Below are positions 1-64,000 of a DNA stretch of 64,000 nt, one piece after another. The translations under genes and the position numbers were made by a program. The first letter of the stretch is position 1, and each line of letters starts with the position of its first letter. The stretch is taken from assembly GCF_018595675.2 (NCBI RefSeq), contig NZ_CP092333.1, positions 4,178,001-4,242,000 on the forward strand, written 5' to 3'. The stretch is from Flavihumibacter fluvii. GTDB lineage: Bacteria > Bacteroidota > Bacteroidia > Chitinophagales > Chitinophagaceae. Under the pieces are notes generated by a model that searched no databases, was not told the DNA's origin, and saw only the letters and a list, made by a program, of their open reading frames with translations.

Positions 1-1
1 A

Positions 2-1390
2 AGCTTTCTGAAGCGCTGGCTGGCAGATGAGTTTGCCTTAACACTTGCCGGTGGCAATAATTCCGCTACCCAGGTATTGCTGGTGGCCGATCCTGTAAAA
101 TTTGCCGCCATGGGTAAGGAAGGCTACGCGTTATTGGTTACACCGAAGTCCATCACCATCCAGGCACCCTATGCCGCCGGTATTTTTTATGGTATGCAAT
201 CACTCCGGCAACTGGTACAAGCTTCAGCAGACAGGAAGTCCCTGGTAGTCAACTGCATTACCGTAAAGGATAATCCCAGGTTCGGCATAAGAAGTTTTAT
301 GCTCGATGAAGGCCGCTACTTTAAAGGCGAGAGAACTGTAAAGCGCCTGCTCGATGAAATGGCGCTCCTGAAAATGAATACCTTTCACTGGCACCTGACC
401 GATGACCAGGGCTGGCGGCTGGAAATAAAGAAATACCCGCTGCTGACGCAGGTGGGTGGACAAAGGGATTCTTCCCAAACTGGTGGCTGGAATAGTACAA
501 CCTATGATGGCAAACCCCATAAAGGGTTTTATACCCAGGAACAGGTGAAGGCCATCATCCGCTATGCTGCGGACAGGCATATCAACATCATCCCCGAAAT
601 TGAAATGCCGGGTCATGCCAGTGCAGCTATTGCGGCCTATCCCTGGCTGGGAATAACCAAAAAGCAGGTGCAGGTACCTGTTAGGTTCGGCGTGATGTAC
701 GATATTTTTGATGTCAGCGATCCGAAAGTGGTGTCATTCCTGCAGGATGTGCTCGATGAGGTGACGGCGCTTTTCCCTTCCCCCATCATTCATATCGGCG
801 GCGATGAAGTGAAATACGACCAATGGGTGAATAGTGCTGCCGTGGCCGCTTACATGAAATCCAATAAAATGTCGTCCCCGGCTGATCTCCAGATCGGGTT
901 TACCAATGAGATGTCCCGCTACATAGAGAAAAAGGGCAAACGGATGATGGGCTGGAATGACATCATGGGGAGTAAACTGCATGAGTATAACGATGCGCTC
1001 CCGGTTACCGGTACACTATCAGCCTCAGCGATTATTCAATTCTGGAAGGGGGATATTGCACTGATAAAAGATGCTGCAGTGAAATCGCATGATATTGTGA
1101 ATTCATTCCATGAGTTCACGTATATGGACTATGATTATACCTCCATCCCGCTTTCTAAGGCCTATGGTTTTGATCCTGTCCCGGCCGGACTGGAGGAACG
1201 CTACCATTCCCGGATCATCGGCACCGGTTGCCAGATGTGGGGCGAATGGACACCCGACGAGGCTTCCATGAATGGCCGGGTATTCCCCCGTTTAGCAGCG
1301 TATGCCGAAGTAGGCTGGACAATCCCATCCCGGAAAAACTTTGACCGGTTCCAGGCCGCCATGCCGTTTTTTTATGATCGGTGGAAATAA
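2..1390 (+). CDS. Beta-N-acetylhexosaminidase, GH20 family (5' end outside window)
   Basis: Exo-acting enzyme releasing terminal N-acetylglucosamine or N-acetylgalactosamine from glycans, probably periplasmic or exported. The frame is open to the left edge, so the signal peptide and first residues are missing; the TTG at 77 is not the true start. The visible N-terminal part resembles the GH20b domain and runs into the catalytic barrel: the pattern FHWHLTDDQGWR, the PEIEMPGHA strand and the catalytic Asp-Glu pair in HIGGDE are all present, followed by MGWND and QMWGEW near the C terminus. In GH20 the Asp orients the substrate acetamido group and the Glu is the general acid. The stop at 1388-1390 lies 48 bases before the next gene. 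The family call is firm; substrate is not determined. Confidence 0.93.
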   Translation, partial: SFLKRWLADEFALTLAGGNNSATQVLLVADPVKFAAMGKEGYALLVTPKSITIQAPYAAGIFYGMQSLRQLVQASADRKSLVVNCITVKDNPRFGIRSFMLDEGRYFKGERTVKRLLDEMALLKMNTFHWHLTDDQGWRLEIKKYPLLTQVGGQRDSSQTGGWNSTTYDGKPHKGFYTQEQVKAIIRYAADRHINIIPEIEMPGHASAAIAAYPWLGITKKQVQVPVRFGVMYDIFDVSDPKVVSFLQDVLDEVTALFPSPIIHIGGDEVKYDQWVNSAAVAAYMKSNKMSSPADLQIGFTNEMSRYIEKKGKRMMGWNDIMGSKLHEYNDALPVTGTLSASAIIQFWKGDIALIKDAAVKSHDIVNSFHEFTYMDYDYTSIPLSKAYGFDPVPAGLEERYHSRIIGTGCQMWGEWTPDEASMNGRVFPRLAAYAEVGWTIPSRKNFDRFQAAMPFFYDRWK

Positions 1391-1438
1391 CCAACAGGCG
1401 GGCAGCAGCACTGTGAGATCTTGTTTACCTTGCCGGTG

Positions 1439-3865
1439 ATGAGACTTATTCTAGCTGTATGCTGCTTATGCCTTGGCCTGGTTCCCTTCTTTGCTGCCGC
1501 GCAACCTGCCATTCCGCCTACCCGGGAAATCACCGTACACGTCACCGACGACAATGAACAGGCCCTCGAATACGCCACCATCAGCCTGCTCGACAAAAAT
1601 GATTCCAGCCAGTTGCAAACGGTTCGCTCCGACTCGGCCGGCAACGCGCTGCTTCAAAATATTCAGTCTGGGTACTACCTGATCTGTGCCAGCCGGGTGA
1701 ATTACCGGCAGGCCTGCCAGCTGGTGGAGGTTTCCCCGCAGGCAAACACCTTCCACCTCCGGCTCGCCAAATCCGCTGACCTGCAAAGCGTTACAGTTAC
1801 CGGTAAAAAACCGGCGATCCAATACGCGCCAGACCGCACCATCATTAATGTGGATGCCAGTATCAGCAATGCCGGCACCACGGCCTTCGAAGTGCTCGAG
1901 AGATCCCCCGGTGTAACCATCGATAAGGAGGGTAATATCAGCCTGAAAGGCCGTAACCAGGTGCTGGTTATGATTGATAACAAACCCAGCTACCTGAGCG
2001 GTGCTGAACTGGCCACCCTGCTCGCCGGCATGAGCAGTAACCAGGTCGAAACCATCGAACTGATCGATAACCCTTCCGCTAAATACGATGCTGCCGGCAA
2101 TGGGGGGATCATCAATATCCGCCTGAAAAAGAACCGGCAAAAGGGCTTTAACGGTAACCTGAGCCTGGCGGCCGGGCAAGGCGTCTATTCCAAATTCAAC
2201 AACAGCCTCGCCCTGAATTACCGCAACGGGAAATTCAATGTTTTCGGCAATTACAGCCTGAACTCCAATGGCAATTTTGTAGATATGTACGCCCTTCGAA
2301 CCTACCTGGAGGAGGATGATAAAACCATCCAAACCTTACTGGAACAACCGACTTATTTCAAAGCGCGGGGCAACTCGCAAACCCTGCGTACAGGAGTGGA
2401 TTATGCACTATCCGCGAATACGGACATCGGGGTTGTATTGTCGGGCACCCTGCTGAACCGGAATGGCACCGGGTCGGGCCAGGCCATCTGGAGGAACGCC
2501 TCCGGCGGCACCGATTCGCTGATCGATACGCACAGCAAGAATGAAACGGACTGGAAAAACGGGGCCGTCAACCTTAACTTCCGGCATAAATTTTCCGCCC
2601 AACAGGAACTGACGGCTGACCTCGATTGGGTGGGCTATGATATCCAGGGCAACCAGGCTTTCCAGAATGAACGGAAGGGCAATGCCGGGTATACTGAGTC
2701 CTATACCGGCGAACTGCCTTCCACCATAAGGATCCTGTCATTTAAGGCCGACCATACCGTTAACCTGGGTAAGTCCTTTACCCTGGAGTCGGGCATCAAA
2801 CTAGCGGCTACAAAAACCGATAACGACGCCGCTTATTTTTTAGACCAGGGCACCGGATCAGAACCGGACCTGTCCAAGACCAACCATTTCCTGTACGATG
2901 AAAACATCCGGGCCGCCTATGCCAGCGTGGCCAAAAAATCGGGGCCATGGTCCATGCAACTTGGACTGCGGTACGAGTATACCGGTTACACGGGCCGGCA
3001 ATTGGGCAATAGTGTAGTGAAAGATTCTGCTTTTTCGAATAATTATGGCAGCCTGTTCCCGAATTTCCTCGGCTCACTAAAGCTCGATTCCAACAACGAA
3101 CTGAGCCTCACCATCGGCAGGCGGATCGACCGGCCACCATACCAAAAATTAAATCCGTTTGTGTCCATTCTCAACAAATACACTTACCAGGTGGGTAATC
3201 CTTTGATGAAACCGCAATACACACAAAATATTGAATTGAGCCACCAGTATAAGGATTTCCTCAGCACCAGCCTTTCCTATAGTATAACAACTGATTATTT
3301 TTCCCAGATATTTTATTCCGATAGTGCAGGTATTGTTTATTACACGGAAGGAAACCTCGGTAAGCGGCAGATATTTGGTTTGTCGGTGGGTTTCAACAAG
3401 GCCCTCCTGCCAGCCTGGACCCTTAATACCCAGGTAGACCTGCAACACAAAAAAATGGCGGGATTTGTATGGAAGGAAATGGAAGCCACCATCACGCAAA
3501 TGAGTTTTTCGCTGAGCAACCAGGTTCGTTTCAGCAAGGTTTGGATGGCAGAATTATCCGGCTATTATATCACCCGCAGCCAGGCCGATATCCAGGAAGT
3601 CGTGGAACCAACCGGCCAGGTATCCCTGGGACTTTCCCGCCAAGTGCTCAGGAATAAAGGCAGCCTGAAATTTTCTTACCGCGATATCTTCTATACACAG
3701 GATATGGAAGGCTTCACCTTATTCAACCACGCTACCGAATATTTCAGGTTGCAGCGCGACACCAGGGTAGCCACCCTGGCATTTACCTATCGCTTTGGCA
3801 AAGGCCTCAAACCCATGACTAAAAAAAGAAGTGCGGTAGATGAAATGGAAAGGGTAAATAATTAA
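1439..3865 (+). CDS. TonB-dependent-receptor-like outer-membrane beta-barrel protein with N-terminal carboxypeptidase-regulatory-like domain
   Basis: About 808 residues. I start at the ATG at 1439 because it directly gives a signal peptide (MRLILAVCCLCLGLVPFFAAAQ); the longer frame begins with a TTG. Residues ~25-115 form a carboxypeptidase-D regulatory-like beta-sandwich, ~125-230 a TonB plug-like domain (ERSPGVTIDKEGNISLKGRN, then KYDAAGNGGIINI), and the rest a beta-barrel of the outer-membrane beta-barrel protein type common in Bacteroidota. No SusD partner lies beside it, so it is not a Sus-type glycan importer by context. Ligand unknown. It precedes a large palindrome that could act as its terminator. 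Confidence 0.85.
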   Translation: MRLILAVCCLCLGLVPFFAAAQPAIPPTREITVHVTDDNEQALEYATISLLDKNDSSQLQTVRSDSAGNALLQNIQSGYYLICASRVNYRQACQLVEVSPQANTFHLRLAKSADLQSVTVTGKKPAIQYAPDRTIINVDASISNAGTTAFEVLERSPGVTIDKEGNISLKGRNQVLVMIDNKPSYLSGAELATLLAGMSSNQVETIELIDNPSAKYDAAGNGGIINIRLKKNRQKGFNGNLSLAAGQGVYSKFNNSLALNYRNGKFNVFGNYSLNSNGNFVDMYALRTYLEEDDKTIQTLLEQPTYFKARGNSQTLRTGVDYALSANTDIGVVLSGTLLNRNGTGSGQAIWRNASGGTDSLIDTHSKNETDWKNGAVNLNFRHKFSAQQELTADLDWVGYDIQGNQAFQNERKGNAGYTESYTGELPSTIRILSFKADHTVNLGKSFTLESGIKLAATKTDNDAAYFLDQGTGSEPDLSKTNHFLYDENIRAAYASVAKKSGPWSMQLGLRYEYTGYTGRQLGNSVVKDSAFSNNYGSLFPNFLGSLKLDSNNELSLTIGRRIDRPPYQKLNPFVSILNKYTYQVGNPLMKPQYTQNIELSHQYKDFLSTSLSYSITTDYFSQIFYSDSAGIVYYTEGNLGKRQIFGLSVGFNKALLPAWTLNTQVDLQHKKMAGFVWKEMEATITQMSFSLSNQVRFSKVWMAELSGYYITRSQADIQEVVEPTGQVSLGLSRQVLRNKGSLKFSYRDIFYTQDMEGFTLFNHATEYFRLQRDTRVATLAFTYRFGKGLKPMTKKRSAVDEMERVNN

Positions 3866-3914
3866 CTTATTACGGGTGTAAACACGCTTTCAGACCAGCT
3901 GGCAATGTGTTTTT

Positions 3915-3960
3915 TTTATGCCGATCATTTTGTTGACGTCAACAAAATGATCGGCATAAA
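3915..3960. repeat. 46-bp perfect palindrome upstream of dinD-like gene
   Basis: A perfect, loop-free palindrome centred on GTTGACGTCAAC (centre between 3937 and 3938). Its inner 34 bp (3921-3954) recur identically inside the next coding region at 4154-4187. It is flanked by T-runs on both sides (3910-3917 and 3961-3966) and ends 9 bases before the ATG at 3970. It could be a bidirectional terminator for the preceding gene, an attenuator, or a protein-binding site. Presence and symmetry are directly visible; function is inference. Confidence 0.9.
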
Positions 3961-3969
3961 TTTTTTATC

Positions 3970-4812
3970 ATGAAGAAAGAACAAATCATTGAATTACTGG
4001 AACTATTTGAAGCAGCCTGTTACGACATCAAAGGCGTTGAATGCTGGAGTGCTAGAGAACTGCAAATGATTTTTGATTATGCAGAATGGCGTAATTTTTT
4101 GAAGGTTATTGACAAAGCAAAACAAACTTGTGAATCGGCCATGGGAGCGGTTTCCGATCATTTTGTTGACGTCAACAAAATGATCGGTTTAGCGAAGGGT
4201 GCGCAACGTGAGGTTGATGACATTGCGCTTACCCGTTATGCCTGTTACCTTGTAGCTCAAAATGGCGATCCTGTTAAGCCCGCTATTGCATTTGCACAAA
4301 CCTATTTTGCTGTTCAAACCCGCAAGCAGGAAATAATTGAAAAGCGACTTTTAGATGTTGAAAGGGTTAATGCCCGTGAAAAACTATCTGGTTCGGAAAA
4401 GAAGCTTTCAGGAATCCTTTATGAAAGAGGAGTTGATGAAGCCGGCTTTGCAATGATTCGATCGAAAGGCGATGAGGCTTTATTTGGCGGGTATACTACA
4501 AATGATATGAAGAGAAAACTTGGTGTGCCTGCATCAAGACCATTAGCCGATTTTCTGGCGACATTAGCCATTAAGGCAAAGGATTTTGCTACAGAACTTA
4601 CCAGCCATAATGTGATGGAAAAAGACCTGAAAGTGAAGTCAAAAATTTCAAAGGAACATGTCGATAATAACCTGGCTGTTCGGGATATGCTAAAGGAACG
4701 CGGTATAAAACCTGAAAATCTTCCGCCAGGAGAAGATACGGCAAAAGTAAAGAGAAGACTGGATGGCGATGAAAAGAAAGTATTGAAAGATGCTAAGAAA
4801 AATCAAAATTGA
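3970..4812 (+). CDS. dinD: DNA-damage-inducible protein D (DinD)-like protein
   Basis: 280 residues. The N-terminal half ([19 protein letters not shown], then [28 protein letters not shown]) is the conserved DinD/BRO-N-like region; the C-terminal part is lysine-rich and charged. In E. coli DinD belongs to the SOS regulon and inhibits RecA filament activities; that role is known for the family and not shown here. The segment [11 protein letters not shown] is encoded by a perfect 34-bp palindrome that is duplicated just ahead of the start codon. The gene is more AT-rich than its neighbours and unrelated to them in function, which suggests acquisition. The stop overlaps a TTG that could start the next frame, but I place the next start at 4839. 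Confidence 0.8.
4154..4187. repeat. 34-bp perfect palindrome inside dinD-like gene
   Basis: Second copy of the palindrome at 3921-3954, identical over all 34 bases, here within codons for [10 protein letters not shown]. Because each copy is self-complementary, the pair is simultaneously a direct and an inverted repeat, 233 bp apart, enclosing the start codon of the gene. Confidence 0.9.
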
Positions 4813-4838
4813 CTATAGTATGGTGGGTAGCTTTGCGC

Positions 4839-5726
4839 ATGGAGATTAAGTCGCTTGCTATTGTACTGTTTCAGTTGTTATGGGGCCTGGCAGCTTTTGG
4901 GCAGGTTTCCCCCGGCCTTGCACCCAAAAGGAGTTTTGAGGAAACCCGCCGCTTGTTTTTATCCCCGCAATCAGGCGTTGTATTAGTTGCCTCCCATCGC
5001 GGCACCCACAATGATGTTCCTGAAAACTCACTCGCTTCTTTTCGCAAAGCCATGGAAATAGGCGTTGATATCATCGAGCTGGATATCCGTGCCACCAAAG
5101 ACGGCATTCTGGTATTAATGCACGATGGCAAAGTTGACCGCACCACAAATGGTACCGGCCGGGTCGATAGCCTGACCTTTGCGGAGATCAGGCAACTGCG
5201 TTTGAAACATAATGGCAAAGTAACGGATGAACAGGTGCCCACGTTCCAGGAGGCGTTACAACTGACCCGTAACAGAATATTGGTGGACCTCGATATCAAA
5301 GCCGATGATAAAGTAAATGAGATCATCGCTATGGTACAACAGGAAAAGGCTTTGAACAGCGTCATCTTTTTTGTGTATGAACCAAAGGAGGTGAAGATGA
5401 TCCGGGAAATAAATAAGGATTGCCTGGTATTGGCGAGGTCCTATAAACCTGAAGATATTGCGCCATTTTTTACGACTTACAAAGCCGATGCTATCCACAT
5501 AGATGAAAAACAACATACCCGGCCCATTGTTGAAGATATCCTGCAACGCGGTGGCCGCGTTTGGATCAATGCATTGGGTGAAGTGGATAAAGCCGTTGCA
5601 GCAGGCCATCCTGAAGCCTTTGAGCAGGTATTGAAATATAGCGTTAATATCATCCAGACAGATTACCCTAAATTGCTGATCAACTACCTGGACAAAAGAT
5701 CGAAGCAGGTTGGAGATCATCAATAA
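4839..5726 (+). CDS. Secreted glycerophosphodiester phosphodiesterase family protein
   Basis: About 295 residues from the ATG at 4839, which begins a signal peptide (MEIKSLAIVLFQLLWGLAAFGQ). Hydrolyses glycerophosphodiesters to glycerol-3-phosphate and an alcohol, here probably in the periplasm. The GDPD signature is intact: ASHRGTHNDVPENSL, VDIIELDIRATKDG and LMHDGKVDRTTNGTG carry the metal-binding Glu and Asp and the two catalytic His residues; the C-terminal VNIIQTDYPKLLINYL is also typical. Eight bases separate it from the following lipoprotein gene, so the two are probably co-transcribed. A role in scavenging phosphorus or polyol from phosphodiesters fits but is not proved. Confidence 0.9.
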   Translation: MEIKSLAIVLFQLLWGLAAFGQVSPGLAPKRSFEETRRLFLSPQSGVVLVASHRGTHNDVPENSLASFRKAMEIGVDIIELDIRATKDGILVLMHDGKVDRTTNGTGRVDSLTFAEIRQLRLKHNGKVTDEQVPTFQEALQLTRNRILVDLDIKADDKVNEIIAMVQQEKALNSVIFFVYEPKEVKMIREINKDCLVLARSYKPEDIAPFFTTYKADAIHIDEKQHTRPIVEDILQRGGRVWINALGEVDKAVAAGHPEAFEQVLKYSVNIIQTDYPKLLINYLDKRSKQVGDHQ

Positions 5727-5734
5727 AAGAAGAA

Positions 5735-8011
5735 ATGAAATCGATCAGCAGCATCGGGATAATTTATTTCGGAACACTGTTACTATTTTTACAGGCATGT
5801 AAGTCCACCGAAAACAGGACCATTACCGTTACACTTCCCAACCAGGAGCATAACCTGGTGAAAACTTCCTGGCCATCCATAGGTTGTTGGTTCTGGACGG
5901 CTGAAGAATTTGCACCGGGTGGGTATAAGCGGTTTATTGACCTGCACGAAAAACGGTCCCCTTTCTCCCTGCTGACCACCAGCCTTCGTTATCCCGGCGA
6001 ACTCACTGATCCCAAATTGCACGACCAGATAAAGGCGGGGGCGGAATATGCCCGGCATAAGGGAATGGGCCTGGTGATGGACCTCGACCTGCGGCTGGCC
6101 AGGCAACAATTCCTGGAACGTTTTCCTGAAGAACAACAACAGATCGTTTTATTAAGGGAGATCCCCCTGGCAGGATCCGGTTCCGTTCAAACGACGGTAC
6201 AGTCCCCTTCCTTTGAAGACCACTACACTTTTGGAAGATCAGCCTACATCCCCTTGAAAAGCGAAGTGCTGGGCATGTATTTGTATAAAAAAGAAAAAGG
6301 ATTAATCAGTCAGGGTTCAGTAGCGGAGATCAATAACCGCTTTACAACTTCCGGTGATAAAGATTCAATCAATATCAGGGTTGATTGCATGGCTGCAGAC
6401 GAAGGCCTGACCGCATGTGCCCTGGTGGCCGTTACGGTATTTACGCCTGATGTATTTGCCCCGCACCTGTTGTCCTATCAACGGGAAATATTGCAACAAT
6501 ACCAGGATGCCCCGCTGGCAGGTGCCTGTAAAGATGAATGGGGCTTTCCTGGCCGGTTTGAACCGAAGACGAATGAACTATGGTATTCCAGGTATATGGC
6601 AGAAGCTTATGCCAGGCGACGACCTGGTCGTGAATTGTTAAGGGATATGCTCTTAATGGCCTTTGGGGAAGCAGGCAAAGAAGGGGAACGGGTGGCTGCC
6701 ATCAATCATTATATGGAAATGTACTGGCAGCGTAACGGCGAGATTGAAACAGATTATTACAAGGCCATCAAGGAAATATTCGGGCAGCAGGCAGTATCAG
6801 CAACGCACCCCACCTGGTATCCCTTTCCCGGAGATAAAGAGATTTTTAAGAATGGCCTGAGTTGGTGGTCTGCAAAAAGGGACCTGGCACAAACAGATGA
6901 AAGCACACCTTTTCCTGTCCGCACTGCATTGAGCAAAAAAATGCAGAGCCCGCTTTGGTACAATATGTACTATGAAGATACCCTGCTGGATTACCATAAA
7001 GACCTTTGGGTCGCAGCACTCGGCGGCGGCCGTCTGAATTACCATCCACTATGGCCTTCTGAATGGAAAACCTTGACAACATCTTTGCTCACCACTAACC
7101 TGATGAGGGCCGAAAAAAGAATCAGCCTGCTCAATTATATTTCTACAGCACCGGTGGATTGTCCGGTTGCAGTGGTATTCGGACATGCCTCCGCCCTCAA
7201 CTTTTCCAATAAAAAAGGTTTTGCGGATGTTGGCCTGGATCTTACCAATGCGTTATGGAAGGAAGGGTATTATACTGACCTGATCCCTTCGGATGAAATC
7301 GCCAGCGGTGCCCTGCGCATCAATGGGGAAGGGAAGATCCAGTATGGCCCGCAGGTATATGAAGCAGTGGTCTTATACCAGCCGGAATATGAGCATATAG
7401 GGCTGGTTGATTTTTTTACAAAGGCAGGGGCTTCGGGAAAAACCGGTTTATACCGGATGGGCGACCTGAACATTGACTTTGATGGACACCCTGTAAACGA
7501 GCAGTTTCCTGCTGCCATGCAGGTTTATGGTGATGCCGGTGCTACTGTTGCCGCCATCATCAGTGCGTTGCAGGCAAAGGGCGTTTCAGCCCAGGTAACC
7601 GGTGAAATGCGCACTAATTCCGGATTTCCTGCCTCTGTAATGCCCAAGCCCAGCGGGACGATCCGGTTGATCGACGGCACGGTTATCCAGGCTTCCGGCG
7701 AAAAGGATGTTATGGGTGATCCCATTCAAAGTACCATTATGGTTAACGGCGAAACAGTAGCATTTGATGCGATGGGTGTTGCCGCAATCCGGTTGGATAA
7801 AAATGGCAATGTGGAAGCCCTTGCAGCCGGCGGGTTAAAAAAATTACGTGCAGGGAATTTTATCATTGAATTAGATAACCGGGTAGACCTGGCGTTATTT
7901 AAAGAAGCCGGACAATGGCGTGGGATCATACATGGAATTGAAGAGGAAATCCCTGCGGCACTCACCAGGATTACGTCCAACTGGGGCCGGGTGCAGTTGC
8001 CAGCGCAGTAA
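5735..8011 (+). CDS. Large lipoprotein, glycoside-hydrolase-like, function unknown
   Basis: 758 residues. The N terminus is a lipoprotein signal with lipobox LQAC, so it is anchored to a membrane, possibly surface-exposed. The central part looks like a TIM-barrel hydrolase: CWFWTAEEFAPGGY near the start, GMGLVMDLDLRLAR, and ACKDEWGFPGRF, which resembles an acidic catalytic motif. Around residues 470-570 (CPVAVVFGHASALNF, then YEAVVLYQPEYEHIGLVDFF) it resembles the class-I-glutaminase-like domain found after the barrel in GH42-type enzymes, and a beta-rich tail follows. I do not recognise a specific family. Its tight coupling to the glycerophosphodiesterase suggests a joint role on a phosphodiester-linked or decorated glycan, which is inference. 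Confidence 0.6.
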   Translation: MKSISSIGIIYFGTLLLFLQACKSTENRTITVTLPNQEHNLVKTSWPSIGCWFWTAEEFAPGGYKRFIDLHEKRSPFSLLTTSLRYPGELTDPKLHDQIKAGAEYARHKGMGLVMDLDLRLARQQFLERFPEEQQQIVLLREIPLAGSGSVQTTVQSPSFEDHYTFGRSAYIPLKSEVLGMYLYKKEKGLISQGSVAEINNRFTTSGDKDSINIRVDCMAADEGLTACALVAVTVFTPDVFAPHLLSYQREILQQYQDAPLAGACKDEWGFPGRFEPKTNELWYSRYMAEAYARRRPGRELLRDMLLMAFGEAGKEGERVAAINHYMEMYWQRNGEIETDYYKAIKEIFGQQAVSATHPTWYPFPGDKEIFKNGLSWWSAKRDLAQTDESTPFPVRTALSKKMQSPLWYNMYYEDTLLDYHKDLWVAALGGGRLNYHPLWPSEWKTLTTSLLTTNLMRAEKRISLLNYISTAPVDCPVAVVFGHASALNFSNKKGFADVGLDLTNALWKEGYYTDLIPSDEIASGALRINGEGKIQYGPQVYEAVVLYQPEYEHIGLVDFFTKAGASGKTGLYRMGDLNIDFDGHPVNEQFPAAMQVYGDAGATVAAIISALQAKGVSAQVTGEMRTNSGFPASVMPKPSGTIRLIDGTVIQASGEKDVMGDPIQSTIMVNGETVAFDAMGVAAIRLDKNGNVEALAAGGLKKLRAGNFIIELDNRVDLALFKEAGQWRGIIHGIEEEIPAALTRITSNWGRVQLPAQ

Positions 8012-8155
8012 AGCGGTCGTTTTCCTGGCTTCGACACCCTGTTGCTTCATGTCACCGCAGCAGTAGATTTCGCACTCCGTTAACGGTCAAACGGCTGGAA
8101 GAACCCGGCGGGTGAAGGAATAATGCCTACCTTGCAGCAATCTGAATAATAAAGC

Positions 8156-8446
8156 ATGAAAGACGAAAAGATACAGGCAGCGTTTAAGGTTAAGAAGGCA
8201 GTAGCGGAATATTTTGAGGTACACCCCGAGTTCCTGAAAGTACGCGCAATCGACCTGATGGATTTTTTCGTTGACAAAAAGATCTTCGCAAAAGATGAAA
8301 AACTGGGACTTCCCATCAGGAGCCTGCTGAATGAATTGCAGAAGAAAAACCTGATGTTGTTGGTTCCCCAGGCTTATGCTGAGCAAAAAGAGAAGGGCAT
8401 GGTCTGGTTTTTCAGCAAGGCCAACCTGGCCGCAAACAGCCGGTAA
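8156..8446 (+). CDS. Small conserved hypothetical protein
   Basis: 96 residues, soluble, rich in Lys and Glu, no signal peptide or membrane segment. The middle (RAIDLMDFFVDKKIFAKDEKLGLPIRSLLNELQKKNL) looks like a compact helical, winged-helix-like fold, but I cannot assign a family. Translation from the ATG at 8156 is plausible and codon usage resembles the neighbouring genes. It converges on the MFS gene with only 4 bases between the stops and no obvious terminator hairpin. The 144 bases upstream (8012-8155) hold no recognisable gene. Confidence 0.6.
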   Translation: MKDEKIQAAFKVKKAVAEYFEVHPEFLKVRAIDLMDFFVDKKIFAKDEKLGLPIRSLLNELQKKNLMLLVPQAYAEQKEKGMVWFFSKANLAANSR

Positions 8447-8450
8447 GAAT

Positions 8451-9680
8451 TTACTTTTCTACGAAGTCAAGGTCTTTTCCAAAAGTTTCCCGGGTTTTCA
8501 GGGCAGCGAGTACGGCAATGATCATGACGATCAGTGCAGTGATCCATCCCCCCGTGATATAGTCGCCCGTAACCGAGCGCAACCACCTGAACAGCAAAAG
8601 GCTCAGGGGCACCGCGGCACGTACCATATTGGGAATGGTGATGGCGGCTGTTGCCCGCAGATTCGTACCGAACTGTTCGGCACTCATCGTAATATATACC
8701 ACGGATAAACCGGTGCCATAACCGAGCCCGGCGCAGATCCAGTAAAATCGCTCAGGACTGCCGCCATCCTGCGTAAAGTACATCACCATAAAAAACGCAA
8801 GGATGCCATAAAAAATATAAAGGGCTTTTTTGCGGCTCTTTAACCAGTTGCTGAGCAAGCCGACCGTCATATCCCCAAATGCGATGGCCATATATTGGTA
8901 AAGGATCGCTTTCCCCGGGTCGATTCCTTCAATACCCATCGCCTTACCAAACTGGTCAGAAAAAGTGATCAGCACTCCCACCGTAAACCACACCGGGATG
9001 CCGATCAGGATGCACCGCATATACCGTCCGAAGCGGTCGCGGTTATTAAAGAACATCAAAAAGTTACCGCGGACCACAGAAGTTTTCTGCACTTGCTTAT
9101 AAAGGCCACTTTCGCTGACAGAAATCCGTAAGACCAGCAAGACCAGTCCCATCACGCCGCCAATATAGTAACAGGTACGCCAGTCGAACTGTTCTTTCAT
9201 GAAGAAGGCGGTCACTGCACCAAATACACCAAAGCCCGCCACCATTGCCGATGCGATGCCCCGCTTTTCTTTGGGCAGCAATTCATTCACCAGGGTTATG
9301 CCGGCACCCAGTTCACCTGCCAGTCCGACACCGGCGATAAATCGCAGCCACATATATTGTGGCACCGTGTTCACCATGCCATTTAAAATGTTTGCTACCG
9401 AGTACAAAAGGATGGATCCGAATAAAACCGACAGCCGCCCTTTTTTATCGCCAAGTACGCCCCATACAATTCCCCCAACCAATAATCCCAGCATTTGTAT
9501 ACTCAGTATCAGTTCTCCTTTGCTCAGCACCTCGGCATCGTTCAATCCCAGTGAAGCAAGGCTGGGCTTGCGTATGATCCCGAATAACAGGAGGTCATAT
9601 ACGTCCACATAAAATCCAAGCGCGGCAACAATAACCGATAAATGAAATACCGAGACGGGAGCTTTTGTTTTTGGGTCCAT
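8451..9680 (-). CDS. MFS transporter
   Basis: About 409 residues with some 12 membrane helices. The start at 9680 (MDPKTKAPVSVFHLS) is preferred over the upstream ATG at 9725, because the extra 15 residues are not transporter-like and their DNA contains a TATATTTG element. The A-motif between helices 2 and 3 (GVLGDKKGRLSVLFG) and the sequence FYVDVYDLLLFGIIRKP are typical of metabolite:H+ symporters of the sugar/aromatic-acid type. It is divergent from the molybdenum hydroxylase genes, so it might import their substrate or export their product; the substrate is unknown. Confidence 0.85.
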   Translation of the reverse strand: MDPKTKAPVSVFHLSVIVAALGFYVDVYDLLLFGIIRKPSLASLGLNDAEVLSKGELILSIQMLGLLVGGIVWGVLGDKKGRLSVLFGSILLYSVANILNGMVNTVPQYMWLRFIAGVGLAGELGAGITLVNELLPKEKRGIASAMVAGFGVFGAVTAFFMKEQFDWRTCYYIGGVMGLVLLVLRISVSESGLYKQVQKTSVVRGNFLMFFNNRDRFGRYMRCILIGIPVWFTVGVLITFSDQFGKAMGIEGIDPGKAILYQYMAIAFGDMTVGLLSNWLKSRKKALYIFYGILAFFMVMYFTQDGGSPERFYWICAGLGYGTGLSVVYITMSAEQFGTNLRATAAITIPNMVRAAVPLSLLLFRWLRSVTGDYITGGWITALIVMIIAVLAALKTRETFGKDLDFVEK

Positions 9681-9770
9681 CTTCCAAATATAAGTTGGGT
9701 TAAACAACGCTGTGTTTAAAGCCAAAACATTTGGTAAATTAGGGGATACATTTCATTCAAATTTTTTTCC

Positions 9771-10244
9771 ATGGCTTCCATTACGCTCAACATTAACAAT
9801 GCCAATCATAAGATTGATGTAGATCCGCAAATGCCACTCCTCTGGGCGATCCGTGATTTCGTCGGACTTAAAGGCACCAAGTACGGTTGTGGCATTGCCC
9901 AGTGCGGGGCTTGTACGGTATTGCTGGATGGCAACCCCATCCGCTCCTGCAGTTTCCCGGTTTCTGGAGCCACAGGTAAAAAAATTTCCACGATTGAAGG
10001 ACTTTCTGAAAATATCGATCATCCTGTTCAGCAAGCCTGGATTGAATTACAGGTTCCGCAATGCGGTTATTGCCAAAGTGGTCAGATCCTGGCTGCTACG
10101 GCTTTATTGAAAAAAACACCCCAGCCTACAGATGACCAGATCGATGCGGCTATGCAAGGAAACCTTTGCCGCTGCGGTACCTATCCGCGGATTAAAAGCG
10201 CCATTCACCGCGCGGCAGAAATTCTCAAAACACAAAAAGCCTAA
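9771..10244 (+). CDS. (2Fe-2S)-binding subunit of a xanthine-dehydrogenase-family oxidoreductase
   Basis: 157 residues. It carries two [2Fe-2S] clusters passing electrons from the molybdenum subunit. The N-terminal plant-ferredoxin-like domain has [15 protein letters not shown] with a further Cys in RSCSFP; the C-terminal four-helix domain has [10 protein letters not shown] and [12 protein letters not shown]. Length and motifs fit the small subunit of isoquinoline 1-oxidoreductase (IorA) and related aldehyde oxidases. It lies 3 bases before the large subunit gene, clearly one operon. No FAD subunit is adjacent, as expected for the IorAB type, which uses a cytochrome or other acceptor. Confidence 0.93.
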
Positions 10245-10247
10245 GCC

Positions 10248-12443
10248 ATGGAAAAACAATTATCCAGGGTTAGCCGGCGAAACTTTCTCCGACTGACCGG
10301 GATCACCGGTGCCGGTTTCATGATCGGATTGTCTGTGGTGGATGGCCAGGGTATAGAGCAGGTCGTGAATATGAGTGCGATTGAAGAATCCTTCGGGCTT
10401 ACCCCCTTTATTATCATTGAAAAGACCGGCAAGATCACCATTTTCAATACCAAGCCAGAAATCGGCCAGGGCACTTTTCAGTCCATCCCATCCTTGATTG
10501 CTGAAGAACTGAACCTTCCGCTCGACAAGGTGACCATCAAACAATCGGGGGGCGAAAAAGAATTGGGCGCAGATCAGTTTGCCGGCGGAAGTGCTTCGAT
10601 CCGGACTTCTTATACCCGCTACAGGACAGTTGGTGCGGCGGCCCGCGAGATGCTGGTGCTGGCTGCCAGCAAACAATGGAATGTGCCGGTTGAAGAGTGT
10701 ACGGTTGAAAACGGCAAAGTGATGCATTTGTCCAGCGAACGGTCCGCGAAGTTTGGTGAACTGGTTGAAGCAGCATCCAAACTGGAAGTGCCTAAATCTC
10801 CAAAGCTTAAAGACCCAAAAGATTTTATATTACTGGGCAAGTCCATACCCCGTCCGGACGTACCCCTTAAATCCAGTGGCCGCGCGGTTTTCGGCATTGA
10901 TGTGGATGTTCCCGGTATGGTCTACGCCAGCGTTGAACGCTGTCCCGTTATTGGCGGCAAGCTCCTCAGCTTTGATGATGCCGCCACTAAAAAAGTGAAG
11001 GGCGTTCAGCAGGTGGTGACCTGTGAGCGTGTTTTCGGGAAGTACCGTTTCGAAGGCGTTGCCGTGGTTGCGGATAATTATTGGGCTGCCGTGCAGGGAA
11101 GGAAAGCCCTGAAAGTGAAATGGGATTACCAGGGCCATGAGACATTTAACAGTAATACCTATGCGCAACAGTTGCGCGACCTCGCTAATACCGATGGCGT
11201 TGTAGATCATACCCAGGGAGATTTTGATAAAGCTTTCTCCGAATCAACCAATAAGGTGGAAGCTTTTTATGAAACGCCCATGGTATCACATTCGCCATTA
11301 GAACCCATGAACTGTGTGGCGTCCTGGATGGAGGGTGACAAGCTGGAGATCTGGACTTCCACCCAGGTCCCGGGAAATATTAAAAGCAGTTTTGCCAAAG
11401 AATATAATGTTAAGGATGAGAACCTGAAAGTGAATGTACTGTTCAATGGTGGCGGATTCGGCAGGCGCCTGTATCCGGACTATGTCCATGAGGCGGTTCA
11501 GGTGTCTAAAAAAGTGAGTAAACCGGTTAAATTGATCTGGTCGCGCGAAGATGATACCCAGCAGGGGCCCTTCCGGCCGATGACCTTTTCAGCTATGAAA
11601 GGCGCTTTCGACGCTGATGGCAAATTGACCGCATTCCAGCATAAAGTGATTTCGCCCTCTCTGAATGCAGCCCGTGATACCAATTACGACAAGACCAAAA
11701 CTGATGGCAGTATGACGGAAGGCATCAGCGAACAGGCCTACCAGGTTCCCAACATGAAGAACCTGTTTGTCTGGGCCGATATCCATATCCCGATTGCCGC
11801 CTGGCGAGCAGTGACCAGCACCACGCTTGCTTTTTCGCACGAATGTTTTATCGATGAACTCGCACTGAAGGCAAAAAAAGACCCCATGGACTTCCGATTC
11901 GAACTGCTTGGGGGGAATTCTTTGTCTGACACCTCTAAGGTGTCAGACACCCTACGAGTCCTTCGTAAGCTCAGGGCCGTATCTAACTGGGACAAGCCGC
12001 TGCCGAAGGGCTGGGGCCGGGGTGTGGCGCAATGGGAGTTTTTTGCCGGACTCGCGGCAAACGTAGTAGAGGTGTCAAAAACCGCAACAGGTGTCAAAAT
12101 CGAAAAAGTGTATTCAGTGATCGACCTTGGAACCGTAGTTAACCCCGATACAACAGTTGGCCAGGTGCAGGGCGCGGTGGTGATGGCCATTACGGCCGCC
12201 ATTAAGAACGGCATCACTTTCGAAAACGGCAAGACCGTCCAATCGAATTACAACAATAATCCGATCCTGCGCATGAATGAGACGCCACCCATTGAAGTGC
12301 ATATACTGGCAGAGGGCGGTGATAAGATCAAAGGTGTTGGCGAGCCAGGCCTGCCACCACTGGCTCCAGCACTCTGCAATGCCATTTTTGCCGCAACAGG
12401 AAAGAGAATAAGGACCTTGCCATTTAACATAAATAAAATATAG
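10248..12443 (+). CDS. Molybdopterin-binding subunit of a xanthine-dehydrogenase-family oxidoreductase (IorB-like)
   Basis: 731 residues. The N terminus has a twin-arginine signal ([19 protein letters not shown]), so the folded enzyme is exported to the periplasm, carrying its 2Fe-2S partner with it. Molybdopterin-binding segments include [16 protein letters not shown], the second-half [14 protein letters not shown] and the C-terminal [18 protein letters not shown], which holds the conserved catalytic Glu. The family hydroxylates aldehydes or N-heterocycles with water as oxygen donor; the real substrate cannot be read from the sequence. Odd feature: between the conserved FRFELLGG and [13 protein letters not shown], a perfect hairpin at 11923-11949 encodes an extra [10 protein letters not shown] segment, probably an in-frame insertion. 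Confidence 0.93.
11923..11949. repeat. Palindromic element inside coding region (12-bp arms, 3-base loop)
   Basis: TGTCTGACACCT and AGGTGTCAGACA form perfect inverted arms around CTA. The right arm is part of GGTGTCAGACACC (11939-11951), itself nearly symmetrical. Two copies of GGTGTCAAAA follow at 12071-12080 and 12090-12099 in the same gene. The element keeps the reading frame and adds polar residues at what should be a surface loop. It resembles small palindromic elements that insert into coding regions in other bacteria. Confidence 0.8.
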
Positions 12444-12495
12444 GATGGGTTTATTGAAGGATCCAAACCCCTTACTTTGTTCGCTATAGACCCAT

Positions 12496-13080
12496 ATGCA
12501 GGAAGATATATTAATAAAAATCAGTTATAAGATCAAGGAGTGCCGGAAGGACAAGAAGATCACTGTGCAGGAGTTGGCAAACCAGTCAAACGTGAGCAAG
12601 GGCCTGATTTCCCAGATAGAAAATAACCGGACAGTTCCTTCCTTGCCCGTGCTGATGAGTATTATCCACGCCCTCAATTTGGACCTGAAAGACTTTTTCA
12701 AAGACATTTCGCAGGATGGCCAGGAGCAAAAGGTTTTTGTGATCAAAGCCAAAGCCTACCAGCCTTTCCAGAAAGAAAGTACACGTGGGTTTGCCTATAA
12801 ACGTATCCTGACGCACACCATGAATAGTGGCCCGGTGGATATTATCCTGCTTACCCTGAAAAAAGGCGCAACCAGGAATAAGGTCGTCCACACCGATGCC
12901 TATGAATACAAATATGTCATCAAGGGAAAAGTGTCCTACCAGATTGATGGCCAGGATTATATATTAGAGGAAGGCGATTCCTTATTTTTTGACGGAAGGC
13001 TGGGTCATAAACCAGCCAATATCGGAAAGTCCGACGCCCAGCTGCTGGTGCTGTATTATTTTACCACCAAACGGGACTAG
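12496..13080 (+). CDS. XRE-family transcriptional regulator with C-terminal cupin domain
   Basis: 194 residues. Residues ~8-65 form an XRE helix-turn-helix ([20 protein letters not shown]); residues ~110-190 form a small cupin barrel ([27 protein letters not shown], then GHKPAN), a likely ligand sensor. Regulators of this type usually control adjacent metabolic genes. It sits between the molybdenum hydroxylase genes and the phosphonate genes, all on the same strand; the 270-base gap ahead of phnA is where I would expect it to act. Possible ligands are AEP or another phosphonate, which is inference. A weak promoter element (TTACTTTG, 12472-12479) precedes it. Confidence 0.88.
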
Positions 13081-13270
13081 CACCATCCATAGAAACACAC
13101 AAAATGATTAGTCTGGCTTAACTTTTTGCCCCAAATCCCCAATAGCCACCTATAAGTCGCTAAAACTCCAGGAAATAAAAGTTTAATAATACTAAACAAA
13201 TAATACTCCGATATCCGTACTTTTATACTGGTTTACGGAGTCGGATTCTTATTTATTTCATAACACCTGT

Positions 13271-13304
13271 TTTGTCAACCGGTCATTACTAGTTGTGACA
13301 TTTG
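13271..13304 (+). promoter_or_regulatory. Candidate promoter/operator ahead of phnA
   Basis: A TTTG (13271-13274) followed 22 bases later by GACATTTG (13297-13304) approximates the Bacteroidota -33/-7 promoter (TTTG, TAnnTTTG). The same bases contain an inverted repeat TGTCA (13273-13277) / TGACA (13296-13300), a possible operator for the XRE-cupin regulator. The rest of 13081-13350 is AT-rich with no gene visible. Confidence 0.35.
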
Positions 13305-13350
13305 ACAGTATATCCGGTTTTTCAATAGCAAAACAGCATTAAAAAACACC

Positions 13351-14595
13351 ATGAATATTTCAACCCAATCATTTGAAGCGAACGGCAGGAAATTCCAGCC
13401 GGCAGCCAAACCTATTGTAGTGATTTGCATTGACGGATCAGCTGACGAGTACCTTGATACAACGCTATTATTCGACAGGATGCCCAACCTGAAGAAAATG
13501 GCCCGGCAGGGTTATCGCGGAATGGTGCGGGGTGCATTACCCTCCTTTACCAATGTAAATAATTCATCGATCGTAACCGGGGTAACGCCTGCTGTGCATG
13601 GTATCAGCGGTAACTTTTTTTACAATGAAGCCATCGACCAGGAAGTAATGATGAACTCGGCCGAGTACCTGCGTGCTGAAACCATCCTCGCCGCCGCGTC
13701 CAATGCCGGAAGGAAACTGGCCGTGGTAACCGCCAAGGAAAAACTCAGGGATATCCTTTCCTTTAAAATGAAAGGTATTGCGATCTCAGCCGAAAAAGCC
13801 AACCAGGCAAAAATGGATACCCATGGTATCGATAACGTTGAACAGATCGTAGGTTACCCCACACCTGTTATATATAGTGCAGACGCCAGCCTCTTTGTAT
13901 TGCGCGCCGGCGTAGCATTCATCCGGCAAGGCCTGGCTGATTTCCTGTACCTCTCGCTCACTGATTATATGCAGCACACCTTTTCCCCGGAAGCCGAGGA
14001 ATCACTGGCTTTTTATGAAGCGATGGATGTGGAATTCGGTAAACTCTGCGACCTCGGTGCCATCGTTGGTGCCACTGCCGACCATGGCATGAACGCAAAA
14101 GTGAAGGCCGATGGTTCACCCAATGTGTTGTACGTAGAAGACATGCTGGAAGCTCAATTTGGCGATAAAGGTTTCCGCGTGATCTGCCCCATTACCGATC
14201 CATACGTAAAACACCATGGCGCTTTGGGTTCTTATGTAGTGGTGCATGTGAATGATAAGTCCATCATCAACGACATAAAAAATTGGTTGTCCATTCAACC
14301 CGGCATCACTGAAGTGTACGACCGCGCTACTGCCGTGCATGTGCTGGAACAACCTGCAGACCGTATTGGCGACCTGGTGGTTTTATCAGGCCGCGATGTT
14401 GTGGTAGGCCGCAGGCCGCAGTACCACGACCTTTCCGCATTGGATGGCACCCTGCGTTCACATGGCGGACGCTATGAAGAGATGGTGCCCATGATCATTT
14501 CCCATCCTTTAAATGCAGCCTATAAAATGAAGGCGGCAGCAGATCCCCGCAACTTCGACATTTTTGATTTTACCGTGAACGGAACCAATCACTAA
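13351..14595 (+). CDS. phnA: Phosphonoacetate hydrolase
   Basis: 414 residues, cytoplasmic. Cleaves the C-P bond of phosphonoacetate to acetate and phosphate, last step of the PhnW-PhnY-PhnA route. It belongs to the alkaline phosphatase superfamily: first metal Asp28 in CIDGSADEYL, nucleophile Thr67 in PSFTNVNNSS, later metal ligands in LTDYMQHTF, ATADHGMNAK and SHGGRYEEMVPM. Length and the TNVNN motif match characterised phosphonoacetate hydrolases rather than nucleotide pyrophosphatases. The next gene, phosphonoacetaldehyde dehydrogenase, begins 23 bases downstream and makes its substrate, which strengthens the call. Confidence 0.93.
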   Translation: MNISTQSFEANGRKFQPAAKPIVVICIDGSADEYLDTTLLFDRMPNLKKMARQGYRGMVRGALPSFTNVNNSSIVTGVTPAVHGISGNFFYNEAIDQEVMMNSAEYLRAETILAAASNAGRKLAVVTAKEKLRDILSFKMKGIAISAEKANQAKMDTHGIDNVEQIVGYPTPVIYSADASLFVLRAGVAFIRQGLADFLYLSLTDYMQHTFSPEAEESLAFYEAMDVEFGKLCDLGAIVGATADHGMNAKVKADGSPNVLYVEDMLEAQFGDKGFRVICPITDPYVKHHGALGSYVVVHVNDKSIINDIKNWLSIQPGITEVYDRATAVHVLEQPADRIGDLVVLSGRDVVVGRRPQYHDLSALDGTLRSHGGRYEEMVPMIISHPLNAAYKMKAAADPRNFDIFDFTVNGTNH

Positions 14596-14618
14596 TCCAA
14601 TTCAAAGTTTGCCAACAT

Positions 14619-16094
14619 ATGAATACAATTCACGAACCAACAGTTAGCATTAACCGATATGCTTTGGGCGGAAATGACATCGCTGCAATTCATTGTTATG
14701 TTGCAGGAAAGAAAATAGAATCAGCCAATAAGCTCGAGGTGCGGAGTCCCTACGACGGCCGCCTGGTGGGCACGGTGCAACTGGCGAATAAAGTGCACGC
14801 CGAAGAAGCCATTCAGGCAGCACTTAAAGGCGGAAAGAAATTAACCCGCTACGACAGGTACAGCATCCTGGAAAAAGCCCGGCATTTACTGGTGGAGCGC
14901 AAGGAAGAATTTGCTAAAACCATCAGTTCGGAATCTGGGCTCGCCATCAGGGAAGCGATCTATGAGACCGGGCGCGCCCATGATGTACTCCTGTTCGCAG
15001 GGATCGAATCCTTAAAAGACGACGGGCAAATTTTCTCCTGCGATATCTCCCCATCAGGCAAAGCCCGGAAGATATTCACCCTTCGCGAACCCTTGTCCCT
15101 GGCGGTTTGTATCACCCCGTTCAACCATCCGCTCAACCAGGTCTTACATAAGATTGCACCGGCCATCGCCGTTGGAACACCAGTCATTTTAAAGCCATCT
15201 GAAAAGACTCCGCTTACTGCAATCAAGATCGTGGAATTATTATATGAAGCCGGATTGCCCCATTACATGCTGAGTGTATTGTTAGGTCCGACCAATGAAA
15301 TTGCCGAACCATTAGTGAAAGACTCACGGGTGGATATTGTTTCTTTCACCGGCAGTGTTGCGGTAGGTAAACACATCGCTTCAGCAGCTGGCTACAAGAA
15401 AGTAATCCTTGAACTGGGCGGCAACGACCCGGTGATCGTGATGGAAGACGCCGACCTGGACCTGGCCGTATACCTCGCCGCAGAAGGCTCTTTCCGTAAT
15501 AGTGGCCAGCGTTGTACCGCTGTTAAGCGCATCCTGGTACATGAAAAGATCAAAGATGCTTTCACGGAAAAATTCCTGGCCAAAGCGAAAGAATATAGCT
15601 GTGGCAATCCCGCAGATCCTGAAATAAAAGTGGGTACCGTAATCGATGAAGGCGCAGCCATCTACCTGGAAAACGTTGTGAAAAGGGCAGTTGAGCAAGG
15701 CGCGAAAGTAATACTTGGCGGAAACAGGAAGGGCGCCCTCATGGAGCCAACGGTTATCGTCGACGTTCCGCGTAACGCTGATATGGTGGTGCATGAATCT
15801 TTTGGTCCGCTTGCACCGATCATGACGTTCAAAGACATTGAAGATGCCATTGCCTTAAGTAACAGCACCGCCTACGGATTATCGAGCGGAATCGTTACCA
15901 ATAATATGGAATATGCGCTGCGCTTTGTTAAGGAATTAAAAGTGGGTACCGTTAATATCAACGAAGTCCCGGGATACAGGATTGAATCCTCCCCATTCGG
16001 TGGCATTAAAGATTCCGGACTTGGTATCAAAGAGGGCGTGATCGAAGCCATGAAATGCTTCACTTTTGTGAAGACCTTCTCCATGCCCTGGTAA
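14619..16094 (+). CDS. phnY: Phosphonoacetaldehyde dehydrogenase
   Basis: 491 residues, an aldehyde dehydrogenase oxidising phosphonoacetaldehyde to phosphonoacetate with NAD+. Motifs seen: cofactor-binding CITPFNHPLNQVLHKIAPA and FTGSVAVGKHIA, catalytic Glu in LELGGNDP, catalytic Cys in SGQRCTAVKR. The family alone could be another aldehyde dehydrogenase; its place between phosphonoacetate hydrolase and AEP transaminase identifies the substrate. This is the dehydrogenase PhnY of Sinorhizobium, not the unrelated 2-oxoglutarate oxygenase also called PhnY that pairs with PhnZ. Confidence 0.93.
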   Translation: MNTIHEPTVSINRYALGGNDIAAIHCYVAGKKIESANKLEVRSPYDGRLVGTVQLANKVHAEEAIQAALKGGKKLTRYDRYSILEKARHLLVERKEEFAKTISSESGLAIREAIYETGRAHDVLLFAGIESLKDDGQIFSCDISPSGKARKIFTLREPLSLAVCITPFNHPLNQVLHKIAPAIAVGTPVILKPSEKTPLTAIKIVELLYEAGLPHYMLSVLLGPTNEIAEPLVKDSRVDIVSFTGSVAVGKHIASAAGYKKVILELGGNDPVIVMEDADLDLAVYLAAEGSFRNSGQRCTAVKRILVHEKIKDAFTEKFLAKAKEYSCGNPADPEIKVGTVIDEGAAIYLENVVKRAVEQGAKVILGGNRKGALMEPTVIVDVPRNADMVVHESFGPLAPIMTFKDIEDAIALSNSTAYGLSSGIVTNNMEYALRFVKELKVGTVNINEVPGYRIESSPFGGIKDSGLGIKEGVIEAMKCFTFVKTFSMPW

Positions 16095-16127
16095 TTCAAC
16101 TGATTGCTAACAACTTTTAACTACTGT

Positions 16128-17255
16128 ATGAAAAAATTACTGTTTACACCCGGACCGCTTACCACTTCCAGAACCGTAAAAGAAGCCATGCTGGAAGATG
16201 TTGGCTCCAGGGATTATGTCTTTGTAAATGCTGTTAAAGAGATTCGCAGCGAATTGCTGACCCTCGGCCATGTGTCGCAGGCAATGGGCTATGAAACCGT
16301 GCTGGTGCAGGGTTCTGGCACATTTGGAATTGAGAGCGTGATCAGCAGCGCAGTGGGGAAACAGGATGTTTTACTTATCCTGGCCAACGGCGCCTATGGC
16401 GAGCGCATCGTCAAAATGGCAGTCATCCACCAGCTGCAACACCAGGTCTTGCGCTTTCCTGAAAGCGAGATCGTTACGCCTGAAGCCACCATCAATTACC
16501 TGGAAGCGCATCCTGAAATTACCCATGTGGCCTGCATCCATAGTGAGACCACCACAGGCGTGTTCAATCCCATCGGCGCAATAGGTGCTGTTTGCGAACA
16601 GTACAATAAAGTATTTATCGTTGATGCCATGAGTAGTTTCGGCGGCGTTGAAATGGATATCGATGCCCTGAAAATCGATTACCTCGTTTCCTCTTCCAAT
16701 AAATGTATTGAAGGTGTTCCCGGTTTTGCTTTCGTCATTTGCAAAAAGGCGCAACTGGAAAAATGCAAGGGCCAGGGCAGGAGCCTTAGTCTCGATTTGT
16801 ATGACCAGTGGGCCGGACTCGAAGCCAATGGCCAGTTCAGGTTCACGCCGCCCACGCTGAGCCTCCTTGCTTTCAGGCAGGCGATGAAGGAACTGCAGGC
16901 GGAAGGTGGTGTTCCCGCCCGTGAAAAGCGCTACAAGACCAATAAAATCACCCTCGATACGGGTATGGCGGAACTCGGTTTCCAGCAATACCTGCAGCCC
17001 GGGATCCAGGGACATATCATCACCTCTTTCTTATACCCGGACAGTCCCAATTTCAATTTTGAACGCTTTTACCAGAAACTCAATGATCGCGGTTTAATCA
17101 TTTACCCGGGGAAGCTGGGCAAGACCGATGCTTTCCGGATCGGGAATATCGGGCAGATCTTTCCGGATGATGTAAAACGATTGGTCCAGGCGATCAAAGA
17201 AGTGCTGGAAGAAGAAGGTGTTGTAATGCCGAAACAGGAAAAGCAGACCGTGTAA
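16128..17255 (+). CDS. phnW: 2-aminoethylphosphonate--pyruvate transaminase
   Basis: 375 residues from the ATG at 16128; an in-frame TTG at 16104 would add eight residues but the ATG gives the family's usual start (MKKLLFTPGPLTTSRTVKEA). PLP-dependent class V aminotransferase converting AEP and pyruvate to phosphonoacetaldehyde and alanine, first step of the pathway. The Schiff-base Lys lies in SSSNKCIEGVPGFAF; HSETTTGVFNP and DAMSSFGGVEMD are PLP-pocket motifs. Its stop codon is inside a terminator-like hairpin, so phnA-phnY-phnW look like one transcription unit separated from susC. Confidence 0.95.
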   Translation: MKKLLFTPGPLTTSRTVKEAMLEDVGSRDYVFVNAVKEIRSELLTLGHVSQAMGYETVLVQGSGTFGIESVISSAVGKQDVLLILANGAYGERIVKMAVIHQLQHQVLRFPESEIVTPEATINYLEAHPEITHVACIHSETTTGVFNPIGAIGAVCEQYNKVFIVDAMSSFGGVEMDIDALKIDYLVSSSNKCIEGVPGFAFVICKKAQLEKCKGQGRSLSLDLYDQWAGLEANGQFRFTPPTLSLLAFRQAMKELQAEGGVPAREKRYKTNKITLDTGMAELGFQQYLQPGIQGHIITSFLYPDSPNFNFERFYQKLNDRGLIIYPGKLGKTDAFRIGNIGQIFPDDVKRLVQAIKEVLEEEGVVMPKQEKQTV

Positions 17256-17275
17256 AAGGTACACGTATTTTTTTT
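17249..17275 (+). terminator. Probable intrinsic terminator after phnW
   Basis: CGTGTA (17249-17254) pairs with TACACG (17260-17265) around a five-base loop, followed by a T-run (17268-17275). The hairpin includes the phnW stop codon. A six-pair stem is short, so termination may be partial. Confidence 0.5.
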
Positions 17276-17460
17276 CTTATGGAAAGCAGCGATAACATCA
17301 ATCCGCCGGTCTATCACATTGTTCCCTATTATCCACAAATTTTGTGGTGTAACATGGAAATCTGTGTGCTTAAAAAAATAGTCTCCCTAAAAAAAGTTAA
17401 GTTTCCCTAAACTTCTTTATTTGTTAAAATTGCCTTAACTTCCTCTTCACATTGGTAAAA

Positions 17461-17468
17461 TACATTTG
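17461..17468 (+). promoter_or_regulatory. Bacteroidota -7 promoter element ahead of susC
   Basis: TACATTTG matches TAnnTTTG exactly and lies 30 bases before the susC ATG, giving a leader of plausible length. No clear TTTG was found at the expected -33 spacing. Confidence 0.4.
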
Positions 17469-17498
17469 AACTTTCAAGATCATTCAAACTAACTAATT

Positions 17499-20400
17499 AT
17501 GAGAAAACTACTTCGCTCGCATGCATGCCGCGTGTGGCTTATGGTTCTGCTTATGGCACCACTCTTTGTGTATTCGCAGCAGCCCATCACCGGACAAATC
17601 GTTTCCCAAAAAGATCAGGCGCCCATTCCCGGTGTGACCGTGATGCTAAAAGGTGCAAACAAAGGAACTTCCACCAACGTAGAAGGAAGATTCACGATCA
17701 CCGCCAAGCCAGGCGATATCCTGGTGATCAGCGGTGTGGGAATTGATCAACAGGAAGTCACCATCGGTCCGGACGGTAAGGTGTTGATTTCAGTGCTTCA
17801 ATCTGAAAGTGCACTAAACGAAGTTGTTGTAACAGCGTTGGGTGTTAAAAAGGAAAAGAAGAAACTGGGTTACGCTGTCCAGGAAGTGAAAGGCGATGAC
17901 CTGGTGAAAGCCCGCGAGCCCAATGCCATCAATGGTTTGGTGGGAAAGGTAGCTGGACTTACCGTAGGTAGCTCACCTGAGTTATTGGGTAATCCCAATG
18001 TGTTACTTCGTGGTAGCGGTATTAATTTATATGTAGTGGATGGTGTTCCCATCAACTCAGATACCTGGAATATTTCTCCCGATGATGTGGAAACCTATAC
18101 AGTGCTGAAAGGTGCTACCGCATCTGCCCTGTATGGTTCTCGCGGCCTGAATGGCGCGATCATGATCACTACAAAAAGAGGCTCGAAGGACAAACGCGGG
18201 TTCTCTATTGAATTCAACAACAGTACCATGTTTGATAAAGGCTTCAATGCTATTCCAAAGGTGCAGGATGAGTATGGCCCTGGCGATCACGGTAAATATG
18301 CTTTTGGTGATGGTAAGGGCGGTGGCGTTAACGATGGTGACTATGATGTTTGGGGTCCGAAATTTGAAGGCCAGCTGATTCCACAGTATGATTCACCAGT
18401 AGATCCGGTTACCGGCGAACGTTCCGGAACACCCTGGGTTGCACGCGGAAAAGATAACCTGGAGCGGTATATTGAAACCGGTTTACTGATGACTAATAAT
18501 ATCTCAGTTTCTTCAAAATCTGATAAATCTGACCTGCGTTTCTCTGTATCTAACACCTACCAGGATGGGATAGTTCCTAATACCAAGTTGACTATTACGA
18601 ATTTCAATATTTCTGCAGGATACAATTTCACAGAAAAACTCCGCCTGGAATCTTATATCAACTACAACCGCCAGAGTACACCAAATATTCCTGATGTACA
18701 GTATGGCCCTAATAGTATGATCTACAATATCACGCTTTGGGCGGGTGCAGACTGGAGCATGGATGATATGCGTAATTACTGGCAGCCTGGTAAAGAAGGT
18801 GTTCAGTCTATTTATGCTGAATACCAGCGTTACCATAACCCATATTTCATGGCCTATGAGTGGTTGCGCAGCCACAATAAGAATGATGTAAACGGAAACC
18901 TTAAACTGTCTTACAAACTGAATAAGAATTTTGATTTCCTCGTTCGTACACAGGTGACCACATATGATTTGTTGCGGACTGAAAAAATGCCTTACAGTGC
19001 ACACCCTTACGGACGTGAAGAAGGCAAGGGAGATTACCGCGAAGACCGCAGGTCTATGTTCGAAACCAATACAGATGCCCTGGTTACCTACCAGAATAAT
19101 CATGTCTACAAGGATATCAGCGTACGTGCTTCAGTGGGTGGTAATATTCGTAATTTCAAATATAATTCCAGCTTTACCACTACAGACTACCTCAACGTAC
19201 CTGGTTTGTATGCATTCTCTAATTCACGCAATCCAATCAGGGCATCGAGCTATGCTGCGAACATGCTGGTATTGAGCGGATACGGTTACCTGGATATCGG
19301 GTTCAGCAAATATGCCAACCTTTCCTTAACCGGACGTTACGATAAATTGTCAACACTCCCGGACGGTAATAACCTGTATTTCTATCCTTCAGCTTCCTTG
19401 AGTACAGTAGTTACTGATTACCTGCAGCTTCCTGAATTCATTTCCTTCCTTAAGTTCCGCGGTTCTTATGCAAATGTAAAAGGCGGATTGACAATGCCAA
19501 CTATCGGTGCCACACCACAGGCAAGCTATCCGCTTAGTTATGGTGCTGAATACTATTCTTCTTATGATGGTCCAACTTATGAGAACTCGGCTTCTTATAC
19601 AACCCCGTTGGTGTACGATAATAAAGCAGGTGCATACTTTACAAACACCATTAATAACCCGGCCATCCAGCCTTTCAGCTCTGAAGTGATTGAAGCTGGT
19701 ATGGATATCCGCTTTATTAAAAACAGGATCGGGTTTGACCTTACGTATTTCGTGAATGATGATGGTCCGCGTATTTACCAGTTGCCAATCTCTACTGCAA
19801 CAGGTTTCAGCGCGGCACTCGTAAATGGTATCACCACCCGTAAAACCGGTTGGGAAGCGACCTTAAGCGGTACGCCTGTCCGTAGCAAGAGTGGTTTCTC
19901 CTGGGATGTTTTGATCAACTGGAGTACGTTTAAAGAAAATCTTACCAGTATTTATCCAGGTGTAGAAGCACTCAACGTCTTCTTAAAAGTGGGTGACCGC
20001 ATAGATAAAATCTATGGAAGTGCGTTTGTTCGCACGCCTGAAGGACAACTCATCAATGATGCCGGTGGCCGCCCGCTTCGTGCGCCACGTGCACAATTCC
20101 TGGGTACTGCCAATCCTGACTGGGTTTGGGCAATCAACAATACCTTCCGTTACAAAAACTTTAACCTTGGTTTCCAGTTTGATGGCCGTGTTGGCGGAAG
20201 CATGATCAACTATGTACAGCAACAAACCTTCCGCGGTGGTCGTCACGTTGCTACTATTGAAGGTAAAATGGGTGAAGCCCGTTACCAGGATTACCTGGGT
20301 AATAAATCATGGGTTGGAGATGGCGTAGTAGTTAGCAATGGCGTACCTATTGAATATGATGCCGATGGTAAAGTGACCAATTATAAAGAACTGGAATATG

Positions 20401-20708
20401 CCGATAATACCTCCAAGACCTACCTGCAGGATTATATCAGCTTTTACTATGCAACCAATGAAGCTAATATCATTAAGAAAACATTTGCTAAACTGAGGGA
20501 AGTTGTAATAGGCTATAGTTTTCCACCTTCTATGTTAAGCAAAACATTTATCCGCCAGGCCAGTATCTCATTTGTAGGTCGTAACCTGTTCTATTTCTCG
20601 GAATATAAAGATGTTGATATTGATCAGTATGCTGGTGCTAATTCCAGTTCTGGTCTGCAAACGCCAACCACTAAACGTTATGGTTTTAACATCAACCTTA
20701 CTTTTTAA
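17499..20708 (+). CDS. susC: SusC/RagA-family TonB-linked outer-membrane importer
   Basis: 1069 residues with signal peptide. Residues ~28-110 are the carboxypeptidase-regulatory-like domain (ITGQIVSQKDQAPIPGVTV), ~115-230 the TonB plug (VVDGVPI, then TVLKGATASALYGSRGLNGAIMITTKRG), then a 22-strand barrel ending in the expected aromatic-rich strand (YGFNINLTF). With the SusD lipoprotein 19 bases downstream it forms a lidded import complex. Such pairs usually take up oligosaccharides or peptides. Here the neighbours are phosphonate genes and secreted phosphoesterases, so I infer phosphonate-bearing glycans, lipids or their fragments; it encodes no ligand-diagnostic motif itself. Confidence 0.95.
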   Translation: MRKLLRSHACRVWLMVLLMAPLFVYSQQPITGQIVSQKDQAPIPGVTVMLKGANKGTSTNVEGRFTITAKPGDILVISGVGIDQQEVTIGPDGKVLISVLQSESALNEVVVTALGVKKEKKKLGYAVQEVKGDDLVKAREPNAINGLVGKVAGLTVGSSPELLGNPNVLLRGSGINLYVVDGVPINSDTWNISPDDVETYTVLKGATASALYGSRGLNGAIMITTKRGSKDKRGFSIEFNNSTMFDKGFNAIPKVQDEYGPGDHGKYAFGDGKGGGVNDGDYDVWGPKFEGQLIPQYDSPVDPVTGERSGTPWVARGKDNLERYIETGLLMTNNISVSSKSDKSDLRFSVSNTYQDGIVPNTKLTITNFNISAGYNFTEKLRLESYINYNRQSTPNIPDVQYGPNSMIYNITLWAGADWSMDDMRNYWQPGKEGVQSIYAEYQRYHNPYFMAYEWLRSHNKNDVNGNLKLSYKLNKNFDFLVRTQVTTYDLLRTEKMPYSAHPYGREEGKGDYREDRRSMFETNTDALVTYQNNHVYKDISVRASVGGNIRNFKYNSSFTTTDYLNVPGLYAFSNSRNPIRASSYAANMLVLSGYGYLDIGFSKYANLSLTGRYDKLSTLPDGNNLYFYPSASLSTVVTDYLQLPEFISFLKFRGSYANVKGGLTMPTIGATPQASYPLSYGAEYYSSYDGPTYENSASYTTPLVYDNKAGAYFTNTINNPAIQPFSSEVIEAGMDIRFIKNRIGFDLTYFVNDDGPRIYQLPISTATGFSAALVNGITTRKTGWEATLSGTPVRSKSGFSWDVLINWSTFKENLTSIYPGVEALNVFLKVGDRIDKIYGSAFVRTPEGQLINDAGGRPLRAPRAQFLGTANPDWVWAINNTFRYKNFNLGFQFDGRVGGSMINYVQQQTFRGGRHVATIEGKMGEARYQDYLGNKSWVGDGVVVSNGVPIEYDADGKVTNYKELEYADNTSKTYLQDYISFYYATNEANIIKKTFAKLREVVIGYSFPPSMLSKTFIRQASISFVGRNLFYFSEYKDVDIDQYAGANSSSGLQTPTTKRYGFNINLTF

Positions 20709-20727
20709 TTGATCACTATCTAATTGA

Positions 20728-22293
20728 ATGAATATGAAACTCATTAATAGCATAACACCGGCAATACTGGCAGCAGCCATTGCATTGTCTGGCTGTTCCA
20801 AGAAATTCGAGGAATACGAAAAAAACCCCAACCGCGCGGAGAGTGTGAGTCCGGACCTGGTGTTCAGGGGAGTTACATTTGATATGAGCCTGGACGATCC
20901 ATGGAGTGATATCACCCGCTGGAACCAGTTTGATTGCTGTAACTATAACTATTATGGTGATCAGCGGTACGACTGGACCTCTGCTACCCTCAATTACGTC
21001 ACCTTAAAGAACGTGGTAAAAATGGAAGAAGAAGCCGTTGGCCGCGGTATGGATGTGGTGAATCCTTATGCTGCAATCGGCAAGTTCCAACGCGCGTTTT
21101 TCTTTTATCGCATGACCAGCCTGGTCGGAGACCTGCCAATGAATGAAGCCCTAAAAGGCCTTGAAGATACCGAGCCTGTATACGATACACAGAAGGATAT
21201 TTTCGTCCAGATCTTAAAATGGCTGGAAGATTCAAACACAGAGCTCACCCAGTTGATCGCAGCTGGTAATAATCTGCTTGATGGTGATATTTATTTTAAT
21301 AACGACCTGCGCAGTTGGCAGAAGGCAGTGAACGCTTTCCAATTAAGGGTTCTTATTGCCCTTAGCAAAAAAGATGCGGATGCCGATCTCAATATCAAGG
21401 GTAAGATGAATGAAATAGTATCCAATCCCAGCAAGTATCCGCTGTTTACTGGTAGTGATGACAACCTGCAGTTTATTTATAACAACATTAATAAATATCC
21501 ATCCAACCCGGATAACCTTGGATTTGATGCCACCCGGTATAACATGTCGGCTACTTACCTGAACAACCTGGTAGCGATAAATGACCCGAGGGTATATATC
21601 ACATCAGAGCCCGCTACGAAGCAATTGAAAAATGGAAAAACCCCGGCTGATATTACTGCTTATGTAGGTGCACCTTCAGGTGAGGACCTTGCGGATATGT
21701 CCAGTAAAATGTCCTCTGTGGATGATGCTGATTACTCCCTGCGCAGCCGGGCACGATACTATAGCTCCTATGCACCGGAACCTGGCGTGATCATCGGTTT
21801 TCCCGAAATGTGTTTTAACATTGCTGAAGGCATCAACCGTGGCTGGATCACCAGTGGCGATGCTGAAGAATGGTACAAAAGAGGTATCAAAGCTTCCCTG
21901 AGCTTTTATGGTATCCCGGTCCTTGCGCCTGGTGATGTAACAAAAGTGTATGAAAACATTAATTATGTCATTCCTTTTGATTTCGATGGTTCATATTACC
22001 CGCAGGCATCCGTGAAATACAAAGGAAACAATGCTGATGGGTTGAATCAGATCCTTACACAGAAATACTTTGCTTTCTTCCAGAATTCTGGCTGGGAAGC
22101 GTATTTCAACTGGAGAAGGACTGGCGTTCCGACTTTTTCAGTGGGTGTTGGTACCGGTAACAACGGCGTTATTCCGAAGCGTTTCCAGTATCCTACCTCT
22201 GAAAGGACCACCAATGCTACGAATTATGAAAAAGCAGTGGCCGACCAGTTTGGTGCAGATGATATCAATGAGGCCATGTGGCTGATCAAATAG
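20728..22293 (+). CDS. susD: SusD/RagB-family surface lipoprotein
   Basis: 521 residues. Lipoprotein signal with lipobox ALSGC followed by SKKFEEYEKNPNRA. The TPR-like helical scaffold and ligand-capture regions of SusD_RagB-like proteins are recognisable (KFQRAFFFYRMTSLVGDLPMN, FPEMCFNIAEGINRGW, then QKYFAFFQNSGWEAYFNWRRTG near the C terminus, a strong SusD-2-type signature). It closes over its SusC barrel and determines ligand capture. A 14-bp perfect hairpin follows the gene, so downstream genes are likely expressed at a lower level than susCD. Confidence 0.93.
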   Translation: MNMKLINSITPAILAAAIALSGCSKKFEEYEKNPNRAESVSPDLVFRGVTFDMSLDDPWSDITRWNQFDCCNYNYYGDQRYDWTSATLNYVTLKNVVKMEEEAVGRGMDVVNPYAAIGKFQRAFFFYRMTSLVGDLPMNEALKGLEDTEPVYDTQKDIFVQILKWLEDSNTELTQLIAAGNNLLDGDIYFNNDLRSWQKAVNAFQLRVLIALSKKDADADLNIKGKMNEIVSNPSKYPLFTGSDDNLQFIYNNINKYPSNPDNLGFDATRYNMSATYLNNLVAINDPRVYITSEPATKQLKNGKTPADITAYVGAPSGEDLADMSSKMSSVDDADYSLRSRARYYSSYAPEPGVIIGFPEMCFNIAEGINRGWITSGDAEEWYKRGIKASLSFYGIPVLAPGDVTKVYENINYVIPFDFDGSYYPQASVKYKGNNADGLNQILTQKYFAFFQNSGWEAYFNWRRTGVPTFSVGVGTGNNGVIPKRFQYPTSERTTNATNYEKAVADQFGADDINEAMWLIK

Positions 22294-22314
22294 GACTCGT
22301 TTAATTTAATATTG

Positions 22315-22352
22315 AATCAAGGCGAAACTGATCTGTTGGTTTCGCCTTGATT
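22315..22352 (+). terminator. Strong hairpin between susD and the first phosphoesterase gene
   Basis: A perfect 14-bp stem (AATCAAGGCGAAAC / GTTTCGCCTTGATT) with a ten-base loop, followed only by TTGTCT rather than a long T-run. It may act as a partial terminator or as an mRNA-stabilising 3' end for susCD. Confidence 0.7.
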
Positions 22353-22371
22353 TGTCTAAAACTGTTATGAA

Positions 22372-25083
22372 TTGAAGCAATTACGTTTTTTGAAAGCAGG
22401 TCTGGTGCTTTTAATAGCCAGTAGCCAGTTTACCGGAACTGCACAATCCCGGAAAATGCTGACCGTTCCAGGGTTTGATCAGTATTGTAAGATCGATGCC
22501 AATGGTACTACTGTGTTGCCCAGCGGCCGCTGGTTGCGCCCGGCTGGGAATACTATCCGCATTACGCATGATCCGTTCGGAATGGCGATTTCTCCTGATG
22601 GGAGAAAGGCAGTAACCCTTCATGATGGCGTTTTTTCCATCATAGACCTGCCTACCCGGCAGGTGACCAGGGTACCCAGCTACGATGGAAAAATCGTATC
22701 GCCTTTATCTGACGGTTCTTTCCTCGGAATTGCCATTGGTCCTGATTCCAAAACCCTTTTCCTGAGTGGGGGTGATAATGGGGCCGTGATTGTGTACGAT
22801 ATGGAAAAAATGCAGCGGACCGATTCTATTTCCCTCAATGGCACTTTTAAGAACGTAAAATTCGAAGATAGCTTTACCGCAGACCTGCTCTATAATGCAA
22901 CAGCCAATGAATTGCTGGTACTAGATCGCGGAAATTTCAGGATGGTGCGCATTGATATGACAACCCGCAAGATAAAAGCTTCTGTGCCAACAGGCAGGCT
23001 TCCATTTGGTATTGCCCTGAGTCCGGATAAAAAAACCGCCCTGGTTGCCAATGTGGGCATGTATTCGTATCCGCTGATCAAGGGCGCCACACCAAAGAAC
23101 TATGATTCATTGCTGATCCACTGGCATCCGTATGGAAATAATACAAAGGAATCTATCGAAGGAACTGTTATTGACGGAAAGGAAATTCCCGGGTTGGGTA
23201 GTCCACATGCTCCTGAAGCCATGAGTGTGTACAGTATCGACCTTACCACCAATAAAGTGGTAGCGCGCCTGAAAACAGGTATGCAGATCGGGCAGATGGT
23301 TGAAGATGCCGAAGTGGTTGGCGGCGCCAGCCCGAACTCTATTGCCGTTGGAAAAAAATATGCCTATGTTACCAATGCCACGAATGATAATATTGCCGTG
23401 ATCGATTATCGGTCACACAAGATTGTTAGCCATATTCCCATTAAGGTGGACGCACGTATTGATAAATTCCGCGGCCTGTTGCCATTTGGCATTACGCTGA
23501 GCAAGGATGAAAAGACACTCTATGTTGCCTTGCTGGGCTTCAATGCTGTGGCTGTGATCGATGCGGAAAAAAAGACCACCAAAGGCCTGATCCCAACAGG
23601 ATGGGGGCCTGCCCGCGTGCGTTTGTCAGCCGATGAAAAAGAGCTTTATGTGATCAGTTGCCGCGGCTATGGCGCCGGACCGAACGGTGGAAAAGGATTT
23701 GTGGCACCGGTACAGGGCACTTATATCGGCGATATCCAGCTGGCTACCTTCCAGCAGATCCCAATGCCTGACGCCACCAAACTTGCAGAGTATACCCGCC
23801 AGGTGAAGGAAAATACCTTCACTGAAAAAGTTGCTGAAAAATCTTCCAACCCATTACCACCCTTACCGGGAATGTATAATAGCCCGATTAAGCACATTGT
23901 GTACATCACCAAGGAAAACCGCACCTATGATGAAGTGATGGGACAGTTGCCGATGGCTAAGGGCGATGCCACACTGGCACGCTTCGGGGTGGGGGTGAAT
24001 GTATATGGCAAGAAGGATACCGTGCTGAATGCTGATATTATGCCTAACCACCATAAAATCGCCAAACACTTTTCTTTCAGTGATAATTTCTATTGCGACA
24101 GCGATGCATCCATCCATGGCCACCACTGGATGGTGGGTGTGATCCCGAATGAATGGGTGGAAACGAATTCAAGTGTCAGTAAAACTGCAAAATTATTTTC
24201 ACCAGCACCAGGCCGGCGATTTCCCGGATCAACAGGTAGCATGGATCCCGAAGACTATGCAGAGACCGGCGGATTATGGGAAGCGCTCGAAAGACACAAA
24301 GTATCTTTTTACAACTTTGGCGAGGCCAATGAAACAGCCCATGTCCGGGAAGAATGGTACGACACGGCAACCGGTGCCTCACATGGCGTAATGGTACCCA
24401 TGCAGAAAGCACTCTGGAGCCGGACCAGTCATAATTACGCCGGCTTCAATATGAATGTTCCCGACCAGTTCCGGATGGAGCAGTTTGAGACCGAGTTTAC
24501 CAATATGTGGTTGAAAGGAAAAGATACCATGCCGCAGTTTGTTGCGATGCAACTACCGAATGACCATGGTGCCGGAATCCGTCCCGAAGATGGCTATGCT
24601 TTCGGCCATTCTTTCATGGCCGATAATGACCTGGCCCTGGGCCGCATCCTTCACTTTTTATCCCGCACCCCGTATTGGAAAAGTACGCTGGTCATCATTA
24701 CAGAAGATGATCCGCAGGGAGGTGTTGACCATATCGATGCCCATCGCAGTATTTGTTTAATGGCAGGGCCTTATGTAAAAAGAGGGTATGTATCCAATAC
24801 CCATGCGAATTTCGGGTCGCTTTTGAAAGTTGTCTATAATGTATTAGGAGTTCGTTATGTGAACCAATATGATGTAACCGCAAGCCTGCTGCAGGATTTC
24901 TTTACGGACAAGCCTGATTTTTCAACATATGACCTGGTCTTTCCAGACAAACGCGTGTTTGATCCCGCTAAAGCCATGTCACGGTACAATAAGGAAATCG
25001 ATTGGCGAAAAATCATGAAGGGACCAGAAATGGATGATGAAGATGAGCTGCGCAAAAACCACTATAAATCTGCAAACGAATAA
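22372..25083 (+). CDS. Secreted YncE-like beta-propeller / phosphoesterase (alkaline phosphatase-like) fusion, paralog 1
   Basis: 903 residues starting at TTG (22372): no in-frame ATG precedes the signal peptide MKQLRFLKAGLVLLIASSQF, and the nearby ATG at 22367 meets a stop at once. Residues ~60-480 are YVTN/YncE propeller repeats (FGMAISPDGRKAVTLHDG, FGIALSPDKKTALVANVG, NSIAVGKKYAYVTNATNDN, FGITLSKDEKTLYVALLG). Residues ~510-880 are a phosphoesterase domain related to bacterial phospholipase C/acid phosphatases (YITKENRTYDEVMGQL, DASIHGHHWMVG, LPNDHGAG, ADNDLALGRI, ITEDDPQGGVDHIDAHRS). It should hydrolyse phosphate or phosphonate esters outside the inner membrane. Followed 2 bases later by its paralog. 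Confidence 0.88.
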   Translation: MKQLRFLKAGLVLLIASSQFTGTAQSRKMLTVPGFDQYCKIDANGTTVLPSGRWLRPAGNTIRITHDPFGMAISPDGRKAVTLHDGVFSIIDLPTRQVTRVPSYDGKIVSPLSDGSFLGIAIGPDSKTLFLSGGDNGAVIVYDMEKMQRTDSISLNGTFKNVKFEDSFTADLLYNATANELLVLDRGNFRMVRIDMTTRKIKASVPTGRLPFGIALSPDKKTALVANVGMYSYPLIKGATPKNYDSLLIHWHPYGNNTKESIEGTVIDGKEIPGLGSPHAPEAMSVYSIDLTTNKVVARLKTGMQIGQMVEDAEVVGGASPNSIAVGKKYAYVTNATNDNIAVIDYRSHKIVSHIPIKVDARIDKFRGLLPFGITLSKDEKTLYVALLGFNAVAVIDAEKKTTKGLIPTGWGPARVRLSADEKELYVISCRGYGAGPNGGKGFVAPVQGTYIGDIQLATFQQIPMPDATKLAEYTRQVKENTFTEKVAEKSSNPLPPLPGMYNSPIKHIVYITKENRTYDEVMGQLPMAKGDATLARFGVGVNVYGKKDTVLNADIMPNHHKIAKHFSFSDNFYCDSDASIHGHHWMVGVIPNEWVETNSSVSKTAKLFSPAPGRRFPGSTGSMDPEDYAETGGLWEALERHKVSFYNFGEANETAHVREEWYDTATGASHGVMVPMQKALWSRTSHNYAGFNMNVPDQFRMEQFETEFTNMWLKGKDTMPQFVAMQLPNDHGAGIRPEDGYAFGHSFMADNDLALGRILHFLSRTPYWKSTLVIITEDDPQGGVDHIDAHRSICLMAGPYVKRGYVSNTHANFGSLLKVVYNVLGVRYVNQYDVTASLLQDFFTDKPDFSTYDLVFPDKRVFDPAKAMSRYNKEIDWRKIMKGPEMDDEDELRKNHYKSANE

Positions 25084-25085
25084 TC

Positions 25086-27521
25086 ATGCGTCAATATCTA
25101 TGGAGCCTGGCAGGTTGCCTGCTGATCAATAATGCAATAGCCCAGGTTTCACCACTTGCTGCAAAACTTGAAGAGGACCGGGTCCGCTTGCCGAACGGCT
25201 GGCATCTTTCGCCGGCAGGCCGGTCACTGCCCCTCGGTGATCTGCCCTTGAACCTGGTGCTAAGCGCATCCGGGAAATATATGGCCGCTACGAATAACGG
25301 CCAAAGTGTTCAAAGTATCCAGTTGATCGACCCGGTGAAGGAAAAATTGCTCGACAAGGTCATCATCCCGAAAAGCTGGTATGGCCTCTGTTTCAGTGCT
25401 GATGAAAAATCACTGTATGCCAGTGGCGGTAATGATAATATCATCTGGCAATATGCCATCCGCAATAACAAACTCGTAAAGAAGGACAGCATCGTGCTGG
25501 GTGCAAAATGGCCCGTGAAAATTTCGCCTGCAGGCCTTGCGATCCATGCGAAAAGGAATGAACTATATGTGGTCACCAAAGAGAACAACCAGTTTTATTG
25601 TATCGACCTGGCCACAAAGAAAATAATGACATCCCTTCCGATTGCCGCAGAAGGCTATGCCTGCCTGGTGTCCCGCGACATGAAATCGGTATTTGTATCA
25701 GTTTGGGGTGGTGCACAGATCTGGCAATACGATGTGCAACAGCAAAAGTTCACGCGTAAGATTGATGTAGGTAACCATCCGAATGAACTCATCCAGACAA
25801 AGAACGGCCGCTATGTATTTACGGCAAATGCCAACGACAACAGTGTTTCCATCATCGATGTACAACAATGGAAAGTTGTTGAAGTGCTTAATGCCGCTTT
25901 ATATCCGGATGCACCAATAGGCTCGGCAAGTAACGGGCTCGCCTTATCCGCTGATGAAAAAACATTGTATGTTGCGAATGCCGATAATAACTGCCTGGCC
26001 GTATTTGATGTGGCCAGTCCAGGTCAGTCCCATTCCATCGGATTTATTCCAACGGGCTGGTATCCAACTAACGTTAAAGTGAAAAGCTCGAAAATATTTG
26101 TCAGCAATGGCAAGGGCTTTTCTTCATTTGCCAATCCGCATGGTCCCAATCCGGTTGCAAAAAAGCAGGCAGTGAATTACCAGAAAGCAGATACGGTTGC
26201 CAGGCAGGAAGTACAATATATTGGCGGGCTCATGAAAGGTACGCTCAGCATTATTGATGTGCCGGATGCATCTGCTTTAAGTACCTATTCGAGAGCCGTA
26301 TACAGGAATACTCCCTATACCAAGGAAGGTGAGTTACTATCGAAAGGTGAAGCAGGCAATCCTATTCCCATGAAAATAGGTGATCCTTCGCCGATCAAAT
26401 ACGTGTTTTATATCGTGAAAGAAAACCGTACTTACGACCAGGTGCTGGGTGATATTAAAGAAGGCAATGGTGATACAAGCCTGGTTTTATTTGGTGAACA
26501 CGTTACACCCAACCAACATAAACTGGTGAAAGAATTTGTTCTCCTGGATAATTTTTATACAGATGGTGAAGTTAGTTCGGACGGCCATAACTGGACTTTT
26601 TCTGCCAATGCAACTGACTACCTGGAGAAAACATGGCCAACCGGATATGGCGGCCGCGGCGGGTCTTATGATGGAGAAGGGAATCGTGCAATTGCTAATC
26701 CCACCAAAGGTTTCATCTGGGATTATTGCAAAAGGGCAGGGGTCAGTTATCGCACCTATGGTGAATTTGCGGATGATTATAAAGCAAATCTCCCGGTACT
26801 TGAAAATCATTTATGTCCATATTATACGAGTTGGGATGAAACCGTTAGGGATACTACCCGTGTAGGGCAATGGCGCCGTGAGTTTGATTCCTTACTAGCG
26901 GCCAATGCTGTTCCGCAGTTCAATTCATTGCGCCTGATCAATGACCATACCGAAGGACAAAAGATCGGCCGGCCAACCCCATTCGCGCATGTAGCCGACA
27001 ATGACCTGGCAGTGGGAATGTTTATTGAATACCTGTCTAAAAGTCCAATCTGGATGGAAAGCGTAGTGTTTATTGTTGAAGATGATGCGCAGAACGGTCC
27101 GGACCACGTTGACGCCCACCGTACCACTGCATACGTTGCCGGAGGTTATGTGAAAAGGAATTTTGTGGACCATACAATGTACTCCACCTCTTCCATGCTA
27201 CGTACCATTGAACTAATCCTGGGCCTGCCGCCGATGAGCCAGTATGATGCGGCTGCTGAACCGATGTGGCGCAGTTTCAGTAAAGTACCTGATGGCAAAG
27301 GGTTTACGGCAGTTCCGGCATTGGTAGACCTCAATGAAAAAAATACCGCAAAAGGAGAGAATGCGATCCGTAGCAGTACACTGGATTTTTCCAAAGAAGA
27401 TAATATTCCAGATATGGTATTCAGTGAAATCATCTGGAAGGCCGTAAAAGGAGAACATAGCGTTATGCCGGCACCAAGAAGGAGTGCCTTTGTACAAGTA
27501 AAAGAAGAAGACGAAAAATGA
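25086..27521 (+). CDS. Secreted YncE-like beta-propeller / phosphoesterase fusion, paralog 2
   Basis: 811 residues with signal peptide (MRQYLWSLAGCLLINNAIAQ). Same architecture as its upstream neighbour: propeller repeats up to ~residue 420 (LSASGKYMAATNNGQ, VFTANANDNSVSIIDVQQ, LALSADEKTLYVANADNNCLAVFD) and a C-terminal phosphoesterase domain (YIVKENRTYDQVLGDI, VSSDGHNWTFSANATDYLEK, LINDHTEG, ADNDLAVGMF, VEDDAQNGPDHVDAHRTTAYVAG). It has SSDGHNW where paralog 1 has SIHGHHW, and HTEG where paralog 1 has HGAG, suggesting different substrates. The end overlaps the start of the TonB receptor by four bases (ATGA), indicating translational coupling. Confidence 0.88.
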   Translation: MRQYLWSLAGCLLINNAIAQVSPLAAKLEEDRVRLPNGWHLSPAGRSLPLGDLPLNLVLSASGKYMAATNNGQSVQSIQLIDPVKEKLLDKVIIPKSWYGLCFSADEKSLYASGGNDNIIWQYAIRNNKLVKKDSIVLGAKWPVKISPAGLAIHAKRNELYVVTKENNQFYCIDLATKKIMTSLPIAAEGYACLVSRDMKSVFVSVWGGAQIWQYDVQQQKFTRKIDVGNHPNELIQTKNGRYVFTANANDNSVSIIDVQQWKVVEVLNAALYPDAPIGSASNGLALSADEKTLYVANADNNCLAVFDVASPGQSHSIGFIPTGWYPTNVKVKSSKIFVSNGKGFSSFANPHGPNPVAKKQAVNYQKADTVARQEVQYIGGLMKGTLSIIDVPDASALSTYSRAVYRNTPYTKEGELLSKGEAGNPIPMKIGDPSPIKYVFYIVKENRTYDQVLGDIKEGNGDTSLVLFGEHVTPNQHKLVKEFVLLDNFYTDGEVSSDGHNWTFSANATDYLEKTWPTGYGGRGGSYDGEGNRAIANPTKGFIWDYCKRAGVSYRTYGEFADDYKANLPVLENHLCPYYTSWDETVRDTTRVGQWRREFDSLLAANAVPQFNSLRLINDHTEGQKIGRPTPFAHVADNDLAVGMFIEYLSKSPIWMESVVFIVEDDAQNGPDHVDAHRTTAYVAGGYVKRNFVDHTMYSTSSMLRTIELILGLPPMSQYDAAAEPMWRSFSKVPDGKGFTAVPALVDLNEKNTAKGENAIRSSTLDFSKEDNIPDMVFSEIIWKAVKGEHSVMPAPRRSAFVQVKEEDEK

Positions 27522-29545
27522 AAAGAGAGGTTACAGTAATGCTTTTGATGATAGCAGCCGGTCCGGCGTTTTCTCAGCAGGACAGTAGTGTTGTGCCAAA
27601 ATCGCTTACAGAAGTGGTGGTTACTTCGCAGCGTAAAGAAACAGCGCTGTTACAAGTGCCCTATCTGGTAGAAAAAACAAATGGCCGCACCATAAATACC
27701 TATCAGCCCAGGACCACCCCTGAAGCACTGGTTGGCCTCAACGGCGTATTTGTACAGAAGACCAACCATGGCGGTGGATCACCGTTTGTACGCGGACTAA
27801 CCGGCAACCAGGTACTGATGCTGGTGGATGGCATACGCCTGAATAATTCAACATTCCGTTACGGACCTAACCAATACCTCAATACGATAGATCCTTTTGG
27901 AGTTGACAGGATAGAAGTGGCCAAGGGAACCGGTTCCGTGCAATACGGGTCAGATGCACTGGGTGGCGTTATCCAGGTATTTTCAAAGGAACCCGAATTC
28001 TCCAAAGAGGCTGCCTGGAAAGGCAATTTGATGGGTAAGTTCATGACTGGTGGCATGGAAAAAACCGGTCATGCAGATATGACCTATTCTGGAGAGAACA
28101 TGGCTGCACAGGTTGGACTAACCTATCGCGATTTTGGTGACCTTATAGGTGGTGATACAACGGGCAAGCAAAGTCCATCCGGCTACAATGAATACGCCTG
28201 GGATGCTAAACTCAAATTTTTACTGGCCCCCCGGGCAAGGCTAACCGTAGCACACCAATTCCTGCAACAAAATGAAGTACCGATTTACCATAAAGTGGTG
28301 CTGGAGAATTACCGGATCAATGAAATCGATCCGCAACAAAGGATGCTGAACTACGCCAGGCTGGATCTCGATGGAAAGCAACCATTAACGAAACAAATCA
28401 GTATTACGGCTTCCTGGCAGCATAGTATCGAAGGCCGGCTAAGCAGTAAGAATAATAGCACAACACTCAGGAAAGAAAAGGATGCCGTCAATACACTTGG
28501 ACTAACAGCAGAAGTATTCAGTGAGATCGCGCGGAACTGGACTGCCAATTCGGGAATAGAATTATACCAGGATGCGGTGTCAAGTGAGCGCAGTGATATC
28601 AATGAATCTACAGGGGCGGAAAAAGAGTTGCGCGGATTATACCCTGATGGTGCCCGTTATGGAAATTATTCAGTCTATAGTTTACATCATATAAAATGGC
28701 ACAGGGTTTCAGTAGAGCTGGGTGCGCGGTATAATTTCTTTAATATCCGGTTAACTGATACCAGCCTGGGTAAAGTGGCCATCCAACCTTCAGCATTGGT
28801 TGGAAATGCCGCATTGATGTACCACCTGAATGACCGCCATAAAATCTTTGCCTCACTGAGCAATGGTTTCCGTGCACCCAATATTGATGATATGGGCACG
28901 CTCGGCATTGTTGATTTCCGGTATGAAGTTCCTGCAAGTGATTTGCGGCCAGAAAAATCCATCAATACAGAACTTGGCTATAAGTTTATGGCAGGGAGAC
29001 TTGAAGGATCGGCCAGTGTGTTTTACCTGCAAATAAAAGATATGATCACCAGGGTTAAAGTGGGTAATGATTCCATCAGTGGCTATCCGGTGTATAAAAA
29101 GGAAAATACGGAAAAGGCGAATATCAAAGGAGTAGAAGCTAGTTTGAAATACCTGGTGATACGCCATTTTGTGGTGTTGGCCAATATCGCTTACCAGAAT
29201 GGTGAAAATGAAACAAAATCAGAACCCATGCGCCGCATTCCACCGATTAACGGGAGATTCATGGCGACCTATGTTAAACAAAACTGGCATGCAGATGCTG
29301 AGTGGTTATGGGCCGGAAAGCAGGATCGCCTGGCCCAGGGCGATAAAGACGATAATCGTATTCCAAAGGGTGGTACACCTCAATGGAATGTTGTAAATTT
29401 ATATGGTGGTGTCAGCTGGCCGTTTGCAGACCTGAACCTAGGATGCCAAAATGTATTCAATGAAGACTACCGGACACATGGCTCTGGGATTAATGGCGTT
29501 GGCCGTAGTTTATGGCTGTCATTAAAAATTAAAATCAACCAGTAA
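27518..29545 (+). CDS. TonB-dependent outer-membrane receptor
   Basis: 675 residues, signal peptide (MKREVTVMLLMIAAGPAFSQ), a TonB-box-like LTEVVVTSQR, plug domain ~35-160 (PFVRGLTGNQVLMLVDGIRLNN, then RIEVAKGTGSVQYGSDALGGVI) and a 22-strand barrel ending in SLWLSLKIKINQ. It is a classical FepA/HemR-like receptor without the regulatory-like extension of SusC. It overlaps the phosphoesterase gene and lies 1 base before the PhnZ-like gene, so the four genes from 22372 to 30140 form an operon. It may import the released small phosphonate, or iron for the diiron oxygenase next door; both are inference. Confidence 0.9.
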   Translation: MKREVTVMLLMIAAGPAFSQQDSSVVPKSLTEVVVTSQRKETALLQVPYLVEKTNGRTINTYQPRTTPEALVGLNGVFVQKTNHGGGSPFVRGLTGNQVLMLVDGIRLNNSTFRYGPNQYLNTIDPFGVDRIEVAKGTGSVQYGSDALGGVIQVFSKEPEFSKEAAWKGNLMGKFMTGGMEKTGHADMTYSGENMAAQVGLTYRDFGDLIGGDTTGKQSPSGYNEYAWDAKLKFLLAPRARLTVAHQFLQQNEVPIYHKVVLENYRINEIDPQQRMLNYARLDLDGKQPLTKQISITASWQHSIEGRLSSKNNSTTLRKEKDAVNTLGLTAEVFSEIARNWTANSGIELYQDAVSSERSDINESTGAEKELRGLYPDGARYGNYSVYSLHHIKWHRVSVELGARYNFFNIRLTDTSLGKVAIQPSALVGNAALMYHLNDRHKIFASLSNGFRAPNIDDMGTLGIVDFRYEVPASDLRPEKSINTELGYKFMAGRLEGSASVFYLQIKDMITRVKVGNDSISGYPVYKKENTEKANIKGVEASLKYLVIRHFVVLANIAYQNGENETKSEPMRRIPPINGRFMATYVKQNWHADAEWLWAGKQDRLAQGDKDDNRIPKGGTPQWNVVNLYGGVSWPFADLNLGCQNVFNEDYRTHGSGINGVGRSLWLSLKIKINQ

Positions 29546-29546
29546 G

Positions 29547-30140
29547 ATGCTTTCCTCCCAATCAGTAACCGACGAAATATTTTCCCTTTTTGAACAATTT
29601 GGCGCGGAAGAATATGCCGGCGAAAAAGTCTCACAATTGGAACATATGTACCAGGCTGCACAGTTGGCCACCAGCGAAGGCTATGATGATGAAGTTATAT
29701 TGGCGGCATTTCTGCATGACGTCGGCCATTTGCTACCCGTTGAAAATAAGCAGGATAGAATGGTGGGAAGCGATGGCCTGCAGTATGGAATGGTAGAGCA
29801 TGAAAAACTTGGTGCCGAATGGCTGCGGAGCATGGGCCTCGGTGAAAGGATGTGCAAACTGATTGCCTCCCATGTTAACGCCAAAAGGTACCTGACACTT
29901 AAAGACCCTGAATATTACGACCAATTATCAACAGCCAGCAAACAGACCCTTGAATACCAGGGTGGTCGCATGTCGCCGGCTGAAGCACAGGCATTTGAGT
30001 CAGATCCTTTATTTGAGTTATATATCAGGATGCGCCGTTGGGATGAAGCCGCTAAATTGGAAGACCAGCCTGTCGGGAACCTGGGGGAATTAAAGTCCAT
30101 GCTGCGTAAATACCTGGAAAAAAGAGGGGTGTCTTATTAG
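29547..30140 (+). CDS. PhnZ-like HD-domain mixed-valence diiron oxygenase of phosphonate catabolism
   Basis: 197 residues. PhnZ cleaves 2-amino-1-hydroxyethylphosphonate with O2 to glycine and phosphate; the related TmpB acts on the trimethylated analogue. All residues I recall as iron ligands or active-site residues of PhnZ are present in order: Tyr23 and Glu26 in YAGE, Gln30, His33 in QLEHMYQAA, His57-Asp58 in FLHDVGH, His85 in VEHEKLGAEW, His109 and Lys113 in SHVNAKRYL, Asp166. The sequence fits the HDIG family associated with phosphonate operons. The usual 2-oxoglutarate oxygenase partner that makes the hydroxylated substrate is not in the window. It converges on the HAD gene with 5 bases between stops. 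Confidence 0.88.
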   Translation: MLSSQSVTDEIFSLFEQFGAEEYAGEKVSQLEHMYQAAQLATSEGYDDEVILAAFLHDVGHLLPVENKQDRMVGSDGLQYGMVEHEKLGAEWLRSMGLGERMCKLIASHVNAKRYLTLKDPEYYDQLSTASKQTLEYQGGRMSPAEAQAFESDPLFELYIRMRRWDEAAKLEDQPVGNLGELKSMLRKYLEKRGVSY

Positions 30141-30145
30141 GCAGT

Positions 30146-30847
30146 TCAGGCCCTGGATTGCAGAAATGACCTGAAATCATGCAAGGAGCCAAATGCTATG
30201 TCGGGATTAAAAGAAGATAATTGTCCCAGGCTATGGCTTCCATTAGTAACACAACAGGATAATAATACACCGGCCTTTTTACCTGATTGGATATCTGAAG
30301 GGGTGTCACCAATATTGATGACTGTTTTACGGTCATAGATACCCAAAATATCCATGGCTTTGCGGATCATGTGGGGTTCCGGTCGGCCCTTTTCCACTTC
30401 ATCGCTCGTAATGGAAACCTGAACAAGGCCGTCTCGTATCCAGCCCAGTTTACCTAAAAGTATATCTGCCACTTTTCTGTACAAGCCGGTAGTTAATGCG
30501 ATGGCAATTCCTTTTTCCATAAGGAATTTAAATAATTCTACGCTACCTTCTATCGGCAGAACCTCATGTTGTTTATAATGATCTTCCAGTATTTTCCTGA
30601 ATACACTATAGGAATGTTCTACCTGCTTAAGCCATTCATTATTTCTTTCGCCAGTTTGTCTTTCCCAGTAGGTTTCAAAAACCTGGCGTATTGCCCAGCC
30701 CTGCACGGCCAGGATTTCTTCGTCGGTCATCTTTAACCCAGTTTGCTTTGCTGATAGTGAAAAACAGTGTTCAATTTTAGGATGGTCCCTTATCGTGGTG
30801 CCAATCATATCGCAGACTACCAGTCTGATGTCCTGAATATTTTTCAT
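30146..30847 (-). CDS. Phosphonatase-like HAD hydrolase
   Basis: 233 residues, HAD superfamily subfamily IA. Motif I is DMIGTT with nucleophile Asp13; position +2 is Ile instead of the usual acid, a feature also seen in phosphonoacetaldehyde hydrolase (PhnX, DxAGT), where C-P rather than P-O cleavage occurs. Motif II TTG (ALTTGLYRKVA), motif III Lys in EVEKGRPEPHMI and motif IV INIGDTPSDIQSG are present. It fits the family of phosphonatase-like hydrolases often found next to the FAD oxidoreductase encoded immediately upstream. I could not identify an equivalent of the PhnX Schiff-base lysine with confidence. Start overlaps the previous stop by one base (TGATG), so translation is coupled. Confidence 0.85.
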   Translation of the reverse strand: MKNIQDIRLVVCDMIGTTIRDHPKIEHCFSLSAKQTGLKMTDEEILAVQGWAIRQVFETYWERQTGERNNEWLKQVEHSYSVFRKILEDHYKQHEVLPIEGSVELFKFLMEKGIAIALTTGLYRKVADILLGKLGWIRDGLVQVSITSDEVEKGRPEPHMIRKAMDILGIYDRKTVINIGDTPSDIQSGKKAGVLLSCCVTNGSHSLGQLSSFNPDIAFGSLHDFRSFLQSRA

Positions 30848-32004
30848 CAGTCGAAGATTTTATGGATATTCTCTTCTGCGAGTGCGGCGCTGGCTGTCAT
30901 TCCTTTACCGCCAATTGCAGTAATGATCCAGGTATTCGTATCTGCCGTTTCCATAAACAGGTCGTGCCCTTTGCGTTGTGCGTAATAACCATTCCATTGT
31001 TTAGCAATATTCCAATGTGGTAAACGAAACATCCGCTGGGCCTCTTCCAGGACAATGTCATTGATTACCTGCTTTATGTCAAACCCAAGCCGGTCAGCAT
31101 TTTTGGCATCTTCATATTCATGGGAATCACCAATAATAATACTTCCATCAGCAGCCTGTTTAAACAACACATGGATGCCCCATTTTTTACATAGCTCGTT
31201 GATATTACCAGCCACTGCTGTATTAAAGGAGGGGCATTCCGCGAAGGATTCATATCTACGGATGCTTAATCCGCTGAATATGGATCCGGGTAAAACATAA
31301 TCGGTCATTGGCGAAGTACTCATCATTTGCAGTTTCGATACTTCAATATCACTATTGAAAAATAATTGCGGGTAAAGTGATTTGAAATCTCGGCCATTGC
31401 AAATGATTACCTGGTTGCCGGTGAATGTTTGCCCGTCACTGGTTTCAACATAACAACGATCCTTTTTGTATTCAACAGATTTCACCAGGGAAAGCGGACG
31501 GTATGTAACGGCAAGCTGTTCTTTCAGGTAAGCAATGAGGTGATGGATCATGCGCGAGGGCTCAACGGTTATTTCATCCGGGAAGAATAGTCCACCCACA
31601 CAATAAGAAGCCCTCAGTCCGGGATATTTTTCCAGGCAGTCTTCCTTGCCATTTATAACGGAGAGGTATCCGCGCTTTTTATTAATAACGGCCAGTTCTT
31701 CCAGCAGGGTCATTTCAGTAGCATCGGAAGCTATATACACTGAACCATTTTTTCTGACCGTGATATCAAATTTAGCCTGGATATCCTGGTATATTTCCGT
31801 GCTTCGCCATCCATATTCCTGCCATTTCCCCTGGCTCATGCCCGATGGAATGACCATGCCAAAGTTGCGGACAGTGGCTTCAGCAGGCTGGCTGTCCTTT
31901 TCCAGTAACAATACTTTTAATCCCTTACGGGCGGCATGGTAGGCGTGAAAACTGCCTAAGACGCCGGCACCGGTAATAATACAATCATAATGCATGTTAT
32001 TCAT
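30847..32004 (-). CDS. FAD-dependent amine oxidoreductase of phosphonate operons (TIGR03364-like)
   Basis: 385 residues. N-terminal FAD-binding Rossmann motif IITGAGVLGSFHAYHAARKGLKVLLLEKD, DAO-like fold, ending WIITAIGGKGMTASAALAEENI. It resembles the glycine-oxidase-like enzymes recurrent in phosphonate operons, for which oxidation of AEP or N-methyl-AEP to phosphonoacetaldehyde has been reported. That would feed the PhnY-PhnA branch and a phosphonatase branch. Middle gene of a three-gene minus-strand operon, 9 bases after the transporter-like gene and overlapping the HAD gene. The exact amine substrate cannot be read from sequence. Confidence 0.87.
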   Translation of the reverse strand: MNNMHYDCIITGAGVLGSFHAYHAARKGLKVLLLEKDSQPAEATVRNFGMVIPSGMSQGKWQEYGWRSTEIYQDIQAKFDITVRKNGSVYIASDATEMTLLEELAVINKKRGYLSVINGKEDCLEKYPGLRASYCVGGLFFPDEITVEPSRMIHHLIAYLKEQLAVTYRPLSLVKSVEYKKDRCYVETSDGQTFTGNQVIICNGRDFKSLYPQLFFNSDIEVSKLQMMSTSPMTDYVLPGSIFSGLSIRRYESFAECPSFNTAVAGNINELCKKWGIHVLFKQAADGSIIIGDSHEYEDAKNADRLGFDIKQVINDIVLEEAQRMFRLPHWNIAKQWNGYYAQRKGHDLFMETADTNTWIITAIGGKGMTASAALAEENIHKIFD

Positions 32005-32013
32005 AAGCGTGTA

Positions 32014-33297
32014 CTAAATGGTTTGCAATTGTTGGAATTTCCTTCTAAAATAGATCCAGCTGAACACTACAGTGGCTAAGCCGATTACTGCAAAAATCGC
32101 ACTTACATAAATGAAATAGGGTAACCAGTCTGTTTGGGTATTAAATAATTCTTTGTTGAGAATCAATATGCAACTACCCAGGTAGCCAACAGAATCCATC
32201 AGGTAAAAAAAGAACCCGATATTACCATTTACCTTATAGGCTGAAATAAACCGGTCCAGGAACAGGCACTGGAGGGTGTTATAGCTAAGGTATAACCCTA
32301 TTGTGTAGGTAACCAGCAAGGCAATGGCATCGCCAAATTTAATGTACAGGCAAATGGCACAAAGTCCAACTGCTATAAAACCTGCACCAATTACGAAGTG
32401 GTGCCTTTTAATGCTTTTAAAGTGGCTGGACAAGCCGGATATGGTCAGCAATAAGGCAAATACCACCAGTGCAGCGATGGTTTCCATCCTGGTAAAAATC
32501 CCCGGATTCGCATCAGGCCTGATTTTCCGGATGATTTCAACGGCATAATTATCTTTTATATCCCGCAAAATAGTCAGTAGCAGGTTAATGAGAATAATGG
32601 CCAGTAATCCCGGCAGGAACCTTTGTAATAATGCCTTTCTGCCCTGGGCATTCATCGGTTCCCGCTTTCCCCTTTGGGCGGTTTCCAGTGGTGTGGGCGG
32701 TGGAATGCGGGTTAAGGCATATACGGAAATGAACAGAAGGGGTAGGAAAAGGCAGCCGGCCACAAAAGGCATATAGATCTCTGCAATTCCCCAGGATTCA
32801 ATGCAGACACGGCCTATACTCTTTGCTACCCCGGAACTGAAAATGAAATTGATACTCAGGATCAGTGCAATAAAATCAGTAAACCTCCGGCCTTCAATAA
32901 AGCTGAAAACCAGGCCCCATATCAGCCCCAGGCACATGCCGTTGATATACAGGAAGGCCAGGTTTAATGGCCTTGGCACCAGGGCCAGCATCAGCAGGCT
33001 CAGGTGAGCCCCGCCAATCAATAACAGGATATACCGGGCCCTTTTTGCTGGTTCAAGCTCTGCGATGAATTTAATGCCGATAAACTTTGCCGTCATATAC
33101 CCTAATACCTGGGCAATGACAAGGGCGGATTTGAAGGAAATACCAAGGGTATTGATACCGTCAAACGTAGTGGCACTAATGGTTTTACGAAAACCGTACA
33201 TGCAGAAATAGGTCGAAAAAGAGGCAAAGGCGGCCAAACTGATGTTCGCAACCTGGGCTTTGGTGATTTTTCCGGTGAAAGTAGACTGGCTAAGCAT
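32014..33297 (-). CDS. DUF5690-type membrane protein, probable MFS/organophosphate-like transporter
   Basis: 427 residues with about 12 hydrophobic helices and a short cytoplasmic loop after helix 6 (TAQRGKREPMNAQGRK). FSTYFCMYGFRKTISA at the first helix resembles the start of the organophosphate:phosphate antiporters such as GlpT and UhpT. As the first gene of the operon with the FAD oxidoreductase and the HAD enzyme, it most likely brings a phosphonate across the inner membrane. No ABC-type phosphonate importer (PhnCDE) is present in the window, which supports this role. Function is inferred from fold and context. Confidence 0.75.
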   Translation of the reverse strand: MLSQSTFTGKITKAQVANISLAAFASFSTYFCMYGFRKTISATTFDGINTLGISFKSALVIAQVLGYMTAKFIGIKFIAELEPAKRARYILLLIGGAHLSLLMLALVPRPLNLAFLYINGMCLGLIWGLVFSFIEGRRFTDFIALILSINFIFSSGVAKSIGRVCIESWGIAEIYMPFVAGCLFLPLLFISVYALTRIPPPTPLETAQRGKREPMNAQGRKALLQRFLPGLLAIILINLLLTILRDIKDNYAVEIIRKIRPDANPGIFTRMETIAALVVFALLLTISGLSSHFKSIKRHHFVIGAGFIAVGLCAICLYIKFGDAIALLVTYTIGLYLSYNTLQCLFLDRFISAYKVNGNIGFFFYLMDSVGYLGSCILILNKELFNTQTDWLPYFIYVSAIFAVIGLATVVFSWIYFRRKFQQLQTI

Positions 33298-33569
33298 GGT
33301 TTGGCAATGTAAGATTTGTATTTAAAGCTGGCTTTACCGGCACATTAACAAATTACGGATTCCCGGCTAAAGCCCGCCCATTATGATTATTTAAAATATT
33401 ATCGCGCCAGCACGGGGTTTCACGGCACCAAGGCCCCCGGATTGCGCTGTTAACAGGCCCTTGACAATTGTTAAATTAATAAGAAGTTTATCTATCCACA
33501 GGTGTGAAAAACAAAAATCTTTTGGTTTTGAGTTTCCCAATATTTTCGTTGACGTTCATTAGGATATTT
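33298..33569. other. Divergent intergenic region between phosphonate operon and nrdB riboswitch
   Basis: No gene seen. It must hold the promoter of the minus-strand operon starting at 33297 and that of the nrd leader. Visible elements: an AAAGC/GCTTT-type inverted repeat around 33326-33337, TTGACAATTGTTAA near 33462, and CACAGGTGTG near 33497-33506. None is a clear consensus match. Confidence 0.4.
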
Positions 33570-33705
33570 TGTCTCGGTACAGGTTAACCCCTCCAACTAA
33601 GCGTGTTTATAAGGGAACCGTGGTCAAACACGGGCTGACGGGTAACTGCGGGTATTGAATGATTACCCACGGCTGCCTGCCGGAGCAATGTATTTTCTGA
33701 ACCGC
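33570..33705 (+). promoter_or_regulatory. Probable cobalamin riboswitch in the nrdBA leader
   Basis: The leader contains the ordered conserved blocks of a cobalamin riboswitch: ATAAGGGAA (33609-33617), then a CCGTG/CACGG stem (33618-33622 / 33629-33633), then GCTGACGGGTAACTGC (33634-33649) corresponding to the GCTGACnCGCAACnGT block, then CGGCTGCCTGCCGG near the 3' end (33670-33683). It ends about 30-50 bases before the nrdB ATG. Some positions deviate from the textbook consensus, so this rests on block order and spacing rather than on a covariance-model match. B12-bound riboswitches are known to shut off class I or III reductases where a B12-dependent class II enzyme exists. Confidence 0.65.
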
Positions 33706-33736
33706 CCCATTTAAGCTATTTAAAATCAAAGTCGCT

Positions 33737-34708
33737 ATGCAGACCGAAAATGAAGTGTTGCTGAGGGAAAATAAGGACCGATTCGTGATCCTCCCTATTA
33801 ATTATCCCAGGGTTTGGGAGATGTATAAGAAACATGAAGCCAGCTTCTGGACGGCGGAAGAAATCGACCTTTCGGCTGACATGGCAGACTGGGCCAACAT
33901 GAATGATGGTGAGCGCCATTTCGTGTCCCACATCCTGGCATTCTTTGCTGCCAGTGATGGCATCGTGAACGAAAACCTGGCGGTCAATTTCATGAGTGAA
34001 GTACAATTGCCGGAAGCGCGTTGTTTTTATGGTTTCCAGATCATGATGGAAAATATCCATTCTGAAACCTATGCGCTGCTGATCGATACCTATATCAAAG
34101 ACCCGGTGGAGAAGGATAAATTATTCCATGCCATCGATACGGTGCCTGCTGTGAAAAAGAAAGCCGAATGGGCGCTGCGTTGGATAGAGAACGGAACTTT
34201 CGCGGAAAGACTTGTCGCATTCGCTGCAGTTGAAGGCATTTTCTTCAGTGGCAGCTTCTGCTCAATTTTCTGGTTGAAGAAAAGGGGATTGATGCCTGGC
34301 CTCACGTTCAGTAATGAACTGATCAGCCGCGATGAAGGCCTGCATTGTGAATTCGCCTGCCTGCTGTACAGCATGTTGTCCAAGCAAATGACGCAGGAAG
34401 AAGTTTACGCCATCATTAGCGATGCAGTAACCATTGAAAAGGAGTTCATCACTGAGGCATTGCCGGTAGACCTTATCGGTATGAACGCACGCCTCATGCA
34501 ACAATACATTGAGTTTGTAGCCGATCGCTGGTTAGGTGAACTCGGGTATGAAAAAATGTTCAATGCCACCAATCCTTTTGATTTCATGGAGATGATCTCC
34601 CTGCAGGGGAAGACCAACTTCTTCGAAAAGCGGGTGGGTGATTACCAAAAATCTGGCGTGATGACAGGTGCAGCCGGACAATCATTTACGCTTGACGAAG
34701 ACTTTTAA
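33737..34708 (+). CDS. nrdB: Ribonucleoside-diphosphate reductase class I, small subunit
   Basis: 323 residues. Houses the diiron centre and tyrosyl radical that start ribonucleotide reduction. Iron ligands and radical Tyr are visible: [29 protein letters not shown] (His, Glu and the radical Tyr), [23 protein letters not shown]. The C-terminal tail SFTLDEDF is the peptide docking to the large subunit. Motifs are closer to eukaryotic R2 (ENIHSEMYSLLIDTYI) than to E. coli NrdB. It is 36 bases ahead of nrdA and under the probable cobalamin riboswitch. Confidence 0.97.
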
Positions 34709-34744
34709 AACTTACTACTCTTACTATATAAATAACATTAACCT

Positions 34745-37096
34745 ATGTTCGTAATTAAAAGAAACGGGCTGAAAGAATCTGTCAAGTTTGACAAGATCAC
34801 GGCACGTATCCAAAAACTATCCTATGGCCTCAGTCCGCTGGTGGATGTGATTGACCTGGCCATGAAAACCATCGAAGGTATTTATGATGGCGTAAGCACA
34901 TCAGAACTTGATAATCTGGCAGCAGAGATATCTGCTTCGTTGACGACAAAGCATCCGGATTACGCTTTACTGGCATCACGTATTGCTGTAAGCAACCTGC
35001 ACAAAAATACCATTAAATCATTTTCGCAAACCATGCGGAAACTGCACCAGTATGTTGATCCTGTGACCGGCAAGCAATTGCCATTGTTAGCGGATGATGT
35101 GATGGAGATTATTGACGCAAATGCTGAGATGCTGGACAGTACCATTATTTATGACCGCGATTTCGGATTTGATTATTTCGGCTTTAAAACACTCGAAAAA
35201 TCATACCTGCTGAAATTGAATGGTGTAATAGCAGAACGCCCGCAACACCTGTACATGCGCGTGGCAATCGGCATTCATAAAGACGATCTGGAGTCTGCGA
35301 TCAAAACCTATCACCTCATGAGTGAGCGCTGGTTCACGCATGCAACCCCAACCCTGTTCAATGCAGGCACACCAAAACCACAATTGTCCAGCTGCTTCCT
35401 GCTTACCATGAAAGAAGACAGCATCGATGGTATTTATGATACCCTGAAACAAACCGCCAAGATCTCACAAAGCGCAGGTGGTATCGGTTTATCTATCCAT
35501 AATATTCGCGCTACCGGTAGTTATATCGGTGGCACCAACGGCACCAGCAATGGTATCATCCCGATGCTGCGCGTATTTAATGATACGGCACGTTATGTTG
35601 ACCAGGGTGGCGGTAAACGTAAGGGCGCTTTCGCTATTTACCTGGAGCCATGGCATGCTGATGTGTTCTCCTTCCTCGACCTGCGTAAGAACCATGGTAA
35701 GGAAGAAATGCGTGCAAGGGATTTGTTTTATGCACTCTGGATCCCCGACCTGTTCATGCAAAGGGTGGAAGAAAACGGGGACTGGACTTTATTCTGTCCG
35801 AATGAAGCACCTGGACTGGCTGATTGTTTTGGACAGGCTTTCGTGAACCTGTATGAGCAATACGAGAAAGAAGGCCGTGGCCGGAAAACAATTAAAGCAC
35901 AGGAATTATGGTTTGCTATCCTTGATGCACAGATTGAAACCGGAACACCTTACCTGCTGTACAAAGATGCCGCTAACGGTAAATCTAACCAGCAGAACCT
36001 GGGAACGATTAAAAGCTCTAACCTCTGTACTGAGATCCTGGAATATACCGATGCGAATGAGGTAGCAGTATGTAACCTCGCCTCACTGGCGCTGCCAAGG
36101 TTTGTAAAGGATGGTAAATTTGATTTCGAAAAATTATACGAAGTAACCTACCAGGTGGCCCTCAACCTGAACAAGGTGATCGATGTTAACTATTACCCGG
36201 TTGTTGAAGCCGAGCGCTCCAACCTGCGTCACCGCCCGATCGGTTTAGGTGTGCAGGGACTTGCGGATGTATTTATCCTGCTTCGCCTGCCCTTTGAATC
36301 TGAGCTGGCCAGCATGCTGAACAAAAATATTTTCGAGACCATCTACTTTGCGGCAATGACTGCCTCAAAAGACCTGGCTAAGAAGGAAGGTGCCTATGAA
36401 ACATTTGCCGGATCACCATTATCCATGGGCATGTTCCAGTTCGACCTTTGGGGTGTTGAAGCTTCGACCAGGCATGACTGGGAGAGCCTGCGCAAAGAGG
36501 TGATGGAATTTGGTGTTCGTAACTCTTTGCTTGTTGCACCAATGCCAACAGCATCTACTTCGCAGATCCTGGGAAACAATGAATGTTTTGAACCATATAC
36601 TTCTAATATTTACACCCGCCGGGTACTGAGTGGTGAGTTTGTGATCGTGAACAAACACCTGTTGAAAGACCTCGTAGCATTGGGCCTGTGGGATAATGAT
36701 ATGAAGAACAAGATCATCACAGCAAACGGATCAGTGCAGGGCATTACCGAGATTCCTGAAGAGCTGCGTGAATTATATAAAACAGTTTGGGAAATCAGGC
36801 AGCGTACACTGATTGATATGGCTGCTGATCGTGGTGCGTATATCTGCCAGTCTCAATCCCTCAACCTGTTTGTAAACAATCCAACCGCTTCTAAACTGAC
36901 CTCCATGCATTTTTATGGCTGGAAGAAGGGATTGAAAACAGGCATGTATTACCTGCGTACCCAGGCTGCAACACAAGCTGTTCAGTTTACCGTGGAGAAA
37001 CAGGCTGCCGACCCATTGTCAGCCCCAATTGAACCTGAGATCCCTGAAGGCGCTGTATGTACCATGCAAGATGGTTGTATCAGTTGCGGATCATAA
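34745..37096 (+). CDS. nrdA: Ribonucleoside-diphosphate reductase class I, large subunit
   Basis: 783 residues. Reduces NDPs to dNDPs with the radical supplied by NrdB. An ATP-cone is at the N terminus ([22 protein letters not shown]), so dATP feedback is expected. Active-site segments: [16 protein letters not shown] (first redox Cys), SSNLCTEIL (radical Cys and Asn/Glu), substrate-binding [16 protein letters not shown], and the radical-transfer region [19 protein letters not shown]. The C-terminal CISCGS carries the mobile Cys pair re-reduced by thioredoxin or glutaredoxin. Like NrdB it is of eukaryote-like type. A terminator follows. Confidence 0.97.
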
Positions 37097-37124
37097 TAGT
37101 AATAGGACGTAGGACATAGGTTTC

Positions 37125-37157
37125 GGGCGATCACTAAAGTTGGTCGCCCTTTTTTTA
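37125..37157 (+). terminator. Intrinsic terminator after nrdA
   Basis: GGGCGATC (37125-37132) pairs with GGTCGCCC (37142-37149) with one wobble, nine-base loop, then eight T residues (37150-37157). Confidence 0.85.
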
Positions 37158-37507
37158 TCTTTAGAAATACGCTCACATAAGTTAGCACCCCTTCTTGCCC
37201 ATAGTATCGGGTGGTTCCTCTTAGCCCTGCTATCCGTTGTTTATCGGTGGATAGCCATTATAATTCCGTTCTAGCCCTTATTGTTAAAGGCTTTAACGAA
37301 TTACTGCCAATTATTATTTCTAAATTCTTTGGTAGTATCAAATGAAGACACTAATTTAGTCTACTGAAACAGTAGGATAATAAATGACGCCAATTCTCAA
37401 CCACTCTTATTACGCTTCAGCCAGTTGTTTGTGCTGATCACGTTCCGGAATTCGCGTAGCCTCGATTTTTTTACCACCTCTTTTTTCTAAGGGGATTAAT
37501 AACAGAT
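37158..37507. other. AT-rich intergenic region, no gene seen
   Basis: 350 bases without a convincing reading frame. A small perfect hairpin CTACTG-AAA-CAGTAG lies at 37361-37375. The final bases before 37508 are rich in T and A, as in Bacteroidota leaders. No tRNA or known riboswitch recognised. Confidence 0.5.
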
Positions 37508-37813
37508 ATGAAAAAAACTATTACCATAGTAATGGCCTTGCTATGTATTGTAGCAATCATAGCATTCTGCTTGCCAGCCAAAGTTGTTCAAGGTAAAGTG
37601 GTCTCATTTAGCGAGTCCTTTCCCCTGGAAGGTGTCACCGTTCAGGTAAAAGGAACAAAAAATATAACCGGCACCCAGCCGGATGGCATATTTGCACTGG
37701 AGGTGCAGCCGGTTGATTCAATCCTTGTATTTAGTCTGCCAGGATATCAAACGGAAGAAGTAAAACTTATTCCCGGAAAACCGGATTATGATATTGTCTT
37801 AAAGGCTTTATAG
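37508..37813 (+). CDS. Small exported protein with a carboxypeptidase-regulatory-like (TonB-plug-associated) domain
   Basis: 101 residues. N-terminal hydrophobic segment (MKKTITIVMALLCIVAIIAFCLPA) acts as a signal or anchor. The remainder (QGKVVSFSESFPLEGVTVQVKGTKNITGTQPDGIFALEV, then SLPGYQTEEVKL) is one copy of the beta-sandwich usually found at the N terminus of SusC and other TonB receptors. Here it stands alone, with no barrel following: the frame ends cleanly at 37813 and the helicase gene follows in the opposite direction. It may be a free-standing periplasmic domain or the remnant of a receptor gene. Confidence 0.7.
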   Translation: MKKTITIVMALLCIVAIIAFCLPAKVVQGKVVSFSESFPLEGVTVQVKGTKNITGTQPDGIFALEVQPVDSILVFSLPGYQTEEVKLIPGKPDYDIVLKAL

Positions 37814-37849
37814 CAATTGATCATAAGCAAGTTTGGTTTATTCAAAAAA

Positions 37850-37873
37850 GGTCCGGTGTTTCTACACTGGGTC
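37850..37873 (+). terminator. Candidate terminator between converging genes
   Basis: GGTCCGGTGT and ACACTGGGTC form a ten-pair stem (three G-U wobbles) with loop TTCT, followed by TCTATTTT on the plus strand. A six-A run (37844-37849) would give a U-run on the minus strand, but that strand's stem has A-C mismatches. Confidence 0.4.
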
Positions 37874-37874
37874 T

Positions 37875-39197
37875 CTATTTTGCCACCTCTATTTTCACCC
37901 GCTTATTTTTGATCTTATGGTCTTTGATCTTTTGTAAGGTATGGCTGGCTTTTGATTTACGGATGGCTACAAACGAAATGAAATCCTTTACTTCAATGAG
38001 CCCTATATCTTCTTTTTTTAGCTCCCCTTTCTGGGTGAGGAAACCAACGATATCCACCTTATTGACCTTGTCCTTTTTCCCGGCAGATAAAAAGAGGGTA
38101 CTCCATTTTGGTTTTTCTGGAATTTCTACCTGCTCCGGCAAGGTGATCACCACTGCATTTGGATCAATGTAGTCCGGCAGTTCTTCTCCCGGGCCCTGCA
38201 TCAGAATTGCAGTACCACTGGCATCCATACGCGCAGTCCTGCCATTGCGGTGTGTGAACACTTCCTCAGAAGAGGGCAGGTGGTAATGAATAATATAGCG
38301 GATATTGGGAATATCGAGTCCGCGCGACGCAAGGTCGGTAGTCACCAGCACATTCGAAGTGCCATTCCTGAATTTACAGATTGCACTATCCCGCTCTGGC
38401 TGTTCAAGCGCACCGTGGTAAAACACATTCACAATGCCTTTCTCTTTCAGGAAATCACTGGTCCTTTGTACGGCATCACGGAAATTCAGGAAAACGATGG
38501 TGGAACGGTTGCCTAAATAACAAATCAGGCGGAAAAGGGTATCGAGTTTATCTGCATCCGGACATTTAATGATCTGGATGGCCAGGGCTTCAGCTGCTTC
38601 TCCGGTAAGGAAATTCAGGGTCACGGCATCTTTCATGCGAATGAACCTGGGCATTTCAGACGACTCAGTAGCAGAAACCAGGAAGCGTTTTTTTATGCCA
38701 GGCAATGAACCTACTACAAAAGACATTTCTTCTTCAAAACCAAACTCCAATGATTTATCAAATTCATCAAGCACCAGGGTCTCGATTCCTGCCAGTGCAA
38801 TATTACCCCTGCGGATATGGTCTGCAAGGCGGCCCGGTGTCCCAATGATCAATGCCGGTGCTTCCAGTAAATTATTCTCTTCTGTTTCCCGAAGGTGACC
38901 ACCATAACAACAGGTAACTTTTAGTCCGGTTGCCATAGTCCGGAATACCTGTTCAATTTGCAGCGCTAATTCCCGCGACGGGACAATGATCAGGGCCTGG
39001 GTGGTTTTTTTAGCCGGATCTAGTTGTTCTGCAATGGGAAGCAAAAAAGCAAGGGTCTTTCCCGATCCAGTGGCCGACAAAAGGATGATATTGTCGTGTT
39101 CCTTACTGGCAGCGATAGAAGCTTCCTGCATGGCATTAAGTGCCTCGATTTTAAACGCCGAAAGAATCTTTGGCAGGGAATAAGTCGCTTTTTTCAT
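37875..39197 (-). CDS. DEAD-box RNA helicase with DbpA-type RNA-binding domain
   Basis: 440 residues from the ATG at 39197 (MKKATYSLPKILSAF); the frame stays open further upstream, but that part is not helicase-like and would overlap the divergent gene. Helicase motifs: Q-motif region, ATGSGKT, PSRELALQ, TPGRLADH, VLDEFDK (DEFD instead of DEAD), SATES, and HRNGRTARMDASG. The C-terminal ~75 residues (KVDIVGFLTQKGELKKEDIGLIEVKDFISF) fit the RRM-like DbpA domain, which in E. coli and Bacillus directs the enzyme to 23S rRNA hairpin 92. A role in 50S ribosome assembly is therefore likely. Confidence 0.9.
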   Translation of the reverse strand: MKKATYSLPKILSAFKIEALNAMQEASIAASKEHDNIILLSATGSGKTLAFLLPIAEQLDPAKKTTQALIIVPSRELALQIEQVFRTMATGLKVTCCYGGHLRETEENNLLEAPALIIGTPGRLADHIRRGNIALAGIETLVLDEFDKSLEFGFEEEMSFVVGSLPGIKKRFLVSATESSEMPRFIRMKDAVTLNFLTGEAAEALAIQIIKCPDADKLDTLFRLICYLGNRSTIVFLNFRDAVQRTSDFLKEKGIVNVFYHGALEQPERDSAICKFRNGTSNVLVTTDLASRGLDIPNIRYIIHYHLPSSEEVFTHRNGRTARMDASGTAILMQGPGEELPDYIDPNAVVITLPEQVEIPEKPKWSTLFLSAGKKDKVNKVDIVGFLTQKGELKKEDIGLIEVKDFISFVAIRKSKASHTLQKIKDHKIKNKRVKIEVAK

Positions 39198-39263
39198 TGC
39201 CGCAAAAGTACTGGACTTTATTTGGATTGGCGCCTTATCTTCATGCCGACTGAACGACTGAAC

Positions 39264-39743
39264 ATGAAAGCAGCTACTGTTTACGACATTAAGGAAGCCC
39301 TGCAGGCCCTTGCTCCCGCGCAGGTAACCGAACTCTGCCTCCGGCTGGTAAAATTCAAGAAAGAGAACAAGGAACTGGTGTCTTACCTGCTTTTTGATGC
39401 ACACCAGCTTCAGGCCTACCTTGCCGGGATCAAGGCTGAAATGGAAACTGAATTTGCCGGGATCAACAGTTCCCAGGTGTATTTCGCAAAAAAAAGCCTG
39501 AGACGGATTTTGCGCAATACCAATAAACAAAGTCGGTATATTGCCGATAAAGCAGCTGAAGTGGAATTGTTGCTGGCTTATTGCCAGAACCTGAAAGCGT
39601 CTGGTCTGGCCACAAAAAAAGCACCGGTGATTGAAAAGATTTACCTCGGACAGATCAGCAAAATCAAAAAACTCATTGGCTCCCTGCATGAAGACCTGCA
39701 ATATGATTACTTGAGGCTGCTGGATAAAATCACCGCATCATGA
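39264..39743 (+). CDS. Conserved hypothetical protein
   Basis: About 160 residues from ATG 39264 (MKAATVYDIKEALQALAP); ATG 39243 would add seven residues. Soluble and helical, with many Lys, Leu and Glu residues, and regular heptad-like stretches suggesting a helical bundle. No family recognised. It is divergent from the helicase gene and its stop overlaps the next start by four bases (ATGA), so it is translationally coupled to the SRPBCC protein. The longer open frame reaching back to 39024 only shadows the helicase gene. Confidence 0.65.
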   Translation: MKAATVYDIKEALQALAPAQVTELCLRLVKFKKENKELVSYLLFDAHQLQAYLAGIKAEMETEFAGINSSQVYFAKKSLRRILRNTNKQSRYIADKAAEVELLLAYCQNLKASGLATKKAPVIEKIYLGQISKIKKLIGSLHEDLQYDYLRLLDKITAS

Positions 39744-40123
39744 AAGATTATAAGAAATACTATATCATCCCGGCGCCGCCCGAAGAACTATATATCGCAT
39801 TGACCAATCCGGCGACTATTCAACTCTGGTCTGGCGAAAAGGCTATTATGTCTGAAGTACCCGGCTCAGAATTCAGTTTATGGGAAGACAGTATTGTTGG
39901 ACTGAATATAGAATTTGAGCCCGGAAAAAAAATCGTCCAGCAATGGTATTTCGGTGGTGATGAAGAAGAGCTGTCCATTGTTACCATTAAACTGCATCCC
40001 CATGCCCAGGGCACTTCGCTCGAGCTCCGGCATACGAATATCCCGGATGAAGCATATCAAGATATTGTTGAAGGCTGGAATGATGTTTACTTTGCCTCCC
40101 TGCTTGAATTTTATGCTGATTAG
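39740..40123 (+). CDS. SRPBCC/START-like domain protein (AHSA1 type)
   Basis: 127 residues. The pattern YIIPAPPEELYIALTNPATIQLWSGEKAIMSE at the N terminus, followed by GKKIVQQWYFGGDEEELSIVTIKLHPHAQGTSLELRHTNIP and a C-terminal helix (VEGWNDVYFASLLEFY), is the usual SRPBCC helix-grip fold with its hydrophobic ligand cavity. Related proteins are Hsp90-activator-like or polyketide cyclase-like; no specific ligand can be named. Co-translated with the preceding hypothetical gene. Confidence 0.85.
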   Translation: MKDYKKYYIIPAPPEELYIALTNPATIQLWSGEKAIMSEVPGSEFSLWEDSIVGLNIEFEPGKKIVQQWYFGGDEEELSIVTIKLHPHAQGTSLELRHTNIPDEAYQDIVEGWNDVYFASLLEFYAD

Positions 40124-40127
40124 CCAA

Positions 40128-40304
40128 TTACAGGCAATCCCGGTCCTTATGCTTGATATATTGTTTAGGCTCAGGTGGCATGATCCAGTTCGCAAAAGGA
40201 TTCATGGGCAATACTTTGGTAAGTGTCGGTGCCTGGGGTTTTTTACTGAGTTTCACTTTCCGTAATACGGAGGGGTTTTTTCTTTCGGTGGATAGATTTG
40301 GCAT
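40128..40304 (-). CDS. Possible small basic protein
   Basis: About 58 residues (start MPNLSTERKNPSVLRKV; an upstream ATG at 40334 adds ten). Basic and proline-rich (KLSKKPQAPTLTKVLPMNPFANWIMPPEP), no signal peptide. It starts away from and ends 4 bases after the SRPBCC gene, filling the otherwise empty stretch 40124-40454. No homology recognised; it could be chance. The remaining bases 40305-40454 hold nothing I recognise. Confidence 0.35.
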   Translation of the reverse strand: MPNLSTERKNPSVLRKVKLSKKPQAPTLTKVLPMNPFANWIMPPEPKQYIKHKDRDCL

Positions 40305-40454
40305 AATCAACGGTTGAGATGGATATATGCACAAATTACAGACCGGTTCAATGTTTAAACGACAGGCAAAACATCATTTAAACCTTGTACATCGTACACA
40401 TTACAATGACGTATCTGTTTCAATTTTAAGGCTTTATATCCTTATTTCCAGATA

Positions 40455-41351
40455 TCAGCGATGGTCTTTATACAATAAGGCTGGTGCAGCTTCCTGTAGT
40501 ATTAGCAATTCTTTGGCAGTTAATGCTGGTTTCCCGATAGATTGGATAGCGTCCTGCAATTGTTGCGGGGTCCTGATGCCAACTATGGCAGCTGTGATAG
40601 CGGGGTGCTTCAAGGCGAATTGTATGGCTGTTTCGGCACCATTGCTATGGACCCCGGCTACTGTGCCGATCATTTCCTGTACCCCGGCAATGGCAGCTGC
40701 CGGATGTCCCAGGTAGTCCACAGCTGGCTTGTTCACCAATAATCCCCCTGCTACCGTACCCCTGGCCAATACCCCAATTTGATGATCGAGTAATAATTGC
40801 AGGCAACTTTCTTCAGGCCTTCGGTCGAGCAGGCTATATTGCATCATAACACTGGTAATATGCGACCGTTGCACATATTCGCGAATTACATTCGGGCGGA
40901 TAGAAGAAATCCCATAGTATAAAATTTTCCCAGCCTTTTGCAATTCTTCAAAGGCTTCGATGGCCTCATCTATAGGGTCATCTATGGTGCCTCCATGTAA
41001 CTGATAGAGGTCGATATAGTCTGTCTGTAATCGTTTCAGGCTTTCTTCTGCCGCCTTCAGGATGTATGCCTTGCGCGGGTTCCAGTCCCACCCGCTGCCA
41101 TCCTGCCGCCATTGATTACCCACCTTTGTGGCCAGGATGATGTCCTGCCTTTTCCCTTTTAAAGCCTGGCCTAAGGCGGTTTCGTTTAATCCTTTGTCAT
41201 AAAGGTCAGCGGTATCAAAAAAATTGATCCCCTTGTCAATGGCAGAAAATAAAAGGTCCTGTACATTATTTTCCAGTGGTCGTAAGGACATCGCGCCGAA
41301 TCCGATCCGGCTGATGTGTAAGGTTGATTTACCTAGTTGACGGTATTCCAT
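40455..41351 (-). CDS. Aldo/keto reductase
   Basis: 298 residues, NADPH-dependent oxidoreductase with a TIM-barrel. Catalytic tetrad residues are visible: Asp and Tyr in FFDTADLYDKGLNE, Lys in ILATKVGNQW, His in LYQLHGGT. The C-terminal region (IQFALKHPAITAAIVGIRTPQQLQDAI) binds the cofactor phosphate. It belongs to the YdjG/general stress AKR type; the substrate is unknown. The DUF6526 gene ends 16 bases upstream on the same strand, possibly the same transcript. Confidence 0.93.
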   Translation of the reverse strand: MEYRQLGKSTLHISRIGFGAMSLRPLENNVQDLLFSAIDKGINFFDTADLYDKGLNETALGQALKGKRQDIILATKVGNQWRQDGSGWDWNPRKAYILKAAEESLKRLQTDYIDLYQLHGGTIDDPIDEAIEAFEELQKAGKILYYGISSIRPNVIREYVQRSHITSVMMQYSLLDRRPEESCLQLLLDHQIGVLARGTVAGGLLVNKPAVDYLGHPAAAIAGVQEMIGTVAGVHSNGAETAIQFALKHPAITAAIVGIRTPQQLQDAIQSIGKPALTAKELLILQEAAPALLYKDHR

Positions 41352-41367
41352 GAGCGGTTCAGGCAGG

Positions 41368-41805
41368 TTAAACCCTCATATGGTCGGGTACCCAGTTTTT
41401 GATCATTTTTTTTATGGTGCCGGGTGACAGGTTTTCATGGATAGACTGTTGTAAAAGTGCCGGCAATTCTTCATCCGATGCAAAACGCAAGGCGGCCAGC
41501 TGGCCAAAGCTCAGTTGTTGCTCCAACGGTTGAAAGTCTTTCTGCGTCAACATAAAGTAGCGCAGTCGCATTTCAACCCGGATGATCCTGTTTTGGTTAC
41601 CCAGTGCATAATGCTGTCTTACCATAAAGGACAACCAACCCACCAGGAAGAAAAGCAAGGAAATAGCCATCCACTCACGGGAATGCTCAGGGTATTTAGA
41701 TATTCCGGATAAACTGTAGATAAGTCCGGCCAATAAAATGGGATAGAAAATAAAATGATGCCCAACATAATACTTGGCGTGGTTCTTATAGTTCTGTTCT
41801 GGCAT
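41368..41805 (-). CDS. DUF6526-type small membrane protein
   Basis: 145 residues. Two membrane helices (FIFYPILLAGLIYSLSGI and MAISLLFFLVGWLSFMV) followed by a soluble tail containing RIIRVEMRLRYFMLTQKDFQPLEQQLSFGQLAALRFASDEELPAL. This arrangement is a conserved Bacteroidota family without known function. It lies between the KirBac channel gene and the aldo/keto reductase, all on the minus strand. Confidence 0.75.
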   Translation of the reverse strand: MPEQNYKNHAKYYVGHHFIFYPILLAGLIYSLSGISKYPEHSREWMAISLLFFLVGWLSFMVRQHYALGNQNRIIRVEMRLRYFMLTQKDFQPLEQQLSFGQLAALRFASDEELPALLQQSIHENLSPGTIKKMIKNWVPDHMRV

Positions 41806-41848
41806 GCAGGTAGTTTAAAGAAGAGAACAAGAATTGCCGGGAAAAGTT

Positions 41849-42826
41849 CTAATTATTCAGCAAATGATCAGCCGGCAATGGAACAGGTTCAAAATCATCG
41901 AGTTTGTCAAGGTGCAAAATCGTTCTGCTGTTGTCATCACTGGGATGAAACATCGGTCGGAATTTTGCACCGTATACAAATTCTTCAAAAGTATAGGAGC
42001 TGCGTGAAACCACGGTATTGGAAAAACTTTCATCAAAGCCTTGTACAAAGATCAGCACCTCGGCCATAGCATTTTTGAAGTCTTCCCGGGTAAAGCCGTA
42101 AAACGGGCTTTCATCATTGATCATATGCACTAAAGTCCAGTTCGCCGTCATAGTATTCGCTTTGGAAATATCAAAGGGGATATTATAAAACCTGGTTTTT
42201 ACCTGGCCATCTTCCTGCAGGCGCAATGCAAGCGTTCCCCGTACTTCAACATTTACCAGGTAATTACGGGTATAAGGCACCATCCGGAACATCATGGCAA
42301 CACCATCCCTGAAGGGAACAAAAAGTGCATATTTACTATACCTTATAAATGCCCTGGGCCGGGCAAACCTTCCGTATATGAGTCCTGTGACTACCGCAAA
42401 ACTCATCAATCCGGTGAGTGCTTCCAAAGAAGCCGTAAGGCTGGCAGCGAATCCTATGGGGTTGATCCGGCCATACCCAACCGTAGTAAAGGTTTGGGCA
42501 CTAAAGAAATAGGTCTCCCCAAATTTTTCCAAAGCACTATTGGCGACAAGGCCGCCTAAATTTTCAATTCCTATCCAGGTGTATATGCCTGCAAAAACCA
42601 GGTTGATGCCCAGGAAAAAAAGTACTACGAATAGCAGGAATTTCCATTGCGGCATCGTCAGCAGGGCGTGGTAAATGTTCAGGCGCTGGAACAGTTTCAT
42701 GCCCCGCACTTCCATATTTGGATTACCGTCGCGGTTAAAAAAACGGCCGCCGCTTAGCGCTGTATTCGTGCCCAGCCCGGTTTCATTATTTACCTGGGCT
42801 TTTCTATTTGGTTTTCTGAATGCCAT
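41849..42826 (-). CDS. Inward-rectifier-type potassium channel (KirBac-like)
   Basis: 325 residues. Two membrane helices flank a pore helix with the K+ selectivity filter TVGYG (FTTVGYGRINPIG). The C-terminal half is the immunoglobulin-like cytoplasmic domain of Kir channels (LFVPFRDGVAMMFRMVPYTRNYLVNVEVRGTLAL). Length and order match KirBac proteins. It begins close to the end of the macroglobulin gene (26 bases) on the same strand, but a functional link is not evident. Confidence 0.93.
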   Translation of the reverse strand: MAFRKPNRKAQVNNETGLGTNTALSGGRFFNRDGNPNMEVRGMKLFQRLNIYHALLTMPQWKFLLFVVLFFLGINLVFAGIYTWIGIENLGGLVANSALEKFGETYFFSAQTFTTVGYGRINPIGFAASLTASLEALTGLMSFAVVTGLIYGRFARPRAFIRYSKYALFVPFRDGVAMMFRMVPYTRNYLVNVEVRGTLALRLQEDGQVKTRFYNIPFDISKANTMTANWTLVHMINDESPFYGFTREDFKNAMAEVLIFVQGFDESFSNTVVSRSSYTFEEFVYGAKFRPMFHPSDDNSRTILHLDKLDDFEPVPLPADHLLNN

Positions 42827-42852
42827 ACTTAAAGATAATAAAGCTTGCCTGC

Positions 42853-45800
42853 TTAAGGTTTTCGGGTCACCGTAATTCTTGCTGCCCCATGATAGGAATG
42901 GTATTCCCCGTTGTACATCGCATCAGCACTGGCCGGACCCATCTGGTAAACCCCGGGCGATACGGCCCGCACCGCATAATAATAGGCCTGTCGCGCCCGC
43001 GTCGCATCAACAAATAAATGGATACGGTCATCCCTGGCATCCAGCGCTGTTGGCGTTTCGGCGTCTTTGATCCAATCCATTCCCGGGATATCCTTGGTGC
43101 GGGGATTTTCTATTTCAAAGCCAGCAGGTATCAGGTCTGTTAACACGATATTTTCTACTGTGCCACTATAGGACTTCTCCAATACCAGTTGAACAATAAC
43201 CAGGTCATTCTGCATAAAATTATTCCCGGCAATCGGTCTTCCGTTTCGATCAAAAAACCTGCGCCTTATTTTGAGGTAATTGTCTTCTTCTTTATAAGCC
43301 CCGCTACTGCTGATACCCTCAGACTGCCACCAGTAATACACAGACCCATTTCCTTTTGTAGTAATGGTAACAATTGTACCGCCTTGTTCTTTTGTGTTGA
43401 GTTTTATTGGCACATTCAACAGTTTGCCAACATTTTTTCCATTGATGGAAATATCGGCAGTTGCTGTGGACTTATTTGCAGCTGCAGCTAATTTTCCAAT
43501 GGCCAGGAATCCAAAAGCACTTTCCTGGGTGCTATACCAGCTTCTTTGTTTTAAGGCGCCTGCCACATGCTTTGCCATCACAGGAACCTGTGCGTTTCCA
43601 GGATCCACTTCCAGCAAAGCATTCAGGGCAATTGATTCATCCCGTATGGGCGAATAAAAACTTCCGCCGCTTTGCGTTTCGGATTCTTCACCCGCAAAGG
43701 ATCCTGGTAATAATTCCCTGAATTTGGCTTTATCACCACTTATTGCATAAGCAGCAGAGAGCAGGTACCTGGCATCGAGGCTTAAAATGGCCGGTTTGGC
43801 TTTGTAATAATTCATGACGGAAATATTTGGCCTTCCCGCCGCCGATAAGACATATAAGGTATAGGCTACTTCCTTCGGTGCAATTTTCTTCTGCTGGTTA
43901 CGGTTGTAGATATAATTAACGGTTGATTTATTATTCAACTGGTTGTTGATATAATTCAGCATGGTCTCCAGCAGGCTTTGTTCTATATCGTAGCCGGCTT
44001 TTTTGGCTTCCAGCAAAAAGTGTGCGGCATAGATCGTAGCCCACCAGTTTTCTGTTCCCGAATTATCCCAAAGGGTAACTGCACCACTATACAATTGCCG
44101 CATTTTAATTTTTCGGATCGCCTCAATGACATTCATGGCAGCTGTGTTTTTAGAAGCCACCCTGGTTTGCATCAATTCGGCCAAATCACCAAAATACAAT
44201 TGCGGAAAGGCCGCAGATACTGTTTGTTCTGTGCATCCATAGGGATATTGCACCAGGGTGCTTAACTGGTTGGCTAATTCGAGGGCAGGCGATCTGCTTA
44301 CGATGAGGGTTCTGGAGCTTGTGCCTGGCATAAAATCCCCGGCGCCCATATTTATTTTTTGTGTACTCCCACTGCTGATAACCCCGCTTCCGGTAATTTT
44401 CTGCAAGGTGGATGGTGGCCTTACTGTGATAGCTGTTGCATCTGTAAATTTTTCAGCACCGCCCTGGACATTAATATTGATTTCACCAACCCCAATGGTT
44501 TTTTTTGCCACAACAGTAAATGCCACCATCGATTCACTATTCGCGCCCAGTTGAGTGGTTTTTTCTGCAGGCCCGCTAACTTCCAATGGCCCGTTGACAG
44601 TGATCGCTGCTTTTGCACTGGTGGCTTTAGCAGTGGTATTGGAAATGTTAACAGGAACGGTTATGCTATCACCCGGACTCAAAAACCTGGGCAATGCAGT
44701 GCTGAGTACAATGGGGTCAGCCACTTTCATGGCTTTCTCAGCATGGCCAAAACTTTCATTTTTGGCTGCGACCGCCATCAGCCGCACTTCACCGGAAAAT
44801 TGCGGAATCTCAAATTCAAAACCCGCCTCCCCGGAATTATTGGTTGTGGCCAATCCACTCCAGTAAGACAGGATCTTGATGCGTTTATTTTGCATGGGGT
44901 TCACCCGCTGGTCCATGCTTCTGTCGGCATCACCACCGGTACTGCTTCGTGTAGCCTTGATTTCCGGAAACAACAATGGATAAAGATCATAGGCATTTAC
45001 AGCCAGTGCCCGTTTCGCATAAAATGCTGCATAAGGATCAGGTGTTTTGAAATCACTCACCTGCAATACGCCGTTATCCACTGCCGCCAGGGTGACCATA
45101 CTTCCCGCAGGGGCCTTAACAGTTATTTTCTGGCGGGTTTTTGATCGTACTGCTGCGGCTGCTATGATTTCCACGGTCATTTTTCGGCTGGCTTCTTCTA
45201 CTGTTACACTTTTAAAGCCATGGGCAACGGTCAATGGGATATCAGCAATCGAATGGGGTTTGATCAAAGTGGCGGTTATGTAGACATTGGGTAAATGTTC
45301 TTTGGTTAATGGTAGGTCAATGCTGGCCGTACGTTTGTCAACCTGTACATACTGGTAAGACAATACTTTGTCTTTCTCCATAGTCACCAGCATCCGGCCA
45401 CTGAATGGCGCTTTGAATAACAACCTGACCTTTTCACCGGCAGTATACTTTTCCTTATCGGTGTTAATATCTATTTGCCCTTCGGTATTTACTTCAAAGG
45501 AATTGTTCTCGCCACCCCAGGAACCGTAGCTATAAAATGAACGGCTCACATATGAAACTGATCCTGGAATCGAAACCCTGATCTCATAATTGCCTGGTGA
45601 ACGGGGTGTAAAACTGTAGCTGGATTGTTCGCCGGCAATGGATGTATTTCCGGTTGCTACCACTTTGTCTTCAGTTTGGGAATCATAACGGAAATACCCA
45701 CCTGATTTTGTCAGCACTGTACGGTATTCATGTTTGATGACCTCCACTTTGGCAGAAGCACTTACCGGTTTTTCATTTTTGTCGATGGCAATCAATGGGA

Positions 45801-48246
45801 ACCTGATCTCCTGGTTCAATGTAAAATAATCGTATCCATTATCCCCAATGCCATAAAATACAGATTGGGTATAAATATCAATATTATTGGAACGGCTCAC
45901 CGGGCGCCCGGTTTCATCAAAGACCGTGGTGTAGAGCGACGCCTGCAATAACCCGATATTCTGGTACAATTCAGGAACGGTATAAGACGCTGCCGCCTGT
46001 CCATCGGCATTTGTCATGCCCTCAATCAATTTTTTATCAAAGAAACTTTTCTGGTTGCTTAGGTTGAAATTGTAGGCATTGTATTTCCTGGGATAAAACA
46101 TTTTTTGCTTTACCTGGATCTCACATTCGTAATTACGGTTAGCCGCAGGCGGACCAAAAAAATTGGTGGCTGTAATGCTGAGGTTGACTTTTTCATTTGG
46201 CTGCAATTCCGTCTTATCCAATTTTGCAGTTACCTTTATCCTGTCCGGCACAAACTCTTCAATCATGAATGGGGAACTGGTAATGAGCACATCATTCCCC
46301 GAATATACTTCCAGCGTATAGGTTCCGGTTATCGCAGCAACCGGAATATCAATGGAGCCATCCGCCGCTCCCTGCATATTCAGGTTTTTACGGAACGACT
46401 TCAGCTCCTTACCGGTAGGTAAAAGGAATTTAAATTTCACTGGAATTTCTCCTGGCGATAGCCAGTCCTTATCGCGTACAATCATGGCGAAATTTACCCT
46501 TTCACCCGGACGGTAAATATCCCTTTCCCCGTAAACAAATGCTTCCAGCCCGGTGCTGTTGGCCGATTTACCACCCACATCATAGCGCGACGTATTTACC
46601 CCGGTATTGCTAAAGACCAGGTAGTTGAAATCATTTTCAGTTTTCGCAATGACCATTGCCGGCCTGAATCCCGCAAAATCTTTCCGCGAGTAAGCGAGTT
46701 CAGCCACACCGTCTGCATTGGTGGCACCCATTGCCAATACCTGGTTGTTGGCGCCATAGGCTATGATATGTACATCTTTTAATGATGCAGCGGTTTTAAT
46801 GGAGTTAGCAAATACAAACAATTTTTCTTTTCCTTCTTTCGCCACCAGGCCGATATCAGACAGGGAAATAAAACGGCTGTCGCTGATCCAGTAATCTTCC
46901 GTGGACCTTATTTTGATATGGTAACTTCCCTTGAGGTCTGGAATTTTGTCTTCTATAGAAAAATTAAACAGGTAATTGCCGTTTGATTTTGCAAGGCTTC
47001 TGGTGTCGACCTCTTTTTCAAAGATCACATCACCGAAACTGGCGTCACCACCGCTTCCATAATCATATTCATATGATTCACCGGCTGTTTCTATTGGCGA
47101 ATATCCATATCGCTGTGCAGCCAGCAAGTTATTATCATAGATCTTCGACACAATGATTTTTACCTTGTCAATACTGGTTATCCGTACTTCTATATTGCGG
47201 TTTCCCGCTGCAGATAAATAAGCCGCCTTGCTTAGCGTAAAACTTATAGAAGGTTCAAGCTTTCCAAATGCTATATTATTTTCATATTCCTCTTTCAATT
47301 GTCCACCGATCTTTCCCCTGATGCCTTTTTGTAGTGTCAGCCGGTAACTTTTATCCATGCTGAACTGGTCGCTGGAAATCATGAAACCATCATCAGTAAT
47401 TTCAGTACTGAACTTTAGGGTCGGGTTTATTTTAATCAGCTGGTTCAGGCTGGGCGCGTCAATTTGCTGGCTCGTTTTCACCATTATTTTGCCGGTAGTG
47501 CCATCGTGCTCTGTTTCAACTGTATTGACGATAAGCACAAAAGGCGAGGAAATGGTAGCCGGGAATCCGGTCTTTTCCTTCGACGGGTTTTTCCCCCCTA
47601 CCGGAACTAAACCTTCATCCAGCCCGATAACAAGGTTATATTCCTTGTCTTCTGCCTTTATACCGGGTAAGCGTAATCGAAGTTTGTCTTCAGCGGATGC
47701 GGTTAAGAGCTGGTAGCCGATATTTTTGCCTTCTATAGTAACATGCAGTTTTTCTTTCAGTGACTCGGGTGCTATTCGATAATTGAATAAAAGGTCAATT
47801 TCCAGAACGGGCACCCTGGTGGTTTCATCCTGTAAAACCCATTGCGCATTGGTGCTTTCCAGGGTTAGGTTTGGTGTAAAGAAAACCAACTCTTCTTTAA
47901 CAGCCAGGTCATTAAATGTTGATTTACCCAAAACAGCTTTTGAGATTGTAGCCTTGTAGCTGGTTGCCGGCGCCAGGGGTTTTTCCGGCGAAAAGACAAG
48001 CTGGTCGGGACTTTCCCAACGAAACCGGCCCTGAATGGCGGGCTCAAAACGGACGTATTCAGTGGAATCCCATCTATTGAGCATTGAATCACCGGCCAGT
48101 GGATGGTTGAACCGGAATACCAGGTTTTGTAATTGTTTTACTTCCTTGTTGGCATTCGTGTACTCGAGACTTACCGTAGATCGGTTGCAGGCTACCGTAC
48201 CTATGGCGCACAGCACCATGAGTAGCCTTACATACTTCGTGAACAT
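42853..48246 (-). CDS. Bacterial alpha-2-macroglobulin family lipoprotein with thioester
   Basis: 1797 residues. N-terminal lipoprotein signal with lipobox TVAC, so it is probably anchored in the periplasm. Successive MG-type beta-sandwich domains (for example AFVYGERDIYRPGERVNFAMIVRD, typical of MG3/MG4) are followed by the A2M core and the thioester site YPYGCTEQ with Cys1338, then the helical toroid (thioester-containing domain) and a C-terminal receptor-binding-like domain. The thioester traps attacking proteases covalently. In E. coli the equivalent gene is in an operon with pbpC; here pbpC is divergently arranged 104 bases away. A shared regulatory region for defence and peptidoglycan repair is likely. 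Confidence 0.93.
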   Translation of the reverse strand: MFTKYVRLLMVLCAIGTVACNRSTVSLEYTNANKEVKQLQNLVFRFNHPLAGDSMLNRWDSTEYVRFEPAIQGRFRWESPDQLVFSPEKPLAPATSYKATISKAVLGKSTFNDLAVKEELVFFTPNLTLESTNAQWVLQDETTRVPVLEIDLLFNYRIAPESLKEKLHVTIEGKNIGYQLLTASAEDKLRLRLPGIKAEDKEYNLVIGLDEGLVPVGGKNPSKEKTGFPATISSPFVLIVNTVETEHDGTTGKIMVKTSQQIDAPSLNQLIKINPTLKFSTEITDDGFMISSDQFSMDKSYRLTLQKGIRGKIGGQLKEEYENNIAFGKLEPSISFTLSKAAYLSAAGNRNIEVRITSIDKVKIIVSKIYDNNLLAAQRYGYSPIETAGESYEYDYGSGGDASFGDVIFEKEVDTRSLAKSNGNYLFNFSIEDKIPDLKGSYHIKIRSTEDYWISDSRFISLSDIGLVAKEGKEKLFVFANSIKTAASLKDVHIIAYGANNQVLAMGATNADGVAELAYSRKDFAGFRPAMVIAKTENDFNYLVFSNTGVNTSRYDVGGKSANSTGLEAFVYGERDIYRPGERVNFAMIVRDKDWLSPGEIPVKFKFLLPTGKELKSFRKNLNMQGAADGSIDIPVAAITGTYTLEVYSGNDVLITSSPFMIEEFVPDRIKVTAKLDKTELQPNEKVNLSITATNFFGPPAANRNYECEIQVKQKMFYPRKYNAYNFNLSNQKSFFDKKLIEGMTNADGQAAASYTVPELYQNIGLLQASLYTTVFDETGRPVSRSNNIDIYTQSVFYGIGDNGYDYFTLNQEIRFPLIAIDKNEKPVSASAKVEVIKHEYRTVLTKSGGYFRYDSQTEDKVVATGNTSIAGEQSSYSFTPRSPGNYEIRVSIPGSVSYVSRSFYSYGSWGGENNSFEVNTEGQIDINTDKEKYTAGEKVRLLFKAPFSGRMLVTMEKDKVLSYQYVQVDKRTASIDLPLTKEHLPNVYITATLIKPHSIADIPLTVAHGFKSVTVEEASRKMTVEIIAAAAVRSKTRQKITVKAPAGSMVTLAAVDNGVLQVSDFKTPDPYAAFYAKRALAVNAYDLYPLLFPEIKATRSSTGGDADRSMDQRVNPMQNKRIKILSYWSGLATTNNSGEAGFEFEIPQFSGEVRLMAVAAKNESFGHAEKAMKVADPIVLSTALPRFLSPGDSITVPVNISNTTAKATSAKAAITVNGPLEVSGPAEKTTQLGANSESMVAFTVVAKKTIGVGEININVQGGAEKFTDATAITVRPPSTLQKITGSGVISSGSTQKINMGAGDFMPGTSSRTLIVSRSPALELANQLSTLVQYPYGCTEQTVSAAFPQLYFGDLAELMQTRVASKNTAAMNVIEAIRKIKMRQLYSGAVTLWDNSGTENWWATIYAAHFLLEAKKAGYDIEQSLLETMLNYINNQLNNKSTVNYIYNRNQQKKIAPKEVAYTLYVLSAAGRPNISVMNYYKAKPAILSLDARYLLSAAYAISGDKAKFRELLPGSFAGEESETQSGGSFYSPIRDESIALNALLEVDPGNAQVPVMAKHVAGALKQRSWYSTQESAFGFLAIGKLAAAANKSTATADISINGKNVGKLLNVPIKLNTKEQGGTIVTITTKGNGSVYYWWQSEGISSSGAYKEEDNYLKIRRRFFDRNGRPIAGNNFMQNDLVIVQLVLEKSYSGTVENIVLTDLIPAGFEIENPRTKDIPGMDWIKDAETPTALDARDDRIHLFVDATRARQAYYYAVRAVSPGVYQMGPASADAMYNGEYHSYHGAARITVTRKP

Positions 48247-48350
48247 ATTATTGGGAGATTGTCTGTAAATGTATTAACGAAAAATGCTATTCCAAAATAA
48301 CGATTTACAGTAAGTTTGTTAAACTGCAAAGATTCTATTGCAGGCTATCC

Positions 48351-50678
48351 ATGCAAACGTCTTCCGCATATTTCCACAACCTGCTACGTACACGCATTTT
48401 CAAAATCTCTGCTGGTATTTTGTTAGTTTTCCTGTTGTTTATTCTGGCCAGCCTCATTTTTCCATTGCCCGATAAGGTGTCTTATTCACCGGTAATTACA
48501 GATGACAAGGGCACGGTGGTGCATGCCTACCTGACCCCTGATCAAAAGTGGCGGATGAAAACTTTGCTACATGAAATTTCTCCCGAACTGCAAAAAGCCA
48601 TCCTGGAAAAGGAAGACAAATGGTTCTATTATCACCCTGGAATAAATCCGTTTGCTATCGGCAGGGCGCTGGCCCTGAACCTTATTGCAGGTAAAAGGAC
48701 TTCTGGTGCGTCCACCATTACCATGCAGGTAGCTAAAGCACTGGAGCCCAAAAGCCGCACCTACCTGCATAAACTTGTTGAAATTTTTCGCTCTTTCCAG
48801 TTGGAATGGAAGTACACCAAACCGGAAATCCTGCAGCTTTACCTGAACCTGGTACCCTATGGTGGGAATATTGAAGGCGTGAAGTCAGCTGCTGTATTGT
48901 ATTTCAATAAGAACCCCGATCACCTCTCCCTGGCAGAACTAATGGCTTTATCGGTGATCCCGAACCGGCCTTCGAGCCTGGTGATGGGCAGGAACAATGA
49001 CCAGATCGTCGCCGCCAGGAACAAATGGTTACTCAGGTTTAAGGCAGGCCATATTTTCTCTGCCGGTGAAATTGCCGATGCACTCGATGAACCGCTTACT
49101 GCAAAACGCTTGCCCGCACCACAATACATTCCGCACCTGGCCTATAAACTGGGCAGGTCCGGCGATGAAATCACGCATACTTTTATCAACCTGAACGCCC
49201 AGCTGAAAACCGAAAAACTGGTCAGGGATTATGTGCATGCACTGGCCCCGATGAATATACGAAACGCTGCAGTCGTGGTAATGGATAACCAAACCCACCG
49301 GGTGGTGACATATGTAGGGTCAGCTGATTATACTGACAATATTGACGGCGGCCAGGTGAATGGAGCTGCTGCCATCCGTCAACCCGGTAGTACCCTGAAA
49401 CCGTTACTGTATGGACTTTGTATGGATGCCGGCATCATGACCCCAAAGACTGTTCTGACAGATGCTGCGATCAACTATAATGGATATGCGCCGGAAAATT
49501 TCGATAAGCAATTGAATGGTTATGTCACCATGGAGTATGCGCTCGAACATTCTTTAAACATTCCCGCAGTTAAAAGTTTACGAGCCCTTGGAAAGGACAG
49601 GTTCGTTCAACAGCTGGCTGCCTGCAATTTTAACCAGGTGAAAAAAGACCAGGGAAAACTGGGACTCTCCCTGATATTAGGCGGTTGCGGTACAACCTTG
49701 GAAGAGATGACCGCCCTTTTTTCCTGCTTTGCCAATGAAGGGATATTCATTCAGCCGGCATATTCACTTACGGCACAGAGGCCGCAAAAAACCAGGGTAT
49801 TGTCTGCCGCATCCACTTTTATGGTGAACGAGATGTTATCAAAAATTAACCGGCCCGATTTCCCCCTGAATTGGTTCAGTACAGAAAAAATGCCTAAGAT
49901 CGCCTGGAAGACCGGTACATCCTATGGCCGTCGGGACGCCTGGAGTATTGGTTATAATAAGCGCTATACCATTGGTGTTTGGGTGGGGAATTTTTCCGGG
50001 GTTGGATCATCCGCTTTAACTGGCGCTGAAATTGCTACGCCCTTGTTGTTCCGGATTTTTAATACACTTGATTATGATACGGACCAGGACTGGTTTCGCC
50101 AACCCGTTGACTGTGCCTTGCGGAAAGTTTGTGGTGCTACTGGACTCGTGCCCGGTGAATATTGTACAGAGCTGGTGTCTGATTATTTCATTCCCCTGGT
50201 TTCTTCTGGTAAGCTTTGCGAACATATCCGGCAGGTAATGGTGGATGAAGCTGAAAAGATCTCCTATTGTACCACCTGCATGCCGGTTGCGGGATATAAA
50301 AAATTGCTGTATACGGACATTGCCCCTGATATGCAGTTCTGGATGGAAACACATAAGATCCTGTATAAAAAAATTCCCCCGCATAATCCTGACTGTGAAA
50401 AGATCTTCAGGGAGGGTGGACCGGTAATTGTCTCTCCTGCCGCAAACGCTGAATACCTGATTGAAAAGAAATACCCGGAACCCCTGCAGCTCGCCTCTAA
50501 TGTGAGCGGGGATGTCAGCAAAGTATTCTGGTACATTAATGACCAGTTTTATAAAACCACGGAAGCACGCACAAAAATATTCTTTACTCCACCGGAGGGA
50601 CCCGTCAAAATTTCCTGCACCGATGATAAAGGCCGTAACAGGGATATCTGGATTAGGGTTAAATTTATCGGACAATAA
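48351..50678 (+). CDS. pbpC: Penicillin-binding protein 1C
   Basis: 775 residues, bifunctional class A PBP, anchored by one N-terminal membrane helix (ILLVFLLFILASLIF). The GT51 glycosyltransferase domain has EKEDKWFYYHPGINPFAI, TSGASTITMQVAKAL and LNLVPYGGNIEGVKSAA. The transpeptidase domain has nucleophile Ser347 in QPGSTLKPLLYG and the KTGT motif in WKTGTSYGRRDAWSIGY. A C-terminal BiPBP_C domain follows (~690-775). Activity in peptidoglycan repair after damage is the suggested role in the family. It is followed 6 bases later by the amidohydrolase gene. Confidence 0.95.
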   Translation: MQTSSAYFHNLLRTRIFKISAGILLVFLLFILASLIFPLPDKVSYSPVITDDKGTVVHAYLTPDQKWRMKTLLHEISPELQKAILEKEDKWFYYHPGINPFAIGRALALNLIAGKRTSGASTITMQVAKALEPKSRTYLHKLVEIFRSFQLEWKYTKPEILQLYLNLVPYGGNIEGVKSAAVLYFNKNPDHLSLAELMALSVIPNRPSSLVMGRNNDQIVAARNKWLLRFKAGHIFSAGEIADALDEPLTAKRLPAPQYIPHLAYKLGRSGDEITHTFINLNAQLKTEKLVRDYVHALAPMNIRNAAVVVMDNQTHRVVTYVGSADYTDNIDGGQVNGAAAIRQPGSTLKPLLYGLCMDAGIMTPKTVLTDAAINYNGYAPENFDKQLNGYVTMEYALEHSLNIPAVKSLRALGKDRFVQQLAACNFNQVKKDQGKLGLSLILGGCGTTLEEMTALFSCFANEGIFIQPAYSLTAQRPQKTRVLSAASTFMVNEMLSKINRPDFPLNWFSTEKMPKIAWKTGTSYGRRDAWSIGYNKRYTIGVWVGNFSGVGSSALTGAEIATPLLFRIFNTLDYDTDQDWFRQPVDCALRKVCGATGLVPGEYCTELVSDYFIPLVSSGKLCEHIRQVMVDEAEKISYCTTCMPVAGYKKLLYTDIAPDMQFWMETHKILYKKIPPHNPDCEKIFREGGPVIVSPAANAEYLIEKKYPEPLQLASNVSGDVSKVFWYINDQFYKTTEARTKIFFTPPEGPVKISCTDDKGRNRDIWIRVKFIGQ

Positions 50679-50684
50679 TTTGCT

Positions 50685-51956
50685 ATGCGACTTGCATATT
50701 GCCTGATCCTGCTGCTGGTTGGCGCCCGGCTTGCGAATGCACAAAAAACGGTGACCTATTTTATTACAGCTGACAGGGTGTTTGACGGAGAGAATATGCA
50801 TACCGGCTGGGCGGTTATCGTGGAAAATGACAAGATACAGGCCGTTGGCCCGGCAACCCAGCTGAAAGCGCCGGCTGGCGCCATCAAAGTGTATTCGCCC
50901 AATTCAACTATAATGCCCGGGCTCATTGAAGGGCATTCCCATATTTTTTTATATCCGTACAATATCACCGACTGGGATACCCAGGTGTTGAAGGAAGCTG
51001 ATGCTTACCGCACAGCAAGGGCTACTGTTCACCTGGAAACCAGCCTGCTGGCAGGCTTTACCACTTTGCGCGACCTGGGTACCGAAGGGGCGGGCTATGG
51101 AGATGTTGCATTGAAACGCGCGGTTAACGAAGGTGTTATTCCCGGTCCGCGTTTACTGGTGGCCGGCAGGGCCATTGTTGCTACAGGATCTTATGGGCCA
51201 AAGGGGTATGATACCGATTCGAAGATCATGTTAGGTGCACAGGAAGCGGATGGTAATGACCTTGCACGAGTGGTCCGTGAACAAATGGGCAATGGTGCGG
51301 ATATCATTAAGGTGTATGCCGATTACCATTGGGGCCCTGACAAGGAAAGCCTGCCCACTTTCTCACTGGATGAACTTAAGTTGGCACGGGAAACCGCCAA
51401 CAGCGGCGGCCGGCCCCTGGTGGCACATGCTTCCACCAAAGAAGGAATGCGCAGGGCCATACTTGCCGGTGCTGAAACCATTGAACATGGCGATGAGGTG
51501 GATGATGAAATCGCCGGACTGATGAAATCACACAATGTTACGCTTATGGCGACCCTGGCCGCCAGTGAATCTGTCGGCCAATATAAGGGTTGGAAAAAAG
51601 GGACATCACCCGCGCCGGAGGGCATCTCCAAAAAAAAGAAAGGCTTCAAAACAGCACTTGCCGAAGGCGTGAACATAGGGATGGGTGGCGATGTGGGTGT
51701 TTTCGCCCACGGTGAAAATGTTTTGGAAATGGAACTGATGGCCGAATATGGAATGCCGGCTATTGATATCCTTCGGGCGGCTACAAGTGTGAATGCCCGG
51801 GCATTTCACATCGAAAATATATGTGGGCTGATTAAACCCGGACTAAAAGCTGACCTCATCATTGTTTCCGGTAATCCTGCACAGCAGATCTCCGATTGCC
51901 GCAAAGTGAAATGGGTCATGAAAGACGGGGTGGTGTACAAAGATGAATTGCATTAA
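50685..51956 (+). CDS. Exported metal-dependent amidohydrolase (imidazolonepropionase-/prolidase-like)
   Basis: 423 residues with signal peptide (MRLAYCLILLLVGARLANAQ). Metal-binding motif HSH in MPGLIEGHSHIFLYPYN, Lys in DIIKVYADYHWGP, His in PLVAHASTKEG, His in ETIEHGDEVDDE and Asp in GMGGDVGVF, typical of the amidohydrolase superfamily branch containing Xaa-Pro dipeptidases and imidazolonepropionases. Close to pbpC, so it could be co-transcribed; a role in peptide or cyclic-amide hydrolysis in the periplasm is possible. The stop overlaps the convergent YdcF gene by four bases. Confidence 0.9.
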   Translation: MRLAYCLILLLVGARLANAQKTVTYFITADRVFDGENMHTGWAVIVENDKIQAVGPATQLKAPAGAIKVYSPNSTIMPGLIEGHSHIFLYPYNITDWDTQVLKEADAYRTARATVHLETSLLAGFTTLRDLGTEGAGYGDVALKRAVNEGVIPGPRLLVAGRAIVATGSYGPKGYDTDSKIMLGAQEADGNDLARVVREQMGNGADIIKVYADYHWGPDKESLPTFSLDELKLARETANSGGRPLVAHASTKEGMRRAILAGAETIEHGDEVDDEIAGLMKSHNVTLMATLAASESVGQYKGWKKGTSPAPEGISKKKKGFKTALAEGVNIGMGGDVGVFAHGENVLEMELMAEYGMPAIDILRAATSVNARAFHIENICGLIKPGLKADLIIVSGNPAQQISDCRKVKWVMKDGVVYKDELH

Positions 51957-52603
51957 TCTTTAATGAGGTGCTGGTCAAATCCAGCTGCCACAAGTTGTTC
52001 ATAAGCCTGCCAGACTTCTTCCGGAATTTCCTGGCTGACCTGGAAACCTTTTGCAGGGTAGTATTTAATCCGCTGTAAATCACCCACCATGATATGGATC
52101 ACTTTTTCAAGCGGTATCTCAGCAGTTGGGTAATCATCAAAACTAATTTGAGGGGATGTGACCATCAGGTCTTTTTCGGGCCAGTGCTTTTTGAAGGTGG
52201 CATAACTCCGTCTTTCCATGTATGGCTTTTGTACAACAATGAAACTTCGCGGGTCCAGGCCTTTTGAAGCAAGGAGTTGTTGGGTGAACATAATATTTTC
52301 CCCGGTATTGGTGCTCTTGTTTTCAACAAGGATATCCCTATCGGGAACACCTTTTTCCCGCGCTATCCGGGCAAACTGGTCAGCTTCTGGTTCGGTCCAG
52401 GATTCTTTCGTAAAATTACCAAGCCCGCCGGAAAAAATTACGATAGGCGCCAAGCCCTGTAAGTATAATTCAGCAGCGCGGTCGGCAACCCGAAGGTCAT
52501 GACTTCCTAATGCCAATATGCAGTCCGCTTTGCTGAGGGTATGTTCCACATGATGGTAGTCCCATAATTTTTTCGACCAATCATGAATTTCCTTATGCAG
52601 CAT
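51953..52603 (-). CDS. YdcF/DUF218-family protein
   Basis: About 216 residues from ATG 52603 (MLHKEIHDWSKKLWDYHH); ATG 52618 adds five residues. The Rossmann-like DUF218 fold is seen in ADCILALGSHDLRVADRAAELYLQG, IVIFSGGLGN, LVENKSTNTGENIMF and FIVVQKPYMERRSYATFKKHWP. No membrane segment, so this is the cytoplasmic YdcF type, reported in E. coli to bind S-adenosylmethionine, rather than the SanA/ElyC membrane type. Physiological role unknown. Confidence 0.85.
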   Translation of the reverse strand: MLHKEIHDWSKKLWDYHHVEHTLSKADCILALGSHDLRVADRAAELYLQGLAPIVIFSGGLGNFTKESWTEPEADQFARIAREKGVPDRDILVENKSTNTGENIMFTQQLLASKGLDPRSFIVVQKPYMERRSYATFKKHWPEKDLMVTSPQISFDDYPTAEIPLEKVIHIMVGDLQRIKYYPAKGFQVSQEIPEEVWQAYEQLVAAGFDQHLIKD

Positions 52604-52641
52604 TCGGCGAAGGTACAAATCATTTTATCCCGGTAAGTTTA

Positions 52642-54321
52642 ATGGTCCTGTACTATATTAAAATGTATAGAATAATTGACCCGGTTTTTCGTTGTATAGG
52701 AAACTCCATTTCCTTGAAACCCTTAGTTGCTGTATCAATATTGATGGCTGGTTGTATGGCTGTGCATGCACAACCGCATATTGACTCCCTGCCCCGGCTC
52801 ATTCCTCAAAAGGAAAATATCATCACCGCAGAGACTGTCATAAAGATTGAAAACCTGGGTATTAATATTAATTCGGACCTGCCCGAACTGCGGCCAACGG
52901 TTTCAGCGGATGGCAACCTCCTGTTTTTTATCTGTGAAAACCACCCCCGGAATACCAAGTACAATTCGGTACCCAATTCTCAGGATATCTGGTTTTCTGA
53001 ACGCGATACGCTGGGCAACTGGAGTGAAGCCAGGCACCTGTCTTACCCCCTGAATACTGTTCAATACAATGCCTTGTACTGGATTTCACCCGATAACAAC
53101 CGGATACTCATCCGCGGCGCATTCCTGAATGGTGCTTTCGTAGGTAATGGGGTAAGCATGAGCTATCTCACCGAATCAGGCCGATGGAGTGAGCCCGAAG
53201 CACTGGCTATTAAAAACTATAATAAGTACGACCGTGGCCAGCAATCGGGTGCCGTGATGGCCCAGGATGGCAAAACCCTTTTACTGTATATGACCCCTGA
53301 AAAAAGCGGGTCATTGAATGATATTTTTGTCTGCTTTCAAACCGATAATGGCAGCTGGACAGAACCTAAATCCCTGGGTAAAAAAATCAACTTTCCGGAA
53401 TTTGATGAAATGACTCCTTACCTCGCAGCGGATGGCGTGACGTTATATTTTAGCAGTAACCGGGAAGGCGGATTGGGGGATAATGATATCTGGATGGCCA
53501 AAAGGTTGGATAATAGCTGGCAGAAATGGACCGATCCGGTCAACCTGGGCGCACCCATAAATTCCAGTAACTGGGATGCATTTTTTACGATGGATGCCGG
53601 TGGCGAATATGCCTACCTCACCACCAGCCTGAACTCCCTCGGGGAATCGGATATCGTGCGGGTAAAATTACTGGAACGCGAAAAGCCTGACCCGGTGGTA
53701 TTGGTGAGTGGTAATGTATATAACCTGAAAACCAAAGAGCCACTCAGTGCTTCGCTGGTCTATGAAACCCTGCCCGACGGAAAGGAAGCAGGTAATGCTT
53801 TGTCGAGCCCGTTGGATGGGGCCTTCAAAATTGTACTGCCTTACAATAAAAACTATAGCATCAGGGCTAAGGCCGACCATTTTTTCGCTGTATCTGAAAA
53901 CCTCAACCTCGATTCGCTGGTGAAGGCCGGTTACAAGGAAATCCATAAGGACCTATATCTCGCTCCCATTGAAATTGGCCAGGTGGTTCGGCTGAACAAT
54001 GTATTCTTCGACTTCGATAAGTGGGACCTTCGCAGGGAATCTTTTGTGGAGCTGAACCGCGTGGTAAAATTGCTCCAGGAGAACGAAGCGATTGAAATTG
54101 AAATGAGTGCCCATACCGACAGCAAAGGCTCTGATGAATACAACTATAAACTCAGTGATGACCGCGCCAGGTCTGTTCGCGAATATATCATTTCGAAAGG
54201 CATTGCTGCATCCCGTATTATTTCACAAGGCTATGGTGAAACCAAACCGGTGGTTACAAATGATACCGATGAAAACAGGCAGTTGAACAGGCGGGTCGAA
54301 TTCAAGATATTGAAGAACTAG
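52642..54321 (+). CDS. PD40-repeat OmpA-family outer-membrane protein
   Basis: About 559 residues; ATG 52663 is an equally possible start, since either gives the hydrophobic signal ending CMAVHAQ. The N-terminal region has WD40-like PD40 blades (LRPTVSADGNLLFFI, EMTPYLAADGVTLYFSSNREGGLGDNDIWMAKR). A carboxypeptidase-regulatory-like insert precedes the C-terminal OmpA domain (FDFDKWDLRRESFVELNRVV, MSAHTDSKGSDEYNYKLSDDRARSV, QGYGETKPV, NRRVEF), which binds peptidoglycan. A structural role linking the outer membrane to the wall is likely, and similar proteins occur with gliding or type IX secretion systems, though none are nearby. Confidence 0.92.
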   Translation: MVLYYIKMYRIIDPVFRCIGNSISLKPLVAVSILMAGCMAVHAQPHIDSLPRLIPQKENIITAETVIKIENLGININSDLPELRPTVSADGNLLFFICENHPRNTKYNSVPNSQDIWFSERDTLGNWSEARHLSYPLNTVQYNALYWISPDNNRILIRGAFLNGAFVGNGVSMSYLTESGRWSEPEALAIKNYNKYDRGQQSGAVMAQDGKTLLLYMTPEKSGSLNDIFVCFQTDNGSWTEPKSLGKKINFPEFDEMTPYLAADGVTLYFSSNREGGLGDNDIWMAKRLDNSWQKWTDPVNLGAPINSSNWDAFFTMDAGGEYAYLTTSLNSLGESDIVRVKLLEREKPDPVVLVSGNVYNLKTKEPLSASLVYETLPDGKEAGNALSSPLDGAFKIVLPYNKNYSIRAKADHFFAVSENLNLDSLVKAGYKEIHKDLYLAPIEIGQVVRLNNVFFDFDKWDLRRESFVELNRVVKLLQENEAIEIEMSAHTDSKGSDEYNYKLSDDRARSVREYIISKGIAASRIISQGYGETKPVVTNDTDENRQLNRRVEFKILKN

Positions 54322-54334
54322 TGTAACTTCAGGG

Positions 54335-55054
54335 ATGCGCAAAGAATCAATTACCCTGTTATTATTCATCATAAGTTTATTGTCACAAAAACCTTTGTTG
54401 GCCCAGGACAATAAGCCACTCGATGCCGAATATGTGTTTAAGCTTGGCATCACCTATGAAGTGTTGGTTGGAAAACCGAACAAGTCAGGAGCTCCTATAG
54501 AAACTACCGCATGGTATTCGGGTAAGAAATATTCCGGTATTGAAATGAGTAAAGGAGAAGGTATGTTTTCCGTTTACGATATTGCTAACAACCGACTGCT
54601 GATGTTTATGGTTGGGCAAAAAATGGCGATGTCTATGGATATGAGTAAAATGGGACAGAAAATTGATTCCATGAAGAAACAACATCCCGAAAAAGCAAAC
54701 ATCGATAATGATTTCAAGGTAAGCAAAACCGGAAAGTCTGGTAAAGTATTAGGGTATACCTGCGAACAATACCAAATCACCTCTAAAAAAAGTAATTCAT
54801 TGATTTGGATAACCAGGGAATTGGGTACTGGCTTTGCAAATTTTTCCCAAATTTTTCCTCAAATGATGAAATCGAATCCTTCGGGATCTTCCCTACCCGA
54901 TCTTAGCGGGGTAAATGATGGTATCATGTTGAAAATGGAAACGATCTCGTCTGAGACTGGCGACATTACAAAAATGGAAGCAAAATCAATCCACAAAGAA
55001 GGCAAGACAATTAAAACCGCAGAATACAAACTAATGGCCATGCCTGGTCATTAA
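54335..55054 (+). CDS. Exported DUF4412-like protein
   Basis: 239 residues with signal peptide (MRKESITLLLFIISLLSQKPLLAQ). The body has a pattern seen in Bacteroidota DUF4412 proteins: FKLGITYEVLVG, a methionine-rich block MFMVGQKMAMSMDMSKMGQK, and GYTCEQYQITSKKSNSLIWITREL, a likely lipoprotein-carrier-like beta-fold. Function unknown. It begins 13 bases after the OmpA gene. The 145 bases to the sigma factor gene (55055-55199) hold no gene and should contain its promoter. Confidence 0.75.
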   Translation: MRKESITLLLFIISLLSQKPLLAQDNKPLDAEYVFKLGITYEVLVGKPNKSGAPIETTAWYSGKKYSGIEMSKGEGMFSVYDIANNRLLMFMVGQKMAMSMDMSKMGQKIDSMKKQHPEKANIDNDFKVSKTGKSGKVLGYTCEQYQITSKKSNSLIWITRELGTGFANFSQIFPQMMKSNPSGSSLPDLSGVNDGIMLKMETISSETGDITKMEAKSIHKEGKTIKTAEYKLMAMPGH

Positions 55055-55199
55055 TTCTCCTTCCACTAATTACTCGCGCACAACCGGGGAATGACGAATA
55101 TCATATGACCATGATAGCCGGGTCCTGCTTTATTTTTGCCTTTTAGCAGTAACTTGATTACATCAGGTACTTTAACTTTTACTAATTGTCGTATACAGG

Positions 55200-55811
55200 A
55201 TGAAAATTGCAAAAAACTATTCGGAACCGGAGTTGTTGCACGATTTAGTGACCCTGGGTAGTCAGGATGAGGCCATAAAGCACCTTTACCGGGAACATTA
55301 CCTGAAAGTGCAGGCCTATATCAACCAGAATGGCGGTGCCGATGAAGATGCGGAAGATATCTTCCAGGATGCTGTGATCAATTTCATCCAGGTACTGAAT
55401 GCCGGAAAGTTCCGGGGTGAATGCAGTTCAGGTACTTTTTTATACAGTTTGTGCAGGCATGCCTGGCTGAATGAATTCAAAAGGAAAAACCGCGCCAGGT
55501 TGCGGGAAGAAAAATTTGGAAAAGGAATGGAAACCATCGAGCTGGACGTCAGTGAATCGCTGGTGACCCATGAAATAAAAATGGAATTGCAACAATTATT
55601 AAGCACCCTGGGGGAAACCTGTAAGAAGATCCTGCTGGCATTTTATTACGAAGAATTGTCGATGAAAGAAATATTGCTGCAGCTGGATTATGAAAACGAG
55701 CAGGTCGTGCGGAACAAAAAATATAAATGCCTGAAAAAACTCGAGGAAGTCCTGGCTGCTCAGCCCCAAACTGTTAAAAACCTTCAATCTGTATTATTGT
55801 ATGAAAGATAA
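55200..55811 (+). CDS. ECF-type sigma-70 family RNA polymerase sigma factor
   Basis: 203 residues. Region 2 includes HYLKVQAYINQNGGADEDAEDIFQDAVINFIQVL, region 2.4 FLYSLCRHAWLNEFKRKNR, region 4 LGETCKKILLAFYYEELSMKEILLQLDYENEQVVRNKKYKCLKKL. It overlaps the next gene, an anti-sigma-like membrane protein, by 11 bases, the standard arrangement for an ECF sigma and its regulator. The likely target set includes the adjoining CHAT and lipoprotein genes, though no conserved promoter was found. Confidence 0.93.
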   Translation: MKIAKNYSEPELLHDLVTLGSQDEAIKHLYREHYLKVQAYINQNGGADEDAEDIFQDAVINFIQVLNAGKFRGECSSGTFLYSLCRHAWLNEFKRKNRARLREEKFGKGMETIELDVSESLVTHEIKMELQQLLSTLGETCKKILLAFYYEELSMKEILLQLDYENEQVVRNKKYKCLKKLEEVLAAQPQTVKNLQSVLLYER

Positions 55812-56562
55812 TTTTACCACTGAAGAACTGGTCCAATACCTCGATGGTGAACTGGGGAGTGAAACCGCCCGCGACCTACAACAAAAACTGGGCACGGACA
55901 TAGCTTTACGCAATGAATTTAACCGGCTTAAATTATCCAGGGAAGCCATTCGTTTGCAGGGTGTAACTGAAAAAGTGGGCAATATCCATCATCAGATGAT
56001 GCGGGAATTGCAGCAGGGGAAATCGCAACAGCAGACCCCGGTGGTCCGGTTGTTCAGGCCATTCATGCGCATCGCTGCAGCCGTACTTGTATTTGTTGGA
56101 ATTGCTGCTGTTTACCAATACAGCCAGTTGTCAACTGAACGCCTTTATGAAGGAAATTATATCGCCTATTCAGCCGGGGAGAGACGAGGCCAGCTCCAGG
56201 AAAGCCCTGTCGAACAGGCCTTTAAAACTGGCCAGCCTGAAAAAGTGATTCTTGCATTCAAGTCCATTCAGCAACCCACCGTGCAGGATTATTTTTATGC
56301 CGGCAACGCCTACCTCGAGCAAGGCCAGGCGGCTGTTGCTATCCAGCAGTTCCTGAAAGTACAGGAACTGAATGCAGCCAATCCACCGGCTTCTTTTGAA
56401 GATGATACCGACTATTACCTGGCGATGGCTTACCTAAAAAACGGACAAGCCAAAGAAGCCTCGAACCTGCTGGAAAAAATCCATCAAACCAAAGGCCATC
56501 TTTACCACGACAAAGTGAGCAACTGGTTCTTATGGAAACTGAAAATGGTTGGAAATATATAA
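55801..56562 (+). CDS. Membrane protein with anti-sigma-like N terminus and periplasmic TPR domain
   Basis: 253 residues. The N terminus (MKDNFTTEELVQYLDGELGSETARDLQQKLGTDIALRNEFNRLK) resembles a zinc-finger-lacking anti-sigma head; one membrane helix follows (MRIAAAVLVFVGIAAVYQYSQL). The periplasmic part has TPR-like repeats (VQDYFYAGNAYLEQGQAAVAIQQFLKVQEL, DTDYYLAMAYLKNGQAKEASNLLEKI). It presumably holds the preceding sigma factor and senses a partner through the TPRs. The role is inferred from gene order and architecture. Confidence 0.8.
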   Translation: MKDNFTTEELVQYLDGELGSETARDLQQKLGTDIALRNEFNRLKLSREAIRLQGVTEKVGNIHHQMMRELQQGKSQQQTPVVRLFRPFMRIAAAVLVFVGIAAVYQYSQLSTERLYEGNYIAYSAGERRGQLQESPVEQAFKTGQPEKVILAFKSIQQPTVQDYFYAGNAYLEQGQAAVAIQQFLKVQELNAANPPASFEDDTDYYLAMAYLKNGQAKEASNLLEKIHQTKGHLYHDKVSNWFLWKLKMVGNI

Positions 56563-56583
56563 TTAAGACACCTATGAAACCGG

Positions 56584-56615
56584 CCGTTCGCAATTATCTG
56601 CGGACGGTTTTTTTT
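56584..56615 (+). terminator. Intrinsic terminator after the anti-sigma-like gene
   Basis: CCGTTCGCA (56584-56592) pairs with TGCGGACGG (56599-56607) with one wobble around ATTATC, then eight T residues. It overlaps the last codons of the convergent CHAT gene, whose C-terminal TVRR is encoded within the hairpin. Confidence 0.8.
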
Positions 56616-59362
56616 ATGGCTAAGTAGCATGCGGTTAAGATGGCCAGCAATATAGCACCAATCAATATAGTATTCCATGATTTCCCCGTTACGGAATGGC
56701 CATCCCCGATCAGCACCAGGTGCGACCAGTAGGCCGGTGTTTTAAAGCGGTCTTCTATTTCTGAACTATTCAGGTAATCTGATTTCGCTTTTTGCAGGGC
56801 GATATCTTTATCATCACCCTTGCCAAGGTAATGGTGCATTTTTCGGGTAATGAAGGCCGTTGCCGCGTCATCTGCTTTCCAAAGGGATGCGACCGTGCTT
56901 TTGCACCCCGCATAGGAAAAGGCCCTGGACAGGCTCATGACCCCTTCCCCATGGATCAGTTGTCCACTCCCTGTTTCGCAGGCACTCAAAATTACGAGTT
57001 TCACATGCGACATATCCAGGTTGTAGATTTCCGGTGCATATAGGCGACGATTGCTTATGGCTTCTGTGGTTGTTCCATAAAAGGAAATATAAGACTGGAT
57101 AGGTGCTGAATCATTTGCTATGGCATGGGTGGCCAGGTGTATAACGGGGTATTCGCCAAGCAGGTTGACAAAATTGTTTTTTGTTGCTGATTTACCTAAA
57201 AGCACTTTCCCCTTTACACTGCCCACTTCTGCTTCGGATGCTTTCAATACCGGTTGGTCCTGCATCCCTGCTGAACTGGTGAACGGGGCCATGGCCAGCA
57301 CAGTATAGGATTCGTTGGACGTTTTTCCGGAAGTCAGGAAATTGGCTGAATAATTATACCTGATCGCAAATTTACTGAGCAATAATTCATCATTGGCCGG
57401 ATCGGCCAGCATGTCAAATGGGATATAACTGATCTCATTGTACGGGATTATAACCAGGTGTTTTTTGTTCCTGATGATCCCGGTGACGGGGCTGATTAAT
57501 TGCTGGTACAAAACGGTTGATAATTCGCGTATTGCCTTCCGGTCTCCCGCACCGGGGGAATTCAGCATGTTCCTTAATTGGGTAATATGGGTGGAGAAAT
57601 CACCGGTGATATTCGTTGATGTATGTCCGAACTGGTCTTTGGTGACATAAAAACAGATTAGCTGGTTATTTACATAATAATAGGATAGCAGGGCATCATC
57701 TGCAGATAGAAAATGTTTTTGTATAGAATCTACGGTGGTTTGGCGCGAACTAAATTTAAGGCTTTGGTATTTCGGATCGTCATTTAACTGGTTCTGTAAA
57801 CGCGATAATTCAATATCAAGGTCCCGGATCTTTATTGTGATTAAGCTGTCTTCCTGATTTTCATTGGCCTGGCTGGCCTGGATATTCAGTCGCGCTAATT
57901 CAGCTTTTAGTTTTTTCTGCGATTGGATCAGGCCCTGTGGTAATCCCGGGATGCTGCTTAATTCGAGTTCATGTAAATCCGCCTGTAATACGGAAGCCTT
58001 ACTGTTTTCAATAACTTTGAATGTATTTTGAAGGTCAGCCGGATCCTTCGTTAATTCGAATAACTGCAGCCCGGTTGCTGCATATTCCTGGTAAGCTGTA
58101 TCTGCATTTTTCTTCAGGAAAAGCCGGGCATCGTCTGTGTCATACATTTTTTCTACGTGCGCAGCAAGCCTGATGGCGGACTGGTAGGCGGCCAATGCAT
58201 TTTGCAGGTATTTCTGTTCGCGATGCCGGGTATAATATTCATTGATGGCACGGGCCTTGGCCAATATTGTCTCAAAGAGCAGGGCATACTGGTGCATTCC
58301 CTGGAAGGAAACCGGGTTGCTGTTAATACTGCTATCATTAAAGTCGGGGTCGATCTGTATGATGGCCTGCTGGTAATGCTGAATGGCATCTTCCAGGGAA
58401 TGCACGGCCTTATCAAAGTCACCCTTGTATTTTAAGGTAAGTCCGTATTGCACATTTTTTTGGGTACCACTGTTTTTCCTGTGTAGGGCAAGCGCCTTTT
58501 CTAATGTTATGGATGCAGCCTTATAGGACTGGCTTTTTAAATGGGCTTTACTGATATCATTATATTTTGCCGCATTGTTATACCTTACTTTTCCTAAACA
58601 GGTCAGTGCTTCACCATAATTTCCTGCGTCCAGGTAAGTGACACCGATATTATGCCATAATTCATCTGCATTGATATTGTATTGCAACAGGCTTTTGTAT
58701 AACACCAATGCCTGGTCGTAATGCTGCAGTTTGCGCAGGGCGGAAGCAATATTGTTTTTATAGTTGATGATAAAATATTGCTTCCCTTCCGGTGCTGCTT
58801 CAACAATCGCTAATGCCTTATTAAAATACTGGATACTTTTTTTATAATCCCCTGTCTCATAATACAGCACCCCTGTCTTGTTATAGAGCCTTTCGGCCTC
58901 ATTGATGGCCGGAAATTGCTGATAAATGATTTCGGCCTGCTTATAGAAATATAAGGCAGAATCAAAATTGTATAAATTGTAATAGGAGTTTCCTGCAAAA
59001 AGGTAAGGCCTGAATAGTAATGAGTCGGGAATGACTGCAGTGCTTTTTTGCAGTGCAACTGAGTTGGAAAAATATTGTAGTGCCAGGCTGTCCTGTTGTG
59101 CTGACATGGCCAGGATTCCAGCCTTTACATAAGCATCAAAACACACACTGTCATCTGTATGCTTTTTACCCAGCAGGGTGATTGTTTTCTGGTAATGTAC
59201 CAGGGCCAGGCTGTCCGTTTCTTCCGTAGCGTCCTCAGTATTGTATAATGCTTCGGCTTTATCGTATTCAGTCCGGTATGTCCTTGTTCCCGGCTGGTAC
59301 TGGCTCAGTAAAATAAAGGAAATGATAAGGAAGGCAGACAATAACGTCAGGCGATGACCCAT
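56594..59362 (-). CDS. TPR-CHAT domain membrane protein (caspase-like protease)
   Basis: 922 residues. One N-terminal membrane helix (LTLLSAFLIISFILLSQY), ~11 TPR-like repeats (residues ~60-400, for example FDSALYFYKQAEIIY and DAGNYGEALTCLGKV), a coiled-coil stretch (~480-540), the CHAT protease domain and a C-terminal membrane helix (ILIGAILLAILTACYLAI). Catalytic His746 (IHLATHAIA) and Cys795 (LSACETGSG) are both present, so the domain should be active. The protease lies between two membrane anchors. It converges on the ECF sigma/TPR anti-sigma pair and precedes a lipoprotein gene, suggesting a signalling set. CHAT proteases include TPR-CHAT of Craspase systems, but no CRISPR genes are here. 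Confidence 0.9.
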   Translation of the reverse strand: MGHRLTLLSAFLIISFILLSQYQPGTRTYRTEYDKAEALYNTEDATEETDSLALVHYQKTITLLGKKHTDDSVCFDAYVKAGILAMSAQQDSLALQYFSNSVALQKSTAVIPDSLLFRPYLFAGNSYYNLYNFDSALYFYKQAEIIYQQFPAINEAERLYNKTGVLYYETGDYKKSIQYFNKALAIVEAAPEGKQYFIINYKNNIASALRKLQHYDQALVLYKSLLQYNINADELWHNIGVTYLDAGNYGEALTCLGKVRYNNAAKYNDISKAHLKSQSYKAASITLEKALALHRKNSGTQKNVQYGLTLKYKGDFDKAVHSLEDAIQHYQQAIIQIDPDFNDSSINSNPVSFQGMHQYALLFETILAKARAINEYYTRHREQKYLQNALAAYQSAIRLAAHVEKMYDTDDARLFLKKNADTAYQEYAATGLQLFELTKDPADLQNTFKVIENSKASVLQADLHELELSSIPGLPQGLIQSQKKLKAELARLNIQASQANENQEDSLITIKIRDLDIELSRLQNQLNDDPKYQSLKFSSRQTTVDSIQKHFLSADDALLSYYYVNNQLICFYVTKDQFGHTSTNITGDFSTHITQLRNMLNSPGAGDRKAIRELSTVLYQQLISPVTGIIRNKKHLVIIPYNEISYIPFDMLADPANDELLLSKFAIRYNYSANFLTSGKTSNESYTVLAMAPFTSSAGMQDQPVLKASEAEVGSVKGKVLLGKSATKNNFVNLLGEYPVIHLATHAIANDSAPIQSYISFYGTTTEAISNRRLYAPEIYNLDMSHVKLVILSACETGSGQLIHGEGVMSLSRAFSYAGCKSTVASLWKADDAATAFITRKMHHYLGKGDDKDIALQKAKSDYLNSSEIEDRFKTPAYWSHLVLIGDGHSVTGKSWNTILIGAILLAILTACYLAIKKTVRR

Positions 59363-59432
59363 GCTTGTTGATTTTTCCTGGAACGCACAAAGTGAATTTA
59401 CGGAAAATCAACAGACCATCCTGGCCTATATC

Positions 59433-60248
59433 TTAACGCCCAACTATAAAGATGCAAGGCGGACGTGGCTTTCCAACTTTCGCCTGGGTGGCTACCGGGG
59501 TGTTGACACCATTTAAGAACATAGTGCCCTGCCTTTCTGCAATTATTGCATAAGCTTCCGGGGTGATATCATTCACCGTTTCATAATAGTACAATTTTAC
59601 TTTGAGCCTGATGTTGGCCTTATTACTATTGTCGTTTAGACTGTACACTAGTTCAAATTCTTTCCGTTCATCATTGGCGGGTTTATTACCGAATACACCA
59701 TTCCTTACGGTTTCGGCCAGGTTGATCTGGCCGTTGACTACATTCACAGTACAGCCATTACTGTTACATCCTGCGCCTATATCGAAAAGGCTGCCGCTGT
59801 TGATGCCGGGAATGTCTTTTCCCGGATGCGCATTATAGATGGGGTTGATGAGCGAATCGGATGTGCTCAAATTGTAAAACCCGTCGAGGTAATTGATCCC
59901 TGCAACGGTAATGAAAGTTACCGCAGTGTCTGTTTTTCCCGAGGGTATGAATGAAACCTTGTATTTTAAGCCTGCTTCACTTTTAGTGATATTGATAGCA
60001 CCGGTAACAGCATCAATATCTATTCCATCGGGAAATCCAATATAGGTACCAGCGCGGGATGCTGTTGGGGTAATGATATAATCTGTTGACTGGGGGGAAT
60101 TATAAAATATCGAATCGCCATAGCTTAGTTTTACCGGCGTAGGTGATGGCGGCTCAGGGTCAGGGTCGGGTGCTGTTTGGCTTTTATCGCAGGAATGCAG
60201 TGCTGCTGCGAAGGCAAGCAGTATTATTATGGATCGAAATCGTAACAT
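59433..60248 (-). CDS. Unrecognised surface lipoprotein
   Basis: 271 residues. Lipoprotein signal with lipobox LHSC followed by a proline/aspartate-rich linker (DKSQTAPDPDPEPPSPTPV), typical of surface-exported Bacteroidota lipoproteins. The body looks beta-rich; it contains GAGCNSNGCTVNVVNG, with two closely spaced Cys that may form a disulphide, and ends KPRPPCIFIVGR. No family recognised. It is encoded upstream of the CHAT gene on the same strand, 70 bases apart, and so is a candidate partner or substrate of the CHAT protease. Confidence 0.65.
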   Translation of the reverse strand: MLRFRSIIILLAFAAALHSCDKSQTAPDPDPEPPSPTPVKLSYGDSIFYNSPQSTDYIITPTASRAGTYIGFPDGIDIDAVTGAINITKSEAGLKYKVSFIPSGKTDTAVTFITVAGINYLDGFYNLSTSDSLINPIYNAHPGKDIPGINSGSLFDIGAGCNSNGCTVNVVNGQINLAETVRNGVFGNKPANDERKEFELVYSLNDNSNKANIRLKVKLYYYETVNDITPEAYAIIAERQGTMFLNGVNTPVATQAKVGKPRPPCIFIVGR

Positions 60249-60344
60249 GGTGTCTTATTAAGCGTCCTTTATTGGTCAACGCAGCAGGACCAGATGTAAC
60301 CTAAGATCGCAAAATGCAAGCCAAAGGTTGCGTACACGAGCCAC

Positions 60345-61571
60345 TTATTTGTTCAAATACCATGCATTCAGGGTGTTGTGCCGCCCTTCAACTACAACTT
60401 TAAAAAAGGGTTTAGCTGCCAGTCCGGGTATTTTCAGTACATATTGTCCATTTCCCGATTTTACTGTTCCCACAGGATAATAGACATCCGTTTTTCCTTC
60501 CTTCTTCCCATTGGTATAGGCTATGGATAATTTGACTTTTTCACTGGGTTGTAAAGATTTCCAGCGTACCGTGAAATCATCACCCGACCGTTCAATCTTC
60601 GCGTCAGTGATGGAAACGTTTCCGATAAAGGGGGTGCCGTCCAGTTCATATTTTGTGGAATCAGGCAGTTCAATTTGTAAAAAATTGGCAATGGAGGGCA
60701 GGATATCTACAATACCAGGAGCGCCTGATGCCCAATAAGCATTGGTTACCGGTTTGTTCAGGACGATCCAGGTGGTTCGCTCCCGATTGCTCTGGCCCCC
60801 ATGGTTATGCCCTGATATGGAATCGCGGCCATGGTCGGTGGTCATCACGAGCAGCCATTTTTCATTGAAATTCTGTTCCCGGTAACTGATGGCCGAAGCA
60901 ATTTTTGCCATCTGCCGGTCAAGCAAACCAATGGCAGAATCCTGCGCGGAACCGGTTCCTTTTCTATGGCCGATGTCATCGGTGTATTCCAGGTAGATCC
61001 AGGAAAGGTCCGGCGCTTTCAGCCGGATTACTGAATCGGCGGCACGGATCACGGTTTCATCTATTAAGTGGATGTATTTTGCCGCCCGGTCATGCGGGAA
61101 ACGAACTGTGTCTTTTTCATACCCGTCGAACATATAATCGATGGCTAAGTTGCCGGTCTGGGGCAACCCTTCACCCAGCAATACAGTACGGTTATCCAGC
61201 CAGGTGGAAAATACCGCGCTGGTCAACGGCCTTTTCTGGGATTTAACCAGGCGAAAAATACTGGGGTAATTGTAATTCGGGTGTTGGTTATCGTTATTCC
61301 AGACATTATGTTTATTCCCCCAGACCCCTGTCAGCAGGTTATTGTACCCGGGCGCAGAGATGGTGGGCGTTTCTTTATAGGTGCCTTTTACACCACCTAC
61401 GTATGCCCTGGAATATTTACCGGTTTGAATGATTTGCCGGATGGCCGGTGGTTGCAACCTTTCCATAACATCAGCCGGGATGCCATCAGCAATTACAAAT
61501 ACCACTTTAGGGGTTGGCTGGGCGGAAGCAGAAATGCTTAAGAGTAAAAAAAACAGGCAGGATATACGCAT
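60345..61571 (-). CDS. Exported alkaline-phosphatase-superfamily phosphodiesterase
   Basis: 408 residues with signal peptide (MRISCLFFLLLSISASAQ). Type I phosphodiesterase/nucleotide pyrophosphatase fold: first metal Asp in VVFVIADGIPAD, nucleophile region TPTISAPGYNNLLTG, then YLEYTDDIGHRKG and MTTDHGRDSISGHNHGGQ with metal-binding Asp and His residues. A C-terminal beta-sandwich follows (~residues 320-408). The position of the nucleophile (Thr or Ser in PTISA) is similar to NPP-type enzymes. Substrate could be a phosphodiester such as a lipid headgroup or nucleotide. It is separate from the phosphonate locus by 27 kb. Confidence 0.9.
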   Translation of the reverse strand: MRISCLFFLLLSISASAQPTPKVVFVIADGIPADVMERLQPPAIRQIIQTGKYSRAYVGGVKGTYKETPTISAPGYNNLLTGVWGNKHNVWNNDNQHPNYNYPSIFRLVKSQKRPLTSAVFSTWLDNRTVLLGEGLPQTGNLAIDYMFDGYEKDTVRFPHDRAAKYIHLIDETVIRAADSVIRLKAPDLSWIYLEYTDDIGHRKGTGSAQDSAIGLLDRQMAKIASAISYREQNFNEKWLLVMTTDHGRDSISGHNHGGQSNRERTTWIVLNKPVTNAYWASGAPGIVDILPSIANFLQIELPDSTKYELDGTPFIGNVSITDAKIERSGDDFTVRWKSLQPSEKVKLSIAYTNGKKEGKTDVYYPVGTVKSGNGQYVLKIPGLAAKPFFKVVVEGRHNTLNAWYLNK

Positions 61572-61628
61572 ACGCTAATTTCATGAATTCCGGGATATGC
61601 TGCTAAAAAATAAAAATAAAATGATGCT

Positions 61629-62072
61629 TTAATTCGCCCTGGTCCATATTGTCGTCCGGCCGAACAGCGAGATTCCCACATACCCCCTGATTTCGAGTTT
61701 GTCTCCTTTGAATTTGATATTGCAGCTATAGGTCTTCCCGCTTTTGGGGTCATAGATCTTCCCATCGTTCCAAACTCCGTCATCGAATGTAAAATTGGTG
61801 AGCAGCACCAGTCCCAGCAGGTTCCTGCTCCTTAAATTTTTATCCTCGTTATGGACATCTTTCTTTGAGGTCTTTCCATCTGCTTCAAAGATCTTATCAC
61901 CCCAGACCAGCTTGCCGAAATATTTATTCCCGTTTTTGTAGATCTCGATCCTGCCATCTTTTTCCTCATTCAACCAATGCCCCAGGATCTTATCGCCGGC
62001 TGCACTGGTTTGAGCTCCTGCTGATAAAACCATTACGATGGTTCCAAGGAATAAACAGGTGATTTGTTTCAT
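61629..62072 (-). CDS. Exported DUF2147-family protein
   Basis: About 147 residues from ATG 62072 (MKQITCLFLGTIVMVLSAGAQ, a signal peptide); the frame remains open upstream but without an export signal. The body matches DUF2147: ILGHWLNEEKDGRIEIYKNGNKYFGKLVW, DVHNEDKNLRSRNLLGLVLLTNF, GKIYDPKSGKTYSCNIKF and LEIRGYVGISLFGRTTIW. The fold is a fatty-acid-binding-like beta-barrel by analogy. No function is established. Confidence 0.88.
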   Translation of the reverse strand: MKQITCLFLGTIVMVLSAGAQTSAAGDKILGHWLNEEKDGRIEIYKNGNKYFGKLVWGDKIFEADGKTSKKDVHNEDKNLRSRNLLGLVLLTNFTFDDGVWNDGKIYDPKSGKTYSCNIKFKGDKLEIRGYVGISLFGRTTIWTRAN

Positions 62073-62130
62073 GGAATGCATAGCTATTATAAAACATATA
62101 AGATATAAATTGTTTGCAATATTCACCGAT

Positions 62131-62533
62131 ATGTTTATGGCGCTGGTTGTAATTGCCGACTGCTCTTCCGGGAAATATGATACCATCTTCAGGAACGGAC
62201 TGATCTATGATGGTAACGGCGGCGCGCCCTTCAAGAAGGATAAAGGCATCCGCCAGGGTGTGACCAATGCGCTTATCTATCCGCCCTGCGCCTTGAAATG
62301 CAAATAAAGTTGAGCTGAAACCCGGCTTCTTTGCCGATATCATTGTATTTGATCCGGCTAAAGTGCAGGACCTTGGTACCTTTGAAAATCCACACCTATA
62401 TGACACCGGCTTGATCCACTTGCCTATTTATGTTGTGGTTGTTGTAAATGATGGTAAACATTTCCATGCAAAACCGGATAGATTGCGAATTCAAATGATC
62501 GGCTGTATTATCCCAATTGATAATATTGAATAA
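62131..62533 (+). pseudogene. Remnant of an N-acyl-D-amino-acid deacylase gene
   Basis: Two ends of one enzyme with the middle missing. Frame 1 gives a lipoprotein-like start MFMALVVIADC, then YDTIFRNGLIYDGNGGAPFKKDKGI, the family's N-terminal amidohydrolase strand; it stops at 62307. A second frame from ~62312 gives ELKPGFFADIIVFDPAKVQDLGTFENPHLYDTGLIHL, the family's C terminus, ending at 62533. About 450 codons between, with all metal ligands, have been deleted and the frames no longer match. The end also lacks the typical final motif. It occupies most of the otherwise gene-free stretch 62187-62579. Confidence 0.8.
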
Positions 62534-62579
62534 GTTATCTGCAAAATCAGCGCACCTGGTTTCAAAAACCCCTTTCTGT

Positions 62580-63740
62580 TCATAATACTATTTTTAAGAG
62601 GATGCCTAGCAAGGCTGCACTGGCAATGATGATGGGCTCTTGTATTTTCCTGATGTAAAGTAAGGCGAATACTGTTGCCACTGCTATAAGTGCTGAAGGG
62701 ATATCAATTATGCTTCTTTGTGCAATCACAATAACTGCACCGGCTAATGCGCCAATTACAGTGGCCGTGATGCCATCCACAAAAGCCTTTATTGATTTGT
62801 TTTTTGCGATCCTGCTGAAATATGGCGCCGGCAAAACAGTAAACAAATAACAGGGCAGGAAGGTGGCCAGGGCAGCGACAGCGGCACCAGGAAAGCCCGC
62901 TACTAAATAACCAATAAAACCAACAGTGATGACTACTGGCCCTGGTGTGATCATTGCAACGGCTACTGCATCAACAAACTCCTGTTCATTCAGCCATTGG
63001 TGCTCTACTACTACACCAGAATATAAAAAAGGAACGATGGCCAGCCCGCTACCAAAAACAAATGCACCGGCTTTGGTAAAAAACAGGGCAATTTTCCCAA
63101 GGGTTCCCGGACTATAGGTCCAGAACCCGATTTGTAATAACAAAAGGCTGTTGATAGTGGTCTTGCTGGCCCATGCCGGCGGAGCTTTGACCATCATATA
63201 AAGGAGGCCGGCAGCTATAAATACAAGCACCTGTTCTCTTTGGGTGAGGATGGTAATGATGGCTGCAATCACGTAAAAAAGCCAGAGTAACCAATTTTGC
63301 CGAAAAACATCCCATTGAAATTTCCCTATCGATTTGATGGTCAGCTTATACGCGCTTAAAAGGATAATTCCAATCACAGCAGCGCCAACCCCGTAAAATA
63401 CGGCCTGCATACCAGGTAATCCACCGTATAACTTGTAGGCCATGCCCAACAACACCACCATGATAAAAGAGGGTAAAACGAAGGCGATCCCTGCAATTGT
63501 TGCACCAATTACCCGGTAGTGAACAAAGCCCAGGTAAATGGCCAGTTGCGCGGCCAGTGGACCCGGTGCCAGCTGGGCCAGGGCCAGTCCCTCCTTGTAC
63601 TCATCTTCGGTGATCCATTCCCGTTGCTCAACCAGGTCGCGGTGCATATATCCTACCAGGGCAACCGGACCACCAAAACCATATGTGCCTAATTTGAGGA
63701 AATAGCCAGCCAATTGTCGTAAATTATATATTGGATACAT
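62580..63740 (-). CDS. chrA: Chromate transporter, ChrA-type two-domain (CHR family)
   Basis: 386 residues with about 10 membrane helices in two homologous halves. Each half begins with the CHR signature: FLKLGTYGFGGPVALVGYMHRDLV and FFTKAGAFVFGSGLAIVPFLYSGVV; each has a PGP motif (AQLAPGPLAAQLAIYLGF and AMITPGPVVITVGFIGY). The family exports chromate in exchange for sulfate, but not all members are chromate-specific. An AraC-type regulator ends 56 bases upstream on the same strand and might control it. Confidence 0.92.
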   Translation of the reverse strand: MYPIYNLRQLAGYFLKLGTYGFGGPVALVGYMHRDLVEQREWITEDEYKEGLALAQLAPGPLAAQLAIYLGFVHYRVIGATIAGIAFVLPSFIMVVLLGMAYKLYGGLPGMQAVFYGVGAAVIGIILLSAYKLTIKSIGKFQWDVFRQNWLLWLFYVIAAIITILTQREQVLVFIAAGLLYMMVKAPPAWASKTTINSLLLLQIGFWTYSPGTLGKIALFFTKAGAFVFGSGLAIVPFLYSGVVVEHQWLNEQEFVDAVAVAMITPGPVVITVGFIGYLVAGFPGAAVAALATFLPCYLFTVLPAPYFSRIAKNKSIKAFVDGITATVIGALAGAVIVIAQRSIIDIPSALIAVATVFALLYIRKIQEPIIIASAALLGILLKIVL

Positions 63741-63795
63741 TGTCGCTGTAAATTTTCAACGAACCTCCCATATTTGGTCCTACCAAAATAGAACC

Positions 63796-64000
63796 CTATT
63801 GACCTTTTGTACCAGGTTTACTTTTTTGCGAGGCTTTTTTATACGCTGAAGGAGTTTTACCGGTATGCATTTTGAAAATTCGCGTGAAATGGCTTTGGTC
63901 GGAGAACCCGGTCAGGTAAGCGATTTCAGTAAGGGAATAACTGGTATTTTCAATTAGCTCCTTCGCTTTTTCTATCCGGATCTTCCGGATATATTCCCCA
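63796..64000 (-). CDS. AraC-family transcriptional regulator, C-terminal end only
   Basis: The window holds the last ~67 codons. The encoded protein reads GEYIRKIRIEKAKELIENT, SYSLTEIAYLTGFSDQSHF, TRIFKMHTGKTPSAYKK, the second helix-turn-helix of the AraC DNA-binding domain, and stops at 63796-63798. The sensor domain lies beyond the right edge. The chromate transporter gene starts 56 bases downstream. Confidence 0.9.
   Translation of the reverse strand, partial: GEYIRKIRIEKAKELIENTSYSLTEIAYLTGFSDQSHFTRIFKMHTGKTPSAYKKASQKSKPGTKGQ

Follow-up and report, generated by a model that had tools for sequence, protein, structure and literature searches.

A polysaccharide utilisation locus (PUL) is composed of a regulator, SusC, SusD, an exported hydrolase, an inner-membrane carrier, and enzymes of cytoplasmic catabolism. 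The locus at positions 12496-33297 of the window, the 64,000-nucleotide stretch of Flavihumibacter fluvii DNA that was analysed, has the same layout. Unlike a PUL, it contains no carbohydrate-active enzyme among the Pfam families matched at E 0.001 in these positions, and its predicted products are phosphate and two-carbon acids.

SusCD-based phosphorus-scavenging loci are already known. In the available sections of PMC8115612, the PUS (PusCD) of Flavobacterium applies a PUL-like logic to phosphorus and, like the window, combines a SusC-SusD pair with a co-located exported phosphoesterase (export is predicted in the window). PusCD clusters also contain "phosphonate-degrading enzymes", which receive one sentence in those sections; "phn" is absent from the main text. 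A preliminary description of this DNA held that known loci take up small phosphonates by ABC or MFS transporters, a view that these Flavobacterium loci make incomplete. PusD1 belongs to PF07980/PF14322 and the window SusD to PF12771, a type that, unlike the PUS as described there, is tied phylum-wide to catabolism of the 2-aminoethylphosphonate (AEP) type. The term PusCD is reused without phosphonate loci in the available part of PMC8812569.

The PhnWYA and PbfD/PhnX pathways for AEP and N-methyl-AEP use the same enzymes as the window (PMC10590968 and PMC8154272, sections available). Those sections mention no SusCD or exported esterase, unlike the window, and assign the enzymes mainly to proteobacteria and to some members of the PVC group (PMC10590968). 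The combination of phnWAY with PhnZ is already known from 24 of 75 clusters (Table 1 of PMC8154272, a source available in part). The aminophosphonate importers for which a characterisation was found transport small molecules in free form (PMC8316502). AepXVW, AepP, and AepSTU take up AEP, as is proposed for the window, but carry it free; AepP lies together with PhnWAY in a number of phyla, among them Bacteroidetes, and "outer membrane" is absent from the paper's main text (PMC8316502).

No paper joining AEP with SusD was found in the literature searched, nor was any mention of DUF5690. Among papers pairing phosphonate with SusD, only PMC8115612, in the sections available, gave a relevant link; PMC10752948, likewise available in part, concerns antiSMASH clusters, and the remainder were judged by their listing. 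Polaribacter expresses a phosphonate transporter and susC, with no connection made between them in the available part of PMC9671461. Literature on phosphonate, SusC, outer membrane, and Bacteroidota, mostly judged by its listing, gave no link, nor did that on phosphonolipids and Bacteroidetes, judged by listing except for PMC8316502.

Gene content and catabolic enzymes

The locus lies between a molybdopterin oxidoreductase (9771-12443) and NrdB/NrdA (33737-37096). Every gene named in the preliminary description was found in it by family-profile matches weighed against curated cut-offs, and no unrelated gene interrupts it, which confirms the contiguity claimed. Its first gene encodes an XRE-cupin regulator (12496..13080, plus strand; PF01381 and PF07883). 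Relatives of this protein stand first in PhnA loci and SusCD loci, and it is probably the ligand-sensing switch of the locus. Among the loci of the 80 nearest SusD relatives, the XRE-cupin gene occurs in 18 and the TonB-dependent receptor (TBDR) described below in 12.

The next three plus-strand genes encode the complete hydrolytic PhnWYA pathway from AEP to acetate and phosphate, as had been claimed. The phosphonoacetate hydrolase PhnA (13351..14595; TIGR02335 497 bits, cut-off 408; nearest solved structure 1ei6), the phosphonoacetaldehyde dehydrogenase PhnY (14619..16094; TIGR03250 664 bits, cut-off 636), and the 2-aminoethylphosphonate aminotransferase PhnW (16104..17255; TIGR02326 477 bits, cut-off 401) are adjacent and all above curated cut-offs. 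They are followed on the same strand by a SusC-type TonB-dependent outer-membrane transporter (17499..20708; TIGR04056 461 bits, cut-off 368) and a SusD-type surface lipoprotein with the lipobox LSGC in its sequence (20728..22293; PF12771 215 bits, cut-off 27), the susC-susD pair of the preliminary description. Its two secreted YncE/phosphoesterase fusions correspond to PE1 (22372..25083) and PE2 (25086..27521), each a beta-propeller joined to a PF04185 phosphoesterase and each predicted to be exported, with signal peptides judged by eye. The plus strand ends with the TBDR, of the haem/siderophore-receptor type (27518..29545; PF00593 and PF07715, with TIGR01785 below its cut-off), and a PhnZ-like HD-domain oxygenase (phnHD, 29547..30140). 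On the minus strand are a PhnX-like HAD protein (30146..30847), a PbfD-type FAD aminophosphonate oxidase (30847..32004), and a DUF5690 membrane transporter with an MFS fold (32014..33297; PF18943 432 bits, cut-off 25).

The gaps from susC through susD, PE1, PE2, and TBDR to phnHD are 19, 78, 2, -4, and 1 bp, so that PE2 and TBDR overlap by 4 bp; those between the minus-strand genes are -1 and 9 bp. This spacing fits two putative transcription units on the plus strand, phnA-phnY-phnW and susC-susD-PE1-PE2-TBDR-phnHD, and one on the minus strand.

PhnZ and TmpB are the nearest solved relatives of the PhnZ-like oxygenase (PhnZ 4n71 at E 3e-36), in keeping with the PhnZ-type oxygenase first proposed; its TIGR03276 score of 210 bits is just under the cut-off of 214.6. 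Tyr-23 (Y23), Glu-26 (E26), and the HD-motif residues are invariant in 42 sequences, and the protein has the metal-ligand and substrate residues of the PhnY*-PhnZ pathway. No PhnY* dioxygenase (PF05721) lies within the locus; four PF05721 genes occur elsewhere in the genome. The FAD enzyme falls within TIGR03364 (387 bits, cut-off 285), the family of PbfD1 (PMC10590968, sections available).

The HAD protein matches the phosphonatase family below its cut-off (TIGR03351 152 bits, cut-off 219). It carries Ile53 at the position of Lys53, the Schiff-base catalytic lysine of PhnX (available part of PMC11203657); lysine is present in 45 of 45 relatives compared, leaving the window copy as the one in 46 without it. 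The protein has thus lost the catalytic lysine, which corrects the earlier label "phosphonatase-like". From the 80 loci, the family scans covered 36 of 45 HAD, 35 of 37 FAD, and 38 of 43 HD proteins; the window's own copies and three more HD proteins were included. Another PhnX in the genome standing in for the lost lysine is ruled out, the next match scoring 41 bits. Across loci, PhnX-like proteins and PhnA exclude each other; the window has both, its PhnX-like copy being the one without the lysine.

A SusCD type and its exchangeable cassettes

Of the 80 SusD relatives nearest to the window's among named genomes, 63 have aminophosphonate-catabolism genes no more than 10 kb away, compared with 1 of 27 control SusD loci, that one itself a phosphonate locus (Fisher 2e-12). 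A profile built from SusD proteins picked for lying by PhnA or PhnZ-like genes yielded 559 confirmed relatives, of which the census kept the best 80, and the relatives by phosphonate genes are spread over six NCBI classes. A gene was called in a relative where an open reading frame of at least 90 codons had a blastp match of 1e-10 or better (1e-8 in some scans) to window proteins or added reference proteins, and divergent members are therefore missed. In the 80-locus count, a truncated contig was entered as lacking the gene, and L031 and L099, apparently one record with an identical SusD, were counted once in each count. No catabolic gene was found in the stretch scanned around 17 of the 80 relatives; ten of these had at least 17 kb scanned, and six of the ten form one Dyadobacter group. 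Viewed from PhnA, among the family's 19 other PhnA loci 8 carry a SusD of the window's type at most 3 kb before the gene. Around the other 11 (two of them on contigs shorter than 9 kb), SusCD of this type is absent from the stretch scanned, as it is in 6 of 6 PhnA loci scanned in a genus of another family.

The preliminary description had set conservation of susCD beside phn genes in relatives as its own test. The 63 loci, together with synteny in the same-genus genome G272, pass this test and support its view of one surface-to-cytoplasm locus in which SusCD is linked to phosphonate catabolism. G272 keeps this gene order but lacks PhnA-PhnY-PhnW; its SusC is 80% identical to the window SusC in the same position, and its PhnX-like enzyme keeps the catalytic lysine. 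Because G272 keeps the order without them and PhnA is present in only 2 of the 80 SusD loci, the PhnA-Y-W genes are rejected as core and are, on this comparison of loci, an addition.

Different catabolic cassettes stand beside the same SusD type: PhnW-PhnX (L090), PhnW-PhnY-PhnA (L127), and PbfA (L101 and L119), while PbfD-type, PhnX-like, and PhnZ-like genes occur together by 28 of the 80 relatives. The substrate class common to the exchanged cassettes is the AEP-type aminophosphonates (PMC8154272 and PMC10590968, available sections). That a PhnX-like enzyme and PhnY-PhnA are exchanged within a single genus, and that the lysine is lost where the two coexist, provides a natural test of the PhnX-like HAD handling phosphonoacetaldehyde. 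Since the same syntenic locus in three genomes (G008, G231, and G179) is occupied by another SusD type, with 30-31% identity to the window SusD, a single descent of the locus SusCD is ruled out.

Exported esterases and the proposed substrate

The locus is best read, with moderate confidence, as a surface-to-cytoplasm aminophosphonate utilisation system with a PUL-like layout that serves phosphorus, and ester-bound aminophosphonates of lipids and glycans are its likely food. This reading builds on the gene content and spacing, the recurring link of SusCD to phosphonate genes, cassette exchange beside the same SusD, the co-occurrence of esterases with SusCD, and folds taken from models; from these we infer the substrate, the direction and order of the steps, and the induction of the locus.

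In this scheme, PE1 and PE2, as exported phospholipase-C-like enzymes, would cut the C-O-P ester that ties a phosphonate to lipid or glycan and release AEP or its N-methyl or 1-hydroxy form. Each of the three is known as a constituent of lipids or polysaccharides, in protists, shellfish, or predatory bacteria, and AEP is found in ciliates. TonB-energised SusC-SusD would bring the phosphonate-bearing product through the outer membrane, with ester cleavage either before or after passage; SusCD pairs may carry small molecules as well. DUF5690 would then carry the product across the inner membrane. PhnW would convert AEP, and the PbfD-type oxidase N-methyl-AEP and possibly AEP too, to phosphonoacetaldehyde, from which PhnY and then PhnA would yield acetate and phosphate. 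The PhnZ-like oxygenase would convert (R)-1-hydroxy-AEP to glycine and phosphate, and the XRE-cupin protein would be the likely switch.

The esterase domains share the fold and the conserved KENRTYD and EDD...DH motifs of the PF04185 phospholipase C/AcpA family, which takes in phospholipase C and acid phosphatase. PE1 and PE2 differ in being fused to an N-terminal YncE-like beta-propeller. The predicted PE2 catalytic domain (pLDDT 76) is closest in fold to phospholipases C: RePLC matches with Z 27.2 and 2.8 Å over 281 residues, followed by plant NPC (Z 24.2), PLC-N (23.6), AcpA (22.1), and sulfatases (about 20.8), making PE2 a putative phospholipase. The macromolecular or lipid-bound substrate first suggested draws indirect support from this fold and from esterases tracking SusCD, and is itself a proposal.

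Exported alkaline-phosphatase-superfamily esterases occur in 6 of 8 PhnA loci with SusCD and in 0 of 11 without (p 0.001), in counts that include weak matches of 22-31% identity. Without the truncated contigs L031, L034, and L044 the contrast is 6 of 7 against 0 of 9 (p 0.0009); without L032 as well, which is cut upstream and shows no esterase in the downstream part scanned, it is 6 of 6 against 0 of 9 (p 0.0002). An alkaline-phosphatase-like gene about 14 kb from PhnA in L042 was treated as outside. Reference esterases of the AP360 and AP419 kinds were drawn from the SusCD loci themselves, and SusCD-less loci were also scanned with Pfam models. Esterases of the kinds searched adjoin 50 of the 80 SusD relatives, with PE1 relatives in 26 loci and PE2 relatives in 14.

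A rather unlikely alternative is that free small aminophosphonates are taken up, with SusCD as an efficient gate for scarce AEP-type ions and PE1 and PE2 as general exported phospholipases or phosphatases supplying phosphate under phosphorus shortage. Consistent with such general enzymes, the first Foldseek match of the PE2 catalytic domain is AcpA, an acid phosphatase lies within the scope of PF04185, and homologues 64-66% identical to PE2 have no phosphonate genes nearby in four genomes (L205, L206 on a contig of 3.8 kb, L207, and L209), on the opposite side of one branch from the locus copies (support 80). Propeller-phosphoesterases are accordingly not phosphonate-specific proteins. PhnA loci that have DUF5690 and PhnW yet lack SusCD (L037, L038, and L039) suggest that free AEP is probably usable without window-type SusCD; SusCD must then have another purpose, which argues against a gate for free AEP, as do the esterases accompanying SusCD in the PhnA loci and the PE2, TBDR, and PhnZ-like genes that overlap or abut.

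It is improbable that the locus is an ordinary PUS, with SusCD and phosphoesterases that draw phosphorus from common phosphodiesters and with phosphonate genes that are no more than neighbours in the same regulon. In Flavobacterium, PUS loci that respond to phosphate depletion do contain phosphomonoesterases and phosphodiesterases alongside PusCD (PMC8115612, sections available). However, C-P-bond genes accompany 63 of the 80 SusD relatives and esterases of the kinds searched 50, and aminophosphonate, rather than one esterase family, is the theme common to the cassettes. Chance neighbourhood or hitch-hiking of unrelated modules is scarcely credible: SusD-like_2 genes are abundant (372 matches in 19 genomes), but these counts predict any such gene so near PhnA in 0.42 of 19 loci against the 8 found (P = 2e-9), ruling out chance SusD-PhnA linkage, and G272 keeps the same order.

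Proposed inner-membrane transport and wider reach

Extending the aminophosphonate utilisation reading beyond the window, it is tentatively proposed that one SusCD type spread over Bacteroidota is dedicated to importing ester-bound aminophosphonates through the outer membrane. It would work with interchangeable C-P-cleaving cassettes (PhnWX, PhnWYA, PbfA, PbfD with a PhnX-like HAD, or PhnZ-like), with exported esterases that are phospholipase-C-like or belong elsewhere in the alkaline-phosphatase superfamily, and with DUF5690, which would act as a so far undescribed carrier of aminophosphonates in the inner membrane. The natural food would be phosphonolipids and lipophosphonoglycans from protists of the soil and from predatory bacteria. 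If the SusCD type is so dedicated, part of the lipid and glycan phosphonate pool gains a defined consumer and a marker gene countable in metagenomes. The locus also offers a testable function for DUF5690 and for the propeller-phosphoesterase fusions.

AepXVW, AepP, and AepSTU are inner-membrane carriers. The AlphaFold model of DUF5690 (pLDDT 91) has an MFS fold, with Z 34.5 to SLC37A4 and 33.0 to a D-galactonate symporter, and scores close to other MFS carriers too. Of 20 places sampled for DUF5690, 12 have phosphonate genes nearby, which in three cases means no more than a HAD gene, and a strictly phosphonate-bound role is unsupported. In L088, a short contig without DUF5690, a GlpT/PgtP-type carrier scoring below its cut-off takes its place.

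Gene content and cassettes of the locus

The locus at 12,496-33,297 of the window is real and conserved, and its SusCD pair and enzymes very probably constitute a single aminophosphonate system. The host genome is one contig of 5.0 Mb (window at 4,178,001-4,242,000), and thirteen genes fill the interval flanked by molybdopterin oxidoreductase (9,771-12,443) and NrdB/NrdA (33,737-37,096). Every gene kind named in the preliminary description was found there, along with an additional XRE-cupin regulator. PhnA, PhnY, PhnW, SusC, and the PbfD-type FAD enzyme (TIGR03364) exceed the curated cut-offs of their models. The PhnZ-like HD oxygenase (PhnHD), whose nearest solved relatives are PhnZ and TmpB, falls slightly under its model cut-off (210 vs. 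214.6), and the PhnX-like HAD protein is also under (152 vs. 219). Judged by family, these enzymes would cover 2-aminoethylphosphonate (AEP), N-methyl-AEP, and 1-hydroxy-AEP. Gaps of 19, 78, 2, -4, and 1 bp make susC-susD-PE1-PE2-TBDR-phnHD a likely single unit, where PE1 and PE2 are exported beta-propeller phosphoesterases (PF04185) and TBDR is a TonB-dependent receptor; by spacing, phnA-phnY-phnW and the three genes on the minus strand are likely two further units.

Several cassettes adjoin window-type SusD genes in relatives: PhnX (above cut-off) with PhnW in L090, PbfA (above cut-off) in L101 and L119, and PhnA-PhnY-PhnW in L127. The trio of PhnZ-like, HAD, and PbfD-type (TIGR03364) genes is present in 28/80 SusD loci (best 80 of 559 relatives). 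Cassettes are exchanged beside the same SusD type and the substrate class remains constant; the available text of PMC8154272 and PMC10590968 gives AEP, N-methyl-AEP, and 1-hydroxy-AEP as substrates of these enzymes. L088, a short contig without the membrane protein DUF5690, has a GlpT/PgtP-type carrier instead, below cut-off. Alcohol dehydrogenase-like genes lie within two SusCD phosphonate loci, at L069:8348-9403 (match to TIGR03366, a model labelled putative phosphonate catabolism associated, with 275 bits against a cut-off of 328) and L066:12936-14033 (assigned by eye).

SusCD-based phosphorus loci are a known kind because they were reported by Lidbury and co-workers (PMC8115612), and L080, a Flavobacterium, has a window-type SusD locus. 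The available text of that report makes no mention of a phylum-wide tie between SusD type and aminophosphonates, cassette swaps, a DUF5690 role, or an esterase contrast.

Recurrence beside SusD and PhnA

A nine-member SusD profile run against named genomes gave 559 confirmed relatives, of which the best 80 were retained. Neighborhoods were scored for at least one of PhnZ-like, HAD, either FAD enzyme, PhnW, PhnA, or DUF5690. The linkage of SusCD to phosphonate genes noted in the preliminary description is kept in relatives: 63/80 neighborhoods (best 80 of 559) carry at least one such gene, vs. 1/27 controls (Fisher, 2e-12), and 53/80 carry at least two. The controls comprise other family SusD loci (1/20) and loci from the window's own genome (0/7), and their sole match, L173, turned out to be the phosphonate locus at the syntenic position in a genome of the same genus. 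Without DUF5690 the count is still 63/80, with PhnZ-like, TIGR03364, PhnW, and PhnA alone it is 61/80, and among loci with near-full flanks it is 38/47 (all from the best 80 of 559). Within the same best 80 of 559, HAD (PhnX-like or PhnX) occurs in 44/80 loci, PhnZ-like in 43/80, DUF5690 in 41/80, the TIGR03364 FAD enzyme in 40/80, PhnW in 11/80, and PhnA in 2/80. Named loci among these 80 of 559 spread over six NCBI classes of Bacteroidota, with 11/80 unplaced; the two closest named matches of the window SusD are Chitinophagaceae records (L064, L065; Paraflavitalea belongs to this family), which would probably place the window's organism in the same family.

Family scans of the supplied proteins bear out the putative HAD, FAD, and HD identifications, with matches at 1e-10 or better to phosphonatase models (37/37), TIGR03364 (36/36), and TIGR03276 (42/42). 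On a SusD tree of 123 proteins, the neighbor label requires 12 changes vs. 37.6 when shuffled (0/500 shuffles as low); this is a quick tree with long control branches, and kinship among rows adds to the clustering. A Dyadobacter group (L074, L075, L082, L083, L086, L092) has no phosphonate genes in the stretch examined; its catabolic genes may lie elsewhere, or its substrate may be altered. SusC and SusD of this group are 55-59% identical to those of the window.

Counting from PhnA gives the same association. PhnA above cut-off is found in 20/294 same-family genomes, including the window's, and a window-type SusD lies within 3 kb before PhnA-PhnY in 8/19 other family PhnA loci (L031, L032, L035, L040, L043, L045, L046, L048), either directly or with 1-2 genes intervening. 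These genomes contain 372 SusD-like_2 matches, and chance would place one within that distance at 0.42/19 loci (P = 2e-9). The stretches examined at the remaining 11/19 loci, two of them on contigs under 9 kb, contain no window-type SusD. PhnA above cut-off is scarce in the class (8/395 genomes), and six of these genomes come from a single genus outside the family (L182-L187), where PhnA (43-44%) directly adjoins a PhnZ-like gene and SusCD is absent from the stretch examined in 6/6. Immediately 5' of PhnA in L057 (2770-5244) is an 824-aa protein with a TonB plug, weak SusC (below cut-off) and MG2 matches, and no barrel match.

Exported esterases and DUF5690

Esterases of the searched kinds occur in 50/80 SusD loci (best 80 of 559) vs. 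1/27 controls: PE1 in 26/80, PE2 in 14/80, and the small exported esterases AP360 and AP419 in 20/80 and 8/80. Exported-type alkaline-phosphatase-superfamily esterases accompany 6/8 PhnA loci with SusCD vs. 0/11 without (p = 0.001), a contrast that counts all 19 loci and a 10-kb search in those lacking SusCD. The AP360 and AP419 references came from SusCD loci, and SusCD-less genomes were therefore also searched with PF01663 and PF04185.

PE1 and PE2 carry the motifs KENRTYD, NDH, ADND, and EDD...DH, which are fully or almost fully conserved across 32 aligned sequences. The AlphaFold model of the PE2 catalytic domain (pLDDT 76) best matches non-specific phospholipase C (Z 27.2, 2.8 A, 281 residues), followed by plant NPC (24.2), PLC-N (23.6), glycerophosphoethanolamine phosphodiesterase (22.2), AcpA (22.1; first rank in Foldseek), and sulfatases (~20.8). 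A phospholipase C-type cut keeps phosphorus on the head group, and a phosphonolipid would then yield AEP. In the available source text, phosphonates generally occur in lipids and glycans (PMC8316502), 1-hydroxy-AEP in Acanthamoeba castellanii polysaccharides and, with unspecified stereochemistry, Bdellovibrio stolpii lipids (PMC8154272), and N-methyl-AEP in shellfish and Tetrahymena lipids (reference titles in PMC10590968). In L205, L207, and L209, PE2 homologues 64-66% identical sit outside phosphonate gene neighborhoods (the L206 copy is on a 3.8-kb contig), which counts against phosphonate specificity. For the macromolecular or lipid-bound substrate proposed initially, the balance leans slightly towards an ester-bound compound being imported or processed.

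DUF5690 (PF18943) is predicted to adopt an MFS carrier fold (model pLDDT 91). Aminophosphonate genes adjoin 12/20 DUF5690 genes hand-picked across the class, three of the 12 by a HAD gene alone. A PHP-domain hydrolase-like gene of ~285 aa is near 6/20 (L215, L217, L218, L219, L220, L224; Pfam-confirmed for L218, the others by sequence inspection). Five of these six belong to the 12; the sixth, L217, showed no phosphonate gene near DUF5690, so DUF5690 may transport other organophosphates too. The 12 include a second aminophosphonate locus of the window's own genome (L227:6541-11527; 3,971,040-3,976,026). It encodes PbfA (729 bits against a cut-off of 525), DUF5690, and a probable exported lipoprotein with PF01663 and PA14 domains, and an XRE-cupin gene lies there in divergent orientation. 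There too, a putative exported-type esterase, a predicted hydroxy-AEP enzyme, and DUF5690 travel together.

Synteny within the genus and the HAD lysine

Four same-genus genomes were compared (G272, G179, G008, G231); the fifth, G108, was left out (closest NrdB, 24%). G272 carries XRE-SusC(80%)-SusD(75%)-PE1-PE2-TBDR-PhnHD and HAD-FAD-DUF5690 at the same chromosomal place, which is the window's order minus PhnA-PhnY-PhnW. G179 has a window-like set there without PhnA-PhnY-PhnW; its SusCD belongs to another type (34% and 31%), and an XRE gene was not recognized. Neither genome contains PhnA above cut-off anywhere. G008 and G231 have XRE, the other SusCD type, PhnHD, FAD, and DUF5690 at this place, where esterases and HAD are absent, and XRE-PhnA-PhnY-DUF5690-PhnW elsewhere (L039, L038).

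The HADs of G272 and G179 retain the Schiff-base lysine of phosphonatase (PMC11203657, in the text available). The window HAD was described as phosphonatase-like; the family match holds, under the cut-off, but the catalytic lysine is replaced by isoleucine, the sole case among 46 compared. A genome-wide search found no second phosphonatase in the window's genome. HAD occurs in 0/9 other SusCD loci with PhnA vs. 44/78 without (p = 0.001; 0.002 after dropping one truncated locus of the nine), and the window locus itself carries both. The simplest reading, with few independent events, is that the PhnX-like HAD and PhnY-PhnA are alternative routes for phosphonoacetaldehyde. At the syntenic position in three same-genus genomes (L173, L201, and L202), the place next to the matching phosphonate genes has been taken by another SusCD type, whose SusD shares 30-31% identity with that of the window.
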